From: Rhodospirillales bacterium
GTDB taxonomy: Bacteria > Pseudomonadota > Alphaproteobacteria > ATCC43930 > CGMCC-115725
NCBI GenBank assembly: GCA_027315365.1
Contig: DAHUYF010000087.1
Span: forward strand, 1 to 64,000
Length of the DNA stretch: 64,000 nucleotides
Direction of reading: 5' to 3'
Positions 1 through 64,000 of the stretch are shown here, one piece after another; position 1 is the stretch's first letter, and every line of letters begins with the position of its first letter. Made by a program: the position numbers and the translations under genes. The notes beneath the pieces were generated by a model. That model saw nothing but the letters and a program-made list of their open reading frames with translations. It did not search any database and had not been told where the DNA came from.

Positions 1-488
1 TGGGGCTGCTGCGTCCGGGCGTGCCGCGCCGGCTGGCGGCGGCGGCGGCGCTGCTGCTCGCCTTCCTGGTGCCGGCGACGCTCGCCGCGCCGCCGCCGCC
101 CGCGGCGGGCGATGCGTTCTGGCGCGGCTTCGACCGCGCCGCCATCGACCGGCTGGTGGGCCGGGGGCAGGTCGTGTTCGTCGACGTCACTGCCGATTGG
201 TGCATCACCTGCAAGGTGAACAAGGAACTGGTGATCGATCAGTCGGCGGTGCGCCACCGCCTCGAGCAGCCGGACGTCACCGCCATGCGCGCCGACTGGA
301 CGCGGCCGAGCGCGGCGATCGCCGACTATCTGCGCAGCTTCGGCCGCTACGGGATTCCCTTCAATGCGGTCTACGGGCCTGGCCTGCCGCAGGGCCGGGC
401 ACTGCCGGAGATCCTCACCCCCGAGCAGGTGCTGCAGGCGCTGGCCGATGCTGCGGGTCCTGGCAGGCTCGCGGAATCGCCCCGGTAA
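1..488 (+). CDS. C-terminal part of DsbD/ScsB-like protein-disulfide reductase (5' truncated by window)
   Basis: Only the end of the gene lies in the window; the reading frame is open from base 3 without a stop. It shows a hydrophobic helix (LLLAFLVPATLA), which would be the last membrane segment, followed by a periplasmic thioredoxin-like domain with a WCITCK redox motif preceded by VFVDVTADW. This matches the C-terminal domain of DsbD-family thiol:disulfide interchange proteins, which pass electrons from the cytoplasm to periplasmic substrates. The cis-proline loop follows (RYGIPFNAVYGP). An internal GTG at 21 could be misread as a start, but the hydrophobic helix makes most sense as the end of a polytopic protein. 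Which DsbD subfamily it belongs to cannot be told without the N-terminus. Confidence 0.85.
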   Translation, partial: GLLRPGVPRRLAAAAALLLAFLVPATLAAPPPPAAGDAFWRGFDRAAIDRLVGRGQVVFVDVTADWCITCKVNKELVIDQSAVRHRLEQPDVTAMRADWTRPSAAIADYLRSFGRYGIPFNAVYGPGLPQGRALPEILTPEQVLQALADAAGPGRLAESPR

Positions 489-603
489 ACTTGCCGGGAG
501 CGCCGGCGGGCGGGAGTGATTTCCGCGTGCCGACCGTCTATGGTGAGCGCCTCATGGACGTGCCCATGGCCAGATTGCGAAAAACGACAGAAGGGGAAAG
601 GCA

Positions 604-1086
604 ATGACCATCAAGGTTGGCGAAAAGGTCCCGGCGGTGAAGCTCAAGCAGATGACCCCGGAAGGCATGAAGGACGTCGATACCGGCGAATTCTTCAAGG
701 GCAAGAAGGTGGTGCTGTTCGCGCTGCCCGGCGCGTTCACCCCGACCTGCTCGGCCAAGCACCTGCCGGGCTTCGTCGAGAAGGCGGCCGAGCTCCGCTC
801 GAAGGGCGTCGACGCCGTCGCCTGCCTCTCGGTCAACGACGCCTTCGTCATGAACGCCTGGGGTAAGCAGCAAAACGCCGACGGCAAGGTGCAGATGCTC
901 GCGGACGGCAACGGCGATTTTACCCGCGCCGTCGGCCTCGAGATGGACGGCAGCGGCTACGGCCTCGGCCAGCGCTCGCAGCGCTATGCCATGATCGTGC
1001 AGGACGGCGTGGTCAAGGCGCTCAACGTCGAGAAGCCCGGCGCCTTCGAGGTGTCGAGCGTCGAGGCGGTTCTCAAGGCGCTTTAG
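604..1086 (+). CDS. Peroxiredoxin, Prx5/AhpE-like (redoxin family)
   Basis: A 160-residue cytosolic protein of the Prx5 class, which reduces hydrogen peroxide and alkyl hydroperoxides with thiol reductants. The active-site motif PGAFTPTCS places the peroxidatic cysteine at residue 49, with the family's Pro and Thr at positions 42 and 46-48. Length and the C-terminal pattern (GQRSQRYAMIVQDGVV) fit the 155-165 residue family. A strong ribosome site (AGGGGAAAGG) lies just before the ATG. It sits 115 bases after the DsbD-like gene, so both neighbours handle thiol redox, but the gap suggests it may have its own promoter. Two hairpins follow the stop codon. Confidence 0.95.
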   Translation: MTIKVGEKVPAVKLKQMTPEGMKDVDTGEFFKGKKVVLFALPGAFTPTCSAKHLPGFVEKAAELRSKGVDAVACLSVNDAFVMNAWGKQQNADGKVQMLADGNGDFTRAVGLEMDGSGYGLGQRSQRYAMIVQDGVVKALNVEKPGAFEVSSVEAVLKAL

Positions 1087-1123
1087 GCAAACGCGCCTGG
1101 CGCGTTCGTCCGCGGCGGCGCCA

Positions 1124-1195
1124 GCGATTGCGCAGCAATCGCGAGAGCCGCACAGTGTGGATCAGCCAAACGGCCGCTCCTCCGGAGCGGCCGTT
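1124..1195. terminator. Two hairpins between convergent genes, probable bidirectional terminator
   Basis: Hairpin one is an 8-bp perfect stem at 1124-1131 and 1135-1142 (loop GCA). Hairpin two is a 12-bp perfect stem at 1169-1180 and 1184-1195 (loop TCC), followed on the minus strand by TTT. They lie between the end of the peroxiredoxin gene and the end of rnhA, where a terminator serving both directions is expected. The U-tracts are short, so termination efficiency is uncertain. Confidence 0.6.
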
Positions 1196-1202
1196 GCGTT
1201 GC

Positions 1203-1721
1203 TCACCGCCGCTTCTTCCGCTTGGGCGCGGTCGCCGGTTCGGCGTCGAGCGCGGCGGCGTCGCGCGCCTGGGCGATGGCAAGGCGGGCGAGCGCATCGG
1301 CGCGCTCGTTTTCGGGATGGCCGGAATGGCCGCGGATCCAGAACCATTCGACCTTGTGCAGCTTCATCGCCGCCTCCAGGCGCACCCAGAGGTCGATGTT
1401 CTTGACCGGTTTCTTGTCGGCGGTCTTCCAGCCGCGCGCCTTCCAGGCATGGATGAAGCGAGTGATGCCGTCGCGCAGGTACTGGCTGTCGGTGTGGACA
1501 TGCGCCGTGCTCGGCCGCTTCAGCGCCTCGAGCGCGGCGATCGCTGCCATCATCTCCATGCGGTTGTTGGTGGTCGGACTCTCCGCTCCCATCAGCTCGC
1601 GCTCATGCGCACCGTAGCGCAGGATGGCCCCCCAGCCGCCGGGACCGGGGTTGCCGCTGCAGGCGCCGTCGGTGAAGATCTCGACGATTCGCCGCGCCGG
1701 CGGGTCCTCGGTCCCGCTCAC
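1203..1721 (-). CDS. rnhA: Ribonuclease HI
   Basis: A 172-residue enzyme that cuts RNA in RNA-DNA hybrids, removing primers and R-loops. The N-terminal strand carries [17 protein letters not shown], followed by the glutamate in [10 protein letters not shown], the aspartate in [10 protein letters not shown] and the final aspartate in NERADALAR; these are the four metal-binding acidic residues of the family. The basic Trp-rich handle region is present ([19 protein letters not shown]). The GTG start overlaps the thrB stop in a GTGA arrangement, which decides the start against a longer open frame and implies translational coupling. The lysine/arginine-rich tail after residue 155 is a modest extension. 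Confidence 0.95.
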
Positions 1722-2683
1722 GCGTCGAGCCCGTAGGCCGAGGGCTGCGTGACGCTGCGGTGAAAGCGCAGCTTCTGCAGGTATTCGAGCGGATCCTTCG
1801 GCCGCACGAAAGCGCCCGAGGGATGGTTCAGCCAATCGTAGAGCCGGGTCAGCAGGAAGCGCAGCGCGCTGCCGCGGGCGAGCAGCGGCAGTGCGGCGAA
1901 CTCGTCGGCGGAAAGCGGCCGCACCGCGCGGTAGTTCGCCAGCATCAGGCGCGCCTTGGTGACGTTGAAGCTGCCGTCGGTCTCGAAGCACCAGGCGTTG
2001 AGGCAGATGGCGAGGTCGTAGGCCAGAAAATCGGTGCAGGCGAAATAGAAGTCGATCAGTCCCGAGACCGCTTCGTGGCGGAAGAACACGTTGTCGGGAA
2101 AAAGGTCGGCATGGATGACGCCGCTCGGCAGGTCGCGCGGCCAGCAGCGTTCGAGCGCGTCGATCTCGGTGCCGAGTTCCTCGGCGAGGCCGGGTCGCAC
2201 CTCATGCGCGCGCGCGCGGCAGGCCTCGAACAGGCCGCGCCAGCCGGCGACTGAGAGATTGTTGTCGCGGCGCAGCGCGAAGGCGGCGCCGGCGAGATGG
2301 AGCTTCGCCAGCGCATCCCCGACGCCGGCGCAATGGACGGGAAGGATGCGGCGCGGCCACATGCCGTCGAGGAAGCTGACCAGCGCCGCCGGGCGGCCGC
2401 AGAGCCGCCTGAGCGCCACCCCGTCCTTCGCCTTCACCGGCGTCGGGCAGGCGATGCCGTGCGCCGCCAGATGCTCCATGAGCGCGATGAAGAAGGGCAG
2501 ATCGGCGGGCGCGACGCGCTTCTCGTAGAGCGTCAGGATGTAGCTGCCGGCCTCGGTGCGCAGCAGGAAATTCGAGTTCTCGACACCTTCGGCGATGCCC
2601 TTGCACGAGACGACCTCGCCGATCGCGTAATCGGCGATGAAGGCGCGCAGCTCCTCGTCGGGCACGTCGGTGTAGACCGCCAT
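1718..2683 (-). CDS. thrB: Homoserine kinase (APH-fold type)
   Basis: A 321-residue kinase of the aminoglycoside phosphotransferase fold, the ThrB form found in alphaproteobacteria, phosphorylating homoserine in threonine synthesis. Visible signatures are the N-terminal [13 protein letters not shown] glycine loop, the catalytic [11 protein letters not shown] motif and the metal-binding [16 protein letters not shown] segment. Length is typical. It lies between ispH, ending 17 bases upstream, and rnhA, whose start overlaps its stop; the ispH-thrB-rnhA order recurs in alphaproteobacteria. No threonine leader peptide or attenuator is visible. Confidence 0.95.
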
Positions 2684-2700
2684 GGCCGCTCAGACGCTCC

Positions 2701-3648
2701 TCACTGCAGCGGCCGCGGCAGGTTGAAGCGCACTTCCTCGCGTGCGACGGCGACCTCCTCGATCGCCACCTCGTAGTGGCGCCGGCAGGCGTCGACCACC
2801 TCCTCGACCAGCGCCTCCGGTGCCGAGGCGCCGGCGGTCAGTCCCAGGCACTCGGCACCCGACAGGAACGCCCAATTGATGTCGCAGGCGCGGCCGATCA
2901 GCGCCGAGCGGTGGCAGCCGCTTTGCCGCGCCACCTCGACCAGCCGGAGCGAGTTCGAGGAGTTGGGCGCGCCGACCACCAGCAGCCGGTCGGCGCGCTG
3001 GGCGATCGCCTTCACCGCCTGCTGCCGGTTGGTGGTGGCATAGCAGATGTCGTCGTGCTTCGGCTCGTGGATGTTCGGGAAGCGCGCCCTGAGCGCGGCG
3101 ACGACGCAGCGCGCGTCGTCGATCGAGAGCGTCGTCTGCGTGACATAGGCGAGCTCTGCCGCCGCGTCGAGCGCGAGCCGCGCCACGTCCTCCGCCGTCT
3201 CGACCAGCAGCACCGCGTTCGGCGGGAGCTGCCCCATCGTGCCGACGACCTCGGGATGGCCGGCATGGCCGATGAGGATGATGCGGCGTCCGAGCGCGAA
3301 ATGACGCTCGGCCTCGCGATGCACCTTGCCCACCAGCGGGCAGGTGGCGTCGAGCCGGACGAGATGCCGGCGCGCGGCGGCGTCGGCCACCGCCTTGGGC
3401 ACGCCATGGGCCGAGAACACCACGGCGGCGCCTTCGGGCACGTCGTCGATCTCCTCGACGAAAATCGCGCCCTTGCGCTGCAGCGCCGCGACGACGAAGC
3501 GGTTGTGGACGATCTCGCGGCGGACATAGATCGGGGCGCCGAAGCGCTCGAGGCCGCGCTCGACGATCTGCACCGCGCGCTCGACGCCGGCGCAGAAGCC
3601 GCGCGGACCAGCGAGCAGGATGGTCAGCGGCGCTTTGGTCATCGTCAT
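2701..3648 (-). CDS. ispH: 4-hydroxy-3-methylbut-2-enyl diphosphate reductase
   Basis: A 315-residue iron-sulfur enzyme for the last step of the MEP isoprenoid pathway, making IPP and DMAPP from HMBPP. The three cluster cysteines are present: C19 in GPRGFCAGV, C103 in DATCPLVGKVH and C202 in DDICYATTNRQ. Further signatures are the substrate-binding HGVPK and the TQTTLS and NSSNSLRL loops. The protein starts MTMTK; a second ATG six bases downstream (3642) is an equally possible start. It is the first gene of a leftward run with thrB and rnhA and faces away from the CDGSH gene, so the 161 bases between them should hold both promoters. Confidence 0.96.
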   Translation of the reverse strand: MTMTKAPLTILLAGPRGFCAGVERAVQIVERGLERFGAPIYVRREIVHNRFVVAALQRKGAIFVEEIDDVPEGAAVVFSAHGVPKAVADAAARRHLVRLDATCPLVGKVHREAERHFALGRRIILIGHAGHPEVVGTMGQLPPNAVLLVETAEDVARLALDAAAELAYVTQTTLSIDDARCVVAALRARFPNIHEPKHDDICYATTNRQQAVKAIAQRADRLLVVGAPNSSNSLRLVEVARQSGCHRSALIGRACDINWAFLSGAECLGLTAGASAPEALVEEVVDACRRHYEVAIEEVAVAREEVRFNLPRPLQ

Positions 3649-3809
3649 GTCCCTTGCGAAGCCGGACGGGTCCGGGACTCCTGGCGTCCCGGAACCCTTG
3701 TGCGGCGCTCGGCGGTCGAATAGAGTTCAGCGCGCTTCGAGCCTGCGGCGGCCGTCCGGCGTCGATGGGGGGCACGTTAGTACACCGAGGATGCGGGGGG
3801 AAGAGGGGG

Positions 3810-4049
3810 ATGAGCGGACCACGGGCGGCGCGCGAGAGCCCTTATGTCCTGGCTGCCGAGGCTGGGCGTGAGTACTGGTGGTGCGCCTGCGGCTTGAGCC
3901 GGTCGCAACCGCTGTGCGACGGCTCGCATCGCGGCAGCGGCGTGACGCCGGTGTCGTTCACCGCCAGCGCCGACGGCGACCTCTGGCTGTGCGGCTGCAA
4001 GCGTACCGCTGCCAAACCTTTCTGCGACGGCTCGCACAACCTCGCGTGA
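3810..4049 (+). CDS. CDGSH iron-sulfur domain protein (tandem motif)
   Basis: A 79-residue protein with two CDGSH-type 2Fe-2S binding motifs: CACGLSRSQPLCDGSH and CGCKRTAAKPFCDGSH. Each has the C-x-C-x(7-9)-C-x3-H ligand set of the mitoNEET family. Tandem-motif bacterial members are short cytosolic proteins thought to carry electrons or clusters; the exact partner is unknown. The ATG follows a purine-rich ribosome site (AAGAGGGGG) directly, which supports this start over a longer upstream frame. Its stop overlaps the next gene's ATG as TGATG, so the two are probably co-translated. Confidence 0.92.
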   Translation: MSGPRAARESPYVLAAEAGREYWWCACGLSRSQPLCDGSHRGSGVTPVSFTASADGDLWLCGCKRTAAKPFCDGSHNLA

Positions 4050-4579
4050 TGCGGACGCACCGGTTCAGCATTATCCCGCTCTGCCTGCTCGCGCTCGCCG
4101 CCGCGGGCTGCGCCAGCGGCGGCAAGTCGGTCGGCAAGCTCACCTGCCCGACCGCCTTCATCGCGCCCCACCTCGACCGCTACGTCGTCCTGCGCCAGGG
4201 CGCCGCCTCCGCCGCCAATCCCAACGACATCGCGTTCGGCGTCAAGCTCGCCGACGTTCGGTCGAACTGCCGCCACGAGCCCTCCGGCGTGCGCGTCACC
4301 ACGCTGCTCACCTTCGTCGTGGCGCGCAACGATCCCAGTCTCCAGCACGGCGATTTCACCTACTTCGTCGCCGTGGCCGACGGGCAGGAGAACGTCCTGG
4401 CGAAGCAGAACTTCGCGCTGCGCGTCAACTTCGCGGCGCGGCAGAAAGAAGTGAGGGTGAGCGAGGAGATCACCGAGCATCTGCCGGTGAAGGACGTCTC
4501 CGTCGTCGGCACCTACGGGGTGGTCGTCGGCTTGCAGATCAGCCAGGAACAGCTCGACCTCAACCGCAAGCGCTCATAG
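4049..4579 (+). CDS. Predicted lipoprotein of unknown function
   Basis: A 176-residue protein beginning with a basic N-terminus, a hydrophobic stretch and the lipobox LAAAGC, so it should be lipid-anchored at cysteine 21 or so. The rest is beta-rich and mature-domain-like (TTLLTFVVARND, TYFVAVADGQENVLAKQNF), reminiscent of exported proteins of about 160-180 residues seen in alphaproteobacteria, but I do not recognise a named family. The ATG overlaps the stop of the CDGSH gene. It ends 15 bases before the gcv promoter, so it is not part of the riboswitch-controlled unit. Confidence 0.85.
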   Translation: MRTHRFSIIPLCLLALAAAGCASGGKSVGKLTCPTAFIAPHLDRYVVLRQGAASAANPNDIAFGVKLADVRSNCRHEPSGVRVTTLLTFVVARNDPSLQHGDFTYFVAVADGQENVLAKQNFALRVNFAARQKEVRVSEEITEHLPVKDVSVVGTYGVVVGLQISQEQLDLNRKRS

Positions 4580-4594
4580 GCGCGGCCGCCGCGC

Positions 4595-4623
4595 TTGTTC
4601 GCGAGCGGGATAAGGGCTAAGGT
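4595..4623 (+). promoter_or_regulatory. Predicted sigma70-type promoter of the gcv operon
   Basis: TTGTTC at 4595-4600 and TAAGGT at 4618-4623 are separated by exactly 17 bases and lie just upstream of the glycine riboswitch. A start site near 4630 would put the whole aptamer pair in the leader. The -10 match is moderate. Confidence 0.45.
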
Positions 4624-4639
4624 AATACCCTGCCGTCGC

Positions 4640-4840
4640 ACCCCGATGGGAGAGACCGGGACACGTCCCGGCGCCGAAGGAGCAACCGCCCCGGAAACTC
4701 TCAGGCAAAAGGACCGTTGGGGGAAGGGCACTCTGGAAAGCAGGCGCGCGCGCCTTTCGCGCTCGCCTCACCGACGAGGTAACCCGGCCGCCTTCCGAGC
4801 GTCCGGTGAATCTTTCAGGTCCTGGGACAGAGGGGGCGTC
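4640..4840 (+). promoter_or_regulatory. Tandem glycine riboswitch
   Basis: Two glycine aptamers in series precede gcvT. Aptamer 1 (about 4644-4742) has the conserved GCCGAAGGAGCAA segment, AACTCTCAGGCAAAAGGACCG and ACTCTGGAAAGC. Aptamer 2 (about 4766-4834) has ACCGACGAGGTAA, AATCTTTCAGG and GGGACAGAGG. The short linker and the order match the class that switches on glycine cleavage genes when glycine is high. After aptamer 2, a stem pairs about 4835-4841 (GGCGTCG) with 4861-4867 (CGACGCC), close before the GAGG ribosome site; this may be the expression platform, although no long U-tract follows. Confidence 0.93.
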
Positions 4841-4884
4841 GGTCGCAGGCGAGCGGCCGGCGACGCCTGTTGTCCCGAGGATCG

Positions 4885-5988
4885 ATGGTCGAGAATCCGC
4901 TTCAGCGCACGCCGCTTCACCGGCTTCACGTCAGCCTCGGTGCCAAGATGGTGCCGTTCGCGGGCTATGACATGCCGGTGCAGTACCCCTCCGGCATCAT
5001 GGCGGAGCATCTCCACACCCGTGCCCGGGCGGGGCTGTTCGATGTCTCGCATATGGGCCAGGCGCGCCTGGTTGGCGCCGGCGCGGCCGAGGCGCTGGAG
5101 CGGCTGGTGCCCGGCGACATCAAGGGGCTGGCGCCGGGGCGGATGCGCTACACGCTTTTCACCAACGACCGCGGCGGCATCCTCGACGACCTCATGGTGA
5201 CGCAAGCGGACGATCACCTGTTCCTGGTCGTCAACGCCGCGTGCAAGGCGCAGGACTTCGCGCATCTCCAGCGCCATCTCGGAGCCGCAGCGATGACGCC
5301 GCTGGCGGATCGCGCGCTGCTGGCGCTGCAGGGGCCCGCGGCGGCAGCGGTGCTGGCGCGGCTCGCGCCGGGCGCTCCGGGGCTCGCCTTCATGAGCGGC
5401 GCCGCGCTGGCGGTGGACGGGGTCGCCTGCTTTGTCACCCGCTCCGGCTATACCGGCGAGGATGGGTTCGAGTTGTCGGTGCCGGCGGACGCGGCCGAGC
5501 GCTTGGCGCGGCGGCTGCTCGCCGAGCCCGAGGTCATGCCGGTCGGGCTCGGCGCGCGCGACTCGCTGCGGCTCGAAGCCGGACTCTGCCTCTACGGCCA
5601 CGACATCGACGAGACCACGACCGTCGTCGAAGCCGATCTCGCCTGGGCGATCCAGAAGCGCCGGCGCGCCGAAGGCGGCTTTCCCGGCGCCGCGGCGATC
5701 GCCCGCGAGCTGGCCGCGGGCGCGGCGCGCAAGCGCGTCGGCATCCGGCCCGAAGGTCGCGCCCCGGCGCGCGAGGGCACCGAGATCACCGACGACACCG
5801 GCGCAACCGTCGGCCGCATCACCAGCGGCGGCTTCGGCCCCTCGGCCGACGGGCCGGTCGCCATGGGCTATGTCGCGGCCTCGCGGGCCGCACTCGGCAG
5901 CGCGCTCAAGCTTATGGTGCGCGGCACGCCCCGGCCGGCGCGCATCGCGCCGCTGCCTTTCGTCCCCCACCGCTATCACCGTGGCTGA
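4885..5988 (+). CDS. gcvT: Glycine cleavage system T protein (aminomethyltransferase)
   Basis: A 367-residue folate-dependent aminomethyltransferase that takes the aminomethyl group from lipoyl-GcvH and releases ammonia, forming methylene-THF. The N-terminal folate-domain signatures are present ([23 protein letters not shown]), as are [13 protein letters not shown] and [20 protein letters not shown] of the aminomethyltransferase fold, then the C-terminal barrel ([12 protein letters not shown]). An upstream in-frame TTG at 4870 exists, but the ATG at 4885 is preceded by CGAGG and gives the usual N-terminus. It is the first gene behind the glycine riboswitch and is followed by gcvH after 21 bases. 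Confidence 0.97.
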
Positions 5989-6009
5989 GCCGCGGTTGCG
6001 AGGAGCGCC

Positions 6010-6387
6010 ATGAGCACCATCAAGTACACCAGGGATCACGAATGGATTCGGATCGAGGGCGATGTCGCCGTGATCGGCATCACCGACTACGCCCAGAGCC
6101 AGCTTGGCGACGTCGTCTATGTCGAGCTGCCCGAACTCGGCCGCCGCGTCGAGCAGGGCAAGGAAGCGGCGGTGGTCGAATCGGTGAAGGCGGCGAGCGA
6201 GGTCTACGCGCCGATCTCGGGCGAGGTGATCGCGGTCAACGACGCGCTGTCGGGCGAACCCGGCAAGATCAACGGCGATCCCCAGGGCGAGGGCTGGTTC
6301 CTCAAGCTGCGCATCGCCAATCCCAAGGAACTCGACGGGCTGATGGACGCCAAGGCCTACGCCGCCTTCGTCGAGGACCTGCACTGA
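6010..6387 (+). CDS. gcvH: Glycine cleavage system H protein (lipoyl carrier)
   Basis: A 125-residue lipoyl carrier that shuttles the aminomethyl group between the P, T and L proteins. The lipoylation site is lysine 60 in [12 protein letters not shown], and the strand patterns ([35 protein letters not shown]) are those of GcvH. Length is standard. Its TGA overlaps the ATG of the P-protein subunit 1 gene. The L protein (lpd) is not in the window and is presumably shared with 2-oxoacid dehydrogenases. Confidence 0.97.
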
Positions 6388-7733
6388 TGCGCTATCTGCC
6401 GCTGACCGACGAGGACCGCGGCGCCATGCTGGCGGCGATCGGCGCGGAGAGCGTCGCGGCGCTGTTTCGCGACGTGCCGCGCGCGGCGGCGCTGGAGCGA
6501 CCGCTCGATCTGCCGCTCGCCCTGGGCGAGATCGAGGTCGAGCGCGCGCTGGCGCGCATGGCGGCGCGCAATCTGCCGGCATCGGCGGTGCCGAGCTTCC
6601 TCGGCTGCGGCTCCTATCGGCACCACGTGCCGGCGGCGGTCGACCACCTCATCCAGCGCGGCGAGTTCCTGACTTCCTACACGCCCTACCAGCCCGAAGT
6701 GTCGCAAGGCACCCTGCAGTCGATGTTCGAGTTCCAGACGCAGGTGGCGCTGATCACCGGCATGGAGGTGGCCAACGCCTCGATGTATGACGGCGCGACC
6801 GCCTGCGCCGAGGCGGTGATGATGGCCAATCGCCTGACGCGCCGGCACCAGGCGATCCTCGCCGGCGACCTCCATCCGCATTACCGCGAGACGACACAAA
6901 CCTATGCGCGGTTCGGCGGCTTCGCCATCGACGCGCGCGCTCCCGATCCGCTGGCGGCCGAGGGTCTCGGCGCGCTGGTCGGGAGCGACACGTCCTGCGT
7001 CGTGGTGCAGAATCCCGGCTGCTTCGGCCAGGTGCACGACCTCTGCACGCTTGCCGAGGCATGCCATCGCGCCGGCGCGCTCCTCGTCGTCGTCGTCACC
7101 GAGGCGGTGTCGCTGGGGCTGGTCAGGCCGCCCGGCGAGATGGGCGCCGACATCGTCGCGGGCGAGGGCCAGTCGCTGGGCAATGCGCCCGCCTTCGGCG
7201 GCCCGCATCTCGGCCTCTTCGCGGCGCGCGAGAAGTTCGTGCGCCAGATGCCGGGCCGGCTGGTCGGCGAGACCGTCGACGCGGCGGGCCGACGCGGCTT
7301 CGTGCTGACGCTCTCGACGCGCGAGCAGCATATCCGCCGCGAAAAGGCGACGAGCAACATCTGCACCAATTCCGGCCTGTGCGCCCTGGCCTTCACCATC
7401 CACATGGCGCTGCTGGGCGAAGCGGGGTTCACGCGGCTCGCCCGGATCAACCACGCCCACGCGGCGGCGCTCGCCGACCGGCTGGCGGGCTTGCCCGGGG
7501 TGCGGCTGCTGACGCAGCGCTTCTTCAACGAGTTCACGCTGCGCCTGCCGCGACCAGCGGCGCCGGTGGTCGAAGCGCTCGCCGGGCGCGGGGTGCTTGC
7601 CGGCGTGCCGGCCAGCCGGCTGTGGCCGGGCCGGAAGGAACTCGCCGACCTGCTGATCATCGCTGCCACCGAGACCAACACCGAGGACGACATGGCCGCA
7701 TTGACCGAGGGCTTGCGCGAGGCGCTGCGATGA
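6387..7733 (+). CDS. gcvPA: Glycine dehydrogenase (decarboxylating) subunit 1
   Basis: A 448-residue first half of the split P protein, corresponding to the N-terminal domain of fused GcvP. Typical segments are [31 protein letters not shown], the glycine-binding [11 protein letters not shown] and [19 protein letters not shown]. It forms an (alpha beta)2 enzyme with subunit 2, decarboxylating glycine and transferring the aminomethyl group to lipoyl-GcvH. The start overlaps the gcvH stop as TGATG, which rejects a much longer open frame running in from upstream; its own stop overlaps gcvPB. Confidence 0.97.
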
Positions 7734-9274
7734 GCCAGTGGAGTCAAGCGCTCAGCGGTTTCGCCCGCGACGCGGCGGCCGAACCTGCCATCGGCGGCAA
7801 TCGCGGGCTGCAGCTCGAGGATCCCTTGCTGTTCGAGCAGGACGCCCCCGGGCGGACCGGCGTCGACCTGCCGGAGCCGCCGGCGGCCGACCGTCTCGGG
7901 GCGCTGCGGCGCCAGGGCCCGATCGGCCTGCCCGGCCTCAGCGAGCCGCAGGTGGTGCGGCACTTCATGCGCGCCTCGCAGAAGAATTACGGCATCGATA
8001 TGGGGCTTTATCCGCTCGGCTCCTGCACCATGAAGCACAATCCGCGCCTCAACGAGAAGCTGGCGCGGCTGCCGGGCTTCGCCGACATCCATCCGCTGCA
8101 GCCGGAATCGACGGTGCAGGGGGCGCTGGAGCTGATCGACGCGCTCGCCTTCTGGCTCAAGGCGCTGACCGGCATGCCGGCGGTGGCGATGAGCCCGGCG
8201 GCGGGCGCCCATGGCGAACTCTGCGGCATGATGTGCATCGCCGCCGCGCTGGCGGCCCGCGGCGAGCGGCGCCAGCGGGTGTTGGTGCCGGAATCGGCGC
8301 ATGGCACCAACCCGGCGACGGCGGCGACCTGCGGTTTCGCCGTCGAGGCGATCCCGGCCAATGAGCGGGGCCGAATCGACCTGGTCGCGCTCAAGGCGAA
8401 GCTCGCGCCCGATGTCGCCGCGATCATGCTCACCAACCCCAACACCTGCGGCCTGTTCGAGGACGAGATCCTGGCGATCGCCGAGGCGGTGCATGCCGTG
8501 GGGGCTTATTTCTATTGCGACGGCGCCAATTTCAATGCGCTGGTGGGCCGCGTGCGGCCGGGCGATCTCGGCATCGACTGCATGCATCTCAACCTGCACA
8601 AGACTTTCTCGACGCCGCATGGCGGCGGCGGCCCGGGCTCGGGGCCGGTGGTGCTGGCGGCAAGCCTCGCCGGCTTTGCGCCGCTGCCCTGGGTGGTGCA
8701 TGGCCCGGCGGGCTTTCGCCTGATCGAGCAGGCCGAGGGGCCGGCGGCGCAGGCGATCGGCCGGATGAAGGGCTTTCACGGCCAGATGGGCATGTTCGTG
8801 CGCGCGCTCGCCTACATCATGAGCCACGGCGCCGACGGGATGCGCCAGCTCTCGGGCGATGCGGTGCTGAACGCCAACTACCTGCTGGCGCGGCTCGGGG
8901 ACGTGCTTACCGCCTCGTACCCCGGCCCCTGCATGCACGAGGTGCTGTTCGATGACCGCTTCCTGCGGGACAGCGGCGTCACCACGCTCGACTTTGCCAA
9001 GGCGCTGACCGATGAGGGCTTCCACCCGATGACCATGTACTTCCCGCTGGTCGTCCACGGCGCGCTGCTGATGGAGCCGACCGAGAGCGAGAGCAAGGCT
9101 TCGCTCGACCGCTTCATCGCCGTGGTGCGCGCGCTGGCGGCGCGGGCCAAGGCGGGCGACGCCGCCGACTTCCACGCCGCGCCGCGCTTCACGCCGCGCC
9201 GCCGGCTCGACGAGACGGCGGCGGCACGCAAGCCCGTGCTGCGCTGGCGGAAGGCGGCCGAAGCGGCGGAGTGA
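7730..9274 (+). CDS. gcvPB: Glycine dehydrogenase (decarboxylating) subunit 2
   Basis: A 514-residue second half of the split P protein. The PLP-binding lysine is K291 in [16 protein letters not shown], with the preceding [11 protein letters not shown] and CDGANFNAL motifs. Together with subunit 1 it forms the glycine decarboxylase. The ATG overlaps the gcvPA stop (ATGA). It is the last gene of the riboswitch-controlled operon; a small gene on the opposite strand ends 14 bases downstream. No frame defects are visible in any of the four gcv genes. Confidence 0.97.
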
Positions 9275-9288
9275 CGCGCCGGCGGCTT

Positions 9289-9450
9289 TTAGTCCCGGTC
9301 GCGCGGTTCGGCCTCGGCGATCCGCTGCCGCGCCTCGCTGATGATCTCGCGGAGATCACGCGGATCGACGCCGTCGCTCTCCATCAGCGCGTGGGTCAAG
9401 GGATCCTCGAGCATCTGAGAGAGCGGCGGCTCGCAATGAAAGTGTCCCAT
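9289..9450 (-). CDS. Small conserved-looking protein of unknown function (53 aa)
   Basis: A 53-residue protein starting MGHFHCEPPLSQMLEDPLT, followed by ALMESDGVDPRDLREII and a charged helical tail. The pattern of a short hydrophobic helix (LEDPLTHALM) before an acidic turn and a second helix resembles short alphaproteobacterial proteins that I recall only as hypotheticals, so no function is given. The start is well supported: an AGGAG ribosome site lies 8 bases before the ATG, and a TATAAT box lies about 30 bases upstream. It stands alone, converging on gcvPB. Confidence 0.7.
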   Translation of the reverse strand: MGHFHCEPPLSQMLEDPLTHALMESDGVDPRDLREIISEARQRIAEAEPRDRD

Positions 9451-9479
9451 CGTCCCGTCTCCTGTCGCTCCCCTCACGG

Positions 9480-9508
9480 ATTATACGGGTTGCACACGCG
9501 CTTTATTC
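9480..9508 (-). promoter_or_regulatory. Predicted promoter of the 53-aa gene
   Basis: On the minus strand a perfect TATAAT occupies 9485-9480, 30 bases before the ATG at 9450. At 17 bases spacing the -35 region reads GAATAA (9508-9503), a poor match, so an activator or an extended promoter may be needed. Confidence 0.45.
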
Positions 9509-9530
9509 CCCGCGGCGTGCAAGTTTTTTT
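9490..9530 (+). terminator. Possible rho-independent terminator for the gcv operon
   Basis: TTGCAC (9490-9495) can pair with GTGCAA (9517-9522), immediately followed by a run of seven T (9524-9530). The stem is only 6 bp plus interrupted pairs, so it is weak, but the T-run is exceptional in this GC-rich sequence and lies downstream of gcvPB on the correct strand. Confidence 0.4.
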
Positions 9531-9593
9531 GCCGGCGGCGGCCGCGACGGGCGGCGGTGCCGCGAGCGGCAGGGTCCGGAGCAGGCTGGGGCG

Positions 9594-10466
9594 ATGGCGC
9601 GCGGGGCGAGAGACAAGGCGGCGGACGGTCAGGCGCGCAGCTTTCCCGCCTCGGGGCTGCCGGGCCGCGCATTCCGCGCCTGCGGGGTCGTGCGTCCGGC
9701 GACCTCGACCTCTTTCACGGCCTGCTGGCGCTGTCCTACCTTGTCTTCAACGTCATCTTCGCCGTGCTCTATCTGCTCGCCGGCGGCGGCATCGGCAACG
9801 CCCGGCCCCGTTCCTTTGGCGATGCGTTCTTTTTCAGCGTCCAGACCATGGCGACGATCGGCTATGGCCAGATGTACCCGCAGTTGCTCGCCGCCAATCT
9901 GCTGGTCTGCCTGGAGGTGCTGCTCGGTATGAGCGGCCTGGCGCTCGCGACCGGGGTGATCTTCGCTCGCTTCTTGCCGCCGACGGCGCGGGTGCTGTTC
10001 AGCCGGATCGCCGTCGTCGGGCCTTACGACGGGGTGCCGACGCTGATATTCCGCGCGGCCAATCAGCGGCGCGATCAGATCCTCGAGGCGCCGGTGAGCG
10101 TCTCGCTGCTGCGCGACGAGCAGGCCAGCGAAGGGACTGCCATGCGGCGCTTCCACGATTTGGCGCTGATGCGGGCGGCGCACGCCGATGTTCTCCCCGA
10201 CCTGGATGGTGATGCACCGCATCGACGAAAGGAGCCCGCTCTACCGTGCGACGGCGCAGACGCTCGCCGCGGCGCGCGCCGAGATCGTCGTCACCTTGAT
10301 CGGGCTCGACGCCACCTTTGCGCAGACGGTGCACGCGCGCCACTCCTACATCGCCGGCGACATCGTCTGGAACGGGCGTTTCGCCGACATCCTCGGCTTC
10401 GGCGAGGATGGCAGGCGGGTCGTCGACTTGCGCCGTTTTCACGATCTCGCTGAGAGCGGCGAGTGA
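9594..10466 (+). pseudogene. Inward-rectifier K+ channel (KirBac type), disrupted by frameshifts
   Basis: The conceptual product is a bacterial inward-rectifier potassium channel: pore segment FFFSVQTMATIGYGQMYP with the TIGYG selectivity filter, inner helix (LEVLLGMSGLALATGVIFARF), then the cytoplasmic domain. The frame breaks twice. Residues SGLPGRAFRACGVVRP are read from 9594 in frame 3, but the transmembrane part (DLFHGLLALSYLVFN) continues in frame 2 from about 9700, and the outer-helix region looks about ten residues short. Near 10183 an extra G shifts frame 2 back to frame 3, where MFSPTWMVMHRIDE and FAQTVHARHSYIAGD complete the Kir domain to 10466. Either the gene is decaying or the assembly has indels. 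Confidence 0.7.
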
Positions 10467-10546
10467 GGCGGCGCCGGGCGGCGTTGACAAGCGCGCGAGG
10501 CGCCGCTTTGAATGGCGCGCGCTTCCGAGCGCCTTGGGGGACCGGG

Positions 10547-11647
10547 ATGATCGCTCGCCTCGCCTTATGCTTCAGCCTCGCCGTCCTCCTGGCCCAGACC
10601 GCGGCGCGCGCCGACGACGGCAAGACGCTCAACATCTACAACTGGTCCGATTACATCGCCGACGACACGGTCTCGCGCTTCGAGGCCGAGACCGGCATCA
10701 AGGTGCATTACGACGTCTACGACAACAACGAGACGCTCGAGACCAAGCTGATGGCGGGCCATTCCGGCTACGACCTGGTCGTCCCCTCGGCGATGCCGTT
10801 CATGGCGCGCGAGATCGAGGCCGGCGCCTTCCAGAAGCTCGACAAGACGAAGCTCTCCAACTACGGCAATCTCGATCCGCAGATCCTCGGTTTCGCCGCC
10901 GGCGCCGATCCCGGCAACCAGTACGGCGTGCCTTATCTCTGGGGCACCACCGGCATCGGCTACAATCCGGCCAAGGTGAAGGCGGCGCTGGGGCCCAATG
11001 CGCCGGTCGACAGCCTCAAGCTGATCTTCGATCCCGCCAATGCCAGGAAGCTCGCGGCCTGCGGCATCTCGCTGCTGGACACGCCGCAGGAGATGTTTCC
11101 GGCGGCGCTGGCCTATCTCGGCCAGCCGCCGCTGAGCCGCGAACCGAAGGACTTGCAGCAGGCGGCCGACGCGGTGCTGGCCATCCGCCCCTACATCCGC
11201 AAGTTCCATTCCTCGCAATACATCAACGACCTCGCCAACGGCGATCTCTGCGTCGCCTTCGGCTATTCCGGCGACGTGATCCAGGCCAGGAACCGCGCCG
11301 CCGAAGCCAAGAACGGCGTCGAGATCGCCTACGCCATCCCCAAGGAAGGCGCGATGCTGTGGGTCGACATGATGGCGATCCCGAAGGACGCGCCGCATCC
11401 GGAGAACGCGCTGCGCTTCATCGATTTCATCCTGCGGCCGGAGATCATCGCCGCGATCTCCAACACGGTCGCCTACGCCAATCCCAACCAGCTCGCCGGC
11501 GACCTCGTCGACGAGGATATCCGCAACAATCCCGGCATCTATCCGCCGCCGGAGATCCGCGCCCGCCTGTTCTTCGACAAGCTGGCGACGCCGCAATACG
11601 ACCGGCTGCGGACCCGCGCGTGGACCAAGGTGAAGACCGGCACGTGA
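10547..11647 (+). CDS. Polyamine ABC transporter, periplasmic binding protein (PotF/PotD-like)
   Basis: A 366-residue secreted solute-binding protein, starting with a Sec signal peptide (MIARLALCFSLAVLLAQ, likely cut after ARA near residue 23). The mature protein opens LNIYNWSDYIADDTV, the hallmark of spermidine/putrescine binding proteins, and contains DLVVPSAMPFMAREI and YGVPYLWGTTGIGYNP, segments that line the polyamine pocket in PotF. The ATG at 10547 is preferred over a longer frame because it begins the signal peptide. First gene of a four-gene operon with three GTGA or ATGA overlaps. The better match to PotF suggests putrescine, but the substrate is inferred. Confidence 0.93.
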   Translation: MIARLALCFSLAVLLAQTAARADDGKTLNIYNWSDYIADDTVSRFEAETGIKVHYDVYDNNETLETKLMAGHSGYDLVVPSAMPFMAREIEAGAFQKLDKTKLSNYGNLDPQILGFAAGADPGNQYGVPYLWGTTGIGYNPAKVKAALGPNAPVDSLKLIFDPANARKLAACGISLLDTPQEMFPAALAYLGQPPLSREPKDLQQAADAVLAIRPYIRKFHSSQYINDLANGDLCVAFGYSGDVIQARNRAAEAKNGVEIAYAIPKEGAMLWVDMMAIPKDAPHPENALRFIDFILRPEIIAAISNTVAYANPNQLAGDLVDEDIRNNPGIYPPPEIRARLFFDKLATPQYDRLRTRAWTKVKTGT

Positions 11648-12759
11648 TCGCGCCTGCCGCGACGCGTCCGGCGCCGCAAGCCTCCTATCTGCGCATCGAA
11701 GGCGTGGCGAAGCGCTTCGCGCCCGGCGTGCCCGCTGCGGTCGACGGCGTCTCGCTCGACATCGCGGCCGGCGAATTCTTCGCGCTGCTCGGACCCTCGG
11801 GCTGCGGCAAGACCACGCTGCTGCGCATGCTCGCCGGCTTCGAGACGCCGGACGAGGGCCGCATTCTCATCGACGGCGTCGATATGGCGGGCGTGCCGCC
11901 CTATCGCCGCCCGGTCAACATGATGTTCCAGTCCTATGCGCTCTTTCCGCATATGACGGCGGCGGCGAATGTGGGGTTCGGGCTGAAGCAGGATGGTGTG
12001 CCCGCGGCCGAGCGCGAGGCCCGCGTCGCGGCGATGCTCGACCTCGTCAAGCTCGCGCGGCTCGCCGGCCGCAAGCCGCACCAGCTCTCCGGCGGCGAGC
12101 GCCAGCGCGTGGCGCTTGCCCGCGCGCTGGCGCAGGAGCCGAAGCTGGTGCTGCTCGACGAGCCGCTGGCGGCGCTCGACCGCAAGCTGCGCGAGGAGAC
12201 GCGCTTCGAGCTGGTGCGCATCCAGCAGCGCGTCGGCATCACCTTCCTGATGGTGACGCATGACCAGGAAGAGGCGATGAGCATGGCGTCCCGCATCGCG
12301 GTGATGGCGCAGGGCCGCATCGTCCAGCTCGGCACGCCGCAGGAGATCTACGAGACCCCGGCCAACCGCTTCGTCGCCGACTTCATCGGCGGCGTCAACC
12401 TGTTCGAGGGCCGCGTGCTGCGCGCCCAGGGCGGCCTCCTGGAGGTGGAATGCGCCGAGGCCGGCACGACGCTCTTCGTCGAGCACGGGGCGCTCCCCGC
12501 GGGCAGCGCCGTGGCGGTCGCGGTCCGACCCGAGAAGCTCGTCCTTGCCCCGCCGGCGGGTGCGGTGAACCGTCTCCAGGGCCGCGTGCGGGGCGCCGCC
12601 TATCGCGGCGAGGCCTCGACCTACGAGGTCGAGCTCGCCGGCGGCAAGCTGCTGCGGGTGACGCTGGTCAACGCCGCGCGCCGCGCGCCGCCCTACGGTG
12701 CGGGCGAGGCGGTGGCGCTCGCTTTCGCGCCGGCGGCGGCCGTGGTGCTGGCGCCATGA
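11644..12759 (+). CDS. Polyamine ABC transporter, ATP-binding protein (PotG/PotA-like)
   Basis: A 371-residue ATPase. Walker A GPSGCGKTT lies at residues 50-58, the ABC signature LSGGERQRVALAR from 148, Walker B LVLLDEP at 168-174 and the switch histidine in MVTHDQEEA. The last 130 residues form a TOBE-type regulatory domain (VRPEKLVLAPP) usual in this family. The GTG start overlaps the stop of the binding-protein gene, which excludes a very long spurious upstream extension. Energises the two permeases encoded next. Confidence 0.95.
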   Translation: MIAPAATRPAPQASYLRIEGVAKRFAPGVPAAVDGVSLDIAAGEFFALLGPSGCGKTTLLRMLAGFETPDEGRILIDGVDMAGVPPYRRPVNMMFQSYALFPHMTAAANVGFGLKQDGVPAAEREARVAAMLDLVKLARLAGRKPHQLSGGERQRVALARALAQEPKLVLLDEPLAALDRKLREETRFELVRIQQRVGITFLMVTHDQEEAMSMASRIAVMAQGRIVQLGTPQEIYETPANRFVADFIGGVNLFEGRVLRAQGGLLEVECAEAGTTLFVEHGALPAGSAVAVAVRPEKLVLAPPAGAVNRLQGRVRGAAYRGEASTYEVELAGGKLLRVTLVNAARRAPPYGAGEAVALAFAPAAAVVLAP

Positions 12760-13634
12760 GCGCGGCGATGCGGCGGCGCGCCGTCCTGGCGCTGCCTTAC
12801 CTCTGGCTGGTGCTGTTCTTCCTCGTGCCGTTCCTGATCGCGCTCAAGATCAGCGTCGCCGACAGCGTGATCGGCATCCCGCCCTATTCGCCGCTGGTCG
12901 AGGCCGGCGCCCAGGGCTGGCACCTGCACCTCAGCGCCGACAGCTATGACCGTCTGGCGAGCGACGATCTCTATGCGCTGGCCTACCTCAATGCCGTCGA
13001 ATTCGCCGCCGTATCGACGGTCTTCTGCCTGCTGCTGGGATATCCGCTCGCCTATGGCATCGTGCGCGCGCCGCAACGCCGGCGCAGCCTGCTGCTGCTG
13101 CTGGTGATCCTGCCGTTCTGGACGAGCTTTCTCATCCGCGTCTACGCCTGGATCGGGCTGCTGAACGGCAACGGCGTCATCAACAGCGCGTTGTTGGCGC
13201 TGGGCATCATCCACCAGCCGCTGAGCCTGCTCAACAACGCCTTCGCGGTCTATGTCGGCATCGTCTACTCCTACCTGCCGTTCATGGTCCTGCCGCTCTA
13301 CGCCCAGCTCGAGAAGCTCGACCCGGCTCTGCTCGAAGCGGCGGCGGATCTGGGGTGCCGGCCCTGGCAGGCCTTCTGTCGCGTCACCCTGCCGCTGTCG
13401 CTGCCGGGGATCGCGGCGGGCGCACTGCTCGTGTTCATCCCGGCGGTGGGCGAGTTCGTCATCCCCGACCTGCTCGGCGGCCCCAACACGCTGATGATCG
13501 GCAAGGTGCTGTGGGACGAATTTTTTGCCAATCACGACTGGCCGATGGCCGCGGCGGTGGCGATCGCCATGCTGGTGGTGCTGGTCGTGCCCATGGGCCT
13601 CATCCGCCGGCTGCTGCAGGGCGAGACCGCGTGA
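12756..13634 (+). CDS. Polyamine ABC transporter, permease (PotH/PotB-like)
   Basis: A 292-residue inner-membrane permease with about six helices; the first is in AVLALPYLWLVLFFLVPFL. The EAA loop that docks to the ATPase reads LEAAADLGCRPWQAFCRVTLP. An early periplasmic loop between helices 1 and 2 (residues about 40-75) is the length expected for PotH/PotB. Start ATGA overlaps the ATPase stop; its own stop overlaps the next permease. Confidence 0.94.
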   Translation: MSAAMRRRAVLALPYLWLVLFFLVPFLIALKISVADSVIGIPPYSPLVEAGAQGWHLHLSADSYDRLASDDLYALAYLNAVEFAAVSTVFCLLLGYPLAYGIVRAPQRRRSLLLLLVILPFWTSFLIRVYAWIGLLNGNGVINSALLALGIIHQPLSLLNNAFAVYVGIVYSYLPFMVLPLYAQLEKLDPALLEAAADLGCRPWQAFCRVTLPLSLPGIAAGALLVFIPAVGEFVIPDLLGGPNTLMIGKVLWDEFFANHDWPMAAAVAIAMLVVLVVPMGLIRRLLQGETA

Positions 13635-14464
13635 CCGCCCGGCTTTCGCCCTTCCTCGCGATCATGATGGTGGTGGGCTACGCCTTCCTCTACGGCCCGA
13701 TCGCATCGCTGGTGATCTATTCTTTCAATGCCTCGCGGCTGGTGACGGTGTGGGCGGGATTCTCCACCCATTGGTACGTCGAACTGCTGCACAACGAGGC
13801 GATCCAGGGCGCGGCGCTGACCAGCCTCGAGATCGCCGTGACCGCCGCCAGCGGCGCGCTCCTGCTCGGCACGCTGGCGGGCTACGCGCTGCAGCGCTAT
13901 CGCCGCTTCCGCGGCCGTGCGCTGTTCGGTGCGCTCGCCACCGCGCCGCTGGTGATGCCCGAGGTCATCACCGGCCTGTCGCTGCTGCTGCTGTTCGTGG
14001 CGCTGGAGCAGGCGGTGGGCTGGCCCCGGGGCCGCGGCGTGCCGACCATCGCCATCGCCCACACCACGCTCGGCACCGCCTATGTCGCGGTGGTGGTCGA
14101 GGCGCGACTCGCCGCCTTCGACCGTTCTCTCGAGGAGGCGGCCCTCGACCTCGGCGCGCGGCCGCTCAAGGTGTTCCTGGTGATCACCCTGCCGCTGATC
14201 GCGCCGGCGCTGGCCGCGGGCTGGCTGCTCGCCTTCACCCTCTCGCTCGACGATCTCGTCATCGCCAGCTTCACCTCCGGCCCGTCCTCGACGACCCTGC
14301 CGATGGTGATCTTCTCCAGCGTCCGGTTGGGGGTGAGCCCGCAGATCAACGCGCTGGCGACGCTGTTCCTGGTGGCGGTGGCGGTGCTGGTGACGGTGGC
14401 GGGAAGGCTGATGGGCGGCGCCGCGGCGCGACGGAAGCCCGGCGATCCCGGGATGTCGGGCTGA
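13631..14464 (+). CDS. Polyamine ABC transporter, permease (PotI/PotC-like)
   Basis: A 277-residue second permease, six predicted helices, beginning at a GTG that overlaps the preceding stop. The EAA loop is EEAALDLGARPLKVFLVITLP, followed by the characteristic LLAFTLSLDDLVIASF segment of PotI/PotC. Completes a PotFGHI-type importer, so all parts for polyamine uptake are present. It ends 29 bases before the end of the convergent apt gene; no clear terminator hairpin is seen between them. Confidence 0.94.
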   Translation: MTARLSPFLAIMMVVGYAFLYGPIASLVIYSFNASRLVTVWAGFSTHWYVELLHNEAIQGAALTSLEIAVTAASGALLLGTLAGYALQRYRRFRGRALFGALATAPLVMPEVITGLSLLLLFVALEQAVGWPRGRGVPTIAIAHTTLGTAYVAVVVEARLAAFDRSLEEAALDLGARPLKVFLVITLPLIAPALAAGWLLAFTLSLDDLVIASFTSGPSSTTLPMVIFSSVRLGVSPQINALATLFLVAVAVLVTVAGRLMGGAAARRKPGDPGMSG

Positions 14465-14493
14465 GCGGAGGGTTGCCGGCCGGCGCGGCGCCC

Positions 14494-15009
14494 TCAGGAA
14501 TCGTAGGTCGCCACCGAGGTGAAGGGGACGTCGATGCGCTGGCGGCCGTTGAGGAAGGTCAGCTCGATGATGCAGGCCGCGGCCAGCACGTCGCCGCCCA
14601 CCATGCGGCAGAGGCGGATGGCGGCGGACAGCGTTCCTCCGGTGGCGAGCAGGTCGTCGAGCACAATCACCCGCTGTCCCGGCCGGATCGCATCGGCCTG
14701 GATCTCGATCGTATCGCTGCCGTATTCGAGGTCGTAGGTGTAGGGGATGGTGGCGCCCGGCAGCTTGCCCCGCTTGCGCACCATGATGAAGCCGCAGCCG
14801 AGGCTGTAGGCCAGCGGCGCCGAGACCAGGAAGCCGCGCGACTCGATGCCGACCAGCAGGTCCGGCCGATAGGGCCGCAGTTTTTCGTCGAGCTGCCGGA
14901 CGGTCGCTTGCCAGGCGTCGGCATGCGCCAGGAGGGTGGAGATGTCGTAGAACAGGATTCCCGGCTTGGGAAAGTCGGGTATCCCCCTGATATGCTGTTT
15001 CACGTCCAT
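14494..15009 (-). CDS. apt: Adenine phosphoribosyltransferase
   Basis: A 171-residue purine salvage enzyme that makes AMP from adenine and PRPP. The PRPP-binding motif [13 protein letters not shown] is at residues 115-127, and the N-terminal [18 protein letters not shown] and [15 protein letters not shown] segments are diagnostic. Length is standard. The start ATG gives MDVKQHIRG, the normal N-terminus; the open frame continues upstream but without family similarity. It diverges from the Mla operon, with about 108 bases between. Confidence 0.96.
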
Positions 15010-15117
15010 GCCATCGTCCCCGGCGGCTGCTTTTGCGCCGGCTACTCTAGCCAAAGCCGGGCGCGGCGAAAGCACCATTTCTTGGCGGCGTCCCAAGGCC
15101 GTGTAGACTGTCGCGCC

Positions 15118-16260
15118 ATGCACGCGGATGAAGCCGGGTTCGATCTCCAAGCCGAAGGCGACGCGCTGGTGCTGCGTGCCGCCGGGCGGTGGCTCGTCGC
15201 CGCCGCCGAGGGGCTCGACCGGCAACTGCGCCAGCTCGACGCCGTGGCCGCCGGGACGCGGCTGCGCATCGATCTCGCGCGGGTCGACCGGCTGGACACG
15301 GTCGGCGCCTGGCTGGTGCTGCGCACTCGGCGCGACCTCGAGGCGCGTGGCGTCGTCGCCGCCATAGAGAACGTCGCTGCGGATTTCGCACCGCTGCTGG
15401 AGCAGGTCGCCCGGAGCGAGCCGCCTGCCCCGGAGCAGCGCGAGGCCGGCCCGTTCGACGCGGTGCTGGCCGCGCTCGCCCGGTTGGGCGAGAACACCGT
15501 CGACGCGGTGCTGGAAGCGCGCGGGCTGGTCGGATTCTTCGGCATAGTGGTCGTCACCCTGTCGCGCACCCTGCGCCGGCCGGCTCGGCTCCGCACGGTG
15601 TCGCTGGTCACGCAGATGGAACGGACCGGGGTTAGTGCGCTGCCGATCCTCGGGTTGCTCTCGTTTCTCATCGGCGTGGTGCTGGCCTATCAGGGCGCCG
15701 ACCAGCTGCGGCGCTTCGGCGCGGAAATCTTCACCGTCAACCTGCTCGGCGTCGGCATCCTGCGCGAGCTTGGCGTGCTGCTGACCGCGATCATCGTCGC
15801 CGGCCGCTCCGGCAGCGCGTTCACCGCGGAGATCGGCGCCATGGAAGTGAACGAAGAGGTCGATGCCATGCGCACGCTCGGCCTCGATCCCATCGAGGTG
15901 CTGGTGCTGCCGCGTCTCTTCGGCCTCGTCCTCACCTTGCCCCTGCTCGCGGTCTATGCCGATTTCATGGCGCTGTTCGGCGGCATGCTGATGTCCTGGG
16001 CGGTGCTCGGCATCGCGCCGCCGCTGTTCCTGCGCCAGCTCCACACCGCGCTCGGGGAATGGACCTTCTGGGTAGGCATCTTGAAGGCGCCGTTCTTTGC
16101 TGCCACCATCGCCCTGGTGGGCTGCCATGCCGGCCTCATGGTGTCGCGCAACGCCGAGAGCGTCGGCCGGCTGACCACGCTGTCAGTCGTGCGTTCGATC
16201 TTTCTCGTGATCATCATCGATGCCGCCTTCTCCATCCTCTACGCCCAGCTCGGCATCTGA
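15118..16260 (+). CDS. MlaE-family lipid ABC permease with N-terminal STAS domain
   Basis: A 380-residue fusion. Residues 1-115 form a STAS-like domain ([19 protein letters not shown]), and the rest is the MlaE/YrbE permease with five or so helices, including the conserved [31 protein letters not shown] region (split here only by the reader) and [20 protein letters not shown]. In the E. coli Mla system the STAS partner is the separate MlaB; here the two are joined, as in many alphaproteobacteria. Moves phospholipids between membranes with MlaF and MlaD, encoded next. The ATG at 15118 gives the natural N-terminus; the open frame upstream is not homologous. Confidence 0.9.
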
Positions 16261-17035
16261 GCCGCCGATCGTCCGCGTGCGCGGACTGCGGACGCGGATC
16301 GGCGGTCGCGTGCTGCACGATCGGCTCGATCTCGATCTTTGGCGCGGCGAGGTGCTGGGCGTGGTCGGCGGCTCCGGCAGCGGCAAGTCGGTGCTGCTGC
16401 GCACTATCGTCGGCCTGATGGAGCCCGAGGCCGGCTCGGTCGAGATTTTCGGCGAGGATATCCGCGCGCTCGGCGACGAGCGGCTGCGCGAGATCGAGGC
16501 GGGCTGGGGCGTGCTGTTCCAGGACGGTGCGCTCTTCAGCTCGCTCACCGCGGCGCAGAACGTCGCGCTGCCGCTGCGCGAGCAGTTGGCGCTGGAGCCG
16601 CCGCTGCTGGACGAGATCGCGATGCTCAAGCTCGCCCTCGTCGGCTTGCCCGGCGACACCGCGCCCAAATATCCGGCCGAGCTGTCGGGCGGCATGCGCA
16701 GGCGGGCCGGGCTCGCCCGCGCGCTCGCGCTCGACCCGCGGCTGCTGTTTCTCGACGAGCCGACCGCCGGCCTCGACCCCATCGCCGCCGGTGCCTTCGA
16801 TACGCTGATCCGCGATCTCCGGCTCAGCCTGGGCCTCACCGTCTTCATGGTAACGCACGATCTCGACAGCCTGATCGCGATCTGTGACCGGATCGCCGTG
16901 CTGGTCGACAAGCGGCTGATAATCGGCACAATGACCGAGCTGCTGCACAACCCCCATCCTTGGATCCAGGCGTATTTCCGGGGACCGCGCGGACGCGCCG
17001 CGTTGGGCGAGGGCGGCGGACAGGCGGTCGGATAG
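16220..17035 (+). CDS. MlaF-family lipid ABC transporter ATP-binding protein
   Basis: A 271-residue ATPase for the adjacent MlaE-type permease. Walker A GGSGSGKS at residues 50-57, signature LSGGMRRRAGLARALA near 155-170, Walker B LLFLDEPTAGLDP. LSGGMRRR with MRRR in place of the usual QRQR is characteristic of the Mla/MCE ATPases. The ATG start overlaps the permease gene by 41 bases; a GTG inside (around residue 19) would remove the overlap and the Ser/Pro-rich leader, so the true start is not certain. Confidence 0.93.
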   Translation: MPPSPSSTPSSASEPPIVRVRGLRTRIGGRVLHDRLDLDLWRGEVLGVVGGSGSGKSVLLRTIVGLMEPEAGSVEIFGEDIRALGDERLREIEAGWGVLFQDGALFSSLTAAQNVALPLREQLALEPPLLDEIAMLKLALVGLPGDTAPKYPAELSGGMRRRAGLARALALDPRLLFLDEPTAGLDPIAAGAFDTLIRDLRLSLGLTVFMVTHDLDSLIAICDRIAVLVDKRLIIGTMTELLHNPHPWIQAYFRGPRGRAALGEGGGQAVG

Positions 17036-17038
17036 GGC

Positions 17039-17992
17039 ATGGAAACACGCGCAAATTACGTGGCCGTCGGGGCTTTCGTGCTCGCCGTGCTGATCGGCAT
17101 CGTGATCATCGTGCTGTGGCTCGCGCGGATCGAGTTCAATCGCGAATTCGCCTATTACGACATATATTTCAACGGCTCGGTCACCGGTCTCGCGCGTGGC
17201 TCGGAGGTGCGCTACAACGGCATCCCGGTCGGGCGCGTGACCGAGATCCGCATCGACCCGCAGAACCTCGAAAAGGTCCGCGTCACCATCGAACTCGCGC
17301 AGACGGCGCTGATCAAGTCGGATGCGGTCGCGTCGCTCGAATTCCAGGGCCTCACCGGCGCGGCCTATATCGAGATCAGCGGCGGCAGCCAGAAGGCGCA
17401 GCCGCTGATGGCGCTGGCGGGCCAGCGCTACCCCGTCATCACCTCGCAGCAATCGGGTCTGCAGCGGGTCTTCGCCAACGCGCCCGAGGCGCTGGCGCGG
17501 CTGCTCGATGTCGCGGACAAGCTTACCGCCGTCCTCGACGACCGCAATCGTGCCGCCATCGCCGAGACGCTGGAGAACGTCCGCCGCCTCACCGCCGTGG
17601 CTGCCGACCACTCCGGCGACATCGACAGCGTGATGAAGGATTCGGTGGCGGCGGTGCGCGAGCTGCGCGACACGATGTCCGCCGCCGATCAGACGCTGAC
17701 CGAGCTGCGGCAGCTCGTCGGCGAACACGGCGAAGCGCGCGGCGCCCTGCAATCGATCGACGACGCGTCGCGCAAGCTCGACAAGCTCGCCACCGATCTC
17801 GACGGGCTGGTGCAGGAGAATCGCCCAGGGGTGCGCGACTTCAGCCGGCGCGGCCTCGACCAGATGGCGCAGCTGATCGTCGAGGCCCGCGGCCTGGTGC
17901 AGCAGCTGACCCGGCTCAGCGAGGAGATCGAACGCGATCCCACCCGCTTCCTGTTCGGCGGCAACCAGCGAGGGGGCTATCAGCCGCGATGA
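17039..17992 (+). CDS. MCE-domain lipid-binding protein (MlaD-like)
   Basis: A 317-residue protein with one N-terminal membrane helix (VAVGAFVLAVLIGIVIIVLWLA) and an MCE domain at about residues 40-120 (YDIYFNGSVTGLARGSEV, YNGIPVGRVTEIRIDP, EFQGLTGAAYIEI). A long helical region follows (AVRELRDTMSAADQTL), as in MCE proteins that form hexameric rings bridging the periplasm. It is longer than E. coli MlaD (about 180) because of this helical tail. Starts 3 bases after mlaF. Confidence 0.93.
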   Translation: METRANYVAVGAFVLAVLIGIVIIVLWLARIEFNREFAYYDIYFNGSVTGLARGSEVRYNGIPVGRVTEIRIDPQNLEKVRVTIELAQTALIKSDAVASLEFQGLTGAAYIEISGGSQKAQPLMALAGQRYPVITSQQSGLQRVFANAPEALARLLDVADKLTAVLDDRNRAAIAETLENVRRLTAVAADHSGDIDSVMKDSVAAVRELRDTMSAADQTLTELRQLVGEHGEARGALQSIDDASRKLDKLATDLDGLVQENRPGVRDFSRRGLDQMAQLIVEARGLVQQLTRLSEEIERDPTRFLFGGNQRGGYQPR

Positions 17993-18597
17993 CCATGCTG
18001 CCGCGCCGATTCGTTCTCGCCGGCATGGCGCTCGCGCCGGCCTCGTGCAGCCTGCTGCCGCAAGCCGGCGCGCCGCCGAAGCTCTATACCCTGACGCCGG
18101 CGAGCGATTTCCCTCCCGGCGGTGCCCGCGTCAGCTGGCAGCTGCTGATCGACGTGCCGGCGAGCACCGCCGCGCTCGACACCGCTCGCATCGCCCTGAG
18201 CCGCAGCCCCACCACCATCGATTACTTCGCCGACGCGGCCTGGGTCGACCGCGCGCCGCTGATGCTGCAGTCGCTGCTGGTGCAATCCTTCGAGAATTCC
18301 GGCCGTATCGCCGCCGTCGCGCGCGACTCGCTGATGTTGCGGGCGGATTACATCCTGTCGACGGAGCTGCGCCATTTCGAGGCGGATTATGCCGCGGCGG
18401 CGGCCCCGACCGCTCGTGTCGGGCTTGGCGCCAAGCTGATCCGCGCCCTCGATCACTCCGTCGCCGCGCAGCGGCGCTTCGACGCCGCGGCCGTGGCAAG
18501 CGCGAACGATATCCCGGCGATCGTCGATGCCTTCAATAACGCGTTTCATCGGGCGGCGCGGCAGATCGCCGACTGGGCATTCGCCGCGGTCCGCTGA
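17989..18597 (+). CDS. ABC transport auxiliary lipoprotein (PqiC/LptE-like fold family)
   Basis: A 202-residue lipoprotein with lipobox LAPASC near residue 19 and the family's opening PPKLYTLTPASDFP, followed by LIDVPASTAALDTARIALS and YFADAAWVDRAPLMLQSLLVQSFENSG. This fits the ABC_trans_aux family that accompanies MCE operons and sits in the outer membrane as a likely docking partner. The ATG overlaps the mlaD stop. A 14-bp tandem repeat starts at the end of this gene and includes its stop codon. Confidence 0.9.
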   Translation: MTMLPRRFVLAGMALAPASCSLLPQAGAPPKLYTLTPASDFPPGGARVSWQLLIDVPASTAALDTARIALSRSPTTIDYFADAAWVDRAPLMLQSLLVQSFENSGRIAAVARDSLMLRADYILSTELRHFEADYAAAAAPTARVGLGAKLIRALDHSVAAQRRFDAAAVASANDIPAIVDAFNNAFHRAARQIADWAFAAVR

Positions 18598-18612
18598 ACG
18601 CGGTCCGCTGAA
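18585..18612 (+). repeat. 14-bp perfect tandem duplication across a stop codon
   Basis: CGCGGTCCGCTGAA occurs twice, at 18585-18598 and 18599-18612. The first copy contains the lipoprotein gene's TGA stop (18595-18597). It looks like a recent slippage or duplication event with no effect on the protein. Confidence 0.9.
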
Positions 18613-18660
18613 GACTTGCCAGTCCTGCCGCGCCGGGAGATAAGGGGCGGGGGGTGTCGC

Positions 18661-19440
18661 ATGGTGGATTTCACCGGCTTGGGGCGCGCCGCGCTCGAGA
18701 CCATGGCGGCGGCGGGCGGCGAGGTCCTGGAGTGCCGGCAGGTGCTGGCGCGGGCGGGCGACACGGTGGCGAGCAAAGCGCTCGGCGGCGCGCCGGTTCC
18801 GATCGACTGGGCTCATTATCCTGCGGGCGACGTCTACGATCCGGTGTCGCACGCGCAGTACTTCTTTCACGTCCACGCGCCGGCGGGACCGGGGCCGGCG
18901 CCGGCGCCGCGCGAGCACGGTCACTTCCACGCCTTCCTGCGGCCGCGCGGCATGCCGCCGGGAACGCGGCCGCTGATCCTGCCCGAACTCGCCATCGCCG
19001 ACGCGCCGGCGGCGCCGGTCGCGCCCCCCATGCCGCAGCCCAATCAGGGCGCCGACAATGACGAGTTCAGTCACCTTGCCGCCGTGGCCGTGGACGCCGC
19101 GGGGGAGCCGGTACGGCTCTTCACCACCAATCGCTGGGTCACCGGCGAGACCTGGTACGCCGCCGCCGATGTCGTCGCCATGCTCGACCGCTTCGTCGTC
19201 GATCTCGCGCATCCGTCCCTGCCGCTGAATCGCTGGATCACCGCGATCTTCGCGCTTTTCCGGCCGCAATTGGCGGGGCTTGTCCATGCTCGCGACGCAG
19301 CCGTCATGTCCTTCCGCCGCCGCCGCCGCGGCAAGGTGCATGTGTTCGACGATCGCCGGCTCGAGATCACCTCCGCCGTCGCCGTCGATGTCGACGAGCA
19401 GATTCGCCGTGTGGCACTGGCGTTGAGGCAGGTGGCGTAG
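18661..19440 (+). CDS. Conserved-looking protein of unknown function
   Basis: A 259-residue cytosolic-looking protein. Notable features are a His-rich stretch (HAQYFFHVHAPAG, then EHGHFHAFLRPRGM), conserved-looking aromatic motif TTNRWVTGETWYAAADV, and a late basic segment (FRRRRRGKVHVFDDRRLE). No signal peptide or membrane helix. The paired histidines could bind a metal, but no catalytic motif is recognisable; it may belong to an alphaproteobacterial DUF family. The ATG follows a G-rich stretch (GGGGCGGGGGG); an upstream start at 18616 would add a basic leader with no support. It is 63 bases downstream of the Mla operon. Confidence 0.8.
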   Translation: MVDFTGLGRAALETMAAAGGEVLECRQVLARAGDTVASKALGGAPVPIDWAHYPAGDVYDPVSHAQYFFHVHAPAGPGPAPAPREHGHFHAFLRPRGMPPGTRPLILPELAIADAPAAPVAPPMPQPNQGADNDEFSHLAAVAVDAAGEPVRLFTTNRWVTGETWYAAADVVAMLDRFVVDLAHPSLPLNRWITAIFALFRPQLAGLVHARDAAVMSFRRRRRGKVHVFDDRRLEITSAVAVDVDEQIRRVALALRQVA

Positions 19441-19546
19441 GACGCCGTCCATCCGAGGGGTGCGCCGTCCCCGGTCGGCCAGGAATCGGCACCCGCGGCA
19501 AGACCGGCTAAGGGAGTTTTAATCCGGTTGTGTCATCCTGGGGCAC

Positions 19547-19711
19547 ATGAAGCATATCGCTCCCATGGCCGCGCGCATCGATGCGGCGTGCGCCCGCCTC
19601 AACGACGGTCTTTTCGCTGTCGCCGTCGTGCTGGCGATCATCGCCGGCGGGGTCGTTCTGGCGCAGCACGCCGACGACCTGGCGCAGAGTGCCGTAATCA
19701 GCGCTCCGTGA
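19547..19711 (+). CDS. Small single-span membrane protein (54 aa), tentative
   Basis: ATG at 19547 opens a 54-residue frame with a charged N-terminal helix (MAARIDAACARLNDG), one hydrophobic segment (LFAVAVVLAIIAGGVVL) and a short polar tail ending at TGA 19709-19711. The pattern of amphipathic helix plus one transmembrane helix is coherent for a real small membrane protein. The ribosome site is only a GGGG, and I cannot name a family. It lies alone in 467 bases between the gene ending at 19440 and the DUF2336 gene. Confidence 0.45.
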   Translation: MKHIAPMAARIDAACARLNDGLFAVAVVLAIIAGGVVLAQHADDLAQSAVISAP

Positions 19712-19907
19712 CCTGCGCCTGAGCCGGCCCGGTGGGCGCGCCGCACCGGCGGCGTCCCGCGGGCTCGATCCTTGCCGGCCGGGCTGGAGCCGCGGACCCC
19801 GGCCCCGGGTGGTCACAGGGCTTAATCAAACATTAGGGCTCGCAGGCGCATGATAAGCGCGCCAGCCGATGCGTCTTCCGCCGGAACAATCAGGTGCGCC
19901 CTCGGTC

Positions 19908-21029
19908 ATGACCAACAGTCTTTCCCAATCGGATGTCGAGCGATTGCTGCGCGATCCGTCGGCGGATGCGCGCGCCGAGGTCGCCGCCAAGGTGGCGCAG
20001 CAGGTCGGTGCGGCGACGCTCACCCAGGAGGAGCGGGTTCTCGCCGAGGACATCGTCCGTGTGCTGACACGCGACGCGGCGGTCCGCGTCCGTCAGGCGC
20101 TTGCCGAGCAGCTCAAGGAGAGCCGCACCGTGCCGCGCGACGTGGCGGTGGCGCTGGCGCTTGATGTCGATTCGGTATCGCTGCCCATCCTCACCCATTC
20201 GCTGGTGCTGAGCGACGACGACTTGGTCGAGGTCATCCGCTGCAGCGGCGGCGCGAAGCAGGCGGCGATCGCCGGGCGCGCGCATGTCTCCGCCGCCGTC
20301 GCCGAGGCGATCGTCGCGGCCGACGAGCCGGCCGCGCTTGCCGCGCTGGTCGCCAATGACGGCGCCGACCTCAAGGAGGAGACGCTGCAACGCGTGCTCG
20401 ACCGCCACGGCGGCGACGAGCAGATCAAGGAGCCGATGGCGCGCCGGGCGCAGCTGCCCGTCACCGTTCTCGAGCGGCTGGTGGTGGCGGCCTCGGCCGG
20501 CATCCGCGAAATCCTCGCGCGGCGCAACGACCTGCCTGGCCATCTCGCCAGCGATCTCGTGCTCAACACCCGCGAGCGGGCCACGGCGAGCCTGCTGTCG
20601 CCGACCTCGGCCGCCGCCGAGGCGCTGCAGCTGGCGCAGCATCTGCACCGCAGCGGCCGGCTCACGCCGTCGCTCATCATTCGCGCGATCTGCCTCGGCG
20701 ATCTGGTTTTCGTCGAGGCCGCCTTCGGCGTTCTCGCCGACATCCCCGTGCACAATGCGCGCCTGCTGATGTACGACGCGGGTCCGCTCGGCTTCAAGGC
20801 GATGTTCGAGCGCTGCCGGTTGCCGATGGAATTCTACGAGCTCTTCCGCATCGGCCTGCACGTGGCGCAGCAGACCGATTTCGACGGCGGCGAGAACGAC
20901 CGCGAGCGCCACCGTCGCCGCACGCTCGAGCGCATCCTGACGCAATACGAGAACATCGGCGATATCGGGCCCGAGGATCTCGATTATCTCCTCGGCAAGC
21001 TGCGCGCCGCGGCCAGCGCCGCGGCCTGA
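19908..21029 (+). CDS. DUF2336-like helical-repeat protein
   Basis: A 373-residue all-helical protein opening LSQSDVERLLRDPSADARAE, then HEAT-like repeats with recurring leucine/alanine blocks (VRQALAEQLKESRTVPRDVA, VLERLVVAASAGIREILARR). The C-terminal third (PSLIIRAICLGDLVFVEAAF) and overall plan match alphaproteobacterial DUF2336 proteins of unknown role. No signal peptide or catalytic motif. The first ATG of the longer open frame lacks family similarity, so 19908 is chosen. It converges with the Orc1/Cdc6-like ATPase gene 28 bases later. Confidence 0.8.
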   Translation: MTNSLSQSDVERLLRDPSADARAEVAAKVAQQVGAATLTQEERVLAEDIVRVLTRDAAVRVRQALAEQLKESRTVPRDVAVALALDVDSVSLPILTHSLVLSDDDLVEVIRCSGGAKQAAIAGRAHVSAAVAEAIVAADEPAALAALVANDGADLKEETLQRVLDRHGGDEQIKEPMARRAQLPVTVLERLVVAASAGIREILARRNDLPGHLASDLVLNTRERATASLLSPTSAAAEALQLAQHLHRSGRLTPSLIIRAICLGDLVFVEAAFGVLADIPVHNARLLMYDAGPLGFKAMFERCRLPMEFYELFRIGLHVAQQTDFDGGENDRERHRRRTLERILTQYENIGDIGPEDLDYLLGKLRAAASAAA

Positions 21030-21056
21030 CCGTTTCGCGCCGGGGCTGCCGCGCTC

Positions 21057-22826
21057 TCAGACCAGGCCGCGCGCCACCGCCTGGCGGCACAGCACGTGGT
21101 GGCGCAGCGTCTGGCTCGCGAACTGGTAGCGCAGGCCGCCGGGGCCTACCACCCGGCGCAACAGCGCGCCGCGCTCGGGCTCGGTAAGCTTCTTCAGCGG
21201 ATACTGCAACGCCAGCAGCGACGGCCCCTCGGGTCCGGTCGCCGCCGAGGCGGCCAGCACGTCGGCGGCGGTGAAGCTGCCGAATTCGTCGGTGCGGCAG
21301 CGTGCGGCATGGAACAGAACGTCGCGGAAGGACGCCGTCTCGTGCGGGCCGACGGCCAGGTCGTAGGCTTCCTTGACGCGCGCCTCCGCCTCCTCGGCGC
21401 AGCGCTCGACGGCATAGCGCAGATCCTCGCGCTCGATCCGGCTTGACTGCCGCCGTGCGGCGTTGCGCGCGGCGAAGAGGCAAAGCAGCTGGGCGTGATA
21501 GGGCAGCCCCTGCGCGAAATCGCCGATCGAGCGGCGGACCCAGGGGTCGAAGCCGAGGCCGGAGCGCTTCTCGCCGGCGACGATGATGCCGTCGATCTCG
21601 CGCCGCGTCATCAGCGGCATCGGCACGGTGACGATGGTGCGCTGAAGCGAAGGGTGCTTGCCGAGGAGCTGGACGACGTTCTCGGCGACGCCGACGATCA
21701 GCAGCGTCACCGACACGTTGGCGTCCGACATATTCTTGATGAGTTCGGCGAGCTTGGCCTTGACGTCCTCGCTCGTCACCCGGTCGTATTCGTCGATGAC
21801 CAGGATGACGTGCTTTTCGCAAATCCGCTCGAAGAGCTGGACGAGTTCGCCGACGCCGCAATGCCCCGGGAGCAGCTGCTCGAAATTCTCGATGCCAGCG
21901 CGGCTGGTGGCGCCGACGCCTTCGGCGAGCAGCGTCGCCGGTAGACGCCGCAGGAAGGCGCGAAAGATGTCGTCGAAGCCGAGTTCGGAGCTGCAGGCGA
22001 AGCGCAGCACCAGATATCCAGCTTCCTCAGCCTTGCCGGCGAGCACGTTGGCGAGCGAAGTCTTGCCGCTGCCGCGCTCGCCATAGATCATGACGTGTGC
22101 GCGTTCCTCCTCGATGGCCGCGATGATGCGCTGCATCTGCTTGAAGCGGCCGGAGAAGAGGGCGGTGTCCTGCTTCGGCCGCGTCGGGGTAAAGGCCTCG
22201 CGCAGCAGGGCGCTGCTGCGGCCGGCCTCGGCGAGCGCCGGGCGGGTGCGCTTCCAGGACACGCCGGGCGCGGCCAGGCTGAAGCCGGCTTCTTCGATGT
22301 CACCGTCGGACAGGGCGGCATCGCCGTCGGACGGGGCGGCGGGGAAAGGCTTTGTCTCGCTCGCCGGCGCCATTTCGGGCGCGGGGTTCGGCTGCGGCTG
22401 CGACTGCGCGCTGAGTTCGGCCTCGACCGGACGGGGCGCGGCGGCGAGCTGCGCTCCGCTGCGGCGGACGGCAAAGGGCGAGGCGAGCGCGACCGCGCCG
22501 CCCTGGGCCATCGGCCTCGGCTCGAGCCGCCGTGGCGGCTCGGGGCTGCGGGCACTGCGTACGATCTCGGGCCGCACGGCGAAGGCGCTGCGGTCGAGCG
22601 TCACGCCGTCGCGGCGCGGCAGCGGCGAGAGCGGCGGCGGCACCGGCCCGGGCCTTGCCGGAAGGTCGGGCGGAGGATTGCCCCCCATCGCCAGCGCAGG
22701 CTCGCGCAGCAGTGTCGCGCCGCGGCCCGGAGCCTCCTCTCCACGGAAGGGATCGATGTCGATCTCGGCCGGCTCGTCGGTCGAGGGAGTGCGGCGGCGT
22801 CGAAACCAGTCTTTGGGATTGGACAT
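21057..22826 (-). CDS. AAA+ ATPase with long disordered N-terminus (Orc1/Cdc6-like architecture)
   Basis: A 589-residue protein. Residues 1-220 are Pro/Ala/Arg-rich and probably disordered. From about 222 a AAA+ module follows: Walker A GERGSGKT at 249-256, Walker B HVILVIDEYDR at 339-349, sensor-like TLLIVGVAENV, then a lid with EVRRSIGDFAQG-like helices (VRRSIGDFAQGLPYHAQL) and a C-terminal winged-helix-like region (FGSFTAADVLAASA, ERGALLRRVV). This layout resembles Orc1/Cdc6 and ExeA-type ATPases. No transmembrane segment. The function is unknown: replication is not implied, since bacterial members are uncharacterised. Neighbours give no clear clue. Confidence 0.8.
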   Translation of the reverse strand: MSNPKDWFRRRRTPSTDEPAEIDIDPFRGEEAPGRGATLLREPALAMGGNPPPDLPARPGPVPPPLSPLPRRDGVTLDRSAFAVRPEIVRSARSPEPPRRLEPRPMAQGGAVALASPFAVRRSGAQLAAAPRPVEAELSAQSQPQPNPAPEMAPASETKPFPAAPSDGDAALSDGDIEEAGFSLAAPGVSWKRTRPALAEAGRSSALLREAFTPTRPKQDTALFSGRFKQMQRIIAAIEEERAHVMIYGERGSGKTSLANVLAGKAEEAGYLVLRFACSSELGFDDIFRAFLRRLPATLLAEGVGATSRAGIENFEQLLPGHCGVGELVQLFERICEKHVILVIDEYDRVTSEDVKAKLAELIKNMSDANVSVTLLIVGVAENVVQLLGKHPSLQRTIVTVPMPLMTRREIDGIIVAGEKRSGLGFDPWVRRSIGDFAQGLPYHAQLLCLFAARNAARRQSSRIEREDLRYAVERCAEEAEARVKEAYDLAVGPHETASFRDVLFHAARCRTDEFGSFTAADVLAASAATGPEGPSLLALQYPLKKLTEPERGALLRRVVGPGGLRYQFASQTLRHHVLCRQAVARGLV

Positions 22827-22960
22827 GCGCTCGGACCAAGGTTGGGAAGCGTATATGCCCGACCGCCACGCGAAAGACCGCCGGGCCGCGTCTACGCCCA
22901 GGTTTAACGGCCAAGCCCGGCAAAGGTTTCAGGCGGTCGCAAAAAAGCCCCGCAGCCGCG

Positions 22961-23236
22961 CTATTGCGGCGGCTTCGCCCCGCTCGCCGCCTGCGCCGGC
23001 GGGAAGGCGCTGGCATCGCCCGGCAGATTGCTGTTTCGCAGGCATTTCTGCCGCGCCGCCTCGCGCTTGGCGTTCCCTTCGCGGGTGTAGTCCGGACTGG
23101 CCTTGAGTGCCGCCTGGGTGCATTTGTCCATCTGCTGCCAGACGGCGCTGCTCTGCTTCCAGCTCTGGTCGGCGGCCGCGGGGAGCGTGGCCGCCACCAT
23201 CAGCAGCAGTGCGTAGCACAACTTTCTGGTCATCAT
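22961..23236 (-). CDS. Small exported protein of unknown function
   Basis: A 91-residue protein with a signal peptide (MMTRKLCYALLLMVAATLPAAA, cut before DQSW). The mature part has two cysteines (DKCTQAALKAS and RQKCLRNSNLP) that could form one disulfide. The ATG overlaps the stop of the upstream gene (ATGA), which fixes the start and indicates a two-gene operon with the membrane protein before it. No family recognised. Confidence 0.75.
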   Translation of the reverse strand: MMTRKLCYALLLMVAATLPAAADQSWKQSSAVWQQMDKCTQAALKASPDYTREGNAKREAARQKCLRNSNLPGDASAFPPAQAASGAKPPQ

Positions 23237-23613
23237 CCCGTCATGCCTCGTGCCGCCGCAACCGCGTCGGACGGCCGGGCGCGGCGGATGGCCCAGCCGA
23301 GCGGCAGATAGATCAGCAGATAGGCGAGCATCGGCGCGTCGATCAGCAGCACCGACTTGCCCTGCTCGCGCGCGACGAGCCGGCGGCCAGCCGCCTCGGC
23401 CTCGGCGAGGCAACTCGCCGCCGCCGGGCCGATGCGCTCACGGCAGTTGTCCCCGACATATTCGGCAAAGCTCATCAGGCGGCCATCGATGCGCAGCGTA
23501 TCCGGAAATTGCGGGTAGAGGTGCCACGTCATCGCGACCACCCAAACCGCCGAGACCGCCATGAAGTATCGCGACAGCCGCACGCGGCCGACCCTTTCGT
23601 TGTCCCGGGCCAT
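23233..23613 (-). CDS. Small membrane protein of unknown function
   Basis: A 126-residue protein with two membrane helices (YFMAVSAVWVVAMTWHLYP near the N-terminus, and APMLAYLLIYLPLGWAI near the C-terminus) bracketing a periplasmic loop with two cysteines (DNCRERIGPAAASCLAE). A start at MARDNERVGRV is chosen; a longer frame from 23682 begins within an inverted repeat and adds a low-complexity leader. First of two overlapping genes. Confidence 0.7.
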   Translation of the reverse strand: MARDNERVGRVRLSRYFMAVSAVWVVAMTWHLYPQFPDTLRIDGRLMSFAEYVGDNCRERIGPAAASCLAEAEAAGRRLVAREQGKSVLLIDAPMLAYLLIYLPLGWAIRRARPSDAVAAARGMTG

Positions 23614-23993
23614 AAGCCATCCACCACTACCGCCTGTCAATCCCGCGGCCCTGCGGGCGGCACGACGCGCGAACCCCGCCATAGAAGAACATGGCGGGGT
23701 TCAAATCGGGTGGCTCGGTGAGCTCACCGCCCGGCCACACGGCCGGGCCTGGGTTCCAGCGCTCGTCAACAACGATCCGGCGGAGTCATGCTTGTTGGGC
23801 ACCCTCCAGCGCGTTGCGCCATTTTACATTTAGGCGCAATGAGCCGCCGATCAAGGCGAAACCGGCGCAAGTTTATTGCTTCTTTTCAATCCGCAGAGCG
23901 CCGCGCCGCATCGACTATTGGTCGGCTGTTTAGAGTGCCTCCGTGTTGTGTGCCAAGCCTATGGCGCAGCGGCAGCTGCGGTGTCAGCCTGGG
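23614..23993. other. 380-nt noncoding stretch with clustered inverted repeats
   Basis: No convincing gene. It contains a 12-bp perfect hairpin (23671-23682 with 23691-23702, 8-nt loop), the 14-bp perfect palindrome CGGTGAGCTCACCG (23716-23729) and an 8-bp hairpin GCCCGGCC/GGCCGGGC (23729-23748, loop ACAC). None has a T-run, so they are not standard terminators. The stretch must also hold the promoter of the leftward gene starting at 23613. The right part (23850-23940) is noticeably richer in A and T. Confidence 0.7.
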
Positions 23994-24611
23994 TTACATC
24001 GGCGGCTTGACGCCGTTGCGCTCGGCGATGGCGCGCGCCGCCACGATGGTGCCGTCCGGCATTTTGGTGGGGCGTGGGATGAAGACCGTCGCGCCCGGCT
24101 TCAGCAAGCCGAGATCGGCGGGCTTGAACGTCACCACCGGAGTGCGCGACGAGACGGCGATCTCCTGCTCGCCGCCCTGGTAGGTGAGGTGCAGGACATG
24201 GCGCCGCGACTCCCGGACGATGCCAGCAACGGTGGCATTGGTCATGGTGTCGCCCTTTCCGCCGAGGTCCCAGGAATAGTGGCCTTCGCCGGTGCCGCGC
24301 GCCGCCTCCGGGAAGATCAGCACCTCCTGTGCATGCAGCTTGCCGTCCTTGCCCGGGGCCGCGGCGATGCCGACGAAGTCGCCCGGCTTGATGTCGGCGA
24401 ACCTGGCCTTGAGAACGCCGAGCACGGCGAAGTCCGGAGCCAACGCCAGCCGCAACTCCTGGCCGTCGCGCGATTTGAGGGTCAGCGTCCGGCCGTCGAG
24501 TTGCTCGACCGCGCCGCGGATATTGACGGGCGTGCCCTCCGGCGCCTGCGCCACGGCAGGAGCGGCAAGGAGGAGGCAGAGCGCCCCCGCGATCAGCGAT
24601 ATCGGCCGCAT
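23994..24611 (-). CDS. Exported protein of unknown function (OB-fold-like)
   Basis: A 205-residue protein with a signal peptide (MRPISLIAGALCLLLAAPAVAQ). The mature part consists of two beta-rich repeats with motifs such as VEQLDGRTLTLKSRDGQEL and IKPGDFVGIAAAPG, then VVTFKPADLGLLKPGATVF, reminiscent of DUF5666-type exported proteins. Possible periplasmic metal or polymer binding cannot be supported. The start is set by the signal peptide; the longer open frame upstream is antisense to prfC. Confidence 0.75.
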   Translation of the reverse strand: MRPISLIAGALCLLLAAPAVAQAPEGTPVNIRGAVEQLDGRTLTLKSRDGQELRLALAPDFAVLGVLKARFADIKPGDFVGIAAAPGKDGKLHAQEVLIFPEAARGTGEGHYSWDLGGKGDTMTNATVAGIVRESRRHVLHLTYQGGEQEIAVSSRTPVVTFKPADLGLLKPGATVFIPRPTKMPDGTIVAARAIAERNGVKPPM

Positions 24612-24773
24612 CGGCTGGTTCTCCCATCGACTGTTGACGGCCCGAGGGCGCGCATGTCGCGTTCCTAACATGCGCATCGTGGCGACAGACCGCCTATGGC
24701 GCTCACTTCTTCGTGAGACCGTCCTGCCGCCCGCGGTTGATTTCGCCGGCACCGGCCTGTAGAGAGCCGCGCC

Positions 24774-26357
<1,584 letters not shown>

Positions 26358-26480
26358 GCAGCGTTCCGGACAGTCGAGATTTCAGTATATAATTCCGAAA
26401 ATCCAGAATAAATCCCGGAACACCGTAGGAATACTCCCGCGTCGCCGTCGGTTTTATTGATGTTAGTTTTGGTTCCTAAC

Positions 26481-26508
26481 CAATTGTTATTGCCGCCCCT
26501 GGTATAAT
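26481..26508 (+). promoter_or_regulatory. Possible promoter of the tad-like genes
   Basis: A perfect TATAAT at 26503-26508 lies in an A/T-rich island about 65 bases before the first TadE start. CAATTG at 26481-26486 with 16-bp spacing is a weak -35; the alternative TTGTTA is too close (13 bp). The 216 bases after prfC (26358-26573) are otherwise noncoding. Confidence 0.35.
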
Positions 26509-26573
26509 CGCCTATCGGTAAAGGCTCGATGCGGCTTTTGCCGAGCCGCGCTGAGGCCGAGAGGGCATTGGCT

Positions 26574-27155
26574 ATGGGAATATTCCGGCGATTCTCCGGT
26601 GATCGAAAAGGCGCCGTCGCCTTAGAGATGGCGCTGGTCGGCCCGCCCTTTCTCCTGGTCATGCTCGCGATCCTCGATTTCGGCCTGACGCTGCTGACGC
26701 AGTCGGTACTGGACGGGGCGGCGCGCGATGCGGCGCGGCTGATCCGAACCGGCCAGGTGCAAACCTCCGGCGACCCCGTCGGCACCTTTCAGAATCTGCT
26801 GTGCTCGGATATGAGCTCGCTGATGCCGGCGGCGAGCTGCGACACCGGCGTGCTGTTCGAGGTGCAGGTATTTGCCGATTACGGCGCGATCGCCTTCAGC
26901 TCCTGTACACGCAACAGCAATCAGACCGGCAACGGTACGGCATGCACCTTCACCCCGGGCGCCGGCGGCAACATCGTCGGCGTGCAGGTCAGCTATGCGC
27001 GTCCCTACATCGTGCCCTGGGTTGGCGCCTGCCTCAGCGGCGGCAGTTGCTGGACCGGCCCGGCCTCGACCGTGGGCAACGGCGCCCAGGGCACGCAGAC
27101 GACGACGCTGGTGTCGACGGTGATCTTCCAGAACGAGCCGTTCGGGGCGTCATGA
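26574..27155 (+). CDS. TadE-like pilus-assembly/pseudopilin protein
   Basis: A 193-residue TadE family protein: short basic leader (MGIFRRFSGDRKG), then the prepilin-like motif GAVALEMALV and a hydrophobic helix (PPFLLVMLAILDFGLTLL), followed by an exported domain with paired cysteines (LLCSDMSS, AASCDTG, SSCTRN, GACLSGGSCW). TadE/F/G proteins support Flp pilus assembly. An upstream ATG (26529) is less likely; the chosen start has GAGGG 8 bases before it. First of three overlapping or closely spaced tad-like genes; no tadABC or flp gene is in view. Confidence 0.85.
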   Translation: MGIFRRFSGDRKGAVALEMALVGPPFLLVMLAILDFGLTLLTQSVLDGAARDAARLIRTGQVQTSGDPVGTFQNLLCSDMSSLMPAASCDTGVLFEVQVFADYGAIAFSSCTRNSNQTGNGTACTFTPGAGGNIVGVQVSYARPYIVPWVGACLSGGSCWTGPASTVGNGAQGTQTTTLVSTVIFQNEPFGAS

Positions 27156-27784
27156 GCGCGCGCAAGCGATGGGCGCGGCGAGGCGGTCTCGCCGCCGACC
27201 GGGCGGGCACGGCGGCGGTGGAGTTCGCGCTGCTCTTCCCGATCCTGCTGACGCTGTTCTGCGGCAGCTACGAGCTCGAAAATTACCTTATCGCCTATCT
27301 CAAGGTGACGGCCGCGGCGGAGACCGCCGCGGATCTCGTGGCGCAGACCGGGATCAGCGGCGGGTCGCAGCAGACGGGGGTGCTGCAGCCGGTCGATTTC
27401 GCCACTTTCACCAGTGCGGCGGCGGCGGTGCTGACGCCGCTGCCGACCAGCAGCAACCAGGTCAAAATCGCCTACGCCTCGGTCACCTACAGCACCGGCA
27501 CGCCGGTGATCGACTGGCACGTCGAGGAGAACGGCGCCGCCCCGATCACCACCGGCAATGTGCCGAACAATCAGTCGCTGGCCAATCTCGGCAACGTGGC
27601 CGCCGGCTCGACGGACAGCGTGATCGTGGTCCAGGTGCAGTACACCTACACCTCGCCGCTGACCTACGTGCTGAGCTCGTCCTATACGATCTCCGAGGCC
27701 GCGTTCAATCGTCCGCGCTACGTCAACTGCGTGCCCAGCGCGGCGACGACCACCAATGACGCCAACGGCGTCTGCCCGGGATAG
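27152..27784 (+). CDS. TadE-like pilus-assembly protein, second copy
   Basis: A 210-residue TadE-like protein with a basic leader, GTAAVEFALLFPILLTLFCGSYE transition into one hydrophobic helix (shown only in part here), and a Ser/Thr-rich exported domain (YSTGTPVIDWHVEENGAA). The Glu after AAV fits the TadE prepilin-like cleavage site (VEF). It starts at ATGA overlap with the previous stop, so the two are co-translated. The product is probably a minor pseudopilin. Confidence 0.82.
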   Translation: MSARKRWARRGGLAADRAGTAAVEFALLFPILLTLFCGSYELENYLIAYLKVTAAAETAADLVAQTGISGGSQQTGVLQPVDFATFTSAAAAVLTPLPTSSNQVKIAYASVTYSTGTPVIDWHVEENGAAPITTGNVPNNQSLANLGNVAAGSTDSVIVVQVQYTYTSPLTYVLSSSYTISEAAFNRPRYVNCVPSAATTTNDANGVCPG

Positions 27785-27812
27785 CGAGCCCATGACCAAG
27801 GGAGTCCGCACC

Positions 27813-29906
27813 ATGCTTGGTTCGATCATCGCCAACCTGCGCCGGCTCGCCGGGCGGCGCGAGGGCAACGTCGCCATCATGTTCGGCCTGGGCGCCATCC
27901 CGCTGGTCGTCGGCGCCGGCATCGCCGTCGATGCAGCGCGCGCCTACGGGGTCAAGACGCAGCTCGAGGCCGCCCTCGACGCCTCGGCGCTCGCCGTCGG
28001 CTCGAGCACCGGCCTGACCTCGGCGCAGTTGCAGGCGCGGCTGCAGAATTATTTCAACGCCAACTATCCCAACGCCGCGATCCCGACCCAGAACATCAGT
28101 GTCAGCATGACCGATCCGACCCAGGAGGTGGTCACCGTCAGCGCGTCGGCGACGGTCCCCATGACCTTCCTCGAGCTGGTCGGAATCAACAACGTCCAGG
28201 TTGCGGCGAGCAGCCAGATCACCAAGGGGACGAATGCACTCGAGCTGGCGCTGGTGCTCGACAATACCGGCTCGATGATGTGCGGCGACGGCTTTCCCAG
28301 CACCTGCAACACGCCGAGCCACATCAGCGCCTTGAAGACCGACGGCCAGTCCATCGTCGACACTCTCTTTGCCGACAGCGTCGATCCCACCAAGCTGAAG
28401 ATCGCCGTCGTGCCCTACGTGACCGCGGTCAACGTCGGCAACGCGCTGTGCAGCGGCCCGAAGAACTGCAGCAATATAGCGACGGATTGCAGCGGCGATT
28501 TCGTCACCGATGCCGGCGATCCCATCTACAACCCCAGCACGGCGGTCGTCTTGCCCGCGGCGACGTTCACCGGCAACACGAGCAGATACAGCACAACCAT
28601 CACCAATGTCTCGCCGAGTCCCAGCAGCCTGCCCGCCGGCATACCGATCAGCGGCTACGGGATTCCCAACGGCGCCACGGTCACCAGCGTGACGGCGAGT
28701 TCGATTACCATCAGCCGCAATGCGACCAACTCGAGCGCCGGCGACACGCTGTCGGTTACCGGACTCCTCGGGACCACGACGCGCGGCAGCACCACGGTCA
28801 CCATCGTCTATCCGCCGGCAAGCACCATCGCCGCCCTTGCTCCGGGCGAGGTCGTCACCGGAACCGGCGTCGGCGTCGCAAATTCGTTCGGCTATCCCGT
28901 CAGCACCTCGATCTCCGCGGCGAACACCGGCGGCAATACGATTACGTTATGTCAGCCCGCAACCGCGAGCGGCACCATCGCGCTCACCCTCTATCCGCCG
29001 GTCACCTACGACACGACCAATACGCTGACGACCGGCAATTGGAAGGGCTGCGTCGTCGAGCCGACGCTGACGGGCGAGGATCTGGCGTCTCCGCCCTATG
29101 GTCCGGACATCGCCGAGCCCGCCGGCGGCTGGACGACCGCGACCATGGGCAATTCGTGGTGGCCGTTCTACTGGCAGACCGGCACCGCCGGCTCGTTCAA
29201 CGGCTTCAACAGCAACGGCAGCGACAATACCTGGTACGTCGCCAGCCAGAACCCGGCGCAGCAGATCGTCTATGAAGAACTGGACGGCAATGTCGACACC
29301 GCCACCTACGACTCGTATGGCCCGAATCTGTCCTGTCCGACGCCGCTGGTGCGGCTGACCAATTCGCAGTCGACGCTCGACGCGACGATGCAGAACATGA
29401 CGGCCTGGGCCAACAGCGGCACTGCCATCACCGTCGGCATGATCTGGGGCTGGCGCACCTTGTCGCCGAACCCGCCTTTCTCCGACGGCCAGCCCTACGG
29501 CACGCCCAGCCTGATCAAGGCGGTCGTGCTCGAGACCGACGGCGATGCCGAAGTCGGCGGCAATACCCAGGGAAACACCGCCGACTTCACCGGCTACGGC
29601 TATATTTCCGAGGGCAAGCTCGGCTCGAGCACCTCGGGTCAATATCCCCCCTACGGCACGCCCGCGGCCGGAACGGCCAATTACTATCTGCAGCAGCGGC
29701 TGACCGACGTCTGCACCAACATGAAGAACGCCGGCATCGTCATCTACACGATCGGCCTCGGTATCGGCGCGAACAACACGCAACTGGCGGGCTGTGCCGG
29801 ACCGGCGGGACAAGGCAAGTTCTTTCCGGCGCCGACCGCGGCCGATCTGCAGACGGCGTTCCAGCAGATCGCCATCTCGCTCAACAGCCTCAGGCTGAGC
29901 AAGTAG
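27813..29906 (+). CDS. TadG-like protein with von Willebrand factor A domain
   Basis: A 697-residue exported protein. The N-terminal TadE/G signature reads GNVAIMFGLGAIPLVVGAGI, followed by AVDAARAYGVKTQLEAALD. A vWA domain starts near residue 150 with the MIDAS motif DNTGSM and ends with YTIGLGIGANN; a long Thr/Ser/Gly-rich insert (about residues 260-400, with repeated TGLLGTTTRGSTTV-like strands) interrupts the domain. Such insertions occur in secreted adhesin-like TadG proteins. The ATG at 27813 has a GGAG box 8 bases upstream; earlier ATGs (27756, 27792) overlap the previous gene. Last of the tad-like trio. Confidence 0.87.
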   Translation: MLGSIIANLRRLAGRREGNVAIMFGLGAIPLVVGAGIAVDAARAYGVKTQLEAALDASALAVGSSTGLTSAQLQARLQNYFNANYPNAAIPTQNISVSMTDPTQEVVTVSASATVPMTFLELVGINNVQVAASSQITKGTNALELALVLDNTGSMMCGDGFPSTCNTPSHISALKTDGQSIVDTLFADSVDPTKLKIAVVPYVTAVNVGNALCSGPKNCSNIATDCSGDFVTDAGDPIYNPSTAVVLPAATFTGNTSRYSTTITNVSPSPSSLPAGIPISGYGIPNGATVTSVTASSITISRNATNSSAGDTLSVTGLLGTTTRGSTTVTIVYPPASTIAALAPGEVVTGTGVGVANSFGYPVSTSISAANTGGNTITLCQPATASGTIALTLYPPVTYDTTNTLTTGNWKGCVVEPTLTGEDLASPPYGPDIAEPAGGWTTATMGNSWWPFYWQTGTAGSFNGFNSNGSDNTWYVASQNPAQQIVYEELDGNVDTATYDSYGPNLSCPTPLVRLTNSQSTLDATMQNMTAWANSGTAITVGMIWGWRTLSPNPPFSDGQPYGTPSLIKAVVLETDGDAEVGGNTQGNTADFTGYGYISEGKLGSSTSGQYPPYGTPAAGTANYYLQQRLTDVCTNMKNAGIVIYTIGLGIGANNTQLAGCAGPAGQGKFFPAPTAADLQTAFQQIAISLNSLRLSK

Positions 29907-29916
29907 CGGCCGGCGC

Positions 29917-30513
29917 GTGTCCGGCGATCGCGACGAAAGCGCCGCCCCGCCGCGCCGGTCCGATGCCGGGCCCGGCCGGGTGCTGCGCTACGCGCTGGTC
30001 ATGCTCTTCGGCTGGACGATCCTCGGCGTCGTCATGGTGGTGGCGATGCACGCCGCGCTCGGGCCGCCGCCACCGCCGCGGGGAGCACCGCGCGTCCTTA
30101 CCGCCGTCGGCGTGGCGCCGCCGACGGTGCGCCCGGCCCGGGCCGCGCCCTCCAACACCATCGTCGTCGCCGCCGATGCGGAGGGGCACTTCTTCGTGAA
30201 TGCCGCGGTCAACGGCGCGCCCGTGCGGTTTCTCGTCGACACCGGCGCCAGCCTGGTCGCACTGACGCCGGCCGATGCGCGCGCCGCCGGCCTTTCCGCT
30301 GCGGGCGGCAAGATGACGATCAGTACCGCCCATGGCGACACGATCGCGCTCAGGGCGACGGTTGGCCGGCTGCGCGTCGATCAGCTCGAGATCGAGGACG
30401 TGCCGGCGGTGGTGATGGACGATTCGCTGCCGGTATCGCTGCTCGGCACCAGCTTCCTGAGCCGGCTGAACGGTTATAGTATTCGCGATGGGATTCTCAC
30501 TATAAAGTGGTAG
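29917..30513 (+). CDS. Retropepsin-like aspartic protease (TIGR02281 type), membrane-anchored
   Basis: A 198-residue protein with one N-terminal membrane helix (VLRYALVMLFGWTILGVVMVV), a Pro-rich linker and a single retropepsin-like domain with DTGASLVAL as the catalytic Asp-Thr-Gly and the second hydrophobic-hydrophobic-Gly motif LLGTSFLSRLN. Such single-domain proteases work as dimers; the substrate is unknown. It follows the TadG gene by 10 bases. The start is GTG with a poor ribosome site, so the exact start is uncertain. A strong hairpin follows the stop. Confidence 0.85.
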   Translation: MSGDRDESAAPPRRSDAGPGRVLRYALVMLFGWTILGVVMVVAMHAALGPPPPPRGAPRVLTAVGVAPPTVRPARAAPSNTIVVAADAEGHFFVNAAVNGAPVRFLVDTGASLVALTPADARAAGLSAAGGKMTISTAHGDTIALRATVGRLRVDQLEIEDVPAVVMDDSLPVSLLGTSFLSRLNGYSIRDGILTIKW

Positions 30514-30523
30514 ATATCGTGGT

Positions 30524-30562
30524 CCTACCTTTCGGATGGATTCTCGCCATCCGAAAGGTGGG
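30524..30562 (+). terminator. Long hairpin after the protease gene
   Basis: A 13-bp perfect stem (30527-30539 ACCTTTCGGATGG, 30547-30559 its complement) with a 7-nt loop, extendable by three further pairs including one G-U. It begins 11 bases after the stop at 30513. No T-run follows, so it may instead protect the 3' end or act as an operator. Confidence 0.55.
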
Positions 30563-30643
30563 GGTGCGACACATCGTCGAGCCGGCCTTGGACAAACTGC
30601 CGGCCCTCCCTACCTAGAGCGCGCAAGGGGTATGGAGAGGCGG

Positions 30644-31564
30644 ATGGACCGCGTGGTCAGCATGCAGGCTTTTGTCCAGGTGGTGGACAGCGGCAGCTTT
30701 TCGGGCGCCGCCAAGCGGCTCAGCGTGTCTCCCGCGGTGGTCACCGGCCGGGTGCAGGCGCTGGAGAAGCGGCTCGGCGTGCAGCTTCTCAACCGTACCA
30801 CACGCAAGGTCAATCTTACCGAGATCGGCCGTAGCATGTATGGCCGGTGCCGCCGCATCCTCGCCGAGCTGGAAGAGGCGGAGAGCCTGGCGAGTGCCGA
30901 ACAGTCGACGCCCCGCGGAGTCCTGCGCCTCAATACTTCGGTGTCGCTGGCGCGGCTGGTGACGCCCTTGATCAGCGACTATGTGGCGCTCTACCCCGAC
31001 GTGTCGTTCGATCTGGTCATGTCCGACCGCATGGTGGATATGGTCGAGGAGGGCTTCGATCTCGCCTTGCGCAGCGGCCCGCTGCCGGATTCCACATTGC
31101 GGACGCGCCGGCTCGGCGTCGGCCGGCTGGCGCTCTGTGCGTCCCCCGACTATCTCGCACGACACGGGCGGCCGAACCGGCCGGAGGATCTGGCGGCGCA
31201 TAACTGCCTCATCTATGCCGGCGGCGCGGATGACGGGAGCTGGCATTTCAACGGTCCCGACGGCGAGCACGACGTCGCCGTCCACGGCAATCTCCGCAGC
31301 AACAGCATCGAAGGGCTGCGCGCGGCGACGCTGTCGGGGCTGGGCATCTGCCTGCTGCCGACGGTGAACGTCAACGATGATTTCCGCGCCGGTCATCTGG
31401 TGCGGCTGCTGCCGGACTACCGCACCGTCGAGGTGGTGGTGCAGGCGGTCTATCCCGCCGGACGCCACGTCTCGGTCAAGCTCCGCACCTTCCTCGATTT
31501 CCTCGTCGAGCGGCTGTGCCAGGGCCAGGTCACCCCGATGCTGGCGAAAGTCGCCAATCTGTAA
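30644..31564 (+). CDS. LysR-family transcriptional regulator
   Basis: A 306-residue LysR regulator. The helix-turn-helix covers residues 20-40 (GSFSGAAKRLSVSPAVVTGRV) and the C-terminal part is the type 2 periplasmic-binding-like effector domain (RLNTSVSLARLVTPLIS, SPDYLARHGRP). The start MDRVV with GGAGAGG just upstream matches the usual start of this subfamily; an ATG at 30632 is also possible. No divergent target gene adjoins it, so its target cannot be inferred. Confidence 0.9.
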   Translation: MDRVVSMQAFVQVVDSGSFSGAAKRLSVSPAVVTGRVQALEKRLGVQLLNRTTRKVNLTEIGRSMYGRCRRILAELEEAESLASAEQSTPRGVLRLNTSVSLARLVTPLISDYVALYPDVSFDLVMSDRMVDMVEEGFDLALRSGPLPDSTLRTRRLGVGRLALCASPDYLARHGRPNRPEDLAAHNCLIYAGGADDGSWHFNGPDGEHDVAVHGNLRSNSIEGLRAATLSGLGICLLPTVNVNDDFRAGHLVRLLPDYRTVEVVVQAVYPAGRHVSVKLRTFLDFLVERLCQGQVTPMLAKVANL

Positions 31565-31699
31565 TTGATCGCCGCCGTCGAATGGTTTGTTCGCTCGGCC
31601 CGCGCTTATAAGGCCGGCCGCCGGTGCGCAGATACGGCTTGGTAAACGCGCGCGGCTGAAGCGATCGCGCTGCAGCAGGAAAATGCAGGAGAGAGCAAG

Positions 31700-31918
31700 A
31701 TGGACCGCAGCTCCGGTTTCGGCCGGCTGGCGTCGTTGAGCGCCATGACCATGGCATTTTCCGGCGGCGGGGTGGCGACCGCCTTGGCGCAGGAGCTTTA
31801 CGGCGCCGGGCGGGCCGACCGCTTGGCGTCGCCGCCTGCCCATGGGGCGCCTCGGCTCGGGCGCAACACCACGGCACAGGCGACGGCGGAGGCGACGGGC
31901 GCGGCTGCGATCTGCTAG
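31700..31918 (+). CDS. Small secreted protein, tentative
   Basis: A 72-residue frame with a strong ribosome site (AGGAGAGAGC, 3-10 bases before the ATG). Its N-terminus could be a signal peptide (LASLSAMTMAFSGGGVATALAQ), leaving a short, polar mature part that ends in AIC. No family is recognisable. It precedes the MBL hydrolase gene by 11 bases, so it may be co-transcribed. A shadow frame on the other strand is longer but has no start context. Confidence 0.45.
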   Translation: MDRSSGFGRLASLSAMTMAFSGGGVATALAQELYGAGRADRLASPPAHGAPRLGRNTTAQATAEATGAAAIC

Positions 31919-31929
31919 GAAGACGGTCG

Positions 31930-32613
31930 ATGCCGATCTCCGACGCTGACCCCGTGCCGCCGCCCCTTCAGGGCGTGATCATTCCGGTGACGCCGTTCCA
32001 GCAGAACTGCTCGCTGGTTTGGTGCCGCGACAGCAGGCGCGCGGCGGTGGTCGATCCCGGCGGCGAAATCGACCGGATCCTGGCGGCGGCGGAAGCCCAG
32101 GGCGTGGTCATCGAGAAAGTGCTGGTGACGCATGGCCATCTCGACCACGCAGGTGCCGCGGCGGCGCTTGCGGAGCAACTCGGCATCGCCATCGAGGGAC
32201 CGCAGCGCGAGGACGCGTTCTGGATCGAGGGTATCGCCAAGCAGGGCGCGCGCTACGGCATGAGCGACTGCCGGCCCTTCACGCCGGCACGCTGGCTCGA
32301 CGACGGCGACAGCGTGACGATCGGCGTCGAGACGCTTTCCGTCCACCACTGTCCCGGGCACACCCCGGGACATGTGGTGTTCCATCACGCCACAGCGCGC
32401 CTCGCCTTCGTCGGCGACGTGCTGTTCCGCGGCTCGATCGGCCGCAGCGACTTCCCGCGCGGCGACCAGGCAGCTTTGATCCGCTCCATCACCACCAAGC
32501 TTTGGCCACTCGGGGACGACGTGACCTTCGTGCCGGGGCATGGTCCGCTCTCGACCTTCGGGCGCGAGCGCCTCGACAATCCCTTCGTCGCCGACCGGGT
32601 CTTGGCCGGGTAA
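31930..32613 (+). CDS. MBL-fold hydrolase (glyoxalase II/YcbL-like)
   Basis: A 227-residue metallo-beta-lactamase-fold protein. The metal-binding motif THGHLDHAG places H68, H70, D72 and H73; later ligands are in CPGHTPGH (the H142-H150 area) and the aspartate in FVGDVLF, with the final HGPLSTF. This set is typical of GloB-like and YcbL-like thioesterases that act on S-D-lactoylglutathione or related thioesters; the substrate is not certain. No signal peptide. Standard length. Confidence 0.88.
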   Translation: MPISDADPVPPPLQGVIIPVTPFQQNCSLVWCRDSRRAAVVDPGGEIDRILAAAEAQGVVIEKVLVTHGHLDHAGAAAALAEQLGIAIEGPQREDAFWIEGIAKQGARYGMSDCRPFTPARWLDDGDSVTIGVETLSVHHCPGHTPGHVVFHHATARLAFVGDVLFRGSIGRSDFPRGDQAALIRSITTKLWPLGDDVTFVPGHGPLSTFGRERLDNPFVADRVLAG

Positions 32614-32684
32614 TTCCCAGTTAAACGGTTTCCAGGGTATGATGCCGCGAGCGCAACCGCACCCCGAGCGGAGCCCGCGTCACG

Positions 32685-34130
32685 ATGCCCAATGTTCAGA
32701 CAGCGGTGCTCCTGCCGCTGCTTGATTGGTTCATTCCCGACGATCTGCGTCGCGATGCCACGGTCTTGCGCCGGGCACGGATGTCCGTTGGCGCGCATCT
32801 GTTCGGCATGCCGCTCGGCCTGGTTCTCGCCGCCTATATCGGCGCCCTAGACCGGCATCCAGGCATCGCCTACTGGGTCATCGTCGGCCTGATGGTCAGC
32901 TTCTTCGCCTATCCCTTCATCCTGCGGATGACCGGATGGCTGGTCCCGCTGGGGGCGATCTCGGTGCAGCATGTTACCCTGCTCATCCTGTTCGGCAGCT
33001 ACCAATACGGCGGGGTAAGTTCTCCATTTCTTACCTGGATCGGGGTGGCGCCTCTCGCCGGCGCGCTGTATCTGGGCGGACACGGACAGCTCCGGCTGCT
33101 GACCCTGGGGCTGATCGGGCTGCAGATCGCCGGCTTCTACGCCGTCTATGAACTGGGACCGCCGCTTCCCGAGCATGTGCCGCTGGCGGCGCTGTCGGGG
33201 GCGGGGATCGTCTCGGTGTTTGGCACCTGTCTCTTCGTCGCGCTGCTGGCGCTCTACTATGGCGGTATTGTCGCGGCGCAGCGGCGGCAGTTCGAGGCCG
33301 AGGTCGAGAGCCATCGCCTGACCGAGGTGAAGCTGCGCCGCGCCAAGGAGGATGCCGAGCGCGCCGACCGTGCCAAATCGGCCTTTCTGGCCAATACCAG
33401 CCACGAGCTGCGCACGCCCTTGAACGCGATCATCGGCTTCTCCGAGGTGATCCGCAACGAGACCTTCGGTCCGATCGACAATCCGCGCTACCTCGACTAT
33501 CTCAAGGATATCCACGACAGCGGCAATCATCTGCTGCGCATCATCAACGACATACTCGATCTCTCGAAGATCGAGGCCGGCAAGGCGACGCTCGACAGGG
33601 AAGAGAGCGTCGATCTGGCGGCGACGATCGAGGCGGCGGCGCGCATGGTGCAGGCGCAGGCCGAGGCCGAGAGCGTCGCCCTGGTGCTCGACTGCGCCCG
33701 GCCGCTGCCGGCAGTGAGCGGCAGCGGCCGCATGTTGCGGCAGGTGTTCATCAATCTGCTCGCCAACGCCGTTAAGTTCACGCCGTCGGGCGGCGCGGTC
33801 ACGGTGCGCGCCGGCGGCGTCGGCGACCGCGACGTCGCGATCACGATCAGCGATACAGGCATCGGCATGAGCGACGAGGATGTCGAGATCGCGCTCACCG
33901 CCTTCGGCCAGGTCGACAGCAAGATGGCGCGGCGCTACGACGGCACCGGACTTGGCCTGCCGCTTGCCAAGGCGATCGTCGAACTGCATCGCGGCCGGCT
34001 GGAGATCGACAGCTATCCCGGCCGCGGCACCACCATCGCGGTGACCTTGCCGCGACCCGGCGATTCCGGCGCGCCGCCAGCCGGGGGCGATGCCGCCACC
34101 CAACCGGCAGCGGCGGTCGGCGCAGGTTAG
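32685..34130 (+). CDS. Membrane sensor histidine kinase (orphan)
   Basis: A 481-residue kinase with about six membrane helices in residues 40-195, a short coiled linker, HisKA with phospho-accepting H240 in SHELRTPLNAIIGF, and a HATPase domain (N box FINLLANAVKFTPSGG, G1 DTGIGM, G2 GTGLGLPLAK). No periplasmic sensor domain of note and no response regulator next to it, so it is an orphan kinase; the partner must be elsewhere. Its stop overlaps the convergent pssA stop by 3 bases. Confidence 0.92.
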   Translation: MPNVQTAVLLPLLDWFIPDDLRRDATVLRRARMSVGAHLFGMPLGLVLAAYIGALDRHPGIAYWVIVGLMVSFFAYPFILRMTGWLVPLGAISVQHVTLLILFGSYQYGGVSSPFLTWIGVAPLAGALYLGGHGQLRLLTLGLIGLQIAGFYAVYELGPPLPEHVPLAALSGAGIVSVFGTCLFVALLALYYGGIVAAQRRQFEAEVESHRLTEVKLRRAKEDAERADRAKSAFLANTSHELRTPLNAIIGFSEVIRNETFGPIDNPRYLDYLKDIHDSGNHLLRIINDILDLSKIEAGKATLDREESVDLAATIEAAARMVQAQAEAESVALVLDCARPLPAVSGSGRMLRQVFINLLANAVKFTPSGGAVTVRAGGVGDRDVAITISDTGIGMSDEDVEIALTAFGQVDSKMARRYDGTGLGLPLAKAIVELHRGRLEIDSYPGRGTTIAVTLPRPGDSGAPPAGGDAATQPAAAVGAG

Positions 34131-34951
34131 CGCGCGGCCGGCTCGCCCGGCGGGCCTTGCACCTCGTCGCTGCGCAGGCCGGCGCGCAGCTCCTCGGCGG
34201 CCTCGCGCAGACGGCGGTAGGAGCGGATGCTGAGCGGGATCGAGCCGACATAGAGCGCACCCACCGCGAGCAGCGTCCCCCAGGGCTCGGTGGTGAGGAA
34301 AGCCGCCAGCGCGCCGATCACCAGCAGCATCGGCAGGACCCATTCGCCGGGCACGCGGAAGCGCTTGAAGGAGAAGGTCGGCACGCGGCTCACCATCAGC
34401 GCGGCGACGGCGGCGAGCACGATGCCGTTGACATAGGGCGAGCGGAAGAACGCGAACTCGAATTCGAAGCTGGCGAACATCGGGATCATCACCAGGCCGG
34501 CGCCGGCCGGCGCGGGGACGCCGGTGAAGAAATTGTAGGCATAGGGCGGCAGTTCGGCGCCGATCTGGGTATTGAAGCGCGCCAGGCGCAGCGCGCAGCA
34601 CACGCCGAACAGCAGCACCAGCGCCCAGCCCAGGCTCTGAAGCTGCGCCATCGTCCAGAGATAGAGCAGCATCGCAGGCGCCACGCCGAAGCTGACGAAG
34701 TCGGAGAGCGAATCGAGCTGCGCGCCGAAGGGCGAGGTGCTCTTGAGCAGCCGCGCGATGCGGCCGTCGATGCCGTCGAGCACGCCGGCGATGATGATCG
34801 CGGCGGCGGCGGACTGGTACTTGCCGGTGAGCGCGAGGCGGATCGCCGTCATGCCGGCGCAGAGCGCCAGCAAGGTCAGGATGTTCGGGATCAGCCGGTT
34901 GAGCGACAGGCTGGTGATCGGCTTGACCCGGATGCGGCGGCGGTGCTGCAT
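34127..34951 (-). CDS. pssA: CDP-diacylglycerol-serine O-phosphatidyltransferase
   Basis: A 274-residue polytopic enzyme that makes phosphatidylserine from CDP-diacylglycerol and serine. The CDP-alcohol phosphotransferase motif (D-G-x2-A-R-x8-G-x3-D-x3-D) is DGIDGRIARLLKSTSPFGA followed by QLDSLSD. Several hydrophobic segments follow. The ATG overlaps the psd stop (ATGA), so decarboxylase and synthase are co-translated, giving phosphatidylethanolamine in two steps. Confidence 0.94.
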   Translation of the reverse strand: MQHRRRIRVKPITSLSLNRLIPNILTLLALCAGMTAIRLALTGKYQSAAAAIIIAGVLDGIDGRIARLLKSTSPFGAQLDSLSDFVSFGVAPAMLLYLWTMAQLQSLGWALVLLFGVCCALRLARFNTQIGAELPPYAYNFFTGVPAPAGAGLVMIPMFASFEFEFAFFRSPYVNGIVLAAVAALMVSRVPTFSFKRFRVPGEWVLPMLLVIGALAAFLTTEPWGTLLAVGALYVGSIPLSIRSYRRLREAAEELRAGLRSDEVQGPPGEPAAR

Positions 34952-35637
34952 CAATGGTTCACGCCGTGGCGAGGCGGCTCCTGCGCGCGGGCGTCGGCGA
35001 TCACCGTCTCGCCGCCGATGACGCGCTGGCCGACGATGGCGAGCGGCGTCCAGGTCGCCGGCAGGTAGACATCGGCCCGGCTGCCGAAGCGGATGAGGCC
35101 GAAGCGCTGGCCCGCGATCACCTCTTGGCCCTCGCTCAGCGTGCAGACGATGCGCCGTGCTATCAGCCCGGCGATCTGCACCACGGCGATGTCGGCGCCC
35201 TCGGCGGTGCTCAGCCGGATCGCCATGCGCTCGTTCTCCTCGCTCGCCTTGTCGAGGCTGGCGTTGAGGTACCTGCCGGCGTGATAGGCGAGCTTGCCGA
35301 CGCGGCCGGCCATCGGCAGGCGGTTGACGTGCACGTCGAACAGGTTGAGAAAAATGCCGATGCGCAGCATCGGTGCCTCGCCGAGGCCGAGCTCGGCCGG
35401 CGGCGTCGCCGGCGCGACCGACACCACGCGCCCGTCGGCCGGGGCGATGACCAGCCCGGGACGGGTCGGGGTCACCCGCCAGGGATCGCGGAAGAAATAG
35501 ACGCACCACAGGGTGGCGATCACGCCGATCCAGCCCAGCGGTTGCGCCAGCCAGAACAGCAGCGCGGTCACCGCTGCGAAAATGGCGATGAAACGCCACC
35601 CGTCCGGATGTATGGGAGCCAGCACCTGTCTCAGCAC
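34951..35637 (-). CDS. psd: Phosphatidylserine decarboxylase (PSD-A type)
   Basis: A 228-residue decarboxylase of the short PSD-A type. The cleavage/pyruvoyl site is the Gly-Ser in GLIRFGSRADVYLP; upstream FLNLFDVHVNRLPMAGRVG is the conserved substrate segment, and one or two hydrophobic helices anchor the N-terminus (FIAIFAAVTALLFWL). Converts phosphatidylserine to phosphatidylethanolamine. First gene of the psd-pssA pair. Confidence 0.94.
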   Translation of the reverse strand: MLRQVLAPIHPDGWRFIAIFAAVTALLFWLAQPLGWIGVIATLWCVYFFRDPWRVTPTRPGLVIAPADGRVVSVAPATPPAELGLGEAPMLRIGIFLNLFDVHVNRLPMAGRVGKLAYHAGRYLNASLDKASEENERMAIRLSTAEGADIAVVQIAGLIARRIVCTLSEGQEVIAGQRFGLIRFGSRADVYLPATWTPLAIVGQRVIGGETVIADARAQEPPRHGVNH

Positions 35638-35786
35638 GCCTCGTCCGCCTCCTGCGCGGGCGCGGCGACATTAGAGCCTGTTCGGGAAATAGGATAGGTC
35701 TGCATTGTACGAGGATGGGGCGGTGTCAGGAGCGTGGCCGCAGGCGATGCGGGAAGCATCGACGCGCTCCTCGCTTCTCCTCGCTT
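35638..35786. other. Noncoding stretch with tandem repeat and an IS-end-like sequence
   Basis: 149 bases between psd and the next gene. CTCCTCGCTT occurs twice in tandem (35767-35786). GAGCCTGTTCGGGAAATAGG at 35674-35693 recalls terminal sequences of IS5-family elements, but there is no transposase and no matching second end in the window, so this is only a possible relic. Confidence 0.35.
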
Positions 35787-36299
35787 CTATGGAATGGCGA
35801 CCAGGAGACCGACGCTCACCGCGAGCGATTGCGGATACCCTCTGCCGAAATCGTATCCATAGGTCGGCTCCAGATACCAGCCGAATTTCCGCGCCGGCCA
35901 TGGCCAGAACATGAAATCGAGTGCGGCCTCGGCGCCTACCGAATTGGCCGCTTTCCCGCCGCCCGTCGTATGCACCCATTCCGGTCCGACGCCGACCATG
36001 AATTCCGCGGTATCGGACACGGTATAGGGCTTCTTGAACAGGAGATCGGTGTCCCACTCGGTGTGGCCACCGCCAAACAGCGGCGCAACCCCCGCTTCGA
36101 TCTCCAACCAATGCTCGATCGGGGTGACTTCCCCGGCGAGCGCAGGGCCGAAAGCGGAGCCGCCATGGAGTCCCCATTCGCCCGCTGCGCCGATTTCAGC
36201 GATCGCCGCGGGCTCCTTGTCTTCGGCCTGCCCGAAAGCCTGGCCTGCAAACAACAGTAACGTCGCGAACAGCTCCGCCCACGCCGCGCGTTTGCTCAT
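35787..36299 (-). CDS. Exported protein, possible outer-membrane barrel
   Basis: A 170-residue protein with a signal peptide (MSKRAAWAELFATLLLFAGQAFG). The mature part has alternating polar/aromatic strands (AGEWGLHGGSAFGPALAGEV, LEIEAGVAPLFGGG, PTYGYDFGRGYPQSLAVSVG) ending in hydrophobic residues, typical of a small beta-barrel. No family recognised. The start is set by the signal peptide; an upstream start (36335) is less likely. Confidence 0.65.
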   Translation of the reverse strand: MSKRAAWAELFATLLLFAGQAFGQAEDKEPAAIAEIGAAGEWGLHGGSAFGPALAGEVTPIEHWLEIEAGVAPLFGGGHTEWDTDLLFKKPYTVSDTAEFMVGVGPEWVHTTGGGKAANSVGAEAALDFMFWPWPARKFGWYLEPTYGYDFGRGYPQSLAVSVGLLVAIP

Positions 36300-36515
36300 T
36301 GGCTTCCCCTCTGGCGTCAAATCCCAGGCCTCCAACGCGGCATCATATCAGCCGGCACTCCCCAGACCGTCGCGGATTTCAGTCTCCCGTCGCCCCGGCC
36401 GGGATTTCCTGATGAACCCGAGCCATCGCCCGGGGCATCGATGAGCGCCGGGGCCGGCCGCAAAATCGCGCGTCATCCGGGGAGCGCCGGCGTAACGCAG
36501 ACGGTCCCGGCGGCG

Positions 36516-38606
36516 CTAGCGGCCTTCGCGGCGCCAGGCGGCGATGAAGGTGGCCAGCGCCAGCAGCAGGGCGAGGAAGCCCGGCAGCAGCGGCACCTCT
36601 TCGACGCCGGTGACGATGTAGTCGCCGTTGGCGCGGAAGCCCATCCAGGAACGCCCGGCGCTGGTGCGGCCGGGATCGACCCGGCGCGGATCGGGCAGTG
36701 CGCCGGGCCCCACCCAATAGATGCCGCCGCCGGTCGCCTGCGCCGCCGGCTTCAGCAGTGCGTCGGTGGTGCGGACATCGGCGAGCTCGATCGGGTTCAA
36801 GGCGCCGGCGGCGGCCAGCGCCGTCCGCGCGCCGTCGCCGATGCGATAGAGGCCGCTTTCGGCGATCGGCAGACTGCCGCTGCTTTGGCCGCCACGGGTC
36901 GGTGCGAGGCTCAGCGTCTGGAGCTTGCCGTCGGGACCGGTGACCTGCACCGGACGGTCGTCCGGTTCGAGCGACTGGCGCGTCACCACCAGCCGGTTGC
37001 CCTCGACCGTGGCGCGCAGATCATTCTCCTCGAGGTCGGGCTCCTTCATCAGCCAATAGACCACCCGGCGCAGCAGCTCCGCGTCCGGGCCGCCGCCCTC
37101 GAAGCCGCGCGTCCACAGCCAGAGTTCGTCGGAGAGCAGTTGCGCCACGCGGCCATCGCCCTCGCGGCCGAGCACCAGCAGCGGCTTGTCCTGATAGCCG
37201 CTCATCACGCTGACGCCGCGATGCGGCTCGGCTTCGACATGACGGAACCAGCGGCCCCATTTGGGCGGCGCCTTGCCGTCGGGGGAGTCGCCGGGCAGGC
37301 CCGCGGTTACGGGATGACGGCGTCCGACATCGGTGACACGCGGCAGGAAGCCTTGCTCGAAGACATTGCCGGTCGGCTCCGCCGGCAACACCGCGCCCAA
37401 GGGCGTGCGATAGAGGCTCAACGGCGTGCCGAAGGTCGGACCGGCGGCCTCGAGCAGCGCGCCGCCCTTGCGCACGTAGCGCGCGATGTTGTCGAGATAG
37501 GTCGCCGGCAGGATGCTGCGGCGGCGATAGCGGTCGAAGATGATGAGATCGAACTCGTCAATCTTGACGTCGAACAGCTCGCGGATCGGGAAGGCGATGA
37601 GCGAGAGTTCGCGGATCGGCGTGCCGTCCTGCTTCTCCGGCGGGCGCAGGATAGTGAAATGGATGAGGTCGACCGAGGGGTCGGATTTGAGGATGTTGCG
37701 CCAGGTGCGCTCGCCTTGATGTGGTTCGCCGCTCACCAGTAGCACTTTCAGGCGGTCGCGCACGCCGTTGACGATCAGCGCCGCGCGATTGTTGTCGAGG
37801 GTGAGTTCGTGAGGGCCGGGCTCGACCTCGAGCTCGAAGACGTTGGAGCCGCCGTGATCGACGGTGACGGTCAGCGGCACGTCGCGGCCGACCGGCACCA
37901 GCCGTGTCGTCGGCGGGCCGCCATCCTTGCGCAGGGTGACGCGTGCCTCGCCGCCCGCCGCGGCATCGCCGAGATCCTCGACGCGGACGGTGAGCTGCAG
38001 ATCCTTGCCGACCAGCCCGAAGCTCGGCGCGTTCTTGACGATCAGGCGGCGGTCGGCCTCGCCCGGCTTTCCCGTCAACAGCACGTGGAGCGGCGCCGAC
38101 AGCGCCAGCCGGTCGGCCGGCGGCATGTCGTGCACCTCGCCGTCGGTGATCATCACCTCGCCGGCGACGCGCTGGCGCGGCACGTCGGCCAGGGCGCGGG
38201 TCAGCGCGGTATAGAGCCGCGTGCCGTCGTCGGCGAGCGCCGTCGCGGCATCGGGCGCGCCGGCATGCACCACGCGCAGATCGAGGTCGTGGAACTGCCG
38301 CAGGCGGTCGGTGACGTGCCGCAGCGCTTCATCGGCGTAGCGCCGGCGCTCGCCGATGCGCATGCTCGGGGAATCGTCGACCACCACCACCGCGACGTCG
38401 TGCTGCGCCTGGCGCTGCTCCTCGACCAGCGACGGGTTGGTCAGCACCGCCAGCAGCAGAGCGAGTGCCGCCATGCGCCAGACCACGCCGCGCGCGCGCC
38501 GCCACGCGCCGAGCGCCAGCAGCAGCGCGGCCGCCGCGGCGAAGGCGATGATCGCCGGCCAGGGCAGCAGCGGCGAGGTCGCGATGCTGTAGCCGGCGAG
38601 GGTCAT
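36516..38606 (-). CDS. Membrane protein with vWA/glutamine-amidotransferase-like regions (BatA-operon type)
   Basis: A 696-residue protein at the end of the moxR operon. Two N-terminal helices (WPAIIAFAAAAALLLALGAW, MAALALLLAVLTNP) precede a region with DVAVVVVDDSPSMRIGER (DxSxS MIDAS motif of a vWA domain), then a glutamine-amidotransferase-like part (KVLLVSGEPHQGERTW, DLIIFDRYRR, YVRKGGALLEAAGP), ending in a helix (PLLPGFLALLLALATFIAAW). Such proteins accompany MoxR-DUF58 operons and are linked to cell envelope or stress functions. The ATG overlaps the upstream stop. Confidence 0.85.
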   Translation of the reverse strand: MTLAGYSIATSPLLPWPAIIAFAAAAALLLALGAWRRARGVVWRMAALALLLAVLTNPSLVEEQRQAQHDVAVVVVDDSPSMRIGERRRYADEALRHVTDRLRQFHDLDLRVVHAGAPDAATALADDGTRLYTALTRALADVPRQRVAGEVMITDGEVHDMPPADRLALSAPLHVLLTGKPGEADRRLIVKNAPSFGLVGKDLQLTVRVEDLGDAAAGGEARVTLRKDGGPPTTRLVPVGRDVPLTVTVDHGGSNVFELEVEPGPHELTLDNNRAALIVNGVRDRLKVLLVSGEPHQGERTWRNILKSDPSVDLIHFTILRPPEKQDGTPIRELSLIAFPIRELFDVKIDEFDLIIFDRYRRRSILPATYLDNIARYVRKGGALLEAAGPTFGTPLSLYRTPLGAVLPAEPTGNVFEQGFLPRVTDVGRRHPVTAGLPGDSPDGKAPPKWGRWFRHVEAEPHRGVSVMSGYQDKPLLVLGREGDGRVAQLLSDELWLWTRGFEGGGPDAELLRRVVYWLMKEPDLEENDLRATVEGNRLVVTRQSLEPDDRPVQVTGPDGKLQTLSLAPTRGGQSSGSLPIAESGLYRIGDGARTALAAAGALNPIELADVRTTDALLKPAAQATGGGIYWVGPGALPDPRRVDPGRTSAGRSWMGFRANGDYIVTGVEEVPLLPGFLALLLALATFIAAWRREGR

Positions 38607-41323
38607 TGGCCGAGGCGCTCCAGGATTGCCGGCACGTGCACCTGATCCGTCTTGTAGTTGCCGGTGAGCGCGTACATCACGAGGTTCACGCCGAAGCGAT
38701 AGGCCTGCTCGCGCTGGGGCTCGCCGCCCGGCACCACCGGATAGAGCGGCTGGCCGCGCTGATCCATCGCCCAGGCGCCGGCCCAATCGTTGCCGCCGAC
38801 GATGATGCTGGCGACGCCGTCATTGACCTGGTCGTCGACCGGCTCGACCCACAGCGTGCCCCCGGACCAGCGGCCGGGAAATTCCTGCATGAGATAGAAG
38901 GATTTGGTCAGCACATGGTCGGGCGGCACCGGCACCAGCGGCGGAATGTTGAGGCCGGCGGCGAGGCGGCGCAGCCGCTGCTGCGTCGCCGCGCCGGAAA
39001 ACGCCGTGCGCTCGCCCTGGTCGCGGGTGTCGAAAAGAATGGTGCCGCCGGTGGCGAGATAGCGGTTGAGGCGCTCGATCGCCTGCGCCGACGGCAATTG
39101 CTCGCCTTCCGCCACCGGCCAATAGAGCAGCGGAAAGAAGATAAGTTCGTCATGCTCGACGTCGACCGCCATCGGCGCCGCCGCCTCGACGGCGGTGCGG
39201 CGGTTGAGGATGTCGCTGAGCCCGGCGAGCCCGGCGCGTGATTCCTCGTCGATATCGGCGATGCCGGTGCGGACATAGGCGAGATGGAGCTCGCTGGTCG
39301 CGTCGATGGCGACGCTGTCATCGGCCCGCACCGGCGCAGCGGCGAAGACCAGCGCCAGCACGAGCCCGAGGCTGGCGCCGCGGCGGCGCGGCGGTGTCAG
39401 CCGCGGCAACAGCCCGCGCAGCGCATAGGCGATGATGAGATCGATGAGCGCCAGAGCCAGCGCGCCGCCAAGAAGAGCAGGGCGGAAATCGACCTCGTTG
39501 CCGCGGACGTAGGACTCGCGTGCGGCGCCCTGCGCCAGCTCGCCCAGTGCCGCGAAGCGCTTGACCGCGCCGGCCAGATTGAGCGCACGGCGCTGGTCGG
39601 GCGTGCCGTAGAAGCCCGGCGGATGGGCGGGCGACGCGATGGTCGAGGCGAAGGCGCCGGCGGCGATGGTGGCCGCGCTTGACGGCGCGCGCCGCAGCCG
39701 GCCGAAGCCGTCGAGCGTCTCCACCGCGGGCAGCGCCGTGTCGGTGTTGCCGGCGACGCCCTGGCTCAGCGCCACGATTCGGCGGAGCATGTCGACGAAG
39801 AGGCCGGAGATGGCGAGGTTCGACCATTCGGGATCGGCGGTCGTGTGCACCAGTACGAGCCAGCCCTTGCCCCGTTTCTCGGCGGTGACCAGCGGCGTCC
39901 CGTCGGTGAGCCGCGCCCAGGTCCTGGCCCCGAGGTCGACGGTCGGCTCCGCCAGGACCTGACGCGACACGGTGACGTCCGCGGGGATCTCGAGGCCGGC
40001 GAAGGGACTGTCGGCGCCGAAGGCGGCGAGCTTGGCCGGCTTCTCCCAGGACAGCGCGCCGCCCAGCGTGCGCCCGCCGCGCCGCAGCGTCACCGGCAGC
40101 AGATCGTCATCCGCCTGCTCGGCGAGATGCGGGCCGGCAAAGCGCAGCACCACGCCGCCGCCTTCCATCCACTTGATCAGCGCCGTCTTTTCCTGCGCGC
40201 CGGCCGGCGGCACGTCGGGGAAGGCGAGCACAGCGATGTCGCCCTTGAGCAGGGTCGGCACGTCGCCGCGCCGCACCTCGCTGAAGGGCGACAGCGCCCG
40301 CTCCAAATAATAGGCGCCGCTCAGCAGCGGCTGCGCCGCCGTGCCGCGCCGGCCGGCGACGACGCCGACGGGACGGCGGCGCCAGCGCTCGTCGAGCAGC
40401 AGCATCGCGCCGGCCGACGCCTCGCCCTCGATCTCGATCGCCGCGGCGCGGTTTCTGAGCTCGCTCGGCATGGCGAGATGCGCGACCGCGTGGTCGACGC
40501 CGGGGGCGAGCGCGACTTCCTGGCGCGCCAGCAGCCGCGAATCATCGCCGACGGCGCGAACGAAAAGGCGCTCGGGCAGGGTCGCATCGGCGCGGCGCAG
40601 CGTCGCGGTGAGATCCTTGTCGTCGCTGTCCGCCGGCGCCAGCAGGCGCGGCAGCTCGGCGGCGCCCTCGGCGAGGACGCGCAGGCCGCCGAAGCGCAGC
40701 AGCCCGGCGGCGAAATCGCGCGCACCGCCGTCGTCGATGCCGTCGCTCAGCCAGACGATGGCGGCGCTGCCGTCGAGGCCCACCGCCGCGAGGCGCGCCA
40801 GCGCCGTCTTGCGGTCGACGGGCCAGGGCTCGGGTACCAGCTTTGCGGCCTCGGCGCGCGCGTCGCTCGGCCGCAATACCGAAAGTGCCGGCGGCGCCGC
40901 CTCGCCGGGCGGCGGCGCGGTGCCGAACAGGATGACGCGTCGGTCCTCGCGCTCGGCCTGGTCGATCAGCCGGTCGAGCGTGGCCCGGCGCTCGTCCCAA
41001 TGCCGCGCCGCGGTCCAGCCGTCGTCGACCGCCAGCACCAGCGGTCCGTTGCCGGCCAGTGTGGCGCTGGGATTGAGCAGGGGATGGGCGAGCGCCAGGA
41101 TGATCAGCGCGATCAGCGCCATCCGCATCAGGATCAGCCAGAGCGGCGTCTTGGCCGGCGTCTCCTCCTTGGGCACCAGCCCCAGCAGCAGGCGCAGCGC
41201 CGGAAAGCGGACGCGACGCGGTGCCGGCGGCGTCACGCGCAGCAGCCACCACAGGGCCGGCAGGACGGCAAGCCCCAGCAGCAGGTAGGGCGAGGCGAAG
41301 GCGAGGGCGCCCAGGGACAGCAT
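38603..41323 (-). CDS. DUF4159 protein with BatA-like N-terminus
   Basis: A 906-residue membrane protein. The N-terminus has the BatA-type two-helix start (LGALAFASPYLLLGLAVLPALWWLLR, in part) then vWA-like and BatA sections (PLVLAVDDGWTAARHWDER). Near residue 640 two more helices precede the C-terminal DUF4159 domain (LHLAYVRTGIADIDEESRAG, TGGTILFDTRDQGERTAF, FGVNLVMYALTGNYK). It follows the DUF58 gene by 3 bases and overlaps the next gene. Biochemical role unknown; the family co-occurs with MoxR ATPases. Confidence 0.88.
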   Translation of the reverse strand: MLSLGALAFASPYLLLGLAVLPALWWLLRVTPPAPRRVRFPALRLLLGLVPKEETPAKTPLWLILMRMALIALIILALAHPLLNPSATLAGNGPLVLAVDDGWTAARHWDERRATLDRLIDQAEREDRRVILFGTAPPPGEAAPPALSVLRPSDARAEAAKLVPEPWPVDRKTALARLAAVGLDGSAAIVWLSDGIDDGGARDFAAGLLRFGGLRVLAEGAAELPRLLAPADSDDKDLTATLRRADATLPERLFVRAVGDDSRLLARQEVALAPGVDHAVAHLAMPSELRNRAAAIEIEGEASAGAMLLLDERWRRRPVGVVAGRRGTAAQPLLSGAYYLERALSPFSEVRRGDVPTLLKGDIAVLAFPDVPPAGAQEKTALIKWMEGGGVVLRFAGPHLAEQADDDLLPVTLRRGGRTLGGALSWEKPAKLAAFGADSPFAGLEIPADVTVSRQVLAEPTVDLGARTWARLTDGTPLVTAEKRGKGWLVLVHTTADPEWSNLAISGLFVDMLRRIVALSQGVAGNTDTALPAVETLDGFGRLRRAPSSAATIAAGAFASTIASPAHPPGFYGTPDQRRALNLAGAVKRFAALGELAQGAARESYVRGNEVDFRPALLGGALALALIDLIIAYALRGLLPRLTPPRRRGASLGLVLALVFAAAPVRADDSVAIDATSELHLAYVRTGIADIDEESRAGLAGLSDILNRRTAVEAAAPMAVDVEHDELIFFPLLYWPVAEGEQLPSAQAIERLNRYLATGGTILFDTRDQGERTAFSGAATQQRLRRLAAGLNIPPLVPVPPDHVLTKSFYLMQEFPGRWSGGTLWVEPVDDQVNDGVASIIVGGNDWAGAWAMDQRGQPLYPVVPGGEPQREQAYRFGVNLVMYALTGNYKTDQVHVPAILERLGQ

Positions 41324-41326
41324 GCG

Positions 41327-42199
41327 CTATTTCCGCCAGGACTCGGACATCGTGCCGTAGAGCGCCAGCAGCGCGGCATGCGGCGGCCGGTCGGTGCGGT
41401 GGGTAGCGAAGCTCCAGCCGGTGGCGCGGGCAATGGCGACGAGTCCGGCGCGATGTTCGGCGAGCCTGCGCATGTAGTCCTCGCGTACCGCCTCGACGCG
41501 ACCGATCAGCAGCGATCTCTCCTGCTCCAGACCTTCGAAGCGCACGCGGCCTGCGAACGGCAGGGTCTCCTCGGCGGGGTCGAGCACCTGCAGCAGATGG
41601 CCGCGCAGCCCGGTGGCGGCGAAGCGGCCGACCAGCGCATGGATCGCCTCCAGCGGCGCCAGCAGATCGCCGATCAGCACGAGCTGGCCATAGCGCGGCA
41701 GCGGCTCGAAGCCCGGCAGGTCGCCTCCCGCCGTCGGGCGCTCGAGGGTCAGAGCCAGGCGGTTGAGCACGGCCCGGCCGCTGGTCGGACCAAGGCCGGT
41801 GCCGAGCAGCGACACGCGCTCGCCGCCGCGCACCAGCAGCGCCGCCAGCGCCAGCAGCAGCAGATCGGCGCGCGCGCGCTTGGTCGGCACCGACGCGCCC
41901 GAGGCGTAATCCATCGAGGCCGAGCCGTCGCGCCACAGCCACACGCTCTGCGCCGCCTCCCATTCGGTTTCGCGGATGTAGAGCCGCATCGACTTGGCGC
42001 TCTCGCGCCAGTCGATGCGCGGCACGGGATCGCCCGGCTGGTACTGCCGGAATTGCCAGAAGGTCTCGCCGGTGCCGACGCGGCGCCGGCCGTGCACGCC
42101 TTGCGCCACGGTCGCGGCGACGTGCTCCGCTGCCACCAGCAGCGGCGGCAGGCGCGCCGCGAGCTGTTCCGCGCGGTGCTGCAGCGCGGCTTCGGCCAT
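41327..42199 (-). CDS. DUF58 protein
   Basis: A 290-residue DUF58 protein with the signature WQFRQYQPGDPVPRIDWRES near residues 45-65 and the vWA-like fold after it (VWLWRDGSASMDYASG, LVLIGDLLAPLEAIH). DUF58 proteins act with MoxR AAA+ chaperones, possibly in inserting metals or maturing enzyme complexes. The ATG overlaps the moxR stop (ATGA). Confidence 0.92.
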   Translation of the reverse strand: MAEAALQHRAEQLAARLPPLLVAAEHVAATVAQGVHGRRRVGTGETFWQFRQYQPGDPVPRIDWRESAKSMRLYIRETEWEAAQSVWLWRDGSASMDYASGASVPTKRARADLLLLALAALLVRGGERVSLLGTGLGPTSGRAVLNRLALTLERPTAGGDLPGFEPLPRYGQLVLIGDLLAPLEAIHALVGRFAATGLRGHLLQVLDPAEETLPFAGRVRFEGLEQERSLLIGRVEAVREDYMRRLAEHRAGLVAIARATGWSFATHRTDRPPHAALLALYGTMSESWRK

Positions 42200-43212
42200 C
42201 AGCCGAGCGGTGCCACGAGGCGCTCGATGAGCTGCCCTATGGCGAAGCCGTCGGCGCGCGCCGCGAAGTTGAGCGCCATGCGGTGACGCAGCACCGGCGG
42301 CGCCAGTGCCACGACATCGTCGATCGAGGGCGCAAGCCTGCCGTCGAGCAGCGCGCGGGCGCGGCAGGCAAGCATCAGCGCCTGGCTGGCGCGCGGGCCC
42401 GGCCCCCAAGCGACGTGCTGCTTGGCTTCGGGAATGTCGGTCTCCTCCGGCCGTCCGGCGCGCACCAGCCTGAGGATCGCCTCGACCACGCTCTCGCCCA
42501 CCGGCACGCGCCGCACCAGGCGCTGCGCCGCCAGCAGTTCGGTGCCCGACAGCACCGGCGCCGCCTGCTCCTCGACCGTGCCGGTGGTGGCGAGCAGCAT
42601 GTGGCGCTCGGCGGCGAGATCGGGATATCCGACATCGATCTGCAGCAGGAAGCGGTCGAGCTGCGCCTCGGGCAGCGGGTAGGTCCCCTCCTGCTCCAGC
42701 GGGTTCTGCGTGGCCAGGACGTGGAACGGGCGCGGCAGCGGATGATATTGGCCGGCAACCGAGACGCGGCCCTCCTGCATCGCCTGGAGCAGCGCCGATT
42801 GGGTGCGCGGACTGGCGCGGTTGATCTCGTCGGCCATCAGCAGCTGGCAGAAGACCGGGCCGGGGATGAAGCGGAAGGAGCGCCGCCCGCTGTCGCTTTC
42901 CTCGAGTACCTCGGATCCCAGAATATCGGCCGGCATCAGGTCGGGGGTGCACTGGATGCGCTTATCCTCCAGCCCCAGCACGGTGCCGAGCGTCTCGACC
43001 AGCCGCGTCTTGGCCAGGCCGGGAACGCCGATCAGCAGCGCGTGGCCGCCGGCCAGCAGCGTGATCAGCGCTTGCTCGATCACCTCGCGCTGGCCGAAGA
43101 TGACGCGGCCGATCCGCTCGCGCACCTGTGCCAGGCGTTGACCCAAAACATCGATTTCGGCAACGAGGTCACCGCCGCCGGCGGTCTGGGAGAGGTTTTC
43201 GGTGACGCTCAC
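42199..43212 (-). CDS. MoxR-family AAA+ ATPase
   Basis: A 337-residue AAA+ protein. Walker A is GVPGLAKTRLVE, Walker B is LLMADEINRASP, followed by sensor 1 (TQNPLEQEGTYPLPEAQLDRF, in part) and arginine-finger-like LLATTGT regions. First gene of the leftward operon with DUF58, DUF4159 and the vWA membrane protein. The start is GTG; 48 bases separate it from the divergent DUF1285 gene, so promoters for both must lie there. Confidence 0.93.
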   Translation of the reverse strand: MSVTENLSQTAGGGDLVAEIDVLGQRLAQVRERIGRVIFGQREVIEQALITLLAGGHALLIGVPGLAKTRLVETLGTVLGLEDKRIQCTPDLMPADILGSEVLEESDSGRRSFRFIPGPVFCQLLMADEINRASPRTQSALLQAMQEGRVSVAGQYHPLPRPFHVLATQNPLEQEGTYPLPEAQLDRFLLQIDVGYPDLAAERHMLLATTGTVEEQAAPVLSGTELLAAQRLVRRVPVGESVVEAILRLVRAGRPEETDIPEAKQHVAWGPGPRASQALMLACRARALLDGRLAPSIDDVVALAPPVLRHRMALNFAARADGFAIGQLIERLVAPLG

Positions 43213-43260
43213 AAGATCGGCTCCTTTTGCAACGGATGGTGCTACATATGGGGGTAGATC

Positions 43261-43836
43261 ATGACGGATAAACCGGTGCCCTCAAAGGCTCTCGATCTGC
43301 TCGCCGCCAAAGTTGCGGCATCTTCCGTGCCAGCCGCGCGCCAACCCATTGATTGCGGCCATTTCGACATCACCATCGCGCGCGACGGAAGCTGGCACTA
43401 TCGCGGGTCGCCGATAGGCCGCCTAGCCCTGGTCCGCCTGTTCAGCACCGTCCTGCGCCGCGACGCGGATGGCACCTACTGGCTGCAAACGCCGGCGGAG
43501 CGCGGCCGGATCACCGTCGAGGACGCGCCTTTCGTCGCGGTCGAACTCACCCGCCGCGGCGACGGCCGTCAGCAGGAGCTCATCTTCCGCACCAATATTG
43601 ACGACACTGTGGCGGCCGATGCGGCGCATCCGCTCCGCGTGGTCACTCGTCCGGACACGGCCGAGCCCAATCCTTACATACTGGTGCGCGACGGGCTGGA
43701 AGCGCGGCTCAATCGGCCGGTATTCTATGACCTGGTGGAACTCGGACGAGAGGAGCGGGTCGGCGATGCGACCCTGTTTGGCGTATGGAGCAAGGGCGAG
43801 TTCTTTCCGATAGGTTCCCTGGACGCGGCGCCGTGA
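43261..43836 (+). CDS. DUF1285 protein
   Basis: A 191-residue DUF1285 protein with the family's opening HFDITIARDGSWHYRGSPI and the strand motifs DGTYWLQTPAERGRITVEDAP and RPVFYDLVELG, ending in a Trp segment (VGDATLFGVWSKGEFFPIG). No signal peptide or catalytic motif; the biochemical role is unknown. Its stop overlaps the start of the NUDIX gene as GTGA, so these are co-translated. The DUF1285-NUDIX-DUF6111-CCA order is common in alphaproteobacteria. Confidence 0.93.
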   Translation: MTDKPVPSKALDLLAAKVAASSVPAARQPIDCGHFDITIARDGSWHYRGSPIGRLALVRLFSTVLRRDADGTYWLQTPAERGRITVEDAPFVAVELTRRGDGRQQELIFRTNIDDTVAADAAHPLRVVTRPDTAEPNPYILVRDGLEARLNRPVFYDLVELGREERVGDATLFGVWSKGEFFPIGSLDAAP

Positions 43837-44456
43837 CCGTCGAGGAGGTGCGCCGGCGGCTCGCCCACTCGATCGCCGGCCAGCGCGCCAGCGATCCCGC
43901 CACCATCGCGGCGATACGTGGCGACCATTCGCTGGTGCCCGGCGGCGCGCCGCCCGCGACGGCGCTGACCCCGGCGTCGGTACTGGTGCCGCTGGTGACG
44001 CGGCCCGAGGGGATGAGCGTGCTGCTGACGCTGCGTACTGAGCACCTCGCCGCACATGCCGGGCAGATTTCCTTTCCCGGCGGCAGGCAGGAGGAGAGCG
44101 ACCGCGATGCGATCGAGGCGGCGCTGCGGGAGACCGAGGAGGAGGTCGGGCTGCCGCGCGATCATGTCGAAGTGGTGGGCCGCCTCGATACCTATGTGAC
44201 CAGCACCGGATTCGAGGTGACGCCGGTGGTGGGTCTGGTGCGCGCGCCCTATCCGGTCAGGCTCGATCCCTTCGAAGTCGCCGAACTCTTCGAGGTGCCG
44301 CTTGCCTTCGTCATCGACCCCGCCAACCGCCAGCGCCAGAGCCGCGAGTACAAGGGGCGGCAGCGCACCTTCTATGTGCTGCCCTATCAGCACCGCCACA
44401 TCTGGGGCGCGACCGCCGGCATGCTGGTCAATCTTGCGGAGGTGCTGGCCGGGTGA
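43833..44456 (+). CDS. NUDIX hydrolase, coenzyme A pyrophosphatase type
   Basis: A 207-residue NUDIX hydrolase of the YeaB/CoA pyrophosphatase type. The NUDIX box reads GGRQEESDRDAIEAALRETEEEVG (in part above), matching G-x5-E-x7-R-E-U-x-E-E-x-G-U; the upstream CoA-type motif is LTLRTEHLAAHAGQISFPGG. Probably hydrolyses CoA or related dinucleotides. GTG start overlapping the DUF1285 stop. Confidence 0.92.
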   Translation: MTVEEVRRRLAHSIAGQRASDPATIAAIRGDHSLVPGGAPPATALTPASVLVPLVTRPEGMSVLLTLRTEHLAAHAGQISFPGGRQEESDRDAIEAALRETEEEVGLPRDHVEVVGRLDTYVTSTGFEVTPVVGLVRAPYPVRLDPFEVAELFEVPLAFVIDPANRQRQSREYKGRQRTFYVLPYQHRHIWGATAGMLVNLAEVLAG

Positions 44457-44463
44457 GGGGGCG

Positions 44464-44745
44464 ATGACCCGCATCTTGCTCACCATCCTGGTGCCGCTGC
44501 TGCTGCCGACGCTGCTCTATCTGCTGTGGCTGGCCGCGGCACACCGCGCGGTGTCCGCGGCGCCGGCGCCGTGGCGCGCGCTGCCCTGGCCGTGGCTGGT
44601 CGGCGCCGGCATCGCGCTCGCGGCGCTCATGCTCTATGTCATCGGCACTCGCATCGGCGGCTCGCCGCAGGGCCGCTATGTGCCGCCGCGATACATCGAC
44701 GGCCGCGTCGTGCCGGGCCACGTCGTGCCGCCGCCGGCGCAGTGA
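44464..44745 (+). CDS. DUF6111-like membrane protein
   Basis: A 93-residue protein with two membrane helices (LLTILVPLLLPTLLYLLWLAAA, WLVGAGIALAALMLYVIG) and the family ending RYVPPRYIDGRVVPGHVVP. The combination and the position between the NUDIX and CCA genes match alphaproteobacterial DUF6111. Function unknown. It starts 7 bases after the NUDIX stop. Confidence 0.8.
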   Translation: MTRILLTILVPLLLPTLLYLLWLAAAHRAVSAAPAPWRALPWPWLVGAGIALAALMLYVIGTRIGGSPQGRYVPPRYIDGRVVPGHVVPPPAQ

Positions 44746-45971
44746 TGGTCCCCCGCCCCTCCGCGCCCGACGCCCCCGTCGACCGCATCGGCGTGCAGCC
44801 CTGGATGGGCGAAGCGGCGACGCGCGCGGTGCTCGCCGCGCTCGGCGGCGAAGGTCGGTTCGTCGGCGGCTGCGTGCGCGATGCGCTGCTCGGCCGCGCC
44901 ATCGGCGACATCGACATCGCGACGCCGCTGCCGCCCGAGGAGGTGATCCGGCGGCTCGATGCGGCGGCGATCAAGGCGGTGCCGACCGGCCTTGCCCACG
45001 GCACGGTGACGGCGGTGGCGCCGCCACGGCATTTCGAGATCACCACCTTGCGCCGCGACGTCGAGACCGACGGACGCCACGCCCGCGTGGCCTTCACCTC
45101 CGATTGGGCGGCGGATGCGGCGCGGCGTGATTTCACCATGAACGCGCTGTTCCTCGATGCCGAGGGCCATGTCTTCGATCCCGTCGGCGGTCTTGCCGAT
45201 CTGCGTGCGGGACGGGTGCGCTTCGTCGGCGACGCCGTCACGCGCATCCGCGAGGACGTGCTGCGCCTCTTGCGCTTCTATCGCTTCTACGCGCATTACG
45301 GCCGCGGCGCCGCCGATGAAACGGCGCGCGCCGCGTGCCGAGCGCTCGCGCCGCTGCTGCCGACGCTGTCGGTCGAACGTGTCGCGGCGGAAATGCTCAA
45401 GCTGCTCGCCGCGCCGGATCCGCTGCCCACGCTGCGGTTGATGAGCGAGGACGGCGTGCTGGGCACGCTGCTGCCCGAGGCGCTGCGTCTCGACCGACTG
45501 GCGGCGCTGCTGCCGCTGGAGCCCGCACCCGATCCGCTGCGCCGGCTGGGCGCGCTCGTCGCCGGAGATCCCGGGGCGCTGTCGGAGCGGCTGCGGCTGT
45601 CGAACGAGCAGCGCGCGCGTCTCGCGGCGCTGGCCGCGCCGCCCTGGCCGATCGATCTCGCCGGCGACGATGTTGCGCAGCGGCGGGCGCTTCATCGTCT
45701 CGGCGCCGAGCTCTACCGCGATCTCGCGCTGCTGCGCGCCGCGGAAGGCGGCGCGCGCGATCGCGTGCCGGCGCTCCTCGCGCGCGCCACGCAGTGGCAG
45801 CCGCTCGCCTTTCCGTTGAGAGGCCGCGACGTCACCGCACTCGGCGTGCCGGCGGGCAAAGAGGTCGGGCGCCTCCTCGCCGAGCTCGAGCAATGGTGGG
45901 AAGAGGGCGATTATCGCGCCGGCCGCGACGCGGCGCTGGCCGAGCTCAAGCGACGGATCGGCGGCGGCTGA
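44745..45971 (+). CDS. CCA tRNA nucleotidyltransferase / poly(A) polymerase family protein
   Basis: A 408-residue class II nucleotidyltransferase that adds CCA to tRNA ends (or is a related poly(A) polymerase). The active-site motif is FVGGCVRDALLGRAIGDIDIA with the two metal-binding aspartates in DIDIA, followed by RRDFTMNALF and RIREDVLRLLRFYRFYAHYG. Length and domains are those of the alphaproteobacterial CCA enzyme. TGATG overlap with the preceding stop; a GTG three bases earlier is also possible. Confidence 0.93.
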   Translation: MVPRPSAPDAPVDRIGVQPWMGEAATRAVLAALGGEGRFVGGCVRDALLGRAIGDIDIATPLPPEEVIRRLDAAAIKAVPTGLAHGTVTAVAPPRHFEITTLRRDVETDGRHARVAFTSDWAADAARRDFTMNALFLDAEGHVFDPVGGLADLRAGRVRFVGDAVTRIREDVLRLLRFYRFYAHYGRGAADETARAACRALAPLLPTLSVERVAAEMLKLLAAPDPLPTLRLMSEDGVLGTLLPEALRLDRLAALLPLEPAPDPLRRLGALVAGDPGALSERLRLSNEQRARLAALAAPPWPIDLAGDDVAQRRALHRLGAELYRDLALLRAAEGGARDRVPALLARATQWQPLAFPLRGRDVTALGVPAGKEVGRLLAELEQWWEEGDYRAGRDAALAELKRRIGGG

Positions 45972-46084
45972 ATCGCGCAGCGGAGAATGTGGCGGCGCGG
46001 CCCCAATTGGGTCACCAAAATACCCCGTGACAGCTTTGTCGGGATCGCTTAATGAACCCCTGAGCCATCCATTGGGGGATCGTC

Positions 46085-46879
46085 ATGCTGCGCATCTTGA
46101 AGCTCGGCCTGACCGCCATGGCGCTCGCTGCTCTCACCGGCTGTACGCCCGACTATTCGCCGAACACCTATTCCGGCAATGCAGTTCAGCAGGCGAACAA
46201 GGTCGAGCCCGGGATCGTGGCGGGATATCGCGAAGTCGCGATCAGCGCCGATGGTACCGTCGGCGCGGTCGAAGGTGGCGCGGCGGGCGGCATTCTGGGA
46301 TCGCAGAGCGGCGCCATTGGCCTCAACGCGGCCTTGGGCACGGTGGGCGGCTCGGTGATCGGCGGTCTCGTCGGCGCGACGCTCGAGCATGTGACCTCCG
46401 ATACCAAGGGCTGGGAATACATCGTCCGCAAATCCAACGGCGATCTGCTCTCGGTGACGCAGCGCGAGCCGACGCCGTTGCCGATCGGGCAGAAGGTGCT
46501 GGTGATTACCGGCAACCAGGCGCGCATCATCGCGGATTACTCGGTGCCGGTCGAGCCGCCGGCACCCGCCAAGGCGTCGGCCGAGGCGAAGGAGTCGGTG
46601 CCCGCCAAGGAGCCGGCGGACGACAAGCAGGCGGCCGGGGCTAACGCAGCCGCGGCCTCGGCCTCGGATGATGCGGGGGCGACGCCTGCGCCGGCGTCGA
46701 GCCTGGCCAACGCGCCGGCGACGTCGCCGCCTAGGCCGATCACTCCCGCCGCGGCGGCCTCGCCGCCCGCCCCGAGTTCGACCTCAACGGCCGCGAGCGA
46801 GCCGGAGCCGGCTGTCACTCCGGCGGCCGCTACGGCGTCGCCTCCGGCCTCGGGCACCGGCGATAAAAGCGCGCCCTAG
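46085..46879 (+). CDS. Glycine-zipper outer-membrane lipoprotein (SlyB/PcP-like) with Ala/Pro-rich tail
   Basis: A 264-residue lipoprotein with lipobox ALTGC and the glycine-zipper region of SlyB-type proteins (VEGGAAGGILGSQSGAIGLNA, GGSVIGGLVGATLEH, in part). Residues 30-160 resemble the family; the last 100 are low-complexity Ala/Pro/Ser (PPAPAKASAEAKESVPAKEP), which is unusually long. SlyB homologues stabilise outer-membrane proteins. GGGGGATCG ribosome site. The stop overlaps that of the convergent acyltransferase. Confidence 0.85.
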   Translation: MLRILKLGLTAMALAALTGCTPDYSPNTYSGNAVQQANKVEPGIVAGYREVAISADGTVGAVEGGAAGGILGSQSGAIGLNAALGTVGGSVIGGLVGATLEHVTSDTKGWEYIVRKSNGDLLSVTQREPTPLPIGQKVLVITGNQARIIADYSVPVEPPAPAKASAEAKESVPAKEPADDKQAAGANAAAASASDDAGATPAPASSLANAPATSPPRPITPAAAASPPAPSSTSTAASEPEPAVTPAAATASPPASGTGDKSAP

Positions 46880-47634
46880 CCGGGTTGCGCCGCCGTCTTT
46901 CTGCCGGAGAGTTCCTGCCGGTAGTAGCCTTCGAGGTCACTCATGAAGGATTGGAGATCATCGCCCACGTCGAACCGCTTCCCCAGCCGCACGCGGTAGA
47001 CGAGCGGAAAGTCGGGTTTCTTGAGGAGCGGCCAGCCCTTGCCGAGAAAGCGCGAATTCGACTCGATAAAGACCGTCTGAATCGGCGCGTCCGCCTTTTT
47101 CGCGATCAAGGCGAAGCCGCCCTTGAAGTGGCCGACCTGCCCGCCGACCGTACGCGTACCCTCGGGGAAGATCAGCAGTGCGTGCCCGGCTCGCAGCTTC
47201 TCGGTAGACCGCTTGACCAATGTCGCCGGAGAGTCGTTCCGGATGTATCCCGCAAGCCGCGCGCCGCCGCCGAGCAGGGGGTTGTTCAAGACTTCCGGCT
47301 TCATGATGCAGGTGACGTTGCGGAGCCGAGAGATGATCAATACGGCATCAAGCAGCGTCGGGTGGTTCGGCGCGATGACCAGCCGGCCGCTCCGGCGCAG
47401 CCCGTCGAGGTCTCTCAGGTCGCACCTGATGATGCCGCTCATCGTCATGACCCCGACGAAATAGCGGAAGCCCGCCATGATCATGAAACTGCCGAACGGT
47501 TCGCCCAGCCGGCGTGGCAGCACGTGGTATAGAAGCGCCGCGGGCAGGCTCCAGAGCAGGCTGCTGATGCCAAAGATCGCGAGCGAGCCGTAGAAAACGA
47601 CATATTCGTAACAAAGGCGCAGACCCCGGATCAT
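46876..47634 (-). CDS. 1-acyl-sn-glycerol-3-phosphate acyltransferase family protein (PlsC-like)
   Basis: A 252-residue membrane acyltransferase with NHPTLLD (NHX4D catalytic motif) and FPEGTR. The N-terminus MIRGLRLCYEYVVFYGSLAIF carries a membrane helix. An alternative ATG at 47760 adds 42 residues (starting MKGKLIASLFAKN) with no family support, so the shorter start is preferred, although AAGG in front of it is not strong. At the edge of the APE cluster; it could acylate a lipid carrier or belong to general phospholipid synthesis. Confidence 0.82.
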   Translation of the reverse strand: MIRGLRLCYEYVVFYGSLAIFGISSLLWSLPAALLYHVLPRRLGEPFGSFMIMAGFRYFVGVMTMSGIIRCDLRDLDGLRRSGRLVIAPNHPTLLDAVLIISRLRNVTCIMKPEVLNNPLLGGGARLAGYIRNDSPATLVKRSTEKLRAGHALLIFPEGTRTVGGQVGHFKGGFALIAKKADAPIQTVFIESNSRFLGKGWPLLKKPDFPLVYRVRLGKRFDVGDDLQSFMSDLEGYYRQELSGRKTAAQPG

Positions 47635-47853
47635 CCTGGCCTTGCCGCGAGAGCGCCAATGTCGACTTGCTCTGATTTCCTTCCGGGTGATTGCCTCAAT
47701 TTTTCCGCATGGTCCTCCCATGTTTTTGGCGAAAAGAGATGCTATCAATTTACCCTTCATCGACCGAATGATCCCGACGGCATAAGCGCATCACCTGTTT
47801 CGCATATCTTGCACGCAATAGGACGCGCGTGGTATCCCCCCTCGTGAAAACGC

Positions 47854-48798
47854 GTGTCGCCGTGGACGGTTTTGGCGTCCTTCCGCCGTCGCGGCGTGCT
47901 GGGTCGCGGGGGAGGCCGATTGGGCGGGGGCTGGGGCTTTAGTGGCGAATTGGACCGGTCGGCGCGGGACGGCGATTCCGGCAACGCGGCGGGGGTTGGT
48001 TCATGGTCACCCGCTCCCGTGGTGTCCGCGTCGGTCCTGCTCCATCTTGCCGGTTTTGCGGCGCTGGCCGCCGACCCGATTCTATGGGACTGGGTTGCTG
48101 CAGCGCTCGTCGGCAACCACGCCGTCCTCGGCACGCTGGGCATGTGGCCGAAGAGCCAATTACTCGGGCCCAATTTGGTTCGGCTGCCCGAGCATTGCGC
48201 CCGCCGGGGCGAGATCGCCCTGACCTTTGATGACGGTCCGGATCCCGCGGTCACGCCGCGCGTTCTCGACCTGCTTGATCGACGCAACGCCAGGGCCAGC
48301 TTCTTCTGCATCGGCCGGCAGGCCGCGGCCTATCCTGACATCGTCCGCGACATACATGCGCGCGGCCACAGCGTCGAAAACCACAGCTGGCGGCACTCCA
48401 ACGCCTTCGCCTTGCTCGGTCTCAACGGCTTGCGCCGGGAGGTTGCAACGACGCAAGCCGTCATCAAGGGCATCACCGGACGGTCGCCGCAGTTTTTTCG
48501 GGCGCCGATGGGGCTTCGGAGTCCTTTGCTCGACCCGGTGCTTGCCCGTGCCGGTCTGCGCTACGCCGGGTGGGCGCGGCGCGGCTTCGATACCGTGCGG
48601 AGTAACCCGCACCGGATATTACATAGCCTCACTCGCGGGCTGGCGGCCGGCGATTTGATCGTGCTGCACGACCGCTTAGCAGCGAAGACGTCTGCCCAGC
48701 CGGTGGTGCTCGCGGTTCTCAATTTGCTCCTCGATGAACTCGCGGCACGCGGATTGCGGGCGATATCGCTGCCGATGGCTCTCGGGTTTCGGGGTTAA
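47854..48798 (+). CDS. Polysaccharide deacetylase (NodB domain)
   Basis: A 314-residue protein whose residues 125-310 are a NodB-type deacetylase: ALTFDDGPDPAVTPRVLDLL (metal Asp), HSVENHSWRHSN (two metal histidines) and FRAPMGLRSPLL. The N-terminal part has a hydrophobic segment (VVSASVLLHLAGFAALAAD) that may anchor it. The first 50 residues from the GTG at 47854 are Gly/Arg-rich and look spurious; a GTG at 48019 gives a tidier start (VVSASVLL). Likely de-N-acetylates a glycan or glycolipid in the APE pathway; NodB genes do occur in APE clusters. Confidence 0.82.
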   Translation: MSPWTVLASFRRRGVLGRGGGRLGGGWGFSGELDRSARDGDSGNAAGVGSWSPAPVVSASVLLHLAGFAALAADPILWDWVAAALVGNHAVLGTLGMWPKSQLLGPNLVRLPEHCARRGEIALTFDDGPDPAVTPRVLDLLDRRNARASFFCIGRQAAAYPDIVRDIHARGHSVENHSWRHSNAFALLGLNGLRREVATTQAVIKGITGRSPQFFRAPMGLRSPLLDPVLARAGLRYAGWARRGFDTVRSNPHRILHSLTRGLAAGDLIVLHDRLAAKTSAQPVVLAVLNLLLDELAARGLRAISLPMALGFRG

Positions 48799-48895
48799 AG
48801 GATGAAGTGTTGGCAGGCCGTGCGAAGGAGCGCCGCCAGTTCGGCCGCTCGATCGTCCGTGGTGCAGCGAGTGAACGCGGCGCCGGGCGACCCGC

Positions 48896-49651
48896 CTATG
48901 ATTTGCGCGCGATGTAGCTGCGGAAGAGATCGAGTTCGGTTTCGCAGCGCGGCTCCTTAAACCCGCCGATGCGCATCGCCTCCAGGATCGCCTGGGGCGC
49001 CACGCAATTCTCGATCGTTTCCCAGTGGTAGCGCATGAGCGCGCGCGTATGGACGTCGCCATTGGCGAGCCCGCAGAGGAAGGGAACCACCCTGCCGAGA
49101 TAGGCCGCCGCGACGGCGCGGCTCAGCCGCTTCCCCGGCCTGCCGATTTCGAGGAGCAGCACGGTGCCGCCCGGACGGAGTATCCGGTAAAATTCACGGA
49201 AGGTGGCGACGAGATCGGACACGTGCCGCAGGGCGTAGCCCATCGTCACGAAATCCGCGACCCCTTCGGCGAGCGGCAGACCTTCGGCGACACCCTGGAT
49301 GAGCGGGATGTCGAGCTTGCTCCGCGCGACGGCGAGCATGGCCTCGCTTAGATCGACGCCGATCACCCCGCGCCGGTCTCCCGTGATGGCGACGGCCTCG
49401 CGCGCCAATAGCCCGGTGCCGACGGCGACGTCTACCACTCGCAGCCCGGGACCGAGCCCGGCACGCAACAGACATCGGCGCCGGTACCACGCGCCCGAGC
49501 CGAGCGAGAAGAGACGGTTGATACCGTCGTAATAGGGAGCGGTATCGTTGAAGAGGCCGCGGACGAAGGTCTTGTGGTGGGCGCGGCGGGCGTAGAACCC
49601 GGCGATGACCGGATGCGGTTCGATCGGGCCGTGCTCGTCTCCTCGCTCCAC
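48896..49651 (-). CDS. SAM-dependent methyltransferase (UbiE/COQ5-like)
   Basis: A 251-residue class I methyltransferase: SAM-binding motif VVDVAVGTGLLAREAV, post-motif VIGVDLSEAMLAVAR and motif GGTVLLLEIGRPG. Resembles the UbiE/COQ5 group that methylates quinones and other aromatic rings. In this setting it could methylate the aryl head group, as APE products are often methylated; this is an inference. Starts at GTG. 110 bases separate it from the divergent halogenase-like gene. Confidence 0.85.
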   Translation of the reverse strand: MERGDEHGPIEPHPVIAGFYARRAHHKTFVRGLFNDTAPYYDGINRLFSLGSGAWYRRRCLLRAGLGPGLRVVDVAVGTGLLAREAVAITGDRRGVIGVDLSEAMLAVARSKLDIPLIQGVAEGLPLAEGVADFVTMGYALRHVSDLVATFREFYRILRPGGTVLLLEIGRPGKRLSRAVAAAYLGRVVPFLCGLANGDVHTRALMRYHWETIENCVAPQAILEAMRIGGFKEPRCETELDLFRSYIARKS

Positions 49652-49761
49652 GGCCAGACCTCGCTGCAGCGTGCGCCACGATTACGCCATTCGCTGGATG
49701 TTGGCAACCGAGGCTGCTAATCTCGCGATGCTCAGGCCGCCGATGGGAGCGCCTTCCGCCA

Positions 49762-51096
49762 TTGCTGACGGAGCCGAGACATTCCCCAGATCGCGACGGG
49801 ATCGCCGTCGAGCACTGCGACGTACTGGTCGTCGGCGGCGGGCCCGCTGGTTCGACCATCGCAGCGCTGCTCGCGGAACGAGGACGGCGCGTGGTCCTGG
49901 TCGAAAAGGACCGGCAGCCGCGTTTCCATATCGGCGAGTCGCTCCTTCCTCTCAACCTGCCATTGTTCGAGCGCTTGGGCATAAAAAACGCTGTCGAACG
50001 CGTCGGCATGGTCAAGTACGGGGTCGAATTCGTATCCGCCGCTCACCAGCGCGCGGTGCGCTATGAGTTCGCCCGCGCCTGGGACAAGACGTTCCCTTAC
50101 GCCTACCACGTGCGGCGCTCCGAGTTCGACCACCTCCTGCTGCGGAACGCCGCCGCCAAGGGCGCGGAGATCGTCGAAGAATTCCGGGTCACGGAGGTCG
50201 ATTTCCTGCCTGAGGGCGGCGCCCTGGTCAAGGGGCGCGGCACCGACGGCGGAGAGCGGCGCTGGCGCGCCGCCTTCCTGGCGGACGCCTCGGGGCGCGA
50301 CACGCTGCTCGCCGCCAAGCTCGGGCTCAAGCGGCGGAACCGCAAGCATGCCAGCGCGGCGGTCTATGGCCATTTCACCGATGCCGAGCGGCTGCCCGGC
50401 AAGGCGGAAGGCGACATCAGCATCTTCTGGTTCGAGCATGGCTGGTTCTGGTTCATCCCGCTCGTCGACGGCACCACGAGCGTTGGGGCGGTCTGCCGCC
50501 CGGAATTCATCAAGGCCCGCAAGGGCGACGTAACCACCTTCTTCATGAGCACGATTGCGAGCTGTCCCGAGCTTGCCGCGCGCTTACGGCAGGCCCGGCT
50601 GGTTTCACCCGCCGCGGCAACGGGCAACTATTCGTACAGCGCCACTCGAATGTTCGGGCGCAGTTTTATCCTGCTGGGCGACGCCTTCGCCTTCATCGAT
50701 CCGGTCTTCTCGACCGGCGTCTATATCGCGATGACGATGGCCTTCCTCGGTGCAGACGCGGTCGAGGCATGCCTGTGCGATCCACGAAAAGCCGGACGCG
50801 CGCTGCGGCATTTCGAGGCCGAGACGCTCCGCGGGCTGAAGTCGCTCTCCTGGTACATCTACCGCATCAACAGCCCGGCCATTCGCGACATGTTCATGTC
50901 GCCGCGCAATTTCCTGCGCGTCGAGGAAGCCATGCTGTCGCTGCTGGCCGGCGACGTGTTCCGGCCCTCGCCGATCCGGAAGCGGCTGCTCGTGTTCAAG
51001 GCGTTCTATTACATGGTCAGCCTCTTGAACATGAGGGCTTGCATTAAGGGCTGGTGGCTGCGGCGGCGGAAAGCGGCGTTCGCGATCATCGATTAG
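49762..51096 (+). CDS. FAD-dependent halogenase-like oxidoreductase
   Basis: A 444-residue flavoprotein with FAD-binding GGGPAGST at residues 25-32 and GESLLPLN. It carries both motifs considered diagnostic of flavin-dependent halogenases: W-x-W-x-I-P (WFWFIP, residues 228-233) and F-x2-P-x2-S-x-G (FIDPVFSTG, 311-319). A lysine in the usual place (VKYGVEF, K85) could hold the chloramine/bromamine. Geranylgeranyl reductase-like monooxygenases share part of this set, so the reaction is not proven. The TTG start has a weak ribosome site; no better start lies upstream. Halogenated aryl polyenes such as xanthomonadins make halogenation of the polyene head plausible. Confidence 0.8.
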   Translation: MLTEPRHSPDRDGIAVEHCDVLVVGGGPAGSTIAALLAERGRRVVLVEKDRQPRFHIGESLLPLNLPLFERLGIKNAVERVGMVKYGVEFVSAAHQRAVRYEFARAWDKTFPYAYHVRRSEFDHLLLRNAAAKGAEIVEEFRVTEVDFLPEGGALVKGRGTDGGERRWRAAFLADASGRDTLLAAKLGLKRRNRKHASAAVYGHFTDAERLPGKAEGDISIFWFEHGWFWFIPLVDGTTSVGAVCRPEFIKARKGDVTTFFMSTIASCPELAARLRQARLVSPAAATGNYSYSATRMFGRSFILLGDAFAFIDPVFSTGVYIAMTMAFLGADAVEACLCDPRKAGRALRHFEAETLRGLKSLSWYIYRINSPAIRDMFMSPRNFLRVEEAMLSLLAGDVFRPSPIRKRLLVFKAFYYMVSLLNMRACIKGWWLRRRKAAFAIID

Positions 51097-51259
51097 GCTT
51101 GCCGGCGATGCGGGACCTCGGTTTTCCTTCTCGTTCTACCGATTGTGCGGCACGGTCTTCGGTGATGGCGACGACCGGCGACCTCACGACGGCGTCGTCC
51201 GGTCCCGTTCCTATGGTCGCCGGTAGCTCGGCGCGCACGGTTCCCGGTATGCTCCGTCC

Positions 51260-52048
51260 GTGACCGATGCCTCGACCACCCACCTTGTCCTCGTCCCGAG
51301 CTACGACACCGGTGCCAAGGTGCTGGAGACGGTGGCTGAGGCGCGCTGCGTCTGGGAGCCCGTCTGGATCGTGGTCGACGGCAGCACCGACGGCACTGGG
51401 GAGGCGCTGCGGCGCCTCGCGGCGCGGGATGCGGGGCTGCGCGTTCTCGTCCGGCCGGGCAACGGCGGCAAGGGTGCCGCCGTGCTCGACGGGCTGCGCG
51501 AGGCGCAGGCGCGTGGCTTTACCCACGCACTGGTCATGGACGCCGACGGCCAGCACCCGGCCGCGTTGATCCGCGACTTCATGGCGCTCTCGCGCCGCCA
51601 CCCCGACGCGATGATCCTGGGCGTCCCGGTGTTCGACCGCGACGCGCCGAGGCTGCGCGTCGGCGGCCGGCGCATCTCCAACGGGTGGGCCAATCTGGAG
51701 ACGCTTTGGGCGGGTATCGGCGACTCCCTGTTCGGCTTTCGCGTCTATCCCATCGCGGCGCTACGCCCGATCATGGAGGGAACGCGATGGATGCGGCGCT
51801 TTGATTTCGATCCGGAGGCCGTCGTTCGGTTGGCGTGGCGCGGCGTCGCGGCGATCAACCGGCCCGCGCCGGTGCGGTATTTCCGCCGCGAGGAAGGCGG
51901 CGTATCGCATTTCCGCTATCTGCGCGACAACGCGCTGCTCACCTGGATGCACGTGCGATTGATGATCGGCTTCCTGCTGCGCCTGCCGCTGCTGGTCGCG
52001 CGGCGCCTCAGATCATCCCGCCGTTTATCGAGACGAGCTGGCCGGTGA
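51260..52048 (+). CDS. Family 2 glycosyltransferase
   Basis: A 262-residue GT2 enzyme with VVDGSTDGT, MDADGQH (D-x-D metal/nucleotide-sugar binding) and the RYFRREEGGVSHFRYLRDN region. No strong membrane helix except hydrophobic residues near the end (LMIGFLLRLPLLVARRL). Starts at GTG. The last 41 bases overlap the convergent ketoreductase gene, an unusual amount. In APE clusters GT2 proteins may add a sugar to the polyene or its lipid anchor. Confidence 0.85.
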   Translation: MTDASTTHLVLVPSYDTGAKVLETVAEARCVWEPVWIVVDGSTDGTGEALRRLAARDAGLRVLVRPGNGGKGAAVLDGLREAQARGFTHALVMDADGQHPAALIRDFMALSRRHPDAMILGVPVFDRDAPRLRVGGRRISNGWANLETLWAGIGDSLFGFRVYPIAALRPIMEGTRWMRRFDFDPEAVVRLAWRGVAAINRPAPVRYFRREEGGVSHFRYLRDNALLTWMHVRLMIGFLLRLPLLVARRLRSSRRLSRRAGR

Positions 52049-52727
52049 TGTAGGCCGCTTCCTCCGAGGTGAGGAAACCAACGAGATCGGCCACTTCCTC
52101 GGGCCGCCCCGCGCGCTTCATCGGAACCAGGCGCGCGACCGAGTCCTTGTCGAAGACGGCATCTGTCGCCGGCGAGGCGATAATTCCGGGGGCCACCGTG
52201 TTGACGGTGATCCCGCGGCTTGCCAGCTCGAGCGCAAGCGAGCGGGTGGCGCCGTGCAGCCCCGCCTTCGCCGCCGCGTAATTGGCCTGGCCACGATTGC
52301 CGGCGATGGCGGCGACCGAGGAGATATTGACGATCCGTCCCCAGCGCCCGCGGATCATCGGCATGAGCAGCGGCTGCGTGACGTTAAAGAAGCCATTGAG
52401 CGAGACGTCGAGCACGCGGGACCACTGGTCGCGGCGCATGCCGGGCATGACCGCGTCGTCATGAATGCCGGCATTGTTGACGAGAATGTCGACGGCACCC
52501 GCTTCGAGCATGCGCTCGATTGCCTCTCGAGCGGCGTCGGCGTCGGCAACATCAAAAATGATGGTTGCTGCCGAACCGCCCGCCGCGGCGATCCCCGCCG
52601 CGACCTCCTGCGCGCGGGCGCCGCCGTGATGCGCATGCACAAGGACGTGGTGGCCCGCCGCCGCCAGCCTCCGGCAGATCGCCGCGCCAATGGCGCCGCT
52701 GCCGCCGGTGACCAGGGCGCGCCTCAT
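52008..52727 (-). CDS. 3-oxoacyl-ACP reductase (ApeQ-type ketoreductase)
   Basis: A 239-residue SDR enzyme: TGGSGAIG cofactor-binding motif at residues 7-14, NNAG at 84-87, catalytic Ser137, Tyr150 and Lys154 (YAAAK). It reduces the beta-keto group in each polyene elongation round. Last gene of the APE core run; ATG overlaps the preceding dehydratase stop. Confidence 0.9.
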   Translation of the reverse strand: MRRALVTGGSGAIGAAICRRLAAAGHHVLVHAHHGGARAQEVAAGIAAAGGSAATIIFDVADADAAREAIERMLEAGAVDILVNNAGIHDDAVMPGMRRDQWSRVLDVSLNGFFNVTQPLLMPMIRGRWGRIVNISSVAAIAGNRGQANYAAAKAGLHGATRSLALELASRGITVNTVAPGIIASPATDAVFDKDSVARLVPMKRAGRPEEVADLVGFLTSEEAAYITGQLVSINGGMI

Positions 52728-53161
52728 TGCACCGCCCCGACGAGCACGACCGCGGCGCGACCGGTGAGCACATCCCGTCCTGCCGAGCGGACGGCGAACT
52801 GATAGACGACACGCTGTTCATCGCCGATCAGCCGCTCGGCGTCGATGATCAGCTCTTCCGCGAGAAGATCCAGGCGATCTTCCCGGCAGGCGAGGTCGCG
52901 CACGCTGGCGAGATAGCCGGCCTGTGGCTTTCCCGCGGCACGGCCGGCGAGCCGGCCATGCACCGCCATGGCCTGCGCGGCGAACTCGATGCCACAGACC
53001 GCCGTGATCCCGTCGGCATGGCGCAGGGGATTGTCTGGTGCGCGATGCCGCGCGCTGACACAGCGGATCGACACCGCATCCCAGCGAAGCACGCCGTCGA
53101 GCAGGCACATGGCGCCGGCATGCGGGATGAGCGTCGCGATCTGCGCACGGTCGAGAATCAT
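52724..53161 (-). CDS. 3-hydroxyacyl-ACP dehydratase (ApeP-type, COG4706)
   Basis: A 145-residue hot-dog fold dehydratase of the COG4706 type, with LIPHAGAMCLLDGVLRWD at the N-terminus and CGIEFAAQAMAVHGRL holding the helix glutamate. Partner of the FabZ-like dehydratase at 60029 in forming conjugated double bonds. ATGA overlap with the chain-length-factor-like gene upstream. Confidence 0.88.
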   Translation of the reverse strand: MILDRAQIATLIPHAGAMCLLDGVLRWDAVSIRCVSARHRAPDNPLRHADGITAVCGIEFAAQAMAVHGRLAGRAAGKPQAGYLASVRDLACREDRLDLLAEELIIDAERLIGDEQRVVYQFAVRSAGRDVLTGRAAVVLVGAVQ

Positions 53162-54006
53162 GCCGGGACGGCCGGTCGCCGACCCGAGTCGCCGCCGCGC
53201 GCCGCATCCGGCAGCAGCGGAAGCAAGGTGAGGCGGAGTTCGAGCTCGGGCAGATAGTCCAGCACGAGCGTCTGCGGCTCGTCGCGCGCCACCGCCTCGA
53301 GAAGCGGCAGACTCCGCGCCGCCGGCGAGCTCCGGCGCAGGTCATCGAGCGCGCCGGAGCTCGCGGCCCGAGCGCCGCCCGACTCGGGCAGCAGCTCGAT
53401 ATCCAGGCGCGAAAAGCAGGCGTCGGTCGGGTACGGCGCGAGAATGAGCGCGGCGCCGAACACCGCGCCGATCTGGCGCACGCTGTTCAGCGGCTCGGGA
53501 TAGCAGACGTCATAGGCGATCAGCGCGACTGCCCGATCCTCGACCGTCGTCTGGACCGCTGCCTCGAGCAGTCCGGCGGCGAAACTCGCATCGCGGCAGC
53601 AGAGGCTGCTCGACGGCGCTCGCGAGCCGGCGGCGATGCTCCAATAGCCGGCGGGCGCATTGTGCACGGAATTGTGAAAGCGGGTCGGCGACAGTTCCCG
53701 ATCGGCGGAGGCCAGGGTCTCGAGAATCTGGTGAATCGTCTCGCCATCGCCGCCGGAGGAGGTGAAGACCGTCGCGGTCTCAGCGATTTCTCGCCCGGCC
53801 GCCTCGAATGCCTCCGCGCCAACCGCGAGCGCCAGCTTTACGGTCAGGACGGTGCGGCGCCGCTCGTTCGCCGGGAGGAGCGGGCTCGGCGGCACCGTCA
53901 CCGATGCCGGCTCGTAGGTCTTGGTGCCGGCAAGGACCGGCCGGCCGGCTTCCCAGCCGTTCAGTCCCGGGCCGCGCAGCCCGATGCCTTCGATGAAGAC
54001 GCGCAC
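53158..54006 (-). CDS. Beta-ketoacyl synthase-like chain-length factor (ApeC type)
   Basis: A 282-residue protein with a partial ketosynthase fold: ATVFTSSGGDGETIHQILETL and LLEAAVQTTVEDRAVALIAYD. It lacks the Cys-His-His catalytic triad in its normal context (SSLCCRDASFAAG instead of a KS Cys motif), consistent with the ApeC class that pairs with a KS to set polyene length. The GTG start overlaps the KS stop by one base (TAGTG). Confidence 0.85.
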   Translation of the reverse strand: MRVFIEGIGLRGPGLNGWEAGRPVLAGTKTYEPASVTVPPSPLLPANERRRTVLTVKLALAVGAEAFEAAGREIAETATVFTSSGGDGETIHQILETLASADRELSPTRFHNSVHNAPAGYWSIAAGSRAPSSSLCCRDASFAAGLLEAAVQTTVEDRAVALIAYDVCYPEPLNSVRQIGAVFGAALILAPYPTDACFSRLDIELLPESGGARAASSGALDDLRRSSPAARSLPLLEAVARDEPQTLVLDYLPELELRLTLLPLLPDAARGGDSGRRPAVPA

Positions 54007-55196
54007 TATGTGATCCGCCCCAGAACCACACTGCAATTTGCGCCGCCGAAGCCGAATGAATTGCTGACGACCCGATCGACGCGGGCCTGGCGACTCCGGA
54101 CAATATACCTGCTCTTGAAAGTCGGATCGATGGTGCGTGTATGAGGACTTCCGGGGAGCACGCCATGAAGGATGCTCAATGTCGAGAAGATCGCTCCGAC
54201 CACCCCCGCCGCTCCGAGCGTGTGCCCGGTATGCCCCTTGATCGAACTGCAGGCGGTCGCCGATCCGAAGAGATCCGACACCGCCCGATCCTCCGCCGCG
54301 TCGCCGGCCAGGGTTGCGGTGCCATGCAGGTTCACATAGTCGATATCCTCGCGCTGCAGCCCGGCGGCGGCAAGCGCCCGCTCCATTGCCAGCCGCGCTC
54401 CGATCCCTTCGGGGTGAGGCGAGGACATGTGATAAGCGTCGCTGCTTTCGCCGACACCGAGCAGCAGGACGGCGTCGCGCGTCTGCGCTGCGGGCTTCTC
54501 GAGCAGGACGAAGCCCGCCGCTTCGCCGATCGAAATGCCGCTGCGCGCCGCGTCGAAGGGGCGGCAGGGCTCCTCCGACATGACGTTAAGCGAGCGGAAG
54601 CCGTGGAGCGTCGTGCCGCAGAGCGTGTCCGCGCCGCCGACGATGGCCGCGTCGCACATGCCCGCCGCGATCATCCGGGCGGCGTTGCCGAACACCTTCG
54701 CCGTCGTCGCGCAGGCGGCCGACACGACGAAGGCGGGGCCGGCGAGACCGAGCCGCGTGCGCACGAAGTCGCCGACCGAGTAGGTGTTGTGGGTCTTGGC
54801 ATAATCGAATCCCGGCGGCAACGCACCGCTCTGCGGGTCGCGGCGGCGATAGGCATTCTCGGTCTGCAGGAGCCCTGAGGTGCTGGTCCCGAGGAAAACG
54901 CCGATCCGCGCCGATCCGTACCTTTCCCGCGCCGCGGCGACGGCATCGATAAAGCCGTCCTGAGCGAGTGCCATGGCCGCCAGACGGTTGTTGCGGCAAT
55001 CGAAGCCTGCAAGCTCGCCGTCGATGTCGACCGCGCCGAGGCCCGGGACCTCTCCGACATAAGTCCGCAGCGGGGCCTCCTCGAAGCGAGTGGGACGGAG
55101 CCCGCTCGTCCCGTTCCGCAGCGCGGCCAGGTTCGCCGCCTGACCCGCGCCGAGGCAGGTCACGAGGGAAAAGCGGCTCAAGGCGAGAGGCAGCAT
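54006..55196 (-). CDS. Beta-ketoacyl-ACP synthase (APE elongation ketosynthase)
   Basis: A 396-residue KS with catalytic C162 (SAACATTAK), H291 (NLHGTATLAGD), K320 and H325 (IKGHTGHTLGAAG). The start MLPLALSRFSLV matches other APE synthases; an upstream ATG at 55232 with a good AGGA box would add MSRCVGTELSEN and overlap a small frame before it. It carries out the decarboxylative elongation of the aryl polyene chain with the ApeC-type protein. Confidence 0.9.
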   Translation of the reverse strand: MLPLALSRFSLVTCLGAGQAANLAALRNGTSGLRPTRFEEAPLRTYVGEVPGLGAVDIDGELAGFDCRNNRLAAMALAQDGFIDAVAAARERYGSARIGVFLGTSTSGLLQTENAYRRRDPQSGALPPGFDYAKTHNTYSVGDFVRTRLGLAGPAFVVSAACATTAKVFGNAARMIAAGMCDAAIVGGADTLCGTTLHGFRSLNVMSEEPCRPFDAARSGISIGEAAGFVLLEKPAAQTRDAVLLLGVGESSDAYHMSSPHPEGIGARLAMERALAAAGLQREDIDYVNLHGTATLAGDAAEDRAVSDLFGSATACSSIKGHTGHTLGAAGVVGAIFSTLSILHGVLPGSPHTRTIDPTFKSRYIVRSRQARVDRVVSNSFGFGGANCSVVLGRIT

Positions 55197-55200
55197 GTTC

Positions 55201-55413
55201 TCAGACAATTCCGTACCAACGCATCTCGACATCCCCGATCCTGGAGCCCCGGCTCAGCCGCGCCGGGCTCAAGGAACCGTCCGTTGGCTCTGGGCTCAGT
55301 TGCCTCATATGGTCCATTGCGAACTCGATCGCGGTACCCGAAGCAAGCGCGGTGAGAGGGCCGATCGGCATCAACGAATGGCCTTCCGTCGCGGGGCGAC
55401 CATAGCACGTCAT
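55201..55413 (-). CDS. Small open frame inside the APE operon, tentative
   Basis: A 70-residue frame starting MTCYGRPATEGHSLMPI and ending DVEMRWYGIV, between the hydrolase and KS genes. It ends 4 bases before the KS start. No family recognised, no clear ribosome site; a nested start at 55371 is possible. Included because the operon is otherwise gapless and a 260-base space would be unusual. Confidence 0.35.
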   Translation of the reverse strand: MTCYGRPATEGHSLMPIGPLTALASGTAIEFAMDHMRQLSPEPTDGSLSPARLSRGSRIGDVEMRWYGIV

Positions 55414-55455
55414 TTCGCTTCGGAGCACAGGCGCCGTGAGTGCCGCATCGGCTCT

Positions 55456-56154
55456 TCATGGCCCGAGTTCCCGGACGCCGGCGGCGAACGGGTCCGCGTC
55501 GAGGATCTGCCGCCACAGCGTCTCCCAGGTCTTCCAGTCGTGGCCGCCCTCGGCCAGGAAGATGCGCCCGACCGGCAGGCATGCGCCGAGAATGGCGTGG
55601 CCCGGCGCGAAGCGGTCGTCTCGGCCATAGGCGAGATAGAGCTCAGGCCCGCCCTGGGGCGCCGGAAGATGATCCTTCAGCCAGCCGAGCAGCATTCGCT
55701 CGGTATCCGCGACAGCGACCTCGCCGGGTTCCCAGCGCGCGAGGCCGCCAGCCCGGCCGACCTCGGCGGTCATGCCCGGCGTGCAGAGAAAGGGCGCAAG
55801 CAGGATGACGCCTTCGACTTTCTGCGGATGAGCTTGAGCATAAAGCAGGGCGCCCATGCCGCCGAGCGAGATACCGAGGAACCACAAGCGCGCCGGTCGT
55901 TCGGCCAATGCAGGAAGGATGACCTGCTGGTCGAGGTCTTCGACGACGGTGCGATCGAGATAGCGCGCGAGATCGGCGGCCGGCGCCACCACCTCCACCG
56001 TCGGCCGGCGCGCCTGTACTGCCTGGACGAAATCGTGTTCGGCGAAATCCTTGGGTTCGATACCGACGCCGGGCAGCGCCACCAACAGGACGCGGTCGCC
56101 GGCTGCCTCCCGCGCCGGATGACGGACAACCTCCATGGGCGGGGATGCCGTCAC
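55456..56154 (-). CDS. Alpha/beta hydrolase
   Basis: A 232-residue hydrolase with nucleophile elbow GISLGG (catalytic Ser), LLVALPGVGIEPKDF near the oxyanion hole and a late GGHDW carrying the catalytic His. In the APE setting it may be a thioesterase or lipase releasing or transferring the polyene; this is inferred from position only. ATG overlaps the exporter stop (ATGA). Confidence 0.82.
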   Translation of the reverse strand: MTASPPMEVVRHPAREAAGDRVLLVALPGVGIEPKDFAEHDFVQAVQARRPTVEVVAPAADLARYLDRTVVEDLDQQVILPALAERPARLWFLGISLGGMGALLYAQAHPQKVEGVILLAPFLCTPGMTAEVGRAGGLARWEPGEVAVADTERMLLGWLKDHLPAPQGGPELYLAYGRDDRFAPGHAILGACLPVGRIFLAEGGHDWKTWETLWRQILDADPFAAGVRELGP

Positions 56155-58517
56155 GGGTGCCGGTCTCCGCGCCCGTTGCGGACCGCCTCGCCGAAGCCGT
56201 GCTCGGCGCTCAGGATGGCGGCAAAGAAAAGGCTGAATACCGCGCCGATCGCGACGGCCATGCCAATGTCGTGCAGCACCGGGACGCCCGAGAAGGAGAG
56301 GCTGCCGAAGCCGACGACGGTGCTGAGATTTGCCAGCGCGAGGGACGCGATGGCGCGCTCGCGATGGGCGTCCTCACCCCGCATGCGTTCGAAGAAGAGG
56401 CAGTAGTTCGATCCGACTGCCACGATCAGCAGCAGGCCAACCAGATTGAAGATGGACAGCTTCTGGGCGTCGGCGGTGAGGAGAGCCGCGGTTGCGGTCA
56501 CCGCGGCTGCGAGCGGCGCGGCCGTAACCAGCACGCGGCGCGCCGAACGCAGGCTTGCCGCCAGCAGGACGATAATGACCAGACCGCCGATCAGGGCGAG
56601 TGTCACCGCCTCGTGCTGGTAATGCTGCAGCAGGTGGTCAGCCGCGCCCTTGAGGTCGACGAAAGCGATCTCCGGCTTGCCCAAGGCGGCGACAGCCGCC
56701 GCAACGCGCGGCGCGTCGGCGACGCCGCGCAGCGGCAGCATGGTCGTCCATCCGCCGCGCCGCTGGTAGAGAAGCGAATCGAGCTTGAGCGCCAGGTCGC
56801 GCGGAAGGTCGTCGCGCGTTAGCGGCGGCGCCGCCTTCGCCGCGGCGACGTCCCGGAGGAAGGGCGCGAAGAGGTCCGTCCGGAAGGGCATGCCGGCGAG
56901 CGCCTGCTGCAATCTCCCGCGCAGCGTGTCCGTGTCCGGCAATGCAGCCTGCCGGGCCCGCTGCGTCGCCAGGCTCGGCAGATATGCGGTGGGCGCGTCG
57001 AAGCCGGAAAGCGCCGTCTGCGCGACCAGCGTCGCCAACACCCCCGACAGCCGCTCACTCTCGGTCAGCGCCTGCTGCTCGTCCGCAGCGTTGACGACGA
57101 GGAGGTAGCGGAGATCGAGGGCGCCCAGATCACCACGAAGCTCGCGATCCAGCCTTAGCTCGCCGGCCGGGATCGGACTGAGGCTCGACAGGTCCTGCTG
57201 CCAGAAGCCGCCGCGATGAAAAGCGAGGAGCGCCGCCGCGCCGAGCATCAGGAGCGCCAGCACCATGCGCAGCGCTCGCGCATGGCTCATTGCCAGCAGC
57301 AGGGGAAGCGCGAATATCTCGGAGGCGCCGGTGGAGAAATTCCGCGGCAGCAGCGCAGGCAGAACCCAACGCGTGACGCTCACCGCGACCACCAGACCGA
57401 TGATGGAGAAGAGGCCGAGCTGCGCGAAGCCGGTGAAGCTCGAGAACAGCATGGCGCTGAAGCCGGCGATCGAGGTGATCACGCCGAGACGCAGCGTCGG
57501 CCATATGCGCGCGAGCGTGTCCTCGGCCGAGCCGCCCGGTGCCGTCTGCGTGAGAAGGTAGATGGGATAGTCGACGGATTCACCGATCAGGGTGACGCCG
57601 AAGCCGAGCGTGATGCCGTGCACGAAGCCGAAGCCCAGCGCGACGCTGGCGATGCCGGCGACCGCGCCGCTCGCCACGGGGAGAAGACCAAGGAACAGCA
57701 GGCGCGGCGAGCGGTAGGCGAAAAGCATCAGGCTCGCTACCACGACGGTCGCCAGGAGAGAGAGGCGCGTGGCGTCCCCTTCTATTGTCGCTCGTGTCCG
57801 CACCGCGAAGACGCCCGGGCCGGTTTCCAGGAGATGCGCCTTCGCGGCGCCGGGCACGTCCTGGCGCGCACGGTCAAAGGCCGTGCGGATCAGCCCCAGC
57901 GCCCGCTGCTGGGCGTCGATGTCGAAGCCCGCGTCGCGCGTCTGCACGACGAGCACGGCACGCCGCTCGTCAGCCGAGAACCAGACCCCCTCATGGGCAT
58001 GGGGCCGCGTGGCGCCCGCCAACCGGTCGACCAGCCCCAGCATCTCGCCGGTGGGATCGCCCGGGAGGCTGTTCTTGATCAGCACCGCCAAATCCGAGCC
58101 GAGCAGCCGCAGATCCTTCTCCAGCGCGCGATGGAGGCCGGCCACGGTGAAGCGCCCGGGCGCGACGTCCGGGCTGAGCAGATACCGGTTGCGCCAGAAG
58201 AAAGCCCGGTCCGTCTCGACGGCGCCCGTCTCGCCATTGTTGACCGCGAGAAAAGCCGGCTCGCCGGCCAGGCGCTTGGCCATGGCGCGGCTGATCATCG
58301 CCAGCGCCTCCGCGGGCGCGTCGTCCATGCCGAGGAGTATGAGCCGCGACGCGGCGCCGTTCCGCACTTGGTCGACGAGCACCTCCTGCGCGGCCGAGGG
58401 CGAGCGGGGCAGAAATGCCGTCATGTCGGTCGCCACCCTGGTTCGGGAGACGATCACGGCGCAAGCCGCCATCGCGACGATCCAGAGCACGATGGTGCCG
58501 CGTCGCGACATCGTCAT
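56151..58517 (-). CDS. MMPL/RND-superfamily exporter
   Basis: A 788-residue 12-helix RND-type transporter with two periplasmic domains: first helix TIVLWIVAMAACAVIVS, then LVDQVRNGAASRLILLG; the midregion TLGFGVTLIGESVDYPIYLL carries the helix-4 motif, and the last block FNLVGLLLIVAVGSNYCLFF the second. The presumed role is to move the polyene or its lipid precursor across the inner membrane. ATGA overlap with the LolA-like gene. Confidence 0.9.
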   Translation of the reverse strand: MTMSRRGTIVLWIVAMAACAVIVSRTRVATDMTAFLPRSPSAAQEVLVDQVRNGAASRLILLGMDDAPAEALAMISRAMAKRLAGEPAFLAVNNGETGAVETDRAFFWRNRYLLSPDVAPGRFTVAGLHRALEKDLRLLGSDLAVLIKNSLPGDPTGEMLGLVDRLAGATRPHAHEGVWFSADERRAVLVVQTRDAGFDIDAQQRALGLIRTAFDRARQDVPGAAKAHLLETGPGVFAVRTRATIEGDATRLSLLATVVVASLMLFAYRSPRLLFLGLLPVASGAVAGIASVALGFGFVHGITLGFGVTLIGESVDYPIYLLTQTAPGGSAEDTLARIWPTLRLGVITSIAGFSAMLFSSFTGFAQLGLFSIIGLVVAVSVTRWVLPALLPRNFSTGASEIFALPLLLAMSHARALRMVLALLMLGAAALLAFHRGGFWQQDLSSLSPIPAGELRLDRELRGDLGALDLRYLLVVNAADEQQALTESERLSGVLATLVAQTALSGFDAPTAYLPSLATQRARQAALPDTDTLRGRLQQALAGMPFRTDLFAPFLRDVAAAKAAPPLTRDDLPRDLALKLDSLLYQRRGGWTTMLPLRGVADAPRVAAAVAALGKPEIAFVDLKGAADHLLQHYQHEAVTLALIGGLVIIVLLAASLRSARRVLVTAAPLAAAVTATAALLTADAQKLSIFNLVGLLLIVAVGSNYCLFFERMRGEDAHRERAIASLALANLSTVVGFGSLSFSGVPVLHDIGMAVAIGAVFSLFFAAILSAEHGFGEAVRNGRGDRHP

Positions 58518-59128
58518 CGGGCGGTTTCGACGATGCTCATGTCGGAATGATCGCCGTCGGCATCCTCTGTCATCACCCGGCGGATCGTGTTGCCGCTGCC
58601 GGCGATAAGGATCGATTTGACGAGTTTCCGGAGCGTTGCGTCCTTCGGCACCAGCGCGAGCTGCCAATCGGCGGCATCGCCTGAGAGGCTGATCTCGTAG
58701 AAGCGCTGAAGCGCCGGCAGGTCGCCGGCGAGGGTGGCACGGATGCCTTCGACGAGGGCTCCGACTTCCGGATAGCGCGCAAGGGAGAGCGTCCGGTTGC
58801 GGTCCTCAGCCCCTCCCTCGATGGTCAACGTGTCGCCCGCAAGCGCCAAACGCTCCCATTTCGGCGACACCGTGATCTTCTGCACCTGGTCCGGGGCGAC
58901 GTAGAGCAGCGTACCCGACGCGATCAGCGGCTGATCGAGCACATGCAGGTATTTGCGCTCGACGAACTGGCTGGAGGCCGATTTGACCTGCTGCAGCGAC
59001 TGCATCAACTGCTGGATCCCCCAGACCCGTGCCGCCGTTGCGCCGGCCTGGACCTGGGCCGGAACACCGGCGCCGCGGATTGCGAGCAGCGGCAAGAGAA
59101 ACAGGAGGAGGCCGACTTTGACACGCAT
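58514..59128 (-). CDS. LolA-like outer-membrane lipoprotein carrier protein
   Basis: A 204-residue periplasmic protein with a signal peptide (MRVKVGLLLFLLPLLAIRG) and a LolA-like half-barrel (ASSQFVERKYLHVLDQPLIA, SGTLLYVAPDQVQKITVSP). LolA relatives in APE clusters are thought to carry the lipidated pigment to the outer membrane. A longer frame from 59203 lacks a signal peptide, so MRVKV is the start. It overlaps nothing but lies 1 base from the preceding gene. Confidence 0.88.
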   Translation of the reverse strand: MRVKVGLLLFLLPLLAIRGAGVPAQVQAGATAARVWGIQQLMQSLQQVKSASSQFVERKYLHVLDQPLIASGTLLYVAPDQVQKITVSPKWERLALAGDTLTIEGGAEDRNRTLSLARYPEVGALVEGIRATLAGDLPALQRFYEISLSGDAADWQLALVPKDATLRKLVKSILIAGSGNTIRRVMTEDADGDHSDMSIVETAR

Positions 59129-59129
59129 C

Positions 59130-60032
59130 TCATGCCCAGAAGTCGAAGAAGTTGAACCAGTTGAAGGGCGCCTCCCGGCAATGGTGCTCGAGCCGTTCGA
59201 CATAGCGGCTCATGGCTTTATCGATATCGTCGCGGACCCCGCAGGGCGCCGCCTCAGACAGGTCGGTCAGCCGCTCGAAATGGACATCGTAGCGCCGGCC
59301 GCCCCGGTAGGCGCCGAACATGAGCACGACCGGCCGCTTTAGCAACGCCGCCATGCGGAAGGGGCCGCTCGGAAAGGCCGCGGGGGCGCCCAGGAATGGA
59401 TACCGGGCGCGCTCCTCTCCGTCCAGGCTGCGGTCGGCGAGGATGCCGACGAAGTGGCCTTCCTCGAGACGCTGATCGACCTCGATCATCGCCCCCGGCT
59501 TCCCCAGCCCGACCACGTCCATGGCGAGATCGGGATTGATGGCATTCAGCGCCGATCGGATCTTGCGCGCATTCTCCTCATACATGACGAGGGTGACGCG
59601 CAGTCCCGGCTGCCGCCGTCCGAGTGCCCGCGCCACTTCGAAGCTGCCGAAATGCGCGCCGAGCAGAATGCAGCCGGAGCCGCGTTCGAGAATGTCCATG
59701 ACGACGTCCTCGCCCTGCACCTGCACGTCGAAGCGATGAAGCCCGTCGTTTAGGAAGAATACCCGATCGAGAATGCAGCTCGCGAAGGCGTGGTAGTGGC
59801 GGAAGACGTCGGCTGCGCCCGGCCTGCGGCCGAGTACCCGCGCGAGATAGCGCCGCGAAGCGAGCCGCGGCCTGCCGGAGAAGATCAGGAAGTAAAGACA
59901 GATCGGGTAGAGAAAGAGGCGCGCCGCCGGACGGCCGAGACGAAGCGCGACCCAGACGATGAATTTCAGCAGCGGCATGGCGCCGCGCTCACCGCGGACC
60001 GTCCATTCCGGCGGTGTCCCGGCCGATGTCAC
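59130..60032 (-). CDS. Lipid A biosynthesis-type acyltransferase (LPLAT, HtrB/LpxL-like)
   Basis: A 300-residue membrane acyltransferase with GAHFGSFE (H-x4-E catalytic motif of the LpxL group) and a hydrophobic N-terminal helix (LFLYPICLYFLIF). In APE clusters related acyltransferases may esterify the polyene to a lipid acceptor. GTG start overlapping the FabZ-like stop (GTGA). Confidence 0.87.
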   Translation of the reverse strand: MTSAGTPPEWTVRGERGAMPLLKFIVWVALRLGRPAARLFLYPICLYFLIFSGRPRLASRRYLARVLGRRPGAADVFRHYHAFASCILDRVFFLNDGLHRFDVQVQGEDVVMDILERGSGCILLGAHFGSFEVARALGRRQPGLRVTLVMYEENARKIRSALNAINPDLAMDVVGLGKPGAMIEVDQRLEEGHFVGILADRSLDGEERARYPFLGAPAAFPSGPFRMAALLKRPVVLMFGAYRGGRRYDVHFERLTDLSEAAPCGVRDDIDKAMSRYVERLEHHCREAPFNWFNFFDFWA

Positions 60033-60349
60033 CGAGCCGCCTCTCCGAGCGCCAGCGTGCCGGTCAACACGGGCCCTGCCGGATCGGGCAGTCGGCATTC
60101 GAACCGGGTCTCGCCATTGGGCAGGAGCTCCCAGCGAATCAGCATGCGGTCTCCCGGGCGCACCGGTCGGAGGAACTTCGCCGAGCGGATCGTGGCAGGC
60201 GCGGTCGGCCTTCCGGCGCTTGCCGCCACGGCGCGCAACACCTCGTCGAGGAGGACGGCCCCGGGGATGATCGGATTGCCGGGGAAGTGGCCGGCCGCCG
60301 TGGGATGGTCTACGGCAAAGCAGATCTTGGCGGAATCGGGCGGCGTCAT
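60029..60349 (-). CDS. FabZ-like 3-hydroxyacyl-ACP dehydratase (ApeI type)
   Basis: A 106-residue hot-dog protein with HFPGNPIIPGAVLLDEVL, the His-Phe-Pro-Gly motif of FabZ-type dehydratases. Short for FabZ but typical for ApeI. Together with the ApeP-type protein it forms the polyene. ATGA overlap with the ligase stop. Confidence 0.9.
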   Translation of the reverse strand: MTPPDSAKICFAVDHPTAAGHFPGNPIIPGAVLLDEVLRAVAASAGRPTAPATIRSAKFLRPVRPGDRMLIRWELLPNGETRFECRLPDPAGPVLTGTLALGEAAR

Positions 60350-61737
60350 TTCGGTCGACTCGCGGAGCCGTTCCGCAACGCCAGCTGCAGCAAGGCCTCG
60401 CGCGACAGCTTTCCCATGAAATTGCGTGGCAGGGCGTCGACGAGCATCAGCGGGCGCGGCAGGAAGGCGGCATCGACCCGTCGACGCAACGCGCGCAGGA
60501 TCGCGGCGACGGTCATGCCGGGCGCCACGACGAACGCGACGAGGCGGGTGACGCGCTCGCCTGATTCCTCCGGCATGACGAAGAGGCCGTCCCTGACGCC
60601 CTCGATCGCGGTGAGCTGGTGGTTGAGATGGGCAAGGGAGGTGCGCTTGCCGGCGATGTTGACGAGATCCGACGTGCGGCCGTGAAGCAGAAAACGGCGG
60701 GGACCGGAAAGCTCGATGACGTCCTGGAGCAGGGTTGCTGTCTCCACCGGCGCGCCGGTTGCCCAGGTGCCGCGCTCGTCCTGGCGCAACGCGACACCCT
60801 CGAGGCAGCGCCACGCCGTCTCCCGCGCGGTTTCCCGCAGCGCGAGCTGGCCCGCTTCCGAGCAGCCATAGATCTCGCGCAGCGGGGCGCCGAACCGGGC
60901 TTCGGCCTCGACCGCGAGCGCGCGCGACAGGGGCGCGGTCGCCGAGATCACCAGATCGGCGGCGGGCGGGTCGACCGCCTCGGCGAGGAGGGCGCGAAGG
61001 TGGATAGGCGTCGAGACGAGGAGGCGTGGCCGCGACGCGGCCGCGAGCGCGGCCCGGATGTCGCTCGGATAGAACGGCCGCTCCGCGTGGATCGCCAGCC
61101 CGTGCTGGAGCGCGAGGAGGACGGTCGATTCGAGCCCGTAGCTATGCTGATGCGGCACCGTGCCGATCACCGTGGCGCCGTGCAGCGCGCCAACTCCCAG
61201 GTCGTTGCCGGCGGCGAGTGCGCTGCGCACGAGCGTGCCCCAGGACTTCGCCTGCGGCTTCGGCCGCCCGGTCGATCCCGAGGTGAAGAGCAGGACGGCG
61301 CGCTGGGCGGCGGGCACGAGCGGCGCGGCCGACGCCGGCATCTCGCCGAGTTCCTCCGGATAGGCCATGCACGGGAGGGGGAGGGGCGTCGGCCCATTGT
61401 CGCTGAGGCAATAGAGGTCGACAAAATCTTCCGCCAGTTCCTTCAGCGTCCCCGGCGTGTCGTTGGGCGGCAGCAGCGTCACCTGCCGCCGCGAGAGCGC
61501 CGCCGCGAGGCCGACGGCGAAACGGTAGCGGTCCGCGCAAAGATTGACGACGTGACCATGGCAGGGCAGCGCCGCCGAGAGCGCGGCGACGTCGCTGAGG
61601 AAACGGCGCACGCTCATAGGCTGGCCGAGCCGACGAGCGAAAAGCGCGTCAGGCCGGTCATGCCGGAGGAGCGGATAGGCGTCGCGCGCGAAGAGGGGAT
61701 ACTCGTCCCGGACACCGTCGACCTCACCGCCGGGCAT
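60346..61737 (-). CDS. Acyl-AMP ligase (aryl/acyl-ACP ligase-like)
   Basis: A 463-residue AMP-forming ligase with LFTSGSTGRPKPQAK (P-loop), YGCSEAGQLALR, LHGRTSDLVNIAGKR and the C-terminal catalytic lysine in PRNFMGKLSRE. Shorter at the C-terminus than fatty acyl-CoA synthetases. Likely activates the aromatic starter (a hydroxybenzoate or cinnamate) and loads it on the ACP. ATGA overlap with the COG4648 gene. Confidence 0.88.
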   Translation of the reverse strand: MPGGEVDGVRDEYPLFARDAYPLLRHDRPDALFARRLGQPMSVRRFLSDVAALSAALPCHGHVVNLCADRYRFAVGLAAALSRRQVTLLPPNDTPGTLKELAEDFVDLYCLSDNGPTPLPLPCMAYPEELGEMPASAAPLVPAAQRAVLLFTSGSTGRPKPQAKSWGTLVRSALAAGNDLGVGALHGATVIGTVPHQHSYGLESTVLLALQHGLAIHAERPFYPSDIRAALAAASRPRLLVSTPIHLRALLAEAVDPPAADLVISATAPLSRALAVEAEARFGAPLREIYGCSEAGQLALRETARETAWRCLEGVALRQDERGTWATGAPVETATLLQDVIELSGPRRFLLHGRTSDLVNIAGKRTSLAHLNHQLTAIEGVRDGLFVMPEESGERVTRLVAFVVAPGMTVAAILRALRRRVDAAFLPRPLMLVDALPRNFMGKLSREALLQLALRNGSASRPK

Positions 61738-62294
61738 CAGCCGGAATCCGTCCGCCGGGAGAGCCCCTCTCCGATGTAGCCGATCATCCGGATCACCTCG
61801 CGCGGCGAGTGGCGCGGCGCATCGGCGAGGCGGAGCATGCGCCAGCTCTGCTCGGCCGCGAAGAAGAGCACGATCAGCGGCAGGTTCATGATGCCGACGA
61901 AGAACGACCACGCGACGAGCGGCGCCAGAAGGAAGAGCGCCAGCGAGGTCCCGAGCTGCGCCGCGAAGAAACCGCACCAGGCCCAGGTGATGCCGCGCGT
62001 GTAGCGCGCTTCCGCGTCGGGGATGGTGCCGTACATGCGCCGCGCCAGTGTGGTGACGAGCGCCACTCGTCCCGGCAGGAGCGTGCGGCCGAATACCGCC
62101 AGCAAACCGCAATAGACGAGCGTGTGGGGCACGGCCGCAGCGGCGACTAGGCCGATATCGACCGCCCGCGGGCCCAGTGCCGAGGCGACGTGCGCGGCAT
62201 AGCGGGTGGTCAGCGCCATGTGGATCAGCATGGGCAGCAGGCCAAGGCCGATGAAAGTCGCCCGCTTAGCCGCCGGAGCCGCGGTCAGACGCAT
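61737..62294 (-). CDS. COG4648-like membrane protein of APE clusters
   Basis: A 185-residue membrane protein with three or more helices (AVDIGLVAAAAVPHTLVYCG, WAWCGFFAAQLGTSLALFLLA, FFVGIMNLPLIVLFFAA). Such COG4648 proteins sit next to the ACP and ligase in APE clusters and may couple synthesis to the membrane. Directly follows the ACP gene. Confidence 0.85.
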   Translation of the reverse strand: MRLTAAPAAKRATFIGLGLLPMLIHMALTTRYAAHVASALGPRAVDIGLVAAAAVPHTLVYCGLLAVFGRTLLPGRVALVTTLARRMYGTIPDAEARYTRGITWAWCGFFAAQLGTSLALFLLAPLVAWSFFVGIMNLPLIVLFFAAEQSWRMLRLADAPRHSPREVIRMIGYIGEGLSRRTDSG

Positions 62295-62570
62295 TCAGCC
62301 GGCTCGATTTTGCTGTATGTACCGGCTCAGGCTGCGCAGCGAGGCGAATATCTCGTGGTTGCTCTTGTCATTCGCCCGGAGCTTCACGCCGAACTCCTTC
62401 GACACGACCAGGGCGACCTCGAGCATGTCGATCGAATCGAGTCCCAGTCCCTCGTCAAACAGCGGCGCGTCGGGATCGATCTCCGCTGCCTGGACCTCCA
62501 GGTTCAGGGTGATGACGATAAGGCGCGCCAAGGTCGCCTCGTCATGGTTTTGACTATTCTGCTCGCTCAT
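62295..62570 (-). CDS. Acyl carrier protein
   Basis: A 91-residue ACP with the phosphopantetheine attachment Ser46 in GLDSIDMLEVAL. Carries the growing polyene chain. First gene of the leftward core run and the only ACP found in the cluster; known APE clusters usually have two. Confidence 0.92.
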   Translation of the reverse strand: MSEQNSQNHDEATLARLIVITLNLEVQAAEIDPDAPLFDEGLGLDSIDMLEVALVVSKEFGVKLRANDKSNHEIFASLRSLSRYIQQNRAG

Positions 62571-62647
62571 ACCGCTTTATCTCTATTGACCCAATCGCTC
62601 TCGCGGCCACGCTCGGAAGTGAGCGGCGTTCCGCCGCGTCGGCCGGC

Positions 62648-62956
62648 TCAACGGGGGGCATCGCCCGGGTGCCCCGACGTCGGCGGGGGATTGCCATCAT
62701 GGAGCTTCGCGGCCGCCGCCGACGCGCCGCTCCGGACCGCGTCCCAGACGGCGACGGCGCCGTCCTTGACCCCTTTGCCTAGACGCACAGCCCCCTCCCC
62801 GATACGATGTGCTCCGTCCTTGATCTGCTCTCCTGCGCTGTCCATGGAGGGGCTACCCTGCGCCTCCGGCCGGTCGCCGCTCTGGGCCAGGGACGGCTCG
62901 GCGAGAGCGATCGTGACGATCGCGATGGCCAGGACGAGCTTCACGAAAGGCCGCAT
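62648..62956 (-). CDS. Small exported amphipathic-helix protein
   Basis: A 102-residue protein with a signal peptide (MRPFVKLVLAIAIVTIALA) and a mature part made of one long, glycine-interrupted amphipathic helix (GEQIKDGAHRIGEGAVRLGK, then VKDGAVAVWDAVRSGASAAA). The repeating G-x2-x3 pattern recalls apolipoprotein-like or glycine-zipper proteins; no function can be assigned. It lies 78 bases upstream of the APE ACP gene on the same strand. Confidence 0.75.
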   Translation of the reverse strand: MRPFVKLVLAIAIVTIALAEPSLAQSGDRPEAQGSPSMDSAGEQIKDGAHRIGEGAVRLGKGVKDGAVAVWDAVRSGASAAAAKLHDGNPPPTSGHPGDAPR

Positions 62957-63336
62957 GGCAAACCCGACACGATGATCCTCTGCCGAAGCGAATGGCCGCG
63001 GCGCCGTTGACCGGCCGCCGCGCGTAAGCCGACACCCTAACGCAGAACGGCTCTATCATCCATATCGTCACGCTCGGGAGAGCGGGCCTGGACTCCTTGC
63101 CTTTTTGCGCGCTGTGAGCATAGCCGCCGGCCATCGCGGCGTGCTCGCCGCTGCGGTAGCGGGCAGGGCGGCCGTTCGGCGGGCTGTGTCAACATTGGGT
63201 GGGGCTGGGTACTGCCCGGCCCGTTAAGGACCGGGCCGCCGGGGTAGAGGAGCCGGCGGCGGTGCGGCCGGCCCCGAGCCGTGGCAAGGCCGTCCGTCCG
63301 GATCCCGGCCATCGTCCAGCACGGCCCGGCGATTGC
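62957..63336. other. 380-nt stretch with no convincing gene
   Basis: Open frames here have no start context or known similarity. A 7-bp hairpin CGGCCCG/CGGGCCG is at 63217-63238 (8-nt loop). The stretch should contain the promoter of the exported helical protein (starting at 62956) and the 3' end of the regulator gene at 63337. Nothing else is identifiable. Confidence 0.6.
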
Positions 63337-63642
63337 TCACGCCGGCGCAGGGCCGCCGTCGAGGATCTCGCGGAGATAGGCGACGTGCTCGGCGAAGGCG
63401 CGGCGGCCCGACGGGGTGGGCTTGACCCGCGTCTGCGGCTTCCTGCCGACGAAGCGCTTCTCGATGGCGACGTAGCCGGCTTTCTCCAGCGTCTCGAGAT
63501 GCGCGCCGAGATTGCCGTCGGTGGCGCCGACCAGCGTCCTGAGCCGGGTGAACTCGAGCGCGGCGTCGGGGCCGAGCACGTTGAGCGCGGCCATGATCTT
63601 CAGGCGCATCGCCTGGTGAATCACCTCGTTGAGCCCGCTCAT
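63337..63642 (-). CDS. Winged-helix transcriptional regulator (HTH_34-like)
   Basis: A 101-residue protein with a winged-helix pattern: LEFTRLRTLVGATDGNLGAH recognition region, then LETLEKAGYVAIEKRFVGRK wing. This single-domain type usually controls adjacent genes. It starts 7 bases after the neighbouring membrane-protein gene ends on the same strand, so the two probably form an operon, with the regulator as the second gene. Confidence 0.88.
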   Translation of the reverse strand: MSGLNEVIHQAMRLKIMAALNVLGPDAALEFTRLRTLVGATDGNLGAHLETLEKAGYVAIEKRFVGRKPQTRVKPTPSGRRAFAEHVAYLREILDGGPAPA

Positions 63643-63649
63643 TCCGCGA

Positions 63650-64000
63650 CTACCTCAAACGGCGCAGCCACAGGCCGCCGGCGATCAGCCCGCCGCCATT
63701 TACCACCGCCATCCACGGCAGGAACCACGGACCCGACCAGAAATATCCCGCCAGCGTGAGGGCCGTGACGGTGAGCCCGCAGTAAATGTAGAAGCGGCCG
63801 AGCCAAAGGCCGCCGATCACATATCCCAGCATGAACAGGATCGGCCAGAAGGTCGCGAGCTGCCGCGGCGCCACCGGCCAGAACAGCAGCAGGATGACGA
63901 AGCCGAAGCCGACGAGCACCAGTTCGGTATAGAGCAGCAGCTCGCCCAGCCGGGCATCGCGCGCTCTGCGGCGACGATGGATGAGGAAGCTGCCGGCGAA
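63650..64000 (-). CDS. Membrane protein, 5' end beyond the window
   Basis: The frame is open on the minus strand up to base 64000 (reading FAGSFLIHRRRRARDARLGE before the hydrophobic part). At least three membrane helices follow: LVLVGFGFVILLLFWPV, FWPILFMLGYVIGGLWLG and CGLTVTALTLAGYFW. A GTG at 63919 is not necessarily the start. Unknown function; together with the regulator it looks like the common membrane protein plus HTH_34 pair. Confidence 0.75.
   Translation of the reverse strand, partial: FAGSFLIHRRRRARDARLGELLLYTELVLVGFGFVILLLFWPVAPRQLATFWPILFMLGYVIGGLWLGRFYIYCGLTVTALTLAGYFWSGPWFLPWMAVVNGGGLIAGGLWLRRLR

Follow-up and report, generated by a model that had tools for sequence, protein, structure and literature searches.

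The 64,000 nucleotides of Rhodospirillales bacterium DNA analysed here (the window, meaning the whole stretch) contain, between positions 46876 and 62570, a run of genes that an earlier note read as an aryl polyene (APE)-type cluster with an unusual gene set. This raises the questions of whether the locus is an APE cluster, and whether the genes that accompany its core set it apart from the APE systems already described.

Gene content and assignment to the aryl polyene family

The open-frame list of the window placed 17 genes across 46876-62570, 14 of which lie on the minus strand. Several adjoining genes overlap by a few bases in an operon-like manner and none of the 17 frames contains an internal stop, indicating that the cluster is not a product of chance. 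Each gene named in the earlier note was found as an open frame within this interval, and family searches agreed with its reading. Matches were obtained to ACP, AMP-ligase, FabA-like dehydratase, ketosynthase (KS), the KS N-terminal-like factor PF13723, FabG-type ketoreductase (KR) and MMPL families, and further matches to LolA_3, Lip_A_acyltrans, PlsC-type acyltransferase, Polysacc_deac_1, GT2, UbiE-type methyltransferase and Trp_halogenase/FAD_binding_3. The genes are as follows (L numbers are loci, G numbers genomes).

62295..62570, minus strand: acyl carrier protein (ACP); PF00550 and NF006617, each above cut-off; GLGLDSID stretch common among relatives
61737..62294, minus strand: COG4648-type membrane protein (ApeG/ArcU-like); 41% to the L020 and L024 frames; flanked by ACP and ligase in many relatives
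60346..61737, minus strand: AMP-dependent aryl acid ligase (ApeH/ArcT-like); PF00501; 64% to L031; start at 61737 picked from alignments of relatives
60029..60349, minus strand: dehydratase 1 (ApeI/ArcS-like); PF07977 above cut-off, weak PF22818 ApeI-like match; start set from relatives
59130..60098, minus strand: LpxL-type acyltransferase (ArcR-like); PF03279; family relatives 55-63%; start approximate
58514..59128, minus strand: LolA-like periplasmic carrier; PF19574; flexirubin LolA2 model NF053544 under cut-off
56151..58517, minus strand: MMPL/RND exporter; PF03176; family relatives 50-61%; start set from relatives
55456..56154, minus strand: alpha/beta-hydrolase; PF00561; same position in four family relatives and a fifth (L116)
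54006..55232, minus strand: ketosynthase (ApeO/ArcK-like); top PDB matches 6qsp_A and 7f28_B; NF006618 above cut-off; tree placement; Cys-His-His stretches
53158..54006, minus strand: chain-length-factor (CLF)-like KS N-terminal protein (ApeC/ArcJ-like); PF13723; top PDB matches 7f28_A and 6qsp_B
52724..53161, minus strand: dehydratase 2 (ApeP/ArcI-like by position); family relatives have orthologues (52-61%) flanked by CLF and KR
52008..52727, minus strand: ketoreductase; FabG model NF004200 above cut-off, FlxB model NF053542 under cut-off
51260..52048, plus strand: GT2 glycosyltransferase (ArcE-like); PF00535; family relatives 65-74%, 72% to L105
49762..51096, plus strand: flavin-dependent halogenase-like enzyme (ArcA-like); PF04820; top PDB match 3e1t_A 'Halogenase'; motifs
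48896..49651, minus strand: UbiE-type methyltransferase (ArcM-like); PF01209; 59-65% in three family relatives
48022..48798, plus strand: NodB-type (CE4) deacetylase (ArcN-like); PF01522; 59% to the L034 deacetylase; CE4-like motifs
46876..47760, minus strand: PlsC-type acyltransferase (ArcD-like); PF01553; 58% to L019

The COG4648 protein (61737-62294) and dehydratase 2 (52724-53161) gave no Pfam match even at E 10, and were identified from their conserved position, tblastn matches and home-made profiles. PDB searches using dehydratase 2 and the GT2 enzyme returned no match. The deacetylase probably starts near 48022 rather than 47854, because its best matches begin around residues 43-54 of the longer frame; the stretches seen in this protein are ones that we take to be CE4 marks. 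The alpha/beta-hydrolase was absent from the gene list of the earlier note, and by position may be the counterpart of arcO.

In order to place the condensing enzymes, a KS profile built from the window and six relatives was compared with solved structures, and 6qsp_A and 7f28_B ranked first; the CLF-like protein of the window ranked 7f28_A and 6qsp_B first, so that between them the two proteins recover both subunits of each complex. These complexes are described as the ApeO-ApeC pairs of Xenorhabdus doucetiae (6QSP) and Acinetobacter baumannii (7F28) in the structural account consulted (PMC8358021). The Cys and His stretches of the KS are retained. In a quick tree built from 101 KS rows (FastTree, with long-branch warnings, limited to rows of 331-699 aa), the window KS fell into an 86-row group with a support of 99 and was separate from the single fatty-acid-type KS that was included from the same genome, being the only own-genome KS scoring >100 bits. 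Eleven of 13 second-KS rows fell outside the 86-row group and two fell inside it. Three rows labelled as CLF neighbours also lay outside, two with fatty-acid KS and one in an outer group, showing that the tree labels are imperfect, and the whole group of 11 alphaproteobacterial-type KS rows had a support of just 76.

The locus thus contains a KS with an adjoining CLF-like KS N-terminal protein, both of APE type, together with an ACP, an aryl ligase, a KR and two dehydratases (the second by orthology and position only), an MMPL/RND transporter, a LolA-like carrier and a COG4648 protein (the last by position and its own profile only). Judged from its sequence, the window carries a real APE cluster, and the earlier assignment of an APE-type cluster to an alphaproteobacterium holds, as the KS and CLF match APE KS:CLF structures best and the KS lies in the APE group of the tree. 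Grouping of the KS and its factor with fatty-acid families, which the earlier note had named as evidence against its reading, was not observed. That the locus serves instead fatty-acid or other type II polyketide synthesis, with no relation to APE, has next to no probability and was ruled out by the best KS and CLF structures and the KS tree; the KR does score above the FabG cut-off, but the KS, CLF, exporter, LolA and ligase follow APE families and APE gene order. The family also has a public genome, named 'Rhodospirillales bacterium' (L024, identical to L036).

Predicted pathway, flavoenzyme and starter supply

Gene content, protein families, orthology and synteny, the direct basis of the explanation preferred here, indicate that this is very probably a complete-looking xanthomonadin/arcuflavin-like APE lipid cluster, for which a yellow, membrane-bound aryl polyene pigment is predicted as the product. 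In the part of the APE literature consulted (PMC8253772), the ligase loads an aromatic acid on the ACP, the KS:CLF, KR and dehydratases extend it, RND and Lol-like proteins carry the product outwards, and the acyltransferases and glycosyl transferase are proposed to attach it to an anchor in the membrane whose identity the authors give as not known. Following this published work, the ligase of the window would activate an aromatic acid that is loaded on the ACP, the KS:CLF, KR and two dehydratases would extend it with malonyl units to a fully conjugated aryl polyene, and the MMPL exporter, COG4648 protein and LolA-like carrier would deliver it to the outer membrane. Ring tailoring is the probable role of the methyltransferase (methylation) and of the flavoenzyme (halogenation or, less likely, hydroxylation). 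A glycosylated pigment, as suggested in the earlier note, is probably the wrong picture: the GT2 enzyme, NodB-type deacetylase and two acyltransferases more likely make an amino-sugar lipid anchor for the polyene. Such an anchor is our assumption; presumably in this order and on these substrates, GT2 would add the sugar, the deacetylase would remove the N-acetyl group and the PlsC-type acyltransferase would re-acylate the free amine.

The flavoenzyme profile was compared with solved structures, and the five best relatives were named halogenases or ChlB4 (3e1t 'Halogenase', 8zop 'Halogenase', 7fco ChlB4, 5buk and PltA), followed by 3nix 'Flavoprotein/dehydrogenase' and CmlS. The FxxPxxSxG motif is kept in 36 and WxWxIP in 35 of the 43 aligned flavoenzyme frames (window counted), both of which we take to be halogenase marks. 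The window enzyme has both motifs and the conserved lysine, which is invariant in nine of nine close homologues. In all three XanB2-bearing genomes with other APE clusters, a homologue of the flavoenzyme and a PlsC-type gene were found within about 3.4 kb around the XanB2 match, a proximity that fits a ring-tailoring role. The enzyme is probably a ring halogenase, and a halogenated pigment is plausible. It is somewhat unlikely, though a serious possibility, that the flavoenzyme is instead a hydroxylase or reductase and the pigment unhalogenated: matches to the monooxygenase QhpG and to geranylgeranyl reductases, all under their cut-offs (as was the CmlS halogenase model, by far), and the presence of 3nix among the solved relatives point that way, against which stand the five leading structures, with CmlS next, and the conservation of the halogenase motifs.

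A source of the aromatic starter was sought by profile searches of the window's genome. The aromatic ammonia lyase (PF00221), UbiC (PF04345) and Rv2949c-type lyase (PF01947) profiles found nothing in this genome, and matched in five, one (E. coli) and three of 14 control genomes, respectively. The XanB2-type N-domain (PF21168) was likewise not found in the window's genome; it matched none of the 14 controls and all three genomes carrying other APE clusters. A XanB2 search of eight family relatives gave a match in G020 only. The failure to find any of these four kinds of starter gene in the window's genome counts against the preferred explanation, as do the lack of library matches for dehydratase 2 and the COG4648 protein and the imperfect labels of the KS tree.

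Deacetylase and LPP in family relatives

Among 41 genomes (the window's own and 40 relatives), ten have a KS matching at 1e-90 or better; in nine of these, the window's included, the KS scores >600 bits, and in the tenth (G002) 346 bits. The other eight of the nine genomes with the stronger KS carry an uncharacterised protein of ~430 residues (LPP). LPP was not found in the window's genome, and a relict within the window was ruled out (best tblastn E 0.24 across the whole window). It is also present in G012, which has no such KS. Conversely, the window's genome alone among the 41 has an APE-type deacetylase at 1e-40 or better.

In named genomes, the loci around the best 80 of 592 confirmed KS stretches were taken: four of the 80 have LPP, 57 carry the deacetylase label, none has both and 19 have neither. 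The label is strong (>=369 bits) in 55 of the 57, the exceptions being L070 (100 bits) and L081 (125 bits), both long branches. Eight of ten LPP frames (one a duplicate) lie between the hydrolase and the KS and a ninth between the MMPL exporter and the KS, and 48 of the 57 deacetylase frames in the best 80 of 592 lie between the MMPL exporter or hydrolase and the KS, indicating that LPP mostly occupies the pre-KS slot held by the deacetylase in other clusters. The motifs GGHxx[LF]YLxG and NCxH are found in all ten LPP frames. Pfam Lnb_N matched under its cut-off in five of eight LPP proteins scanned (best E 3e-4), the LPP profile had no relative among solved structures (best E 1), and an AlphaFold model built on four sequences was of low quality (mean pLDDT 40). 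The order of His before Cys may reflect a permuted papain/LRAT-like fold.

The KS tree nests the window with five LPP carriers (six rows, support 99), and the window's deacetylase groups on a quick tree with those of L032, L034 and L083 (support 96), which are also near the window's group on the KS tree. From these two placements, the simplest story is that LPP was lost and the deacetylase either gained or retained, which would be a single event on quick trees. A more speculative proposal, which we regard as doubtful, is that in this family LPP replaced the anchor deacetylase and acylates or transacylates the amine directly, and that the window lineage lost LPP and regained the deacetylase and the PlsC-type gene. 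Three loci (L019, L020 and L115) carry LPP and a PlsC-type gene together, which argues against a strict tie of LPP to the absence of the latter. If the proposal is true, the window's lineage would be a natural exchange experiment; the window and its close relatives suggest that an Lnb/LRAT-like protein can take the place of the deacetylase of the presumed anchor, and such an exchange would open the anchor chemistry to testing.

Gene set in named loci and in known systems

The frequency of the accessory genes was assessed in the 52 of the 80 named loci that are longer than 20.5 kb; as these come from the best 80 of 592 KS stretches, the frequencies are not unbiased. Genes were called with home-made profiles (E 1e-6, one best label per frame), so that a generic family member may be mislabelled; L036 duplicates L024, and the dehydratase 1 profile, which found three frames only, was excluded from the counts. 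Within this sample the deacetylase is present in 43 of 52 loci, GT2 in 39, the PlsC-type acyltransferase in 30, the flavoenzyme in 29, the hydrolase in 20 and the methyltransferase in 11. Seventeen of the 52 (again from the best 80 of 592) combine nine core genes (KS, CLF, KR, dehydratase 2, MMPL, LolA, LpxL-type, ligase and ACP) with the deacetylase, GT2, PlsC-type gene and flavoenzyme, and two of these 17 also have the methyltransferase and hydrolase (L066, a Hydrogenophaga MAG, and L105, Noviherbaspirillum). The flavoenzyme frame exceeds 650 bits in 13 of the 17; in L038, L066 and L093 it is truncated at the locus edge, and the weaker L101 frame (283 bits) may belong to another flavoprotein. 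Named loci sharing the combination among the best 80 of 592 are mainly beta- and gammaproteobacterial. Family relatives conserve the gene order of the cluster, which is also found again in named loci.

The closest published counterpart is the arcuflavin gene set of Azoarcus sp. BH72. The table of arc genes lists a halogenase (arcA), acyltransferase (arcD) and glycosyl transferase (arcE), a reductase, dehydratase, CLF-like protein and KS (arcH-K), a methyltransferase (arcM), a polysaccharide deacetylase (arcN), an exporter, LolA, acyltransferase, dehydratase and ligase (arcP-T) and an ACP (arcV), with two hypothetical genes, arcO and arcU, standing where the window has the hydrolase and the COG4648 protein (PMC3949708). 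Every one of the 17 window genes has a counterpart in this table (arcA, arcD, arcE, arcH-K and arcM-V), 15 by annotation and the COG4648 protein and hydrolase by position only, BH72 having been compared by table rather than by sequence. In Azoarcus the arc genes occupy two loci and are accompanied by dar genes, whereas the window holds one locus, and the 17 window genes lack the XanB2 (arcB), antiporter (arcG) and outer membrane protein (arcC) genes of Azoarcus. The deacetylase of the window also differs from that of Azoarcus in lying opposite in strand to the KS operon and adjoining the PlsC-type gene. An arcuflavin-like hybrid, in which the polyene is joined to a dialkylresorcinol from genes elsewhere in the genome, is improbable, as none of the 17 cluster genes is of dar type.

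The earlier note had regarded the gene set as unusual and suggested that its product, a possibly halogenated and glycosylated aryl polyene, may be an undescribed variant; in this view, the sugar would decorate the pigment itself. The GT2, deacetylase, methyltransferase and halogenase-like genes that suggested this are indeed present, but all are in the arcuflavin table (PMC3949708), that paper describes the glycosyl transferase gene as highly conserved among clusters of this kind, and 17 of the 52 long named loci (best 80 of 592) again combine the core with the deacetylase, GT2, PlsC-type gene and flavoenzyme. These findings rule out novelty of the gene combination and leave the undescribed variant very unlikely. 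In the portions available of the literature on aryl polyenes or xanthomonadin with glycosyl transferase, deacetylase, halogenase or Alphaproteobacteria, no publication on this cluster was found. The cluster is a fresh example of the known APE pathway, with a combination of genes already known elsewhere; it adds one APE member in a less studied alphaproteobacterial family and, the pathway being very widespread, its main use is comparative.

Other known systems share the core to differing extents. By Table 1 of PMC8253772, the E. coli CFT073 APE cluster has in common with the window the ACP, COG4648 protein, ligase, dehydratases, LolA, RND transporter, KS, CLF, KR, acyltransferases and methyltransferase; it differs in having two ACPs, the glycosyl transferase/acyltransferase ApeJ, the thioesterase ApeK and the extra KS ApeR, and, unlike the window, its table contains neither a deacetylase nor a halogenase. 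As described in the parts consulted of PMC3691225, the xanthomonadin clusters of Xanthomonas and Lysobacter share the KS with an adjoining CLF-like protein, ACP, KR, two dehydratases, LolA and exporters. By description they further resemble the window in a dolichyl-phosphate-mannose-synthase-like gene, and those of Xanthomonas also in a halogenase; for several genomes, that 2013 Lysobacter paper (Fig. 5 legend) already placed halogenases and a dolichyl-phosphate mannose synthase gene close to KS-CLF. The xanthomonadin starter comes from XanB2 (PMC3691225), whereas no XanB2 was found in the window's genome. The halogenase-like flavoenzyme, GT2, PlsC-type acyltransferase and NodB-type deacetylase of the xanthomonadin/arcuflavin subtype all lie in or near the cluster, and the XanB2-type chorismatase giving 3-hydroxybenzoate (PF21168) is not among the matches in the genome; the locus is therefore classed among APE clusters, with a gene content resembling that of xanthomonadin loci, rather than as a xanthomonadin cluster proper.

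Surroundings and starter supply of the aryl polyene (APE) cluster

A winged-helix regulator gene lies upstream of the ACP gene and could control the APE cluster, and the genes of the flank look like housekeeping surroundings.

63337-63642, same strand as the ACP gene: winged-helix regulator (HTH_34)
38603-45971: cluster flank with BatA/DUF4159 protein, MoxR-type ATPase, DUF1285, NUDIX and poly(A) polymerase genes

The cluster itself appears complete, yet a search of the whole genome (G000) found none of four families that make the starter, the aromatic acid that the ligase would load on the ACP (XanB2-type, UbiC, Rv2949c-type and aromatic ammonia lyase).

Deacetylase slot and halogenase-like genes in related loci

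An uncharacterised protein with weak similarity to Lnb_N mostly occupies the position that the NodB-type deacetylase has elsewhere, and the two proteins did not co-occur in any of the loci examined.

L021, 4372-5892: Lnb_N-like protein
L024, 8097-9431: Lnb_N-like protein
L031, 8694-9980: Lnb_N-like protein
L033, L035 and further loci: Lnb_N-like protein

In locus L020 of genome G018 (9055-12109), the halogenase-like gene is present as two adjoining copies on opposite strands, each sharing approximately 63% identity with that of the window.

A further APE-like cluster in the genus

Locus L118, from a genome of the same genus (G002), carries an APE-like cluster of a different kind, whose genes match more weakly (GT2, LolA, MMPL, two KS, KR and methyltransferase). 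More than one type of APE cluster, two in all, may therefore occur in this genus.
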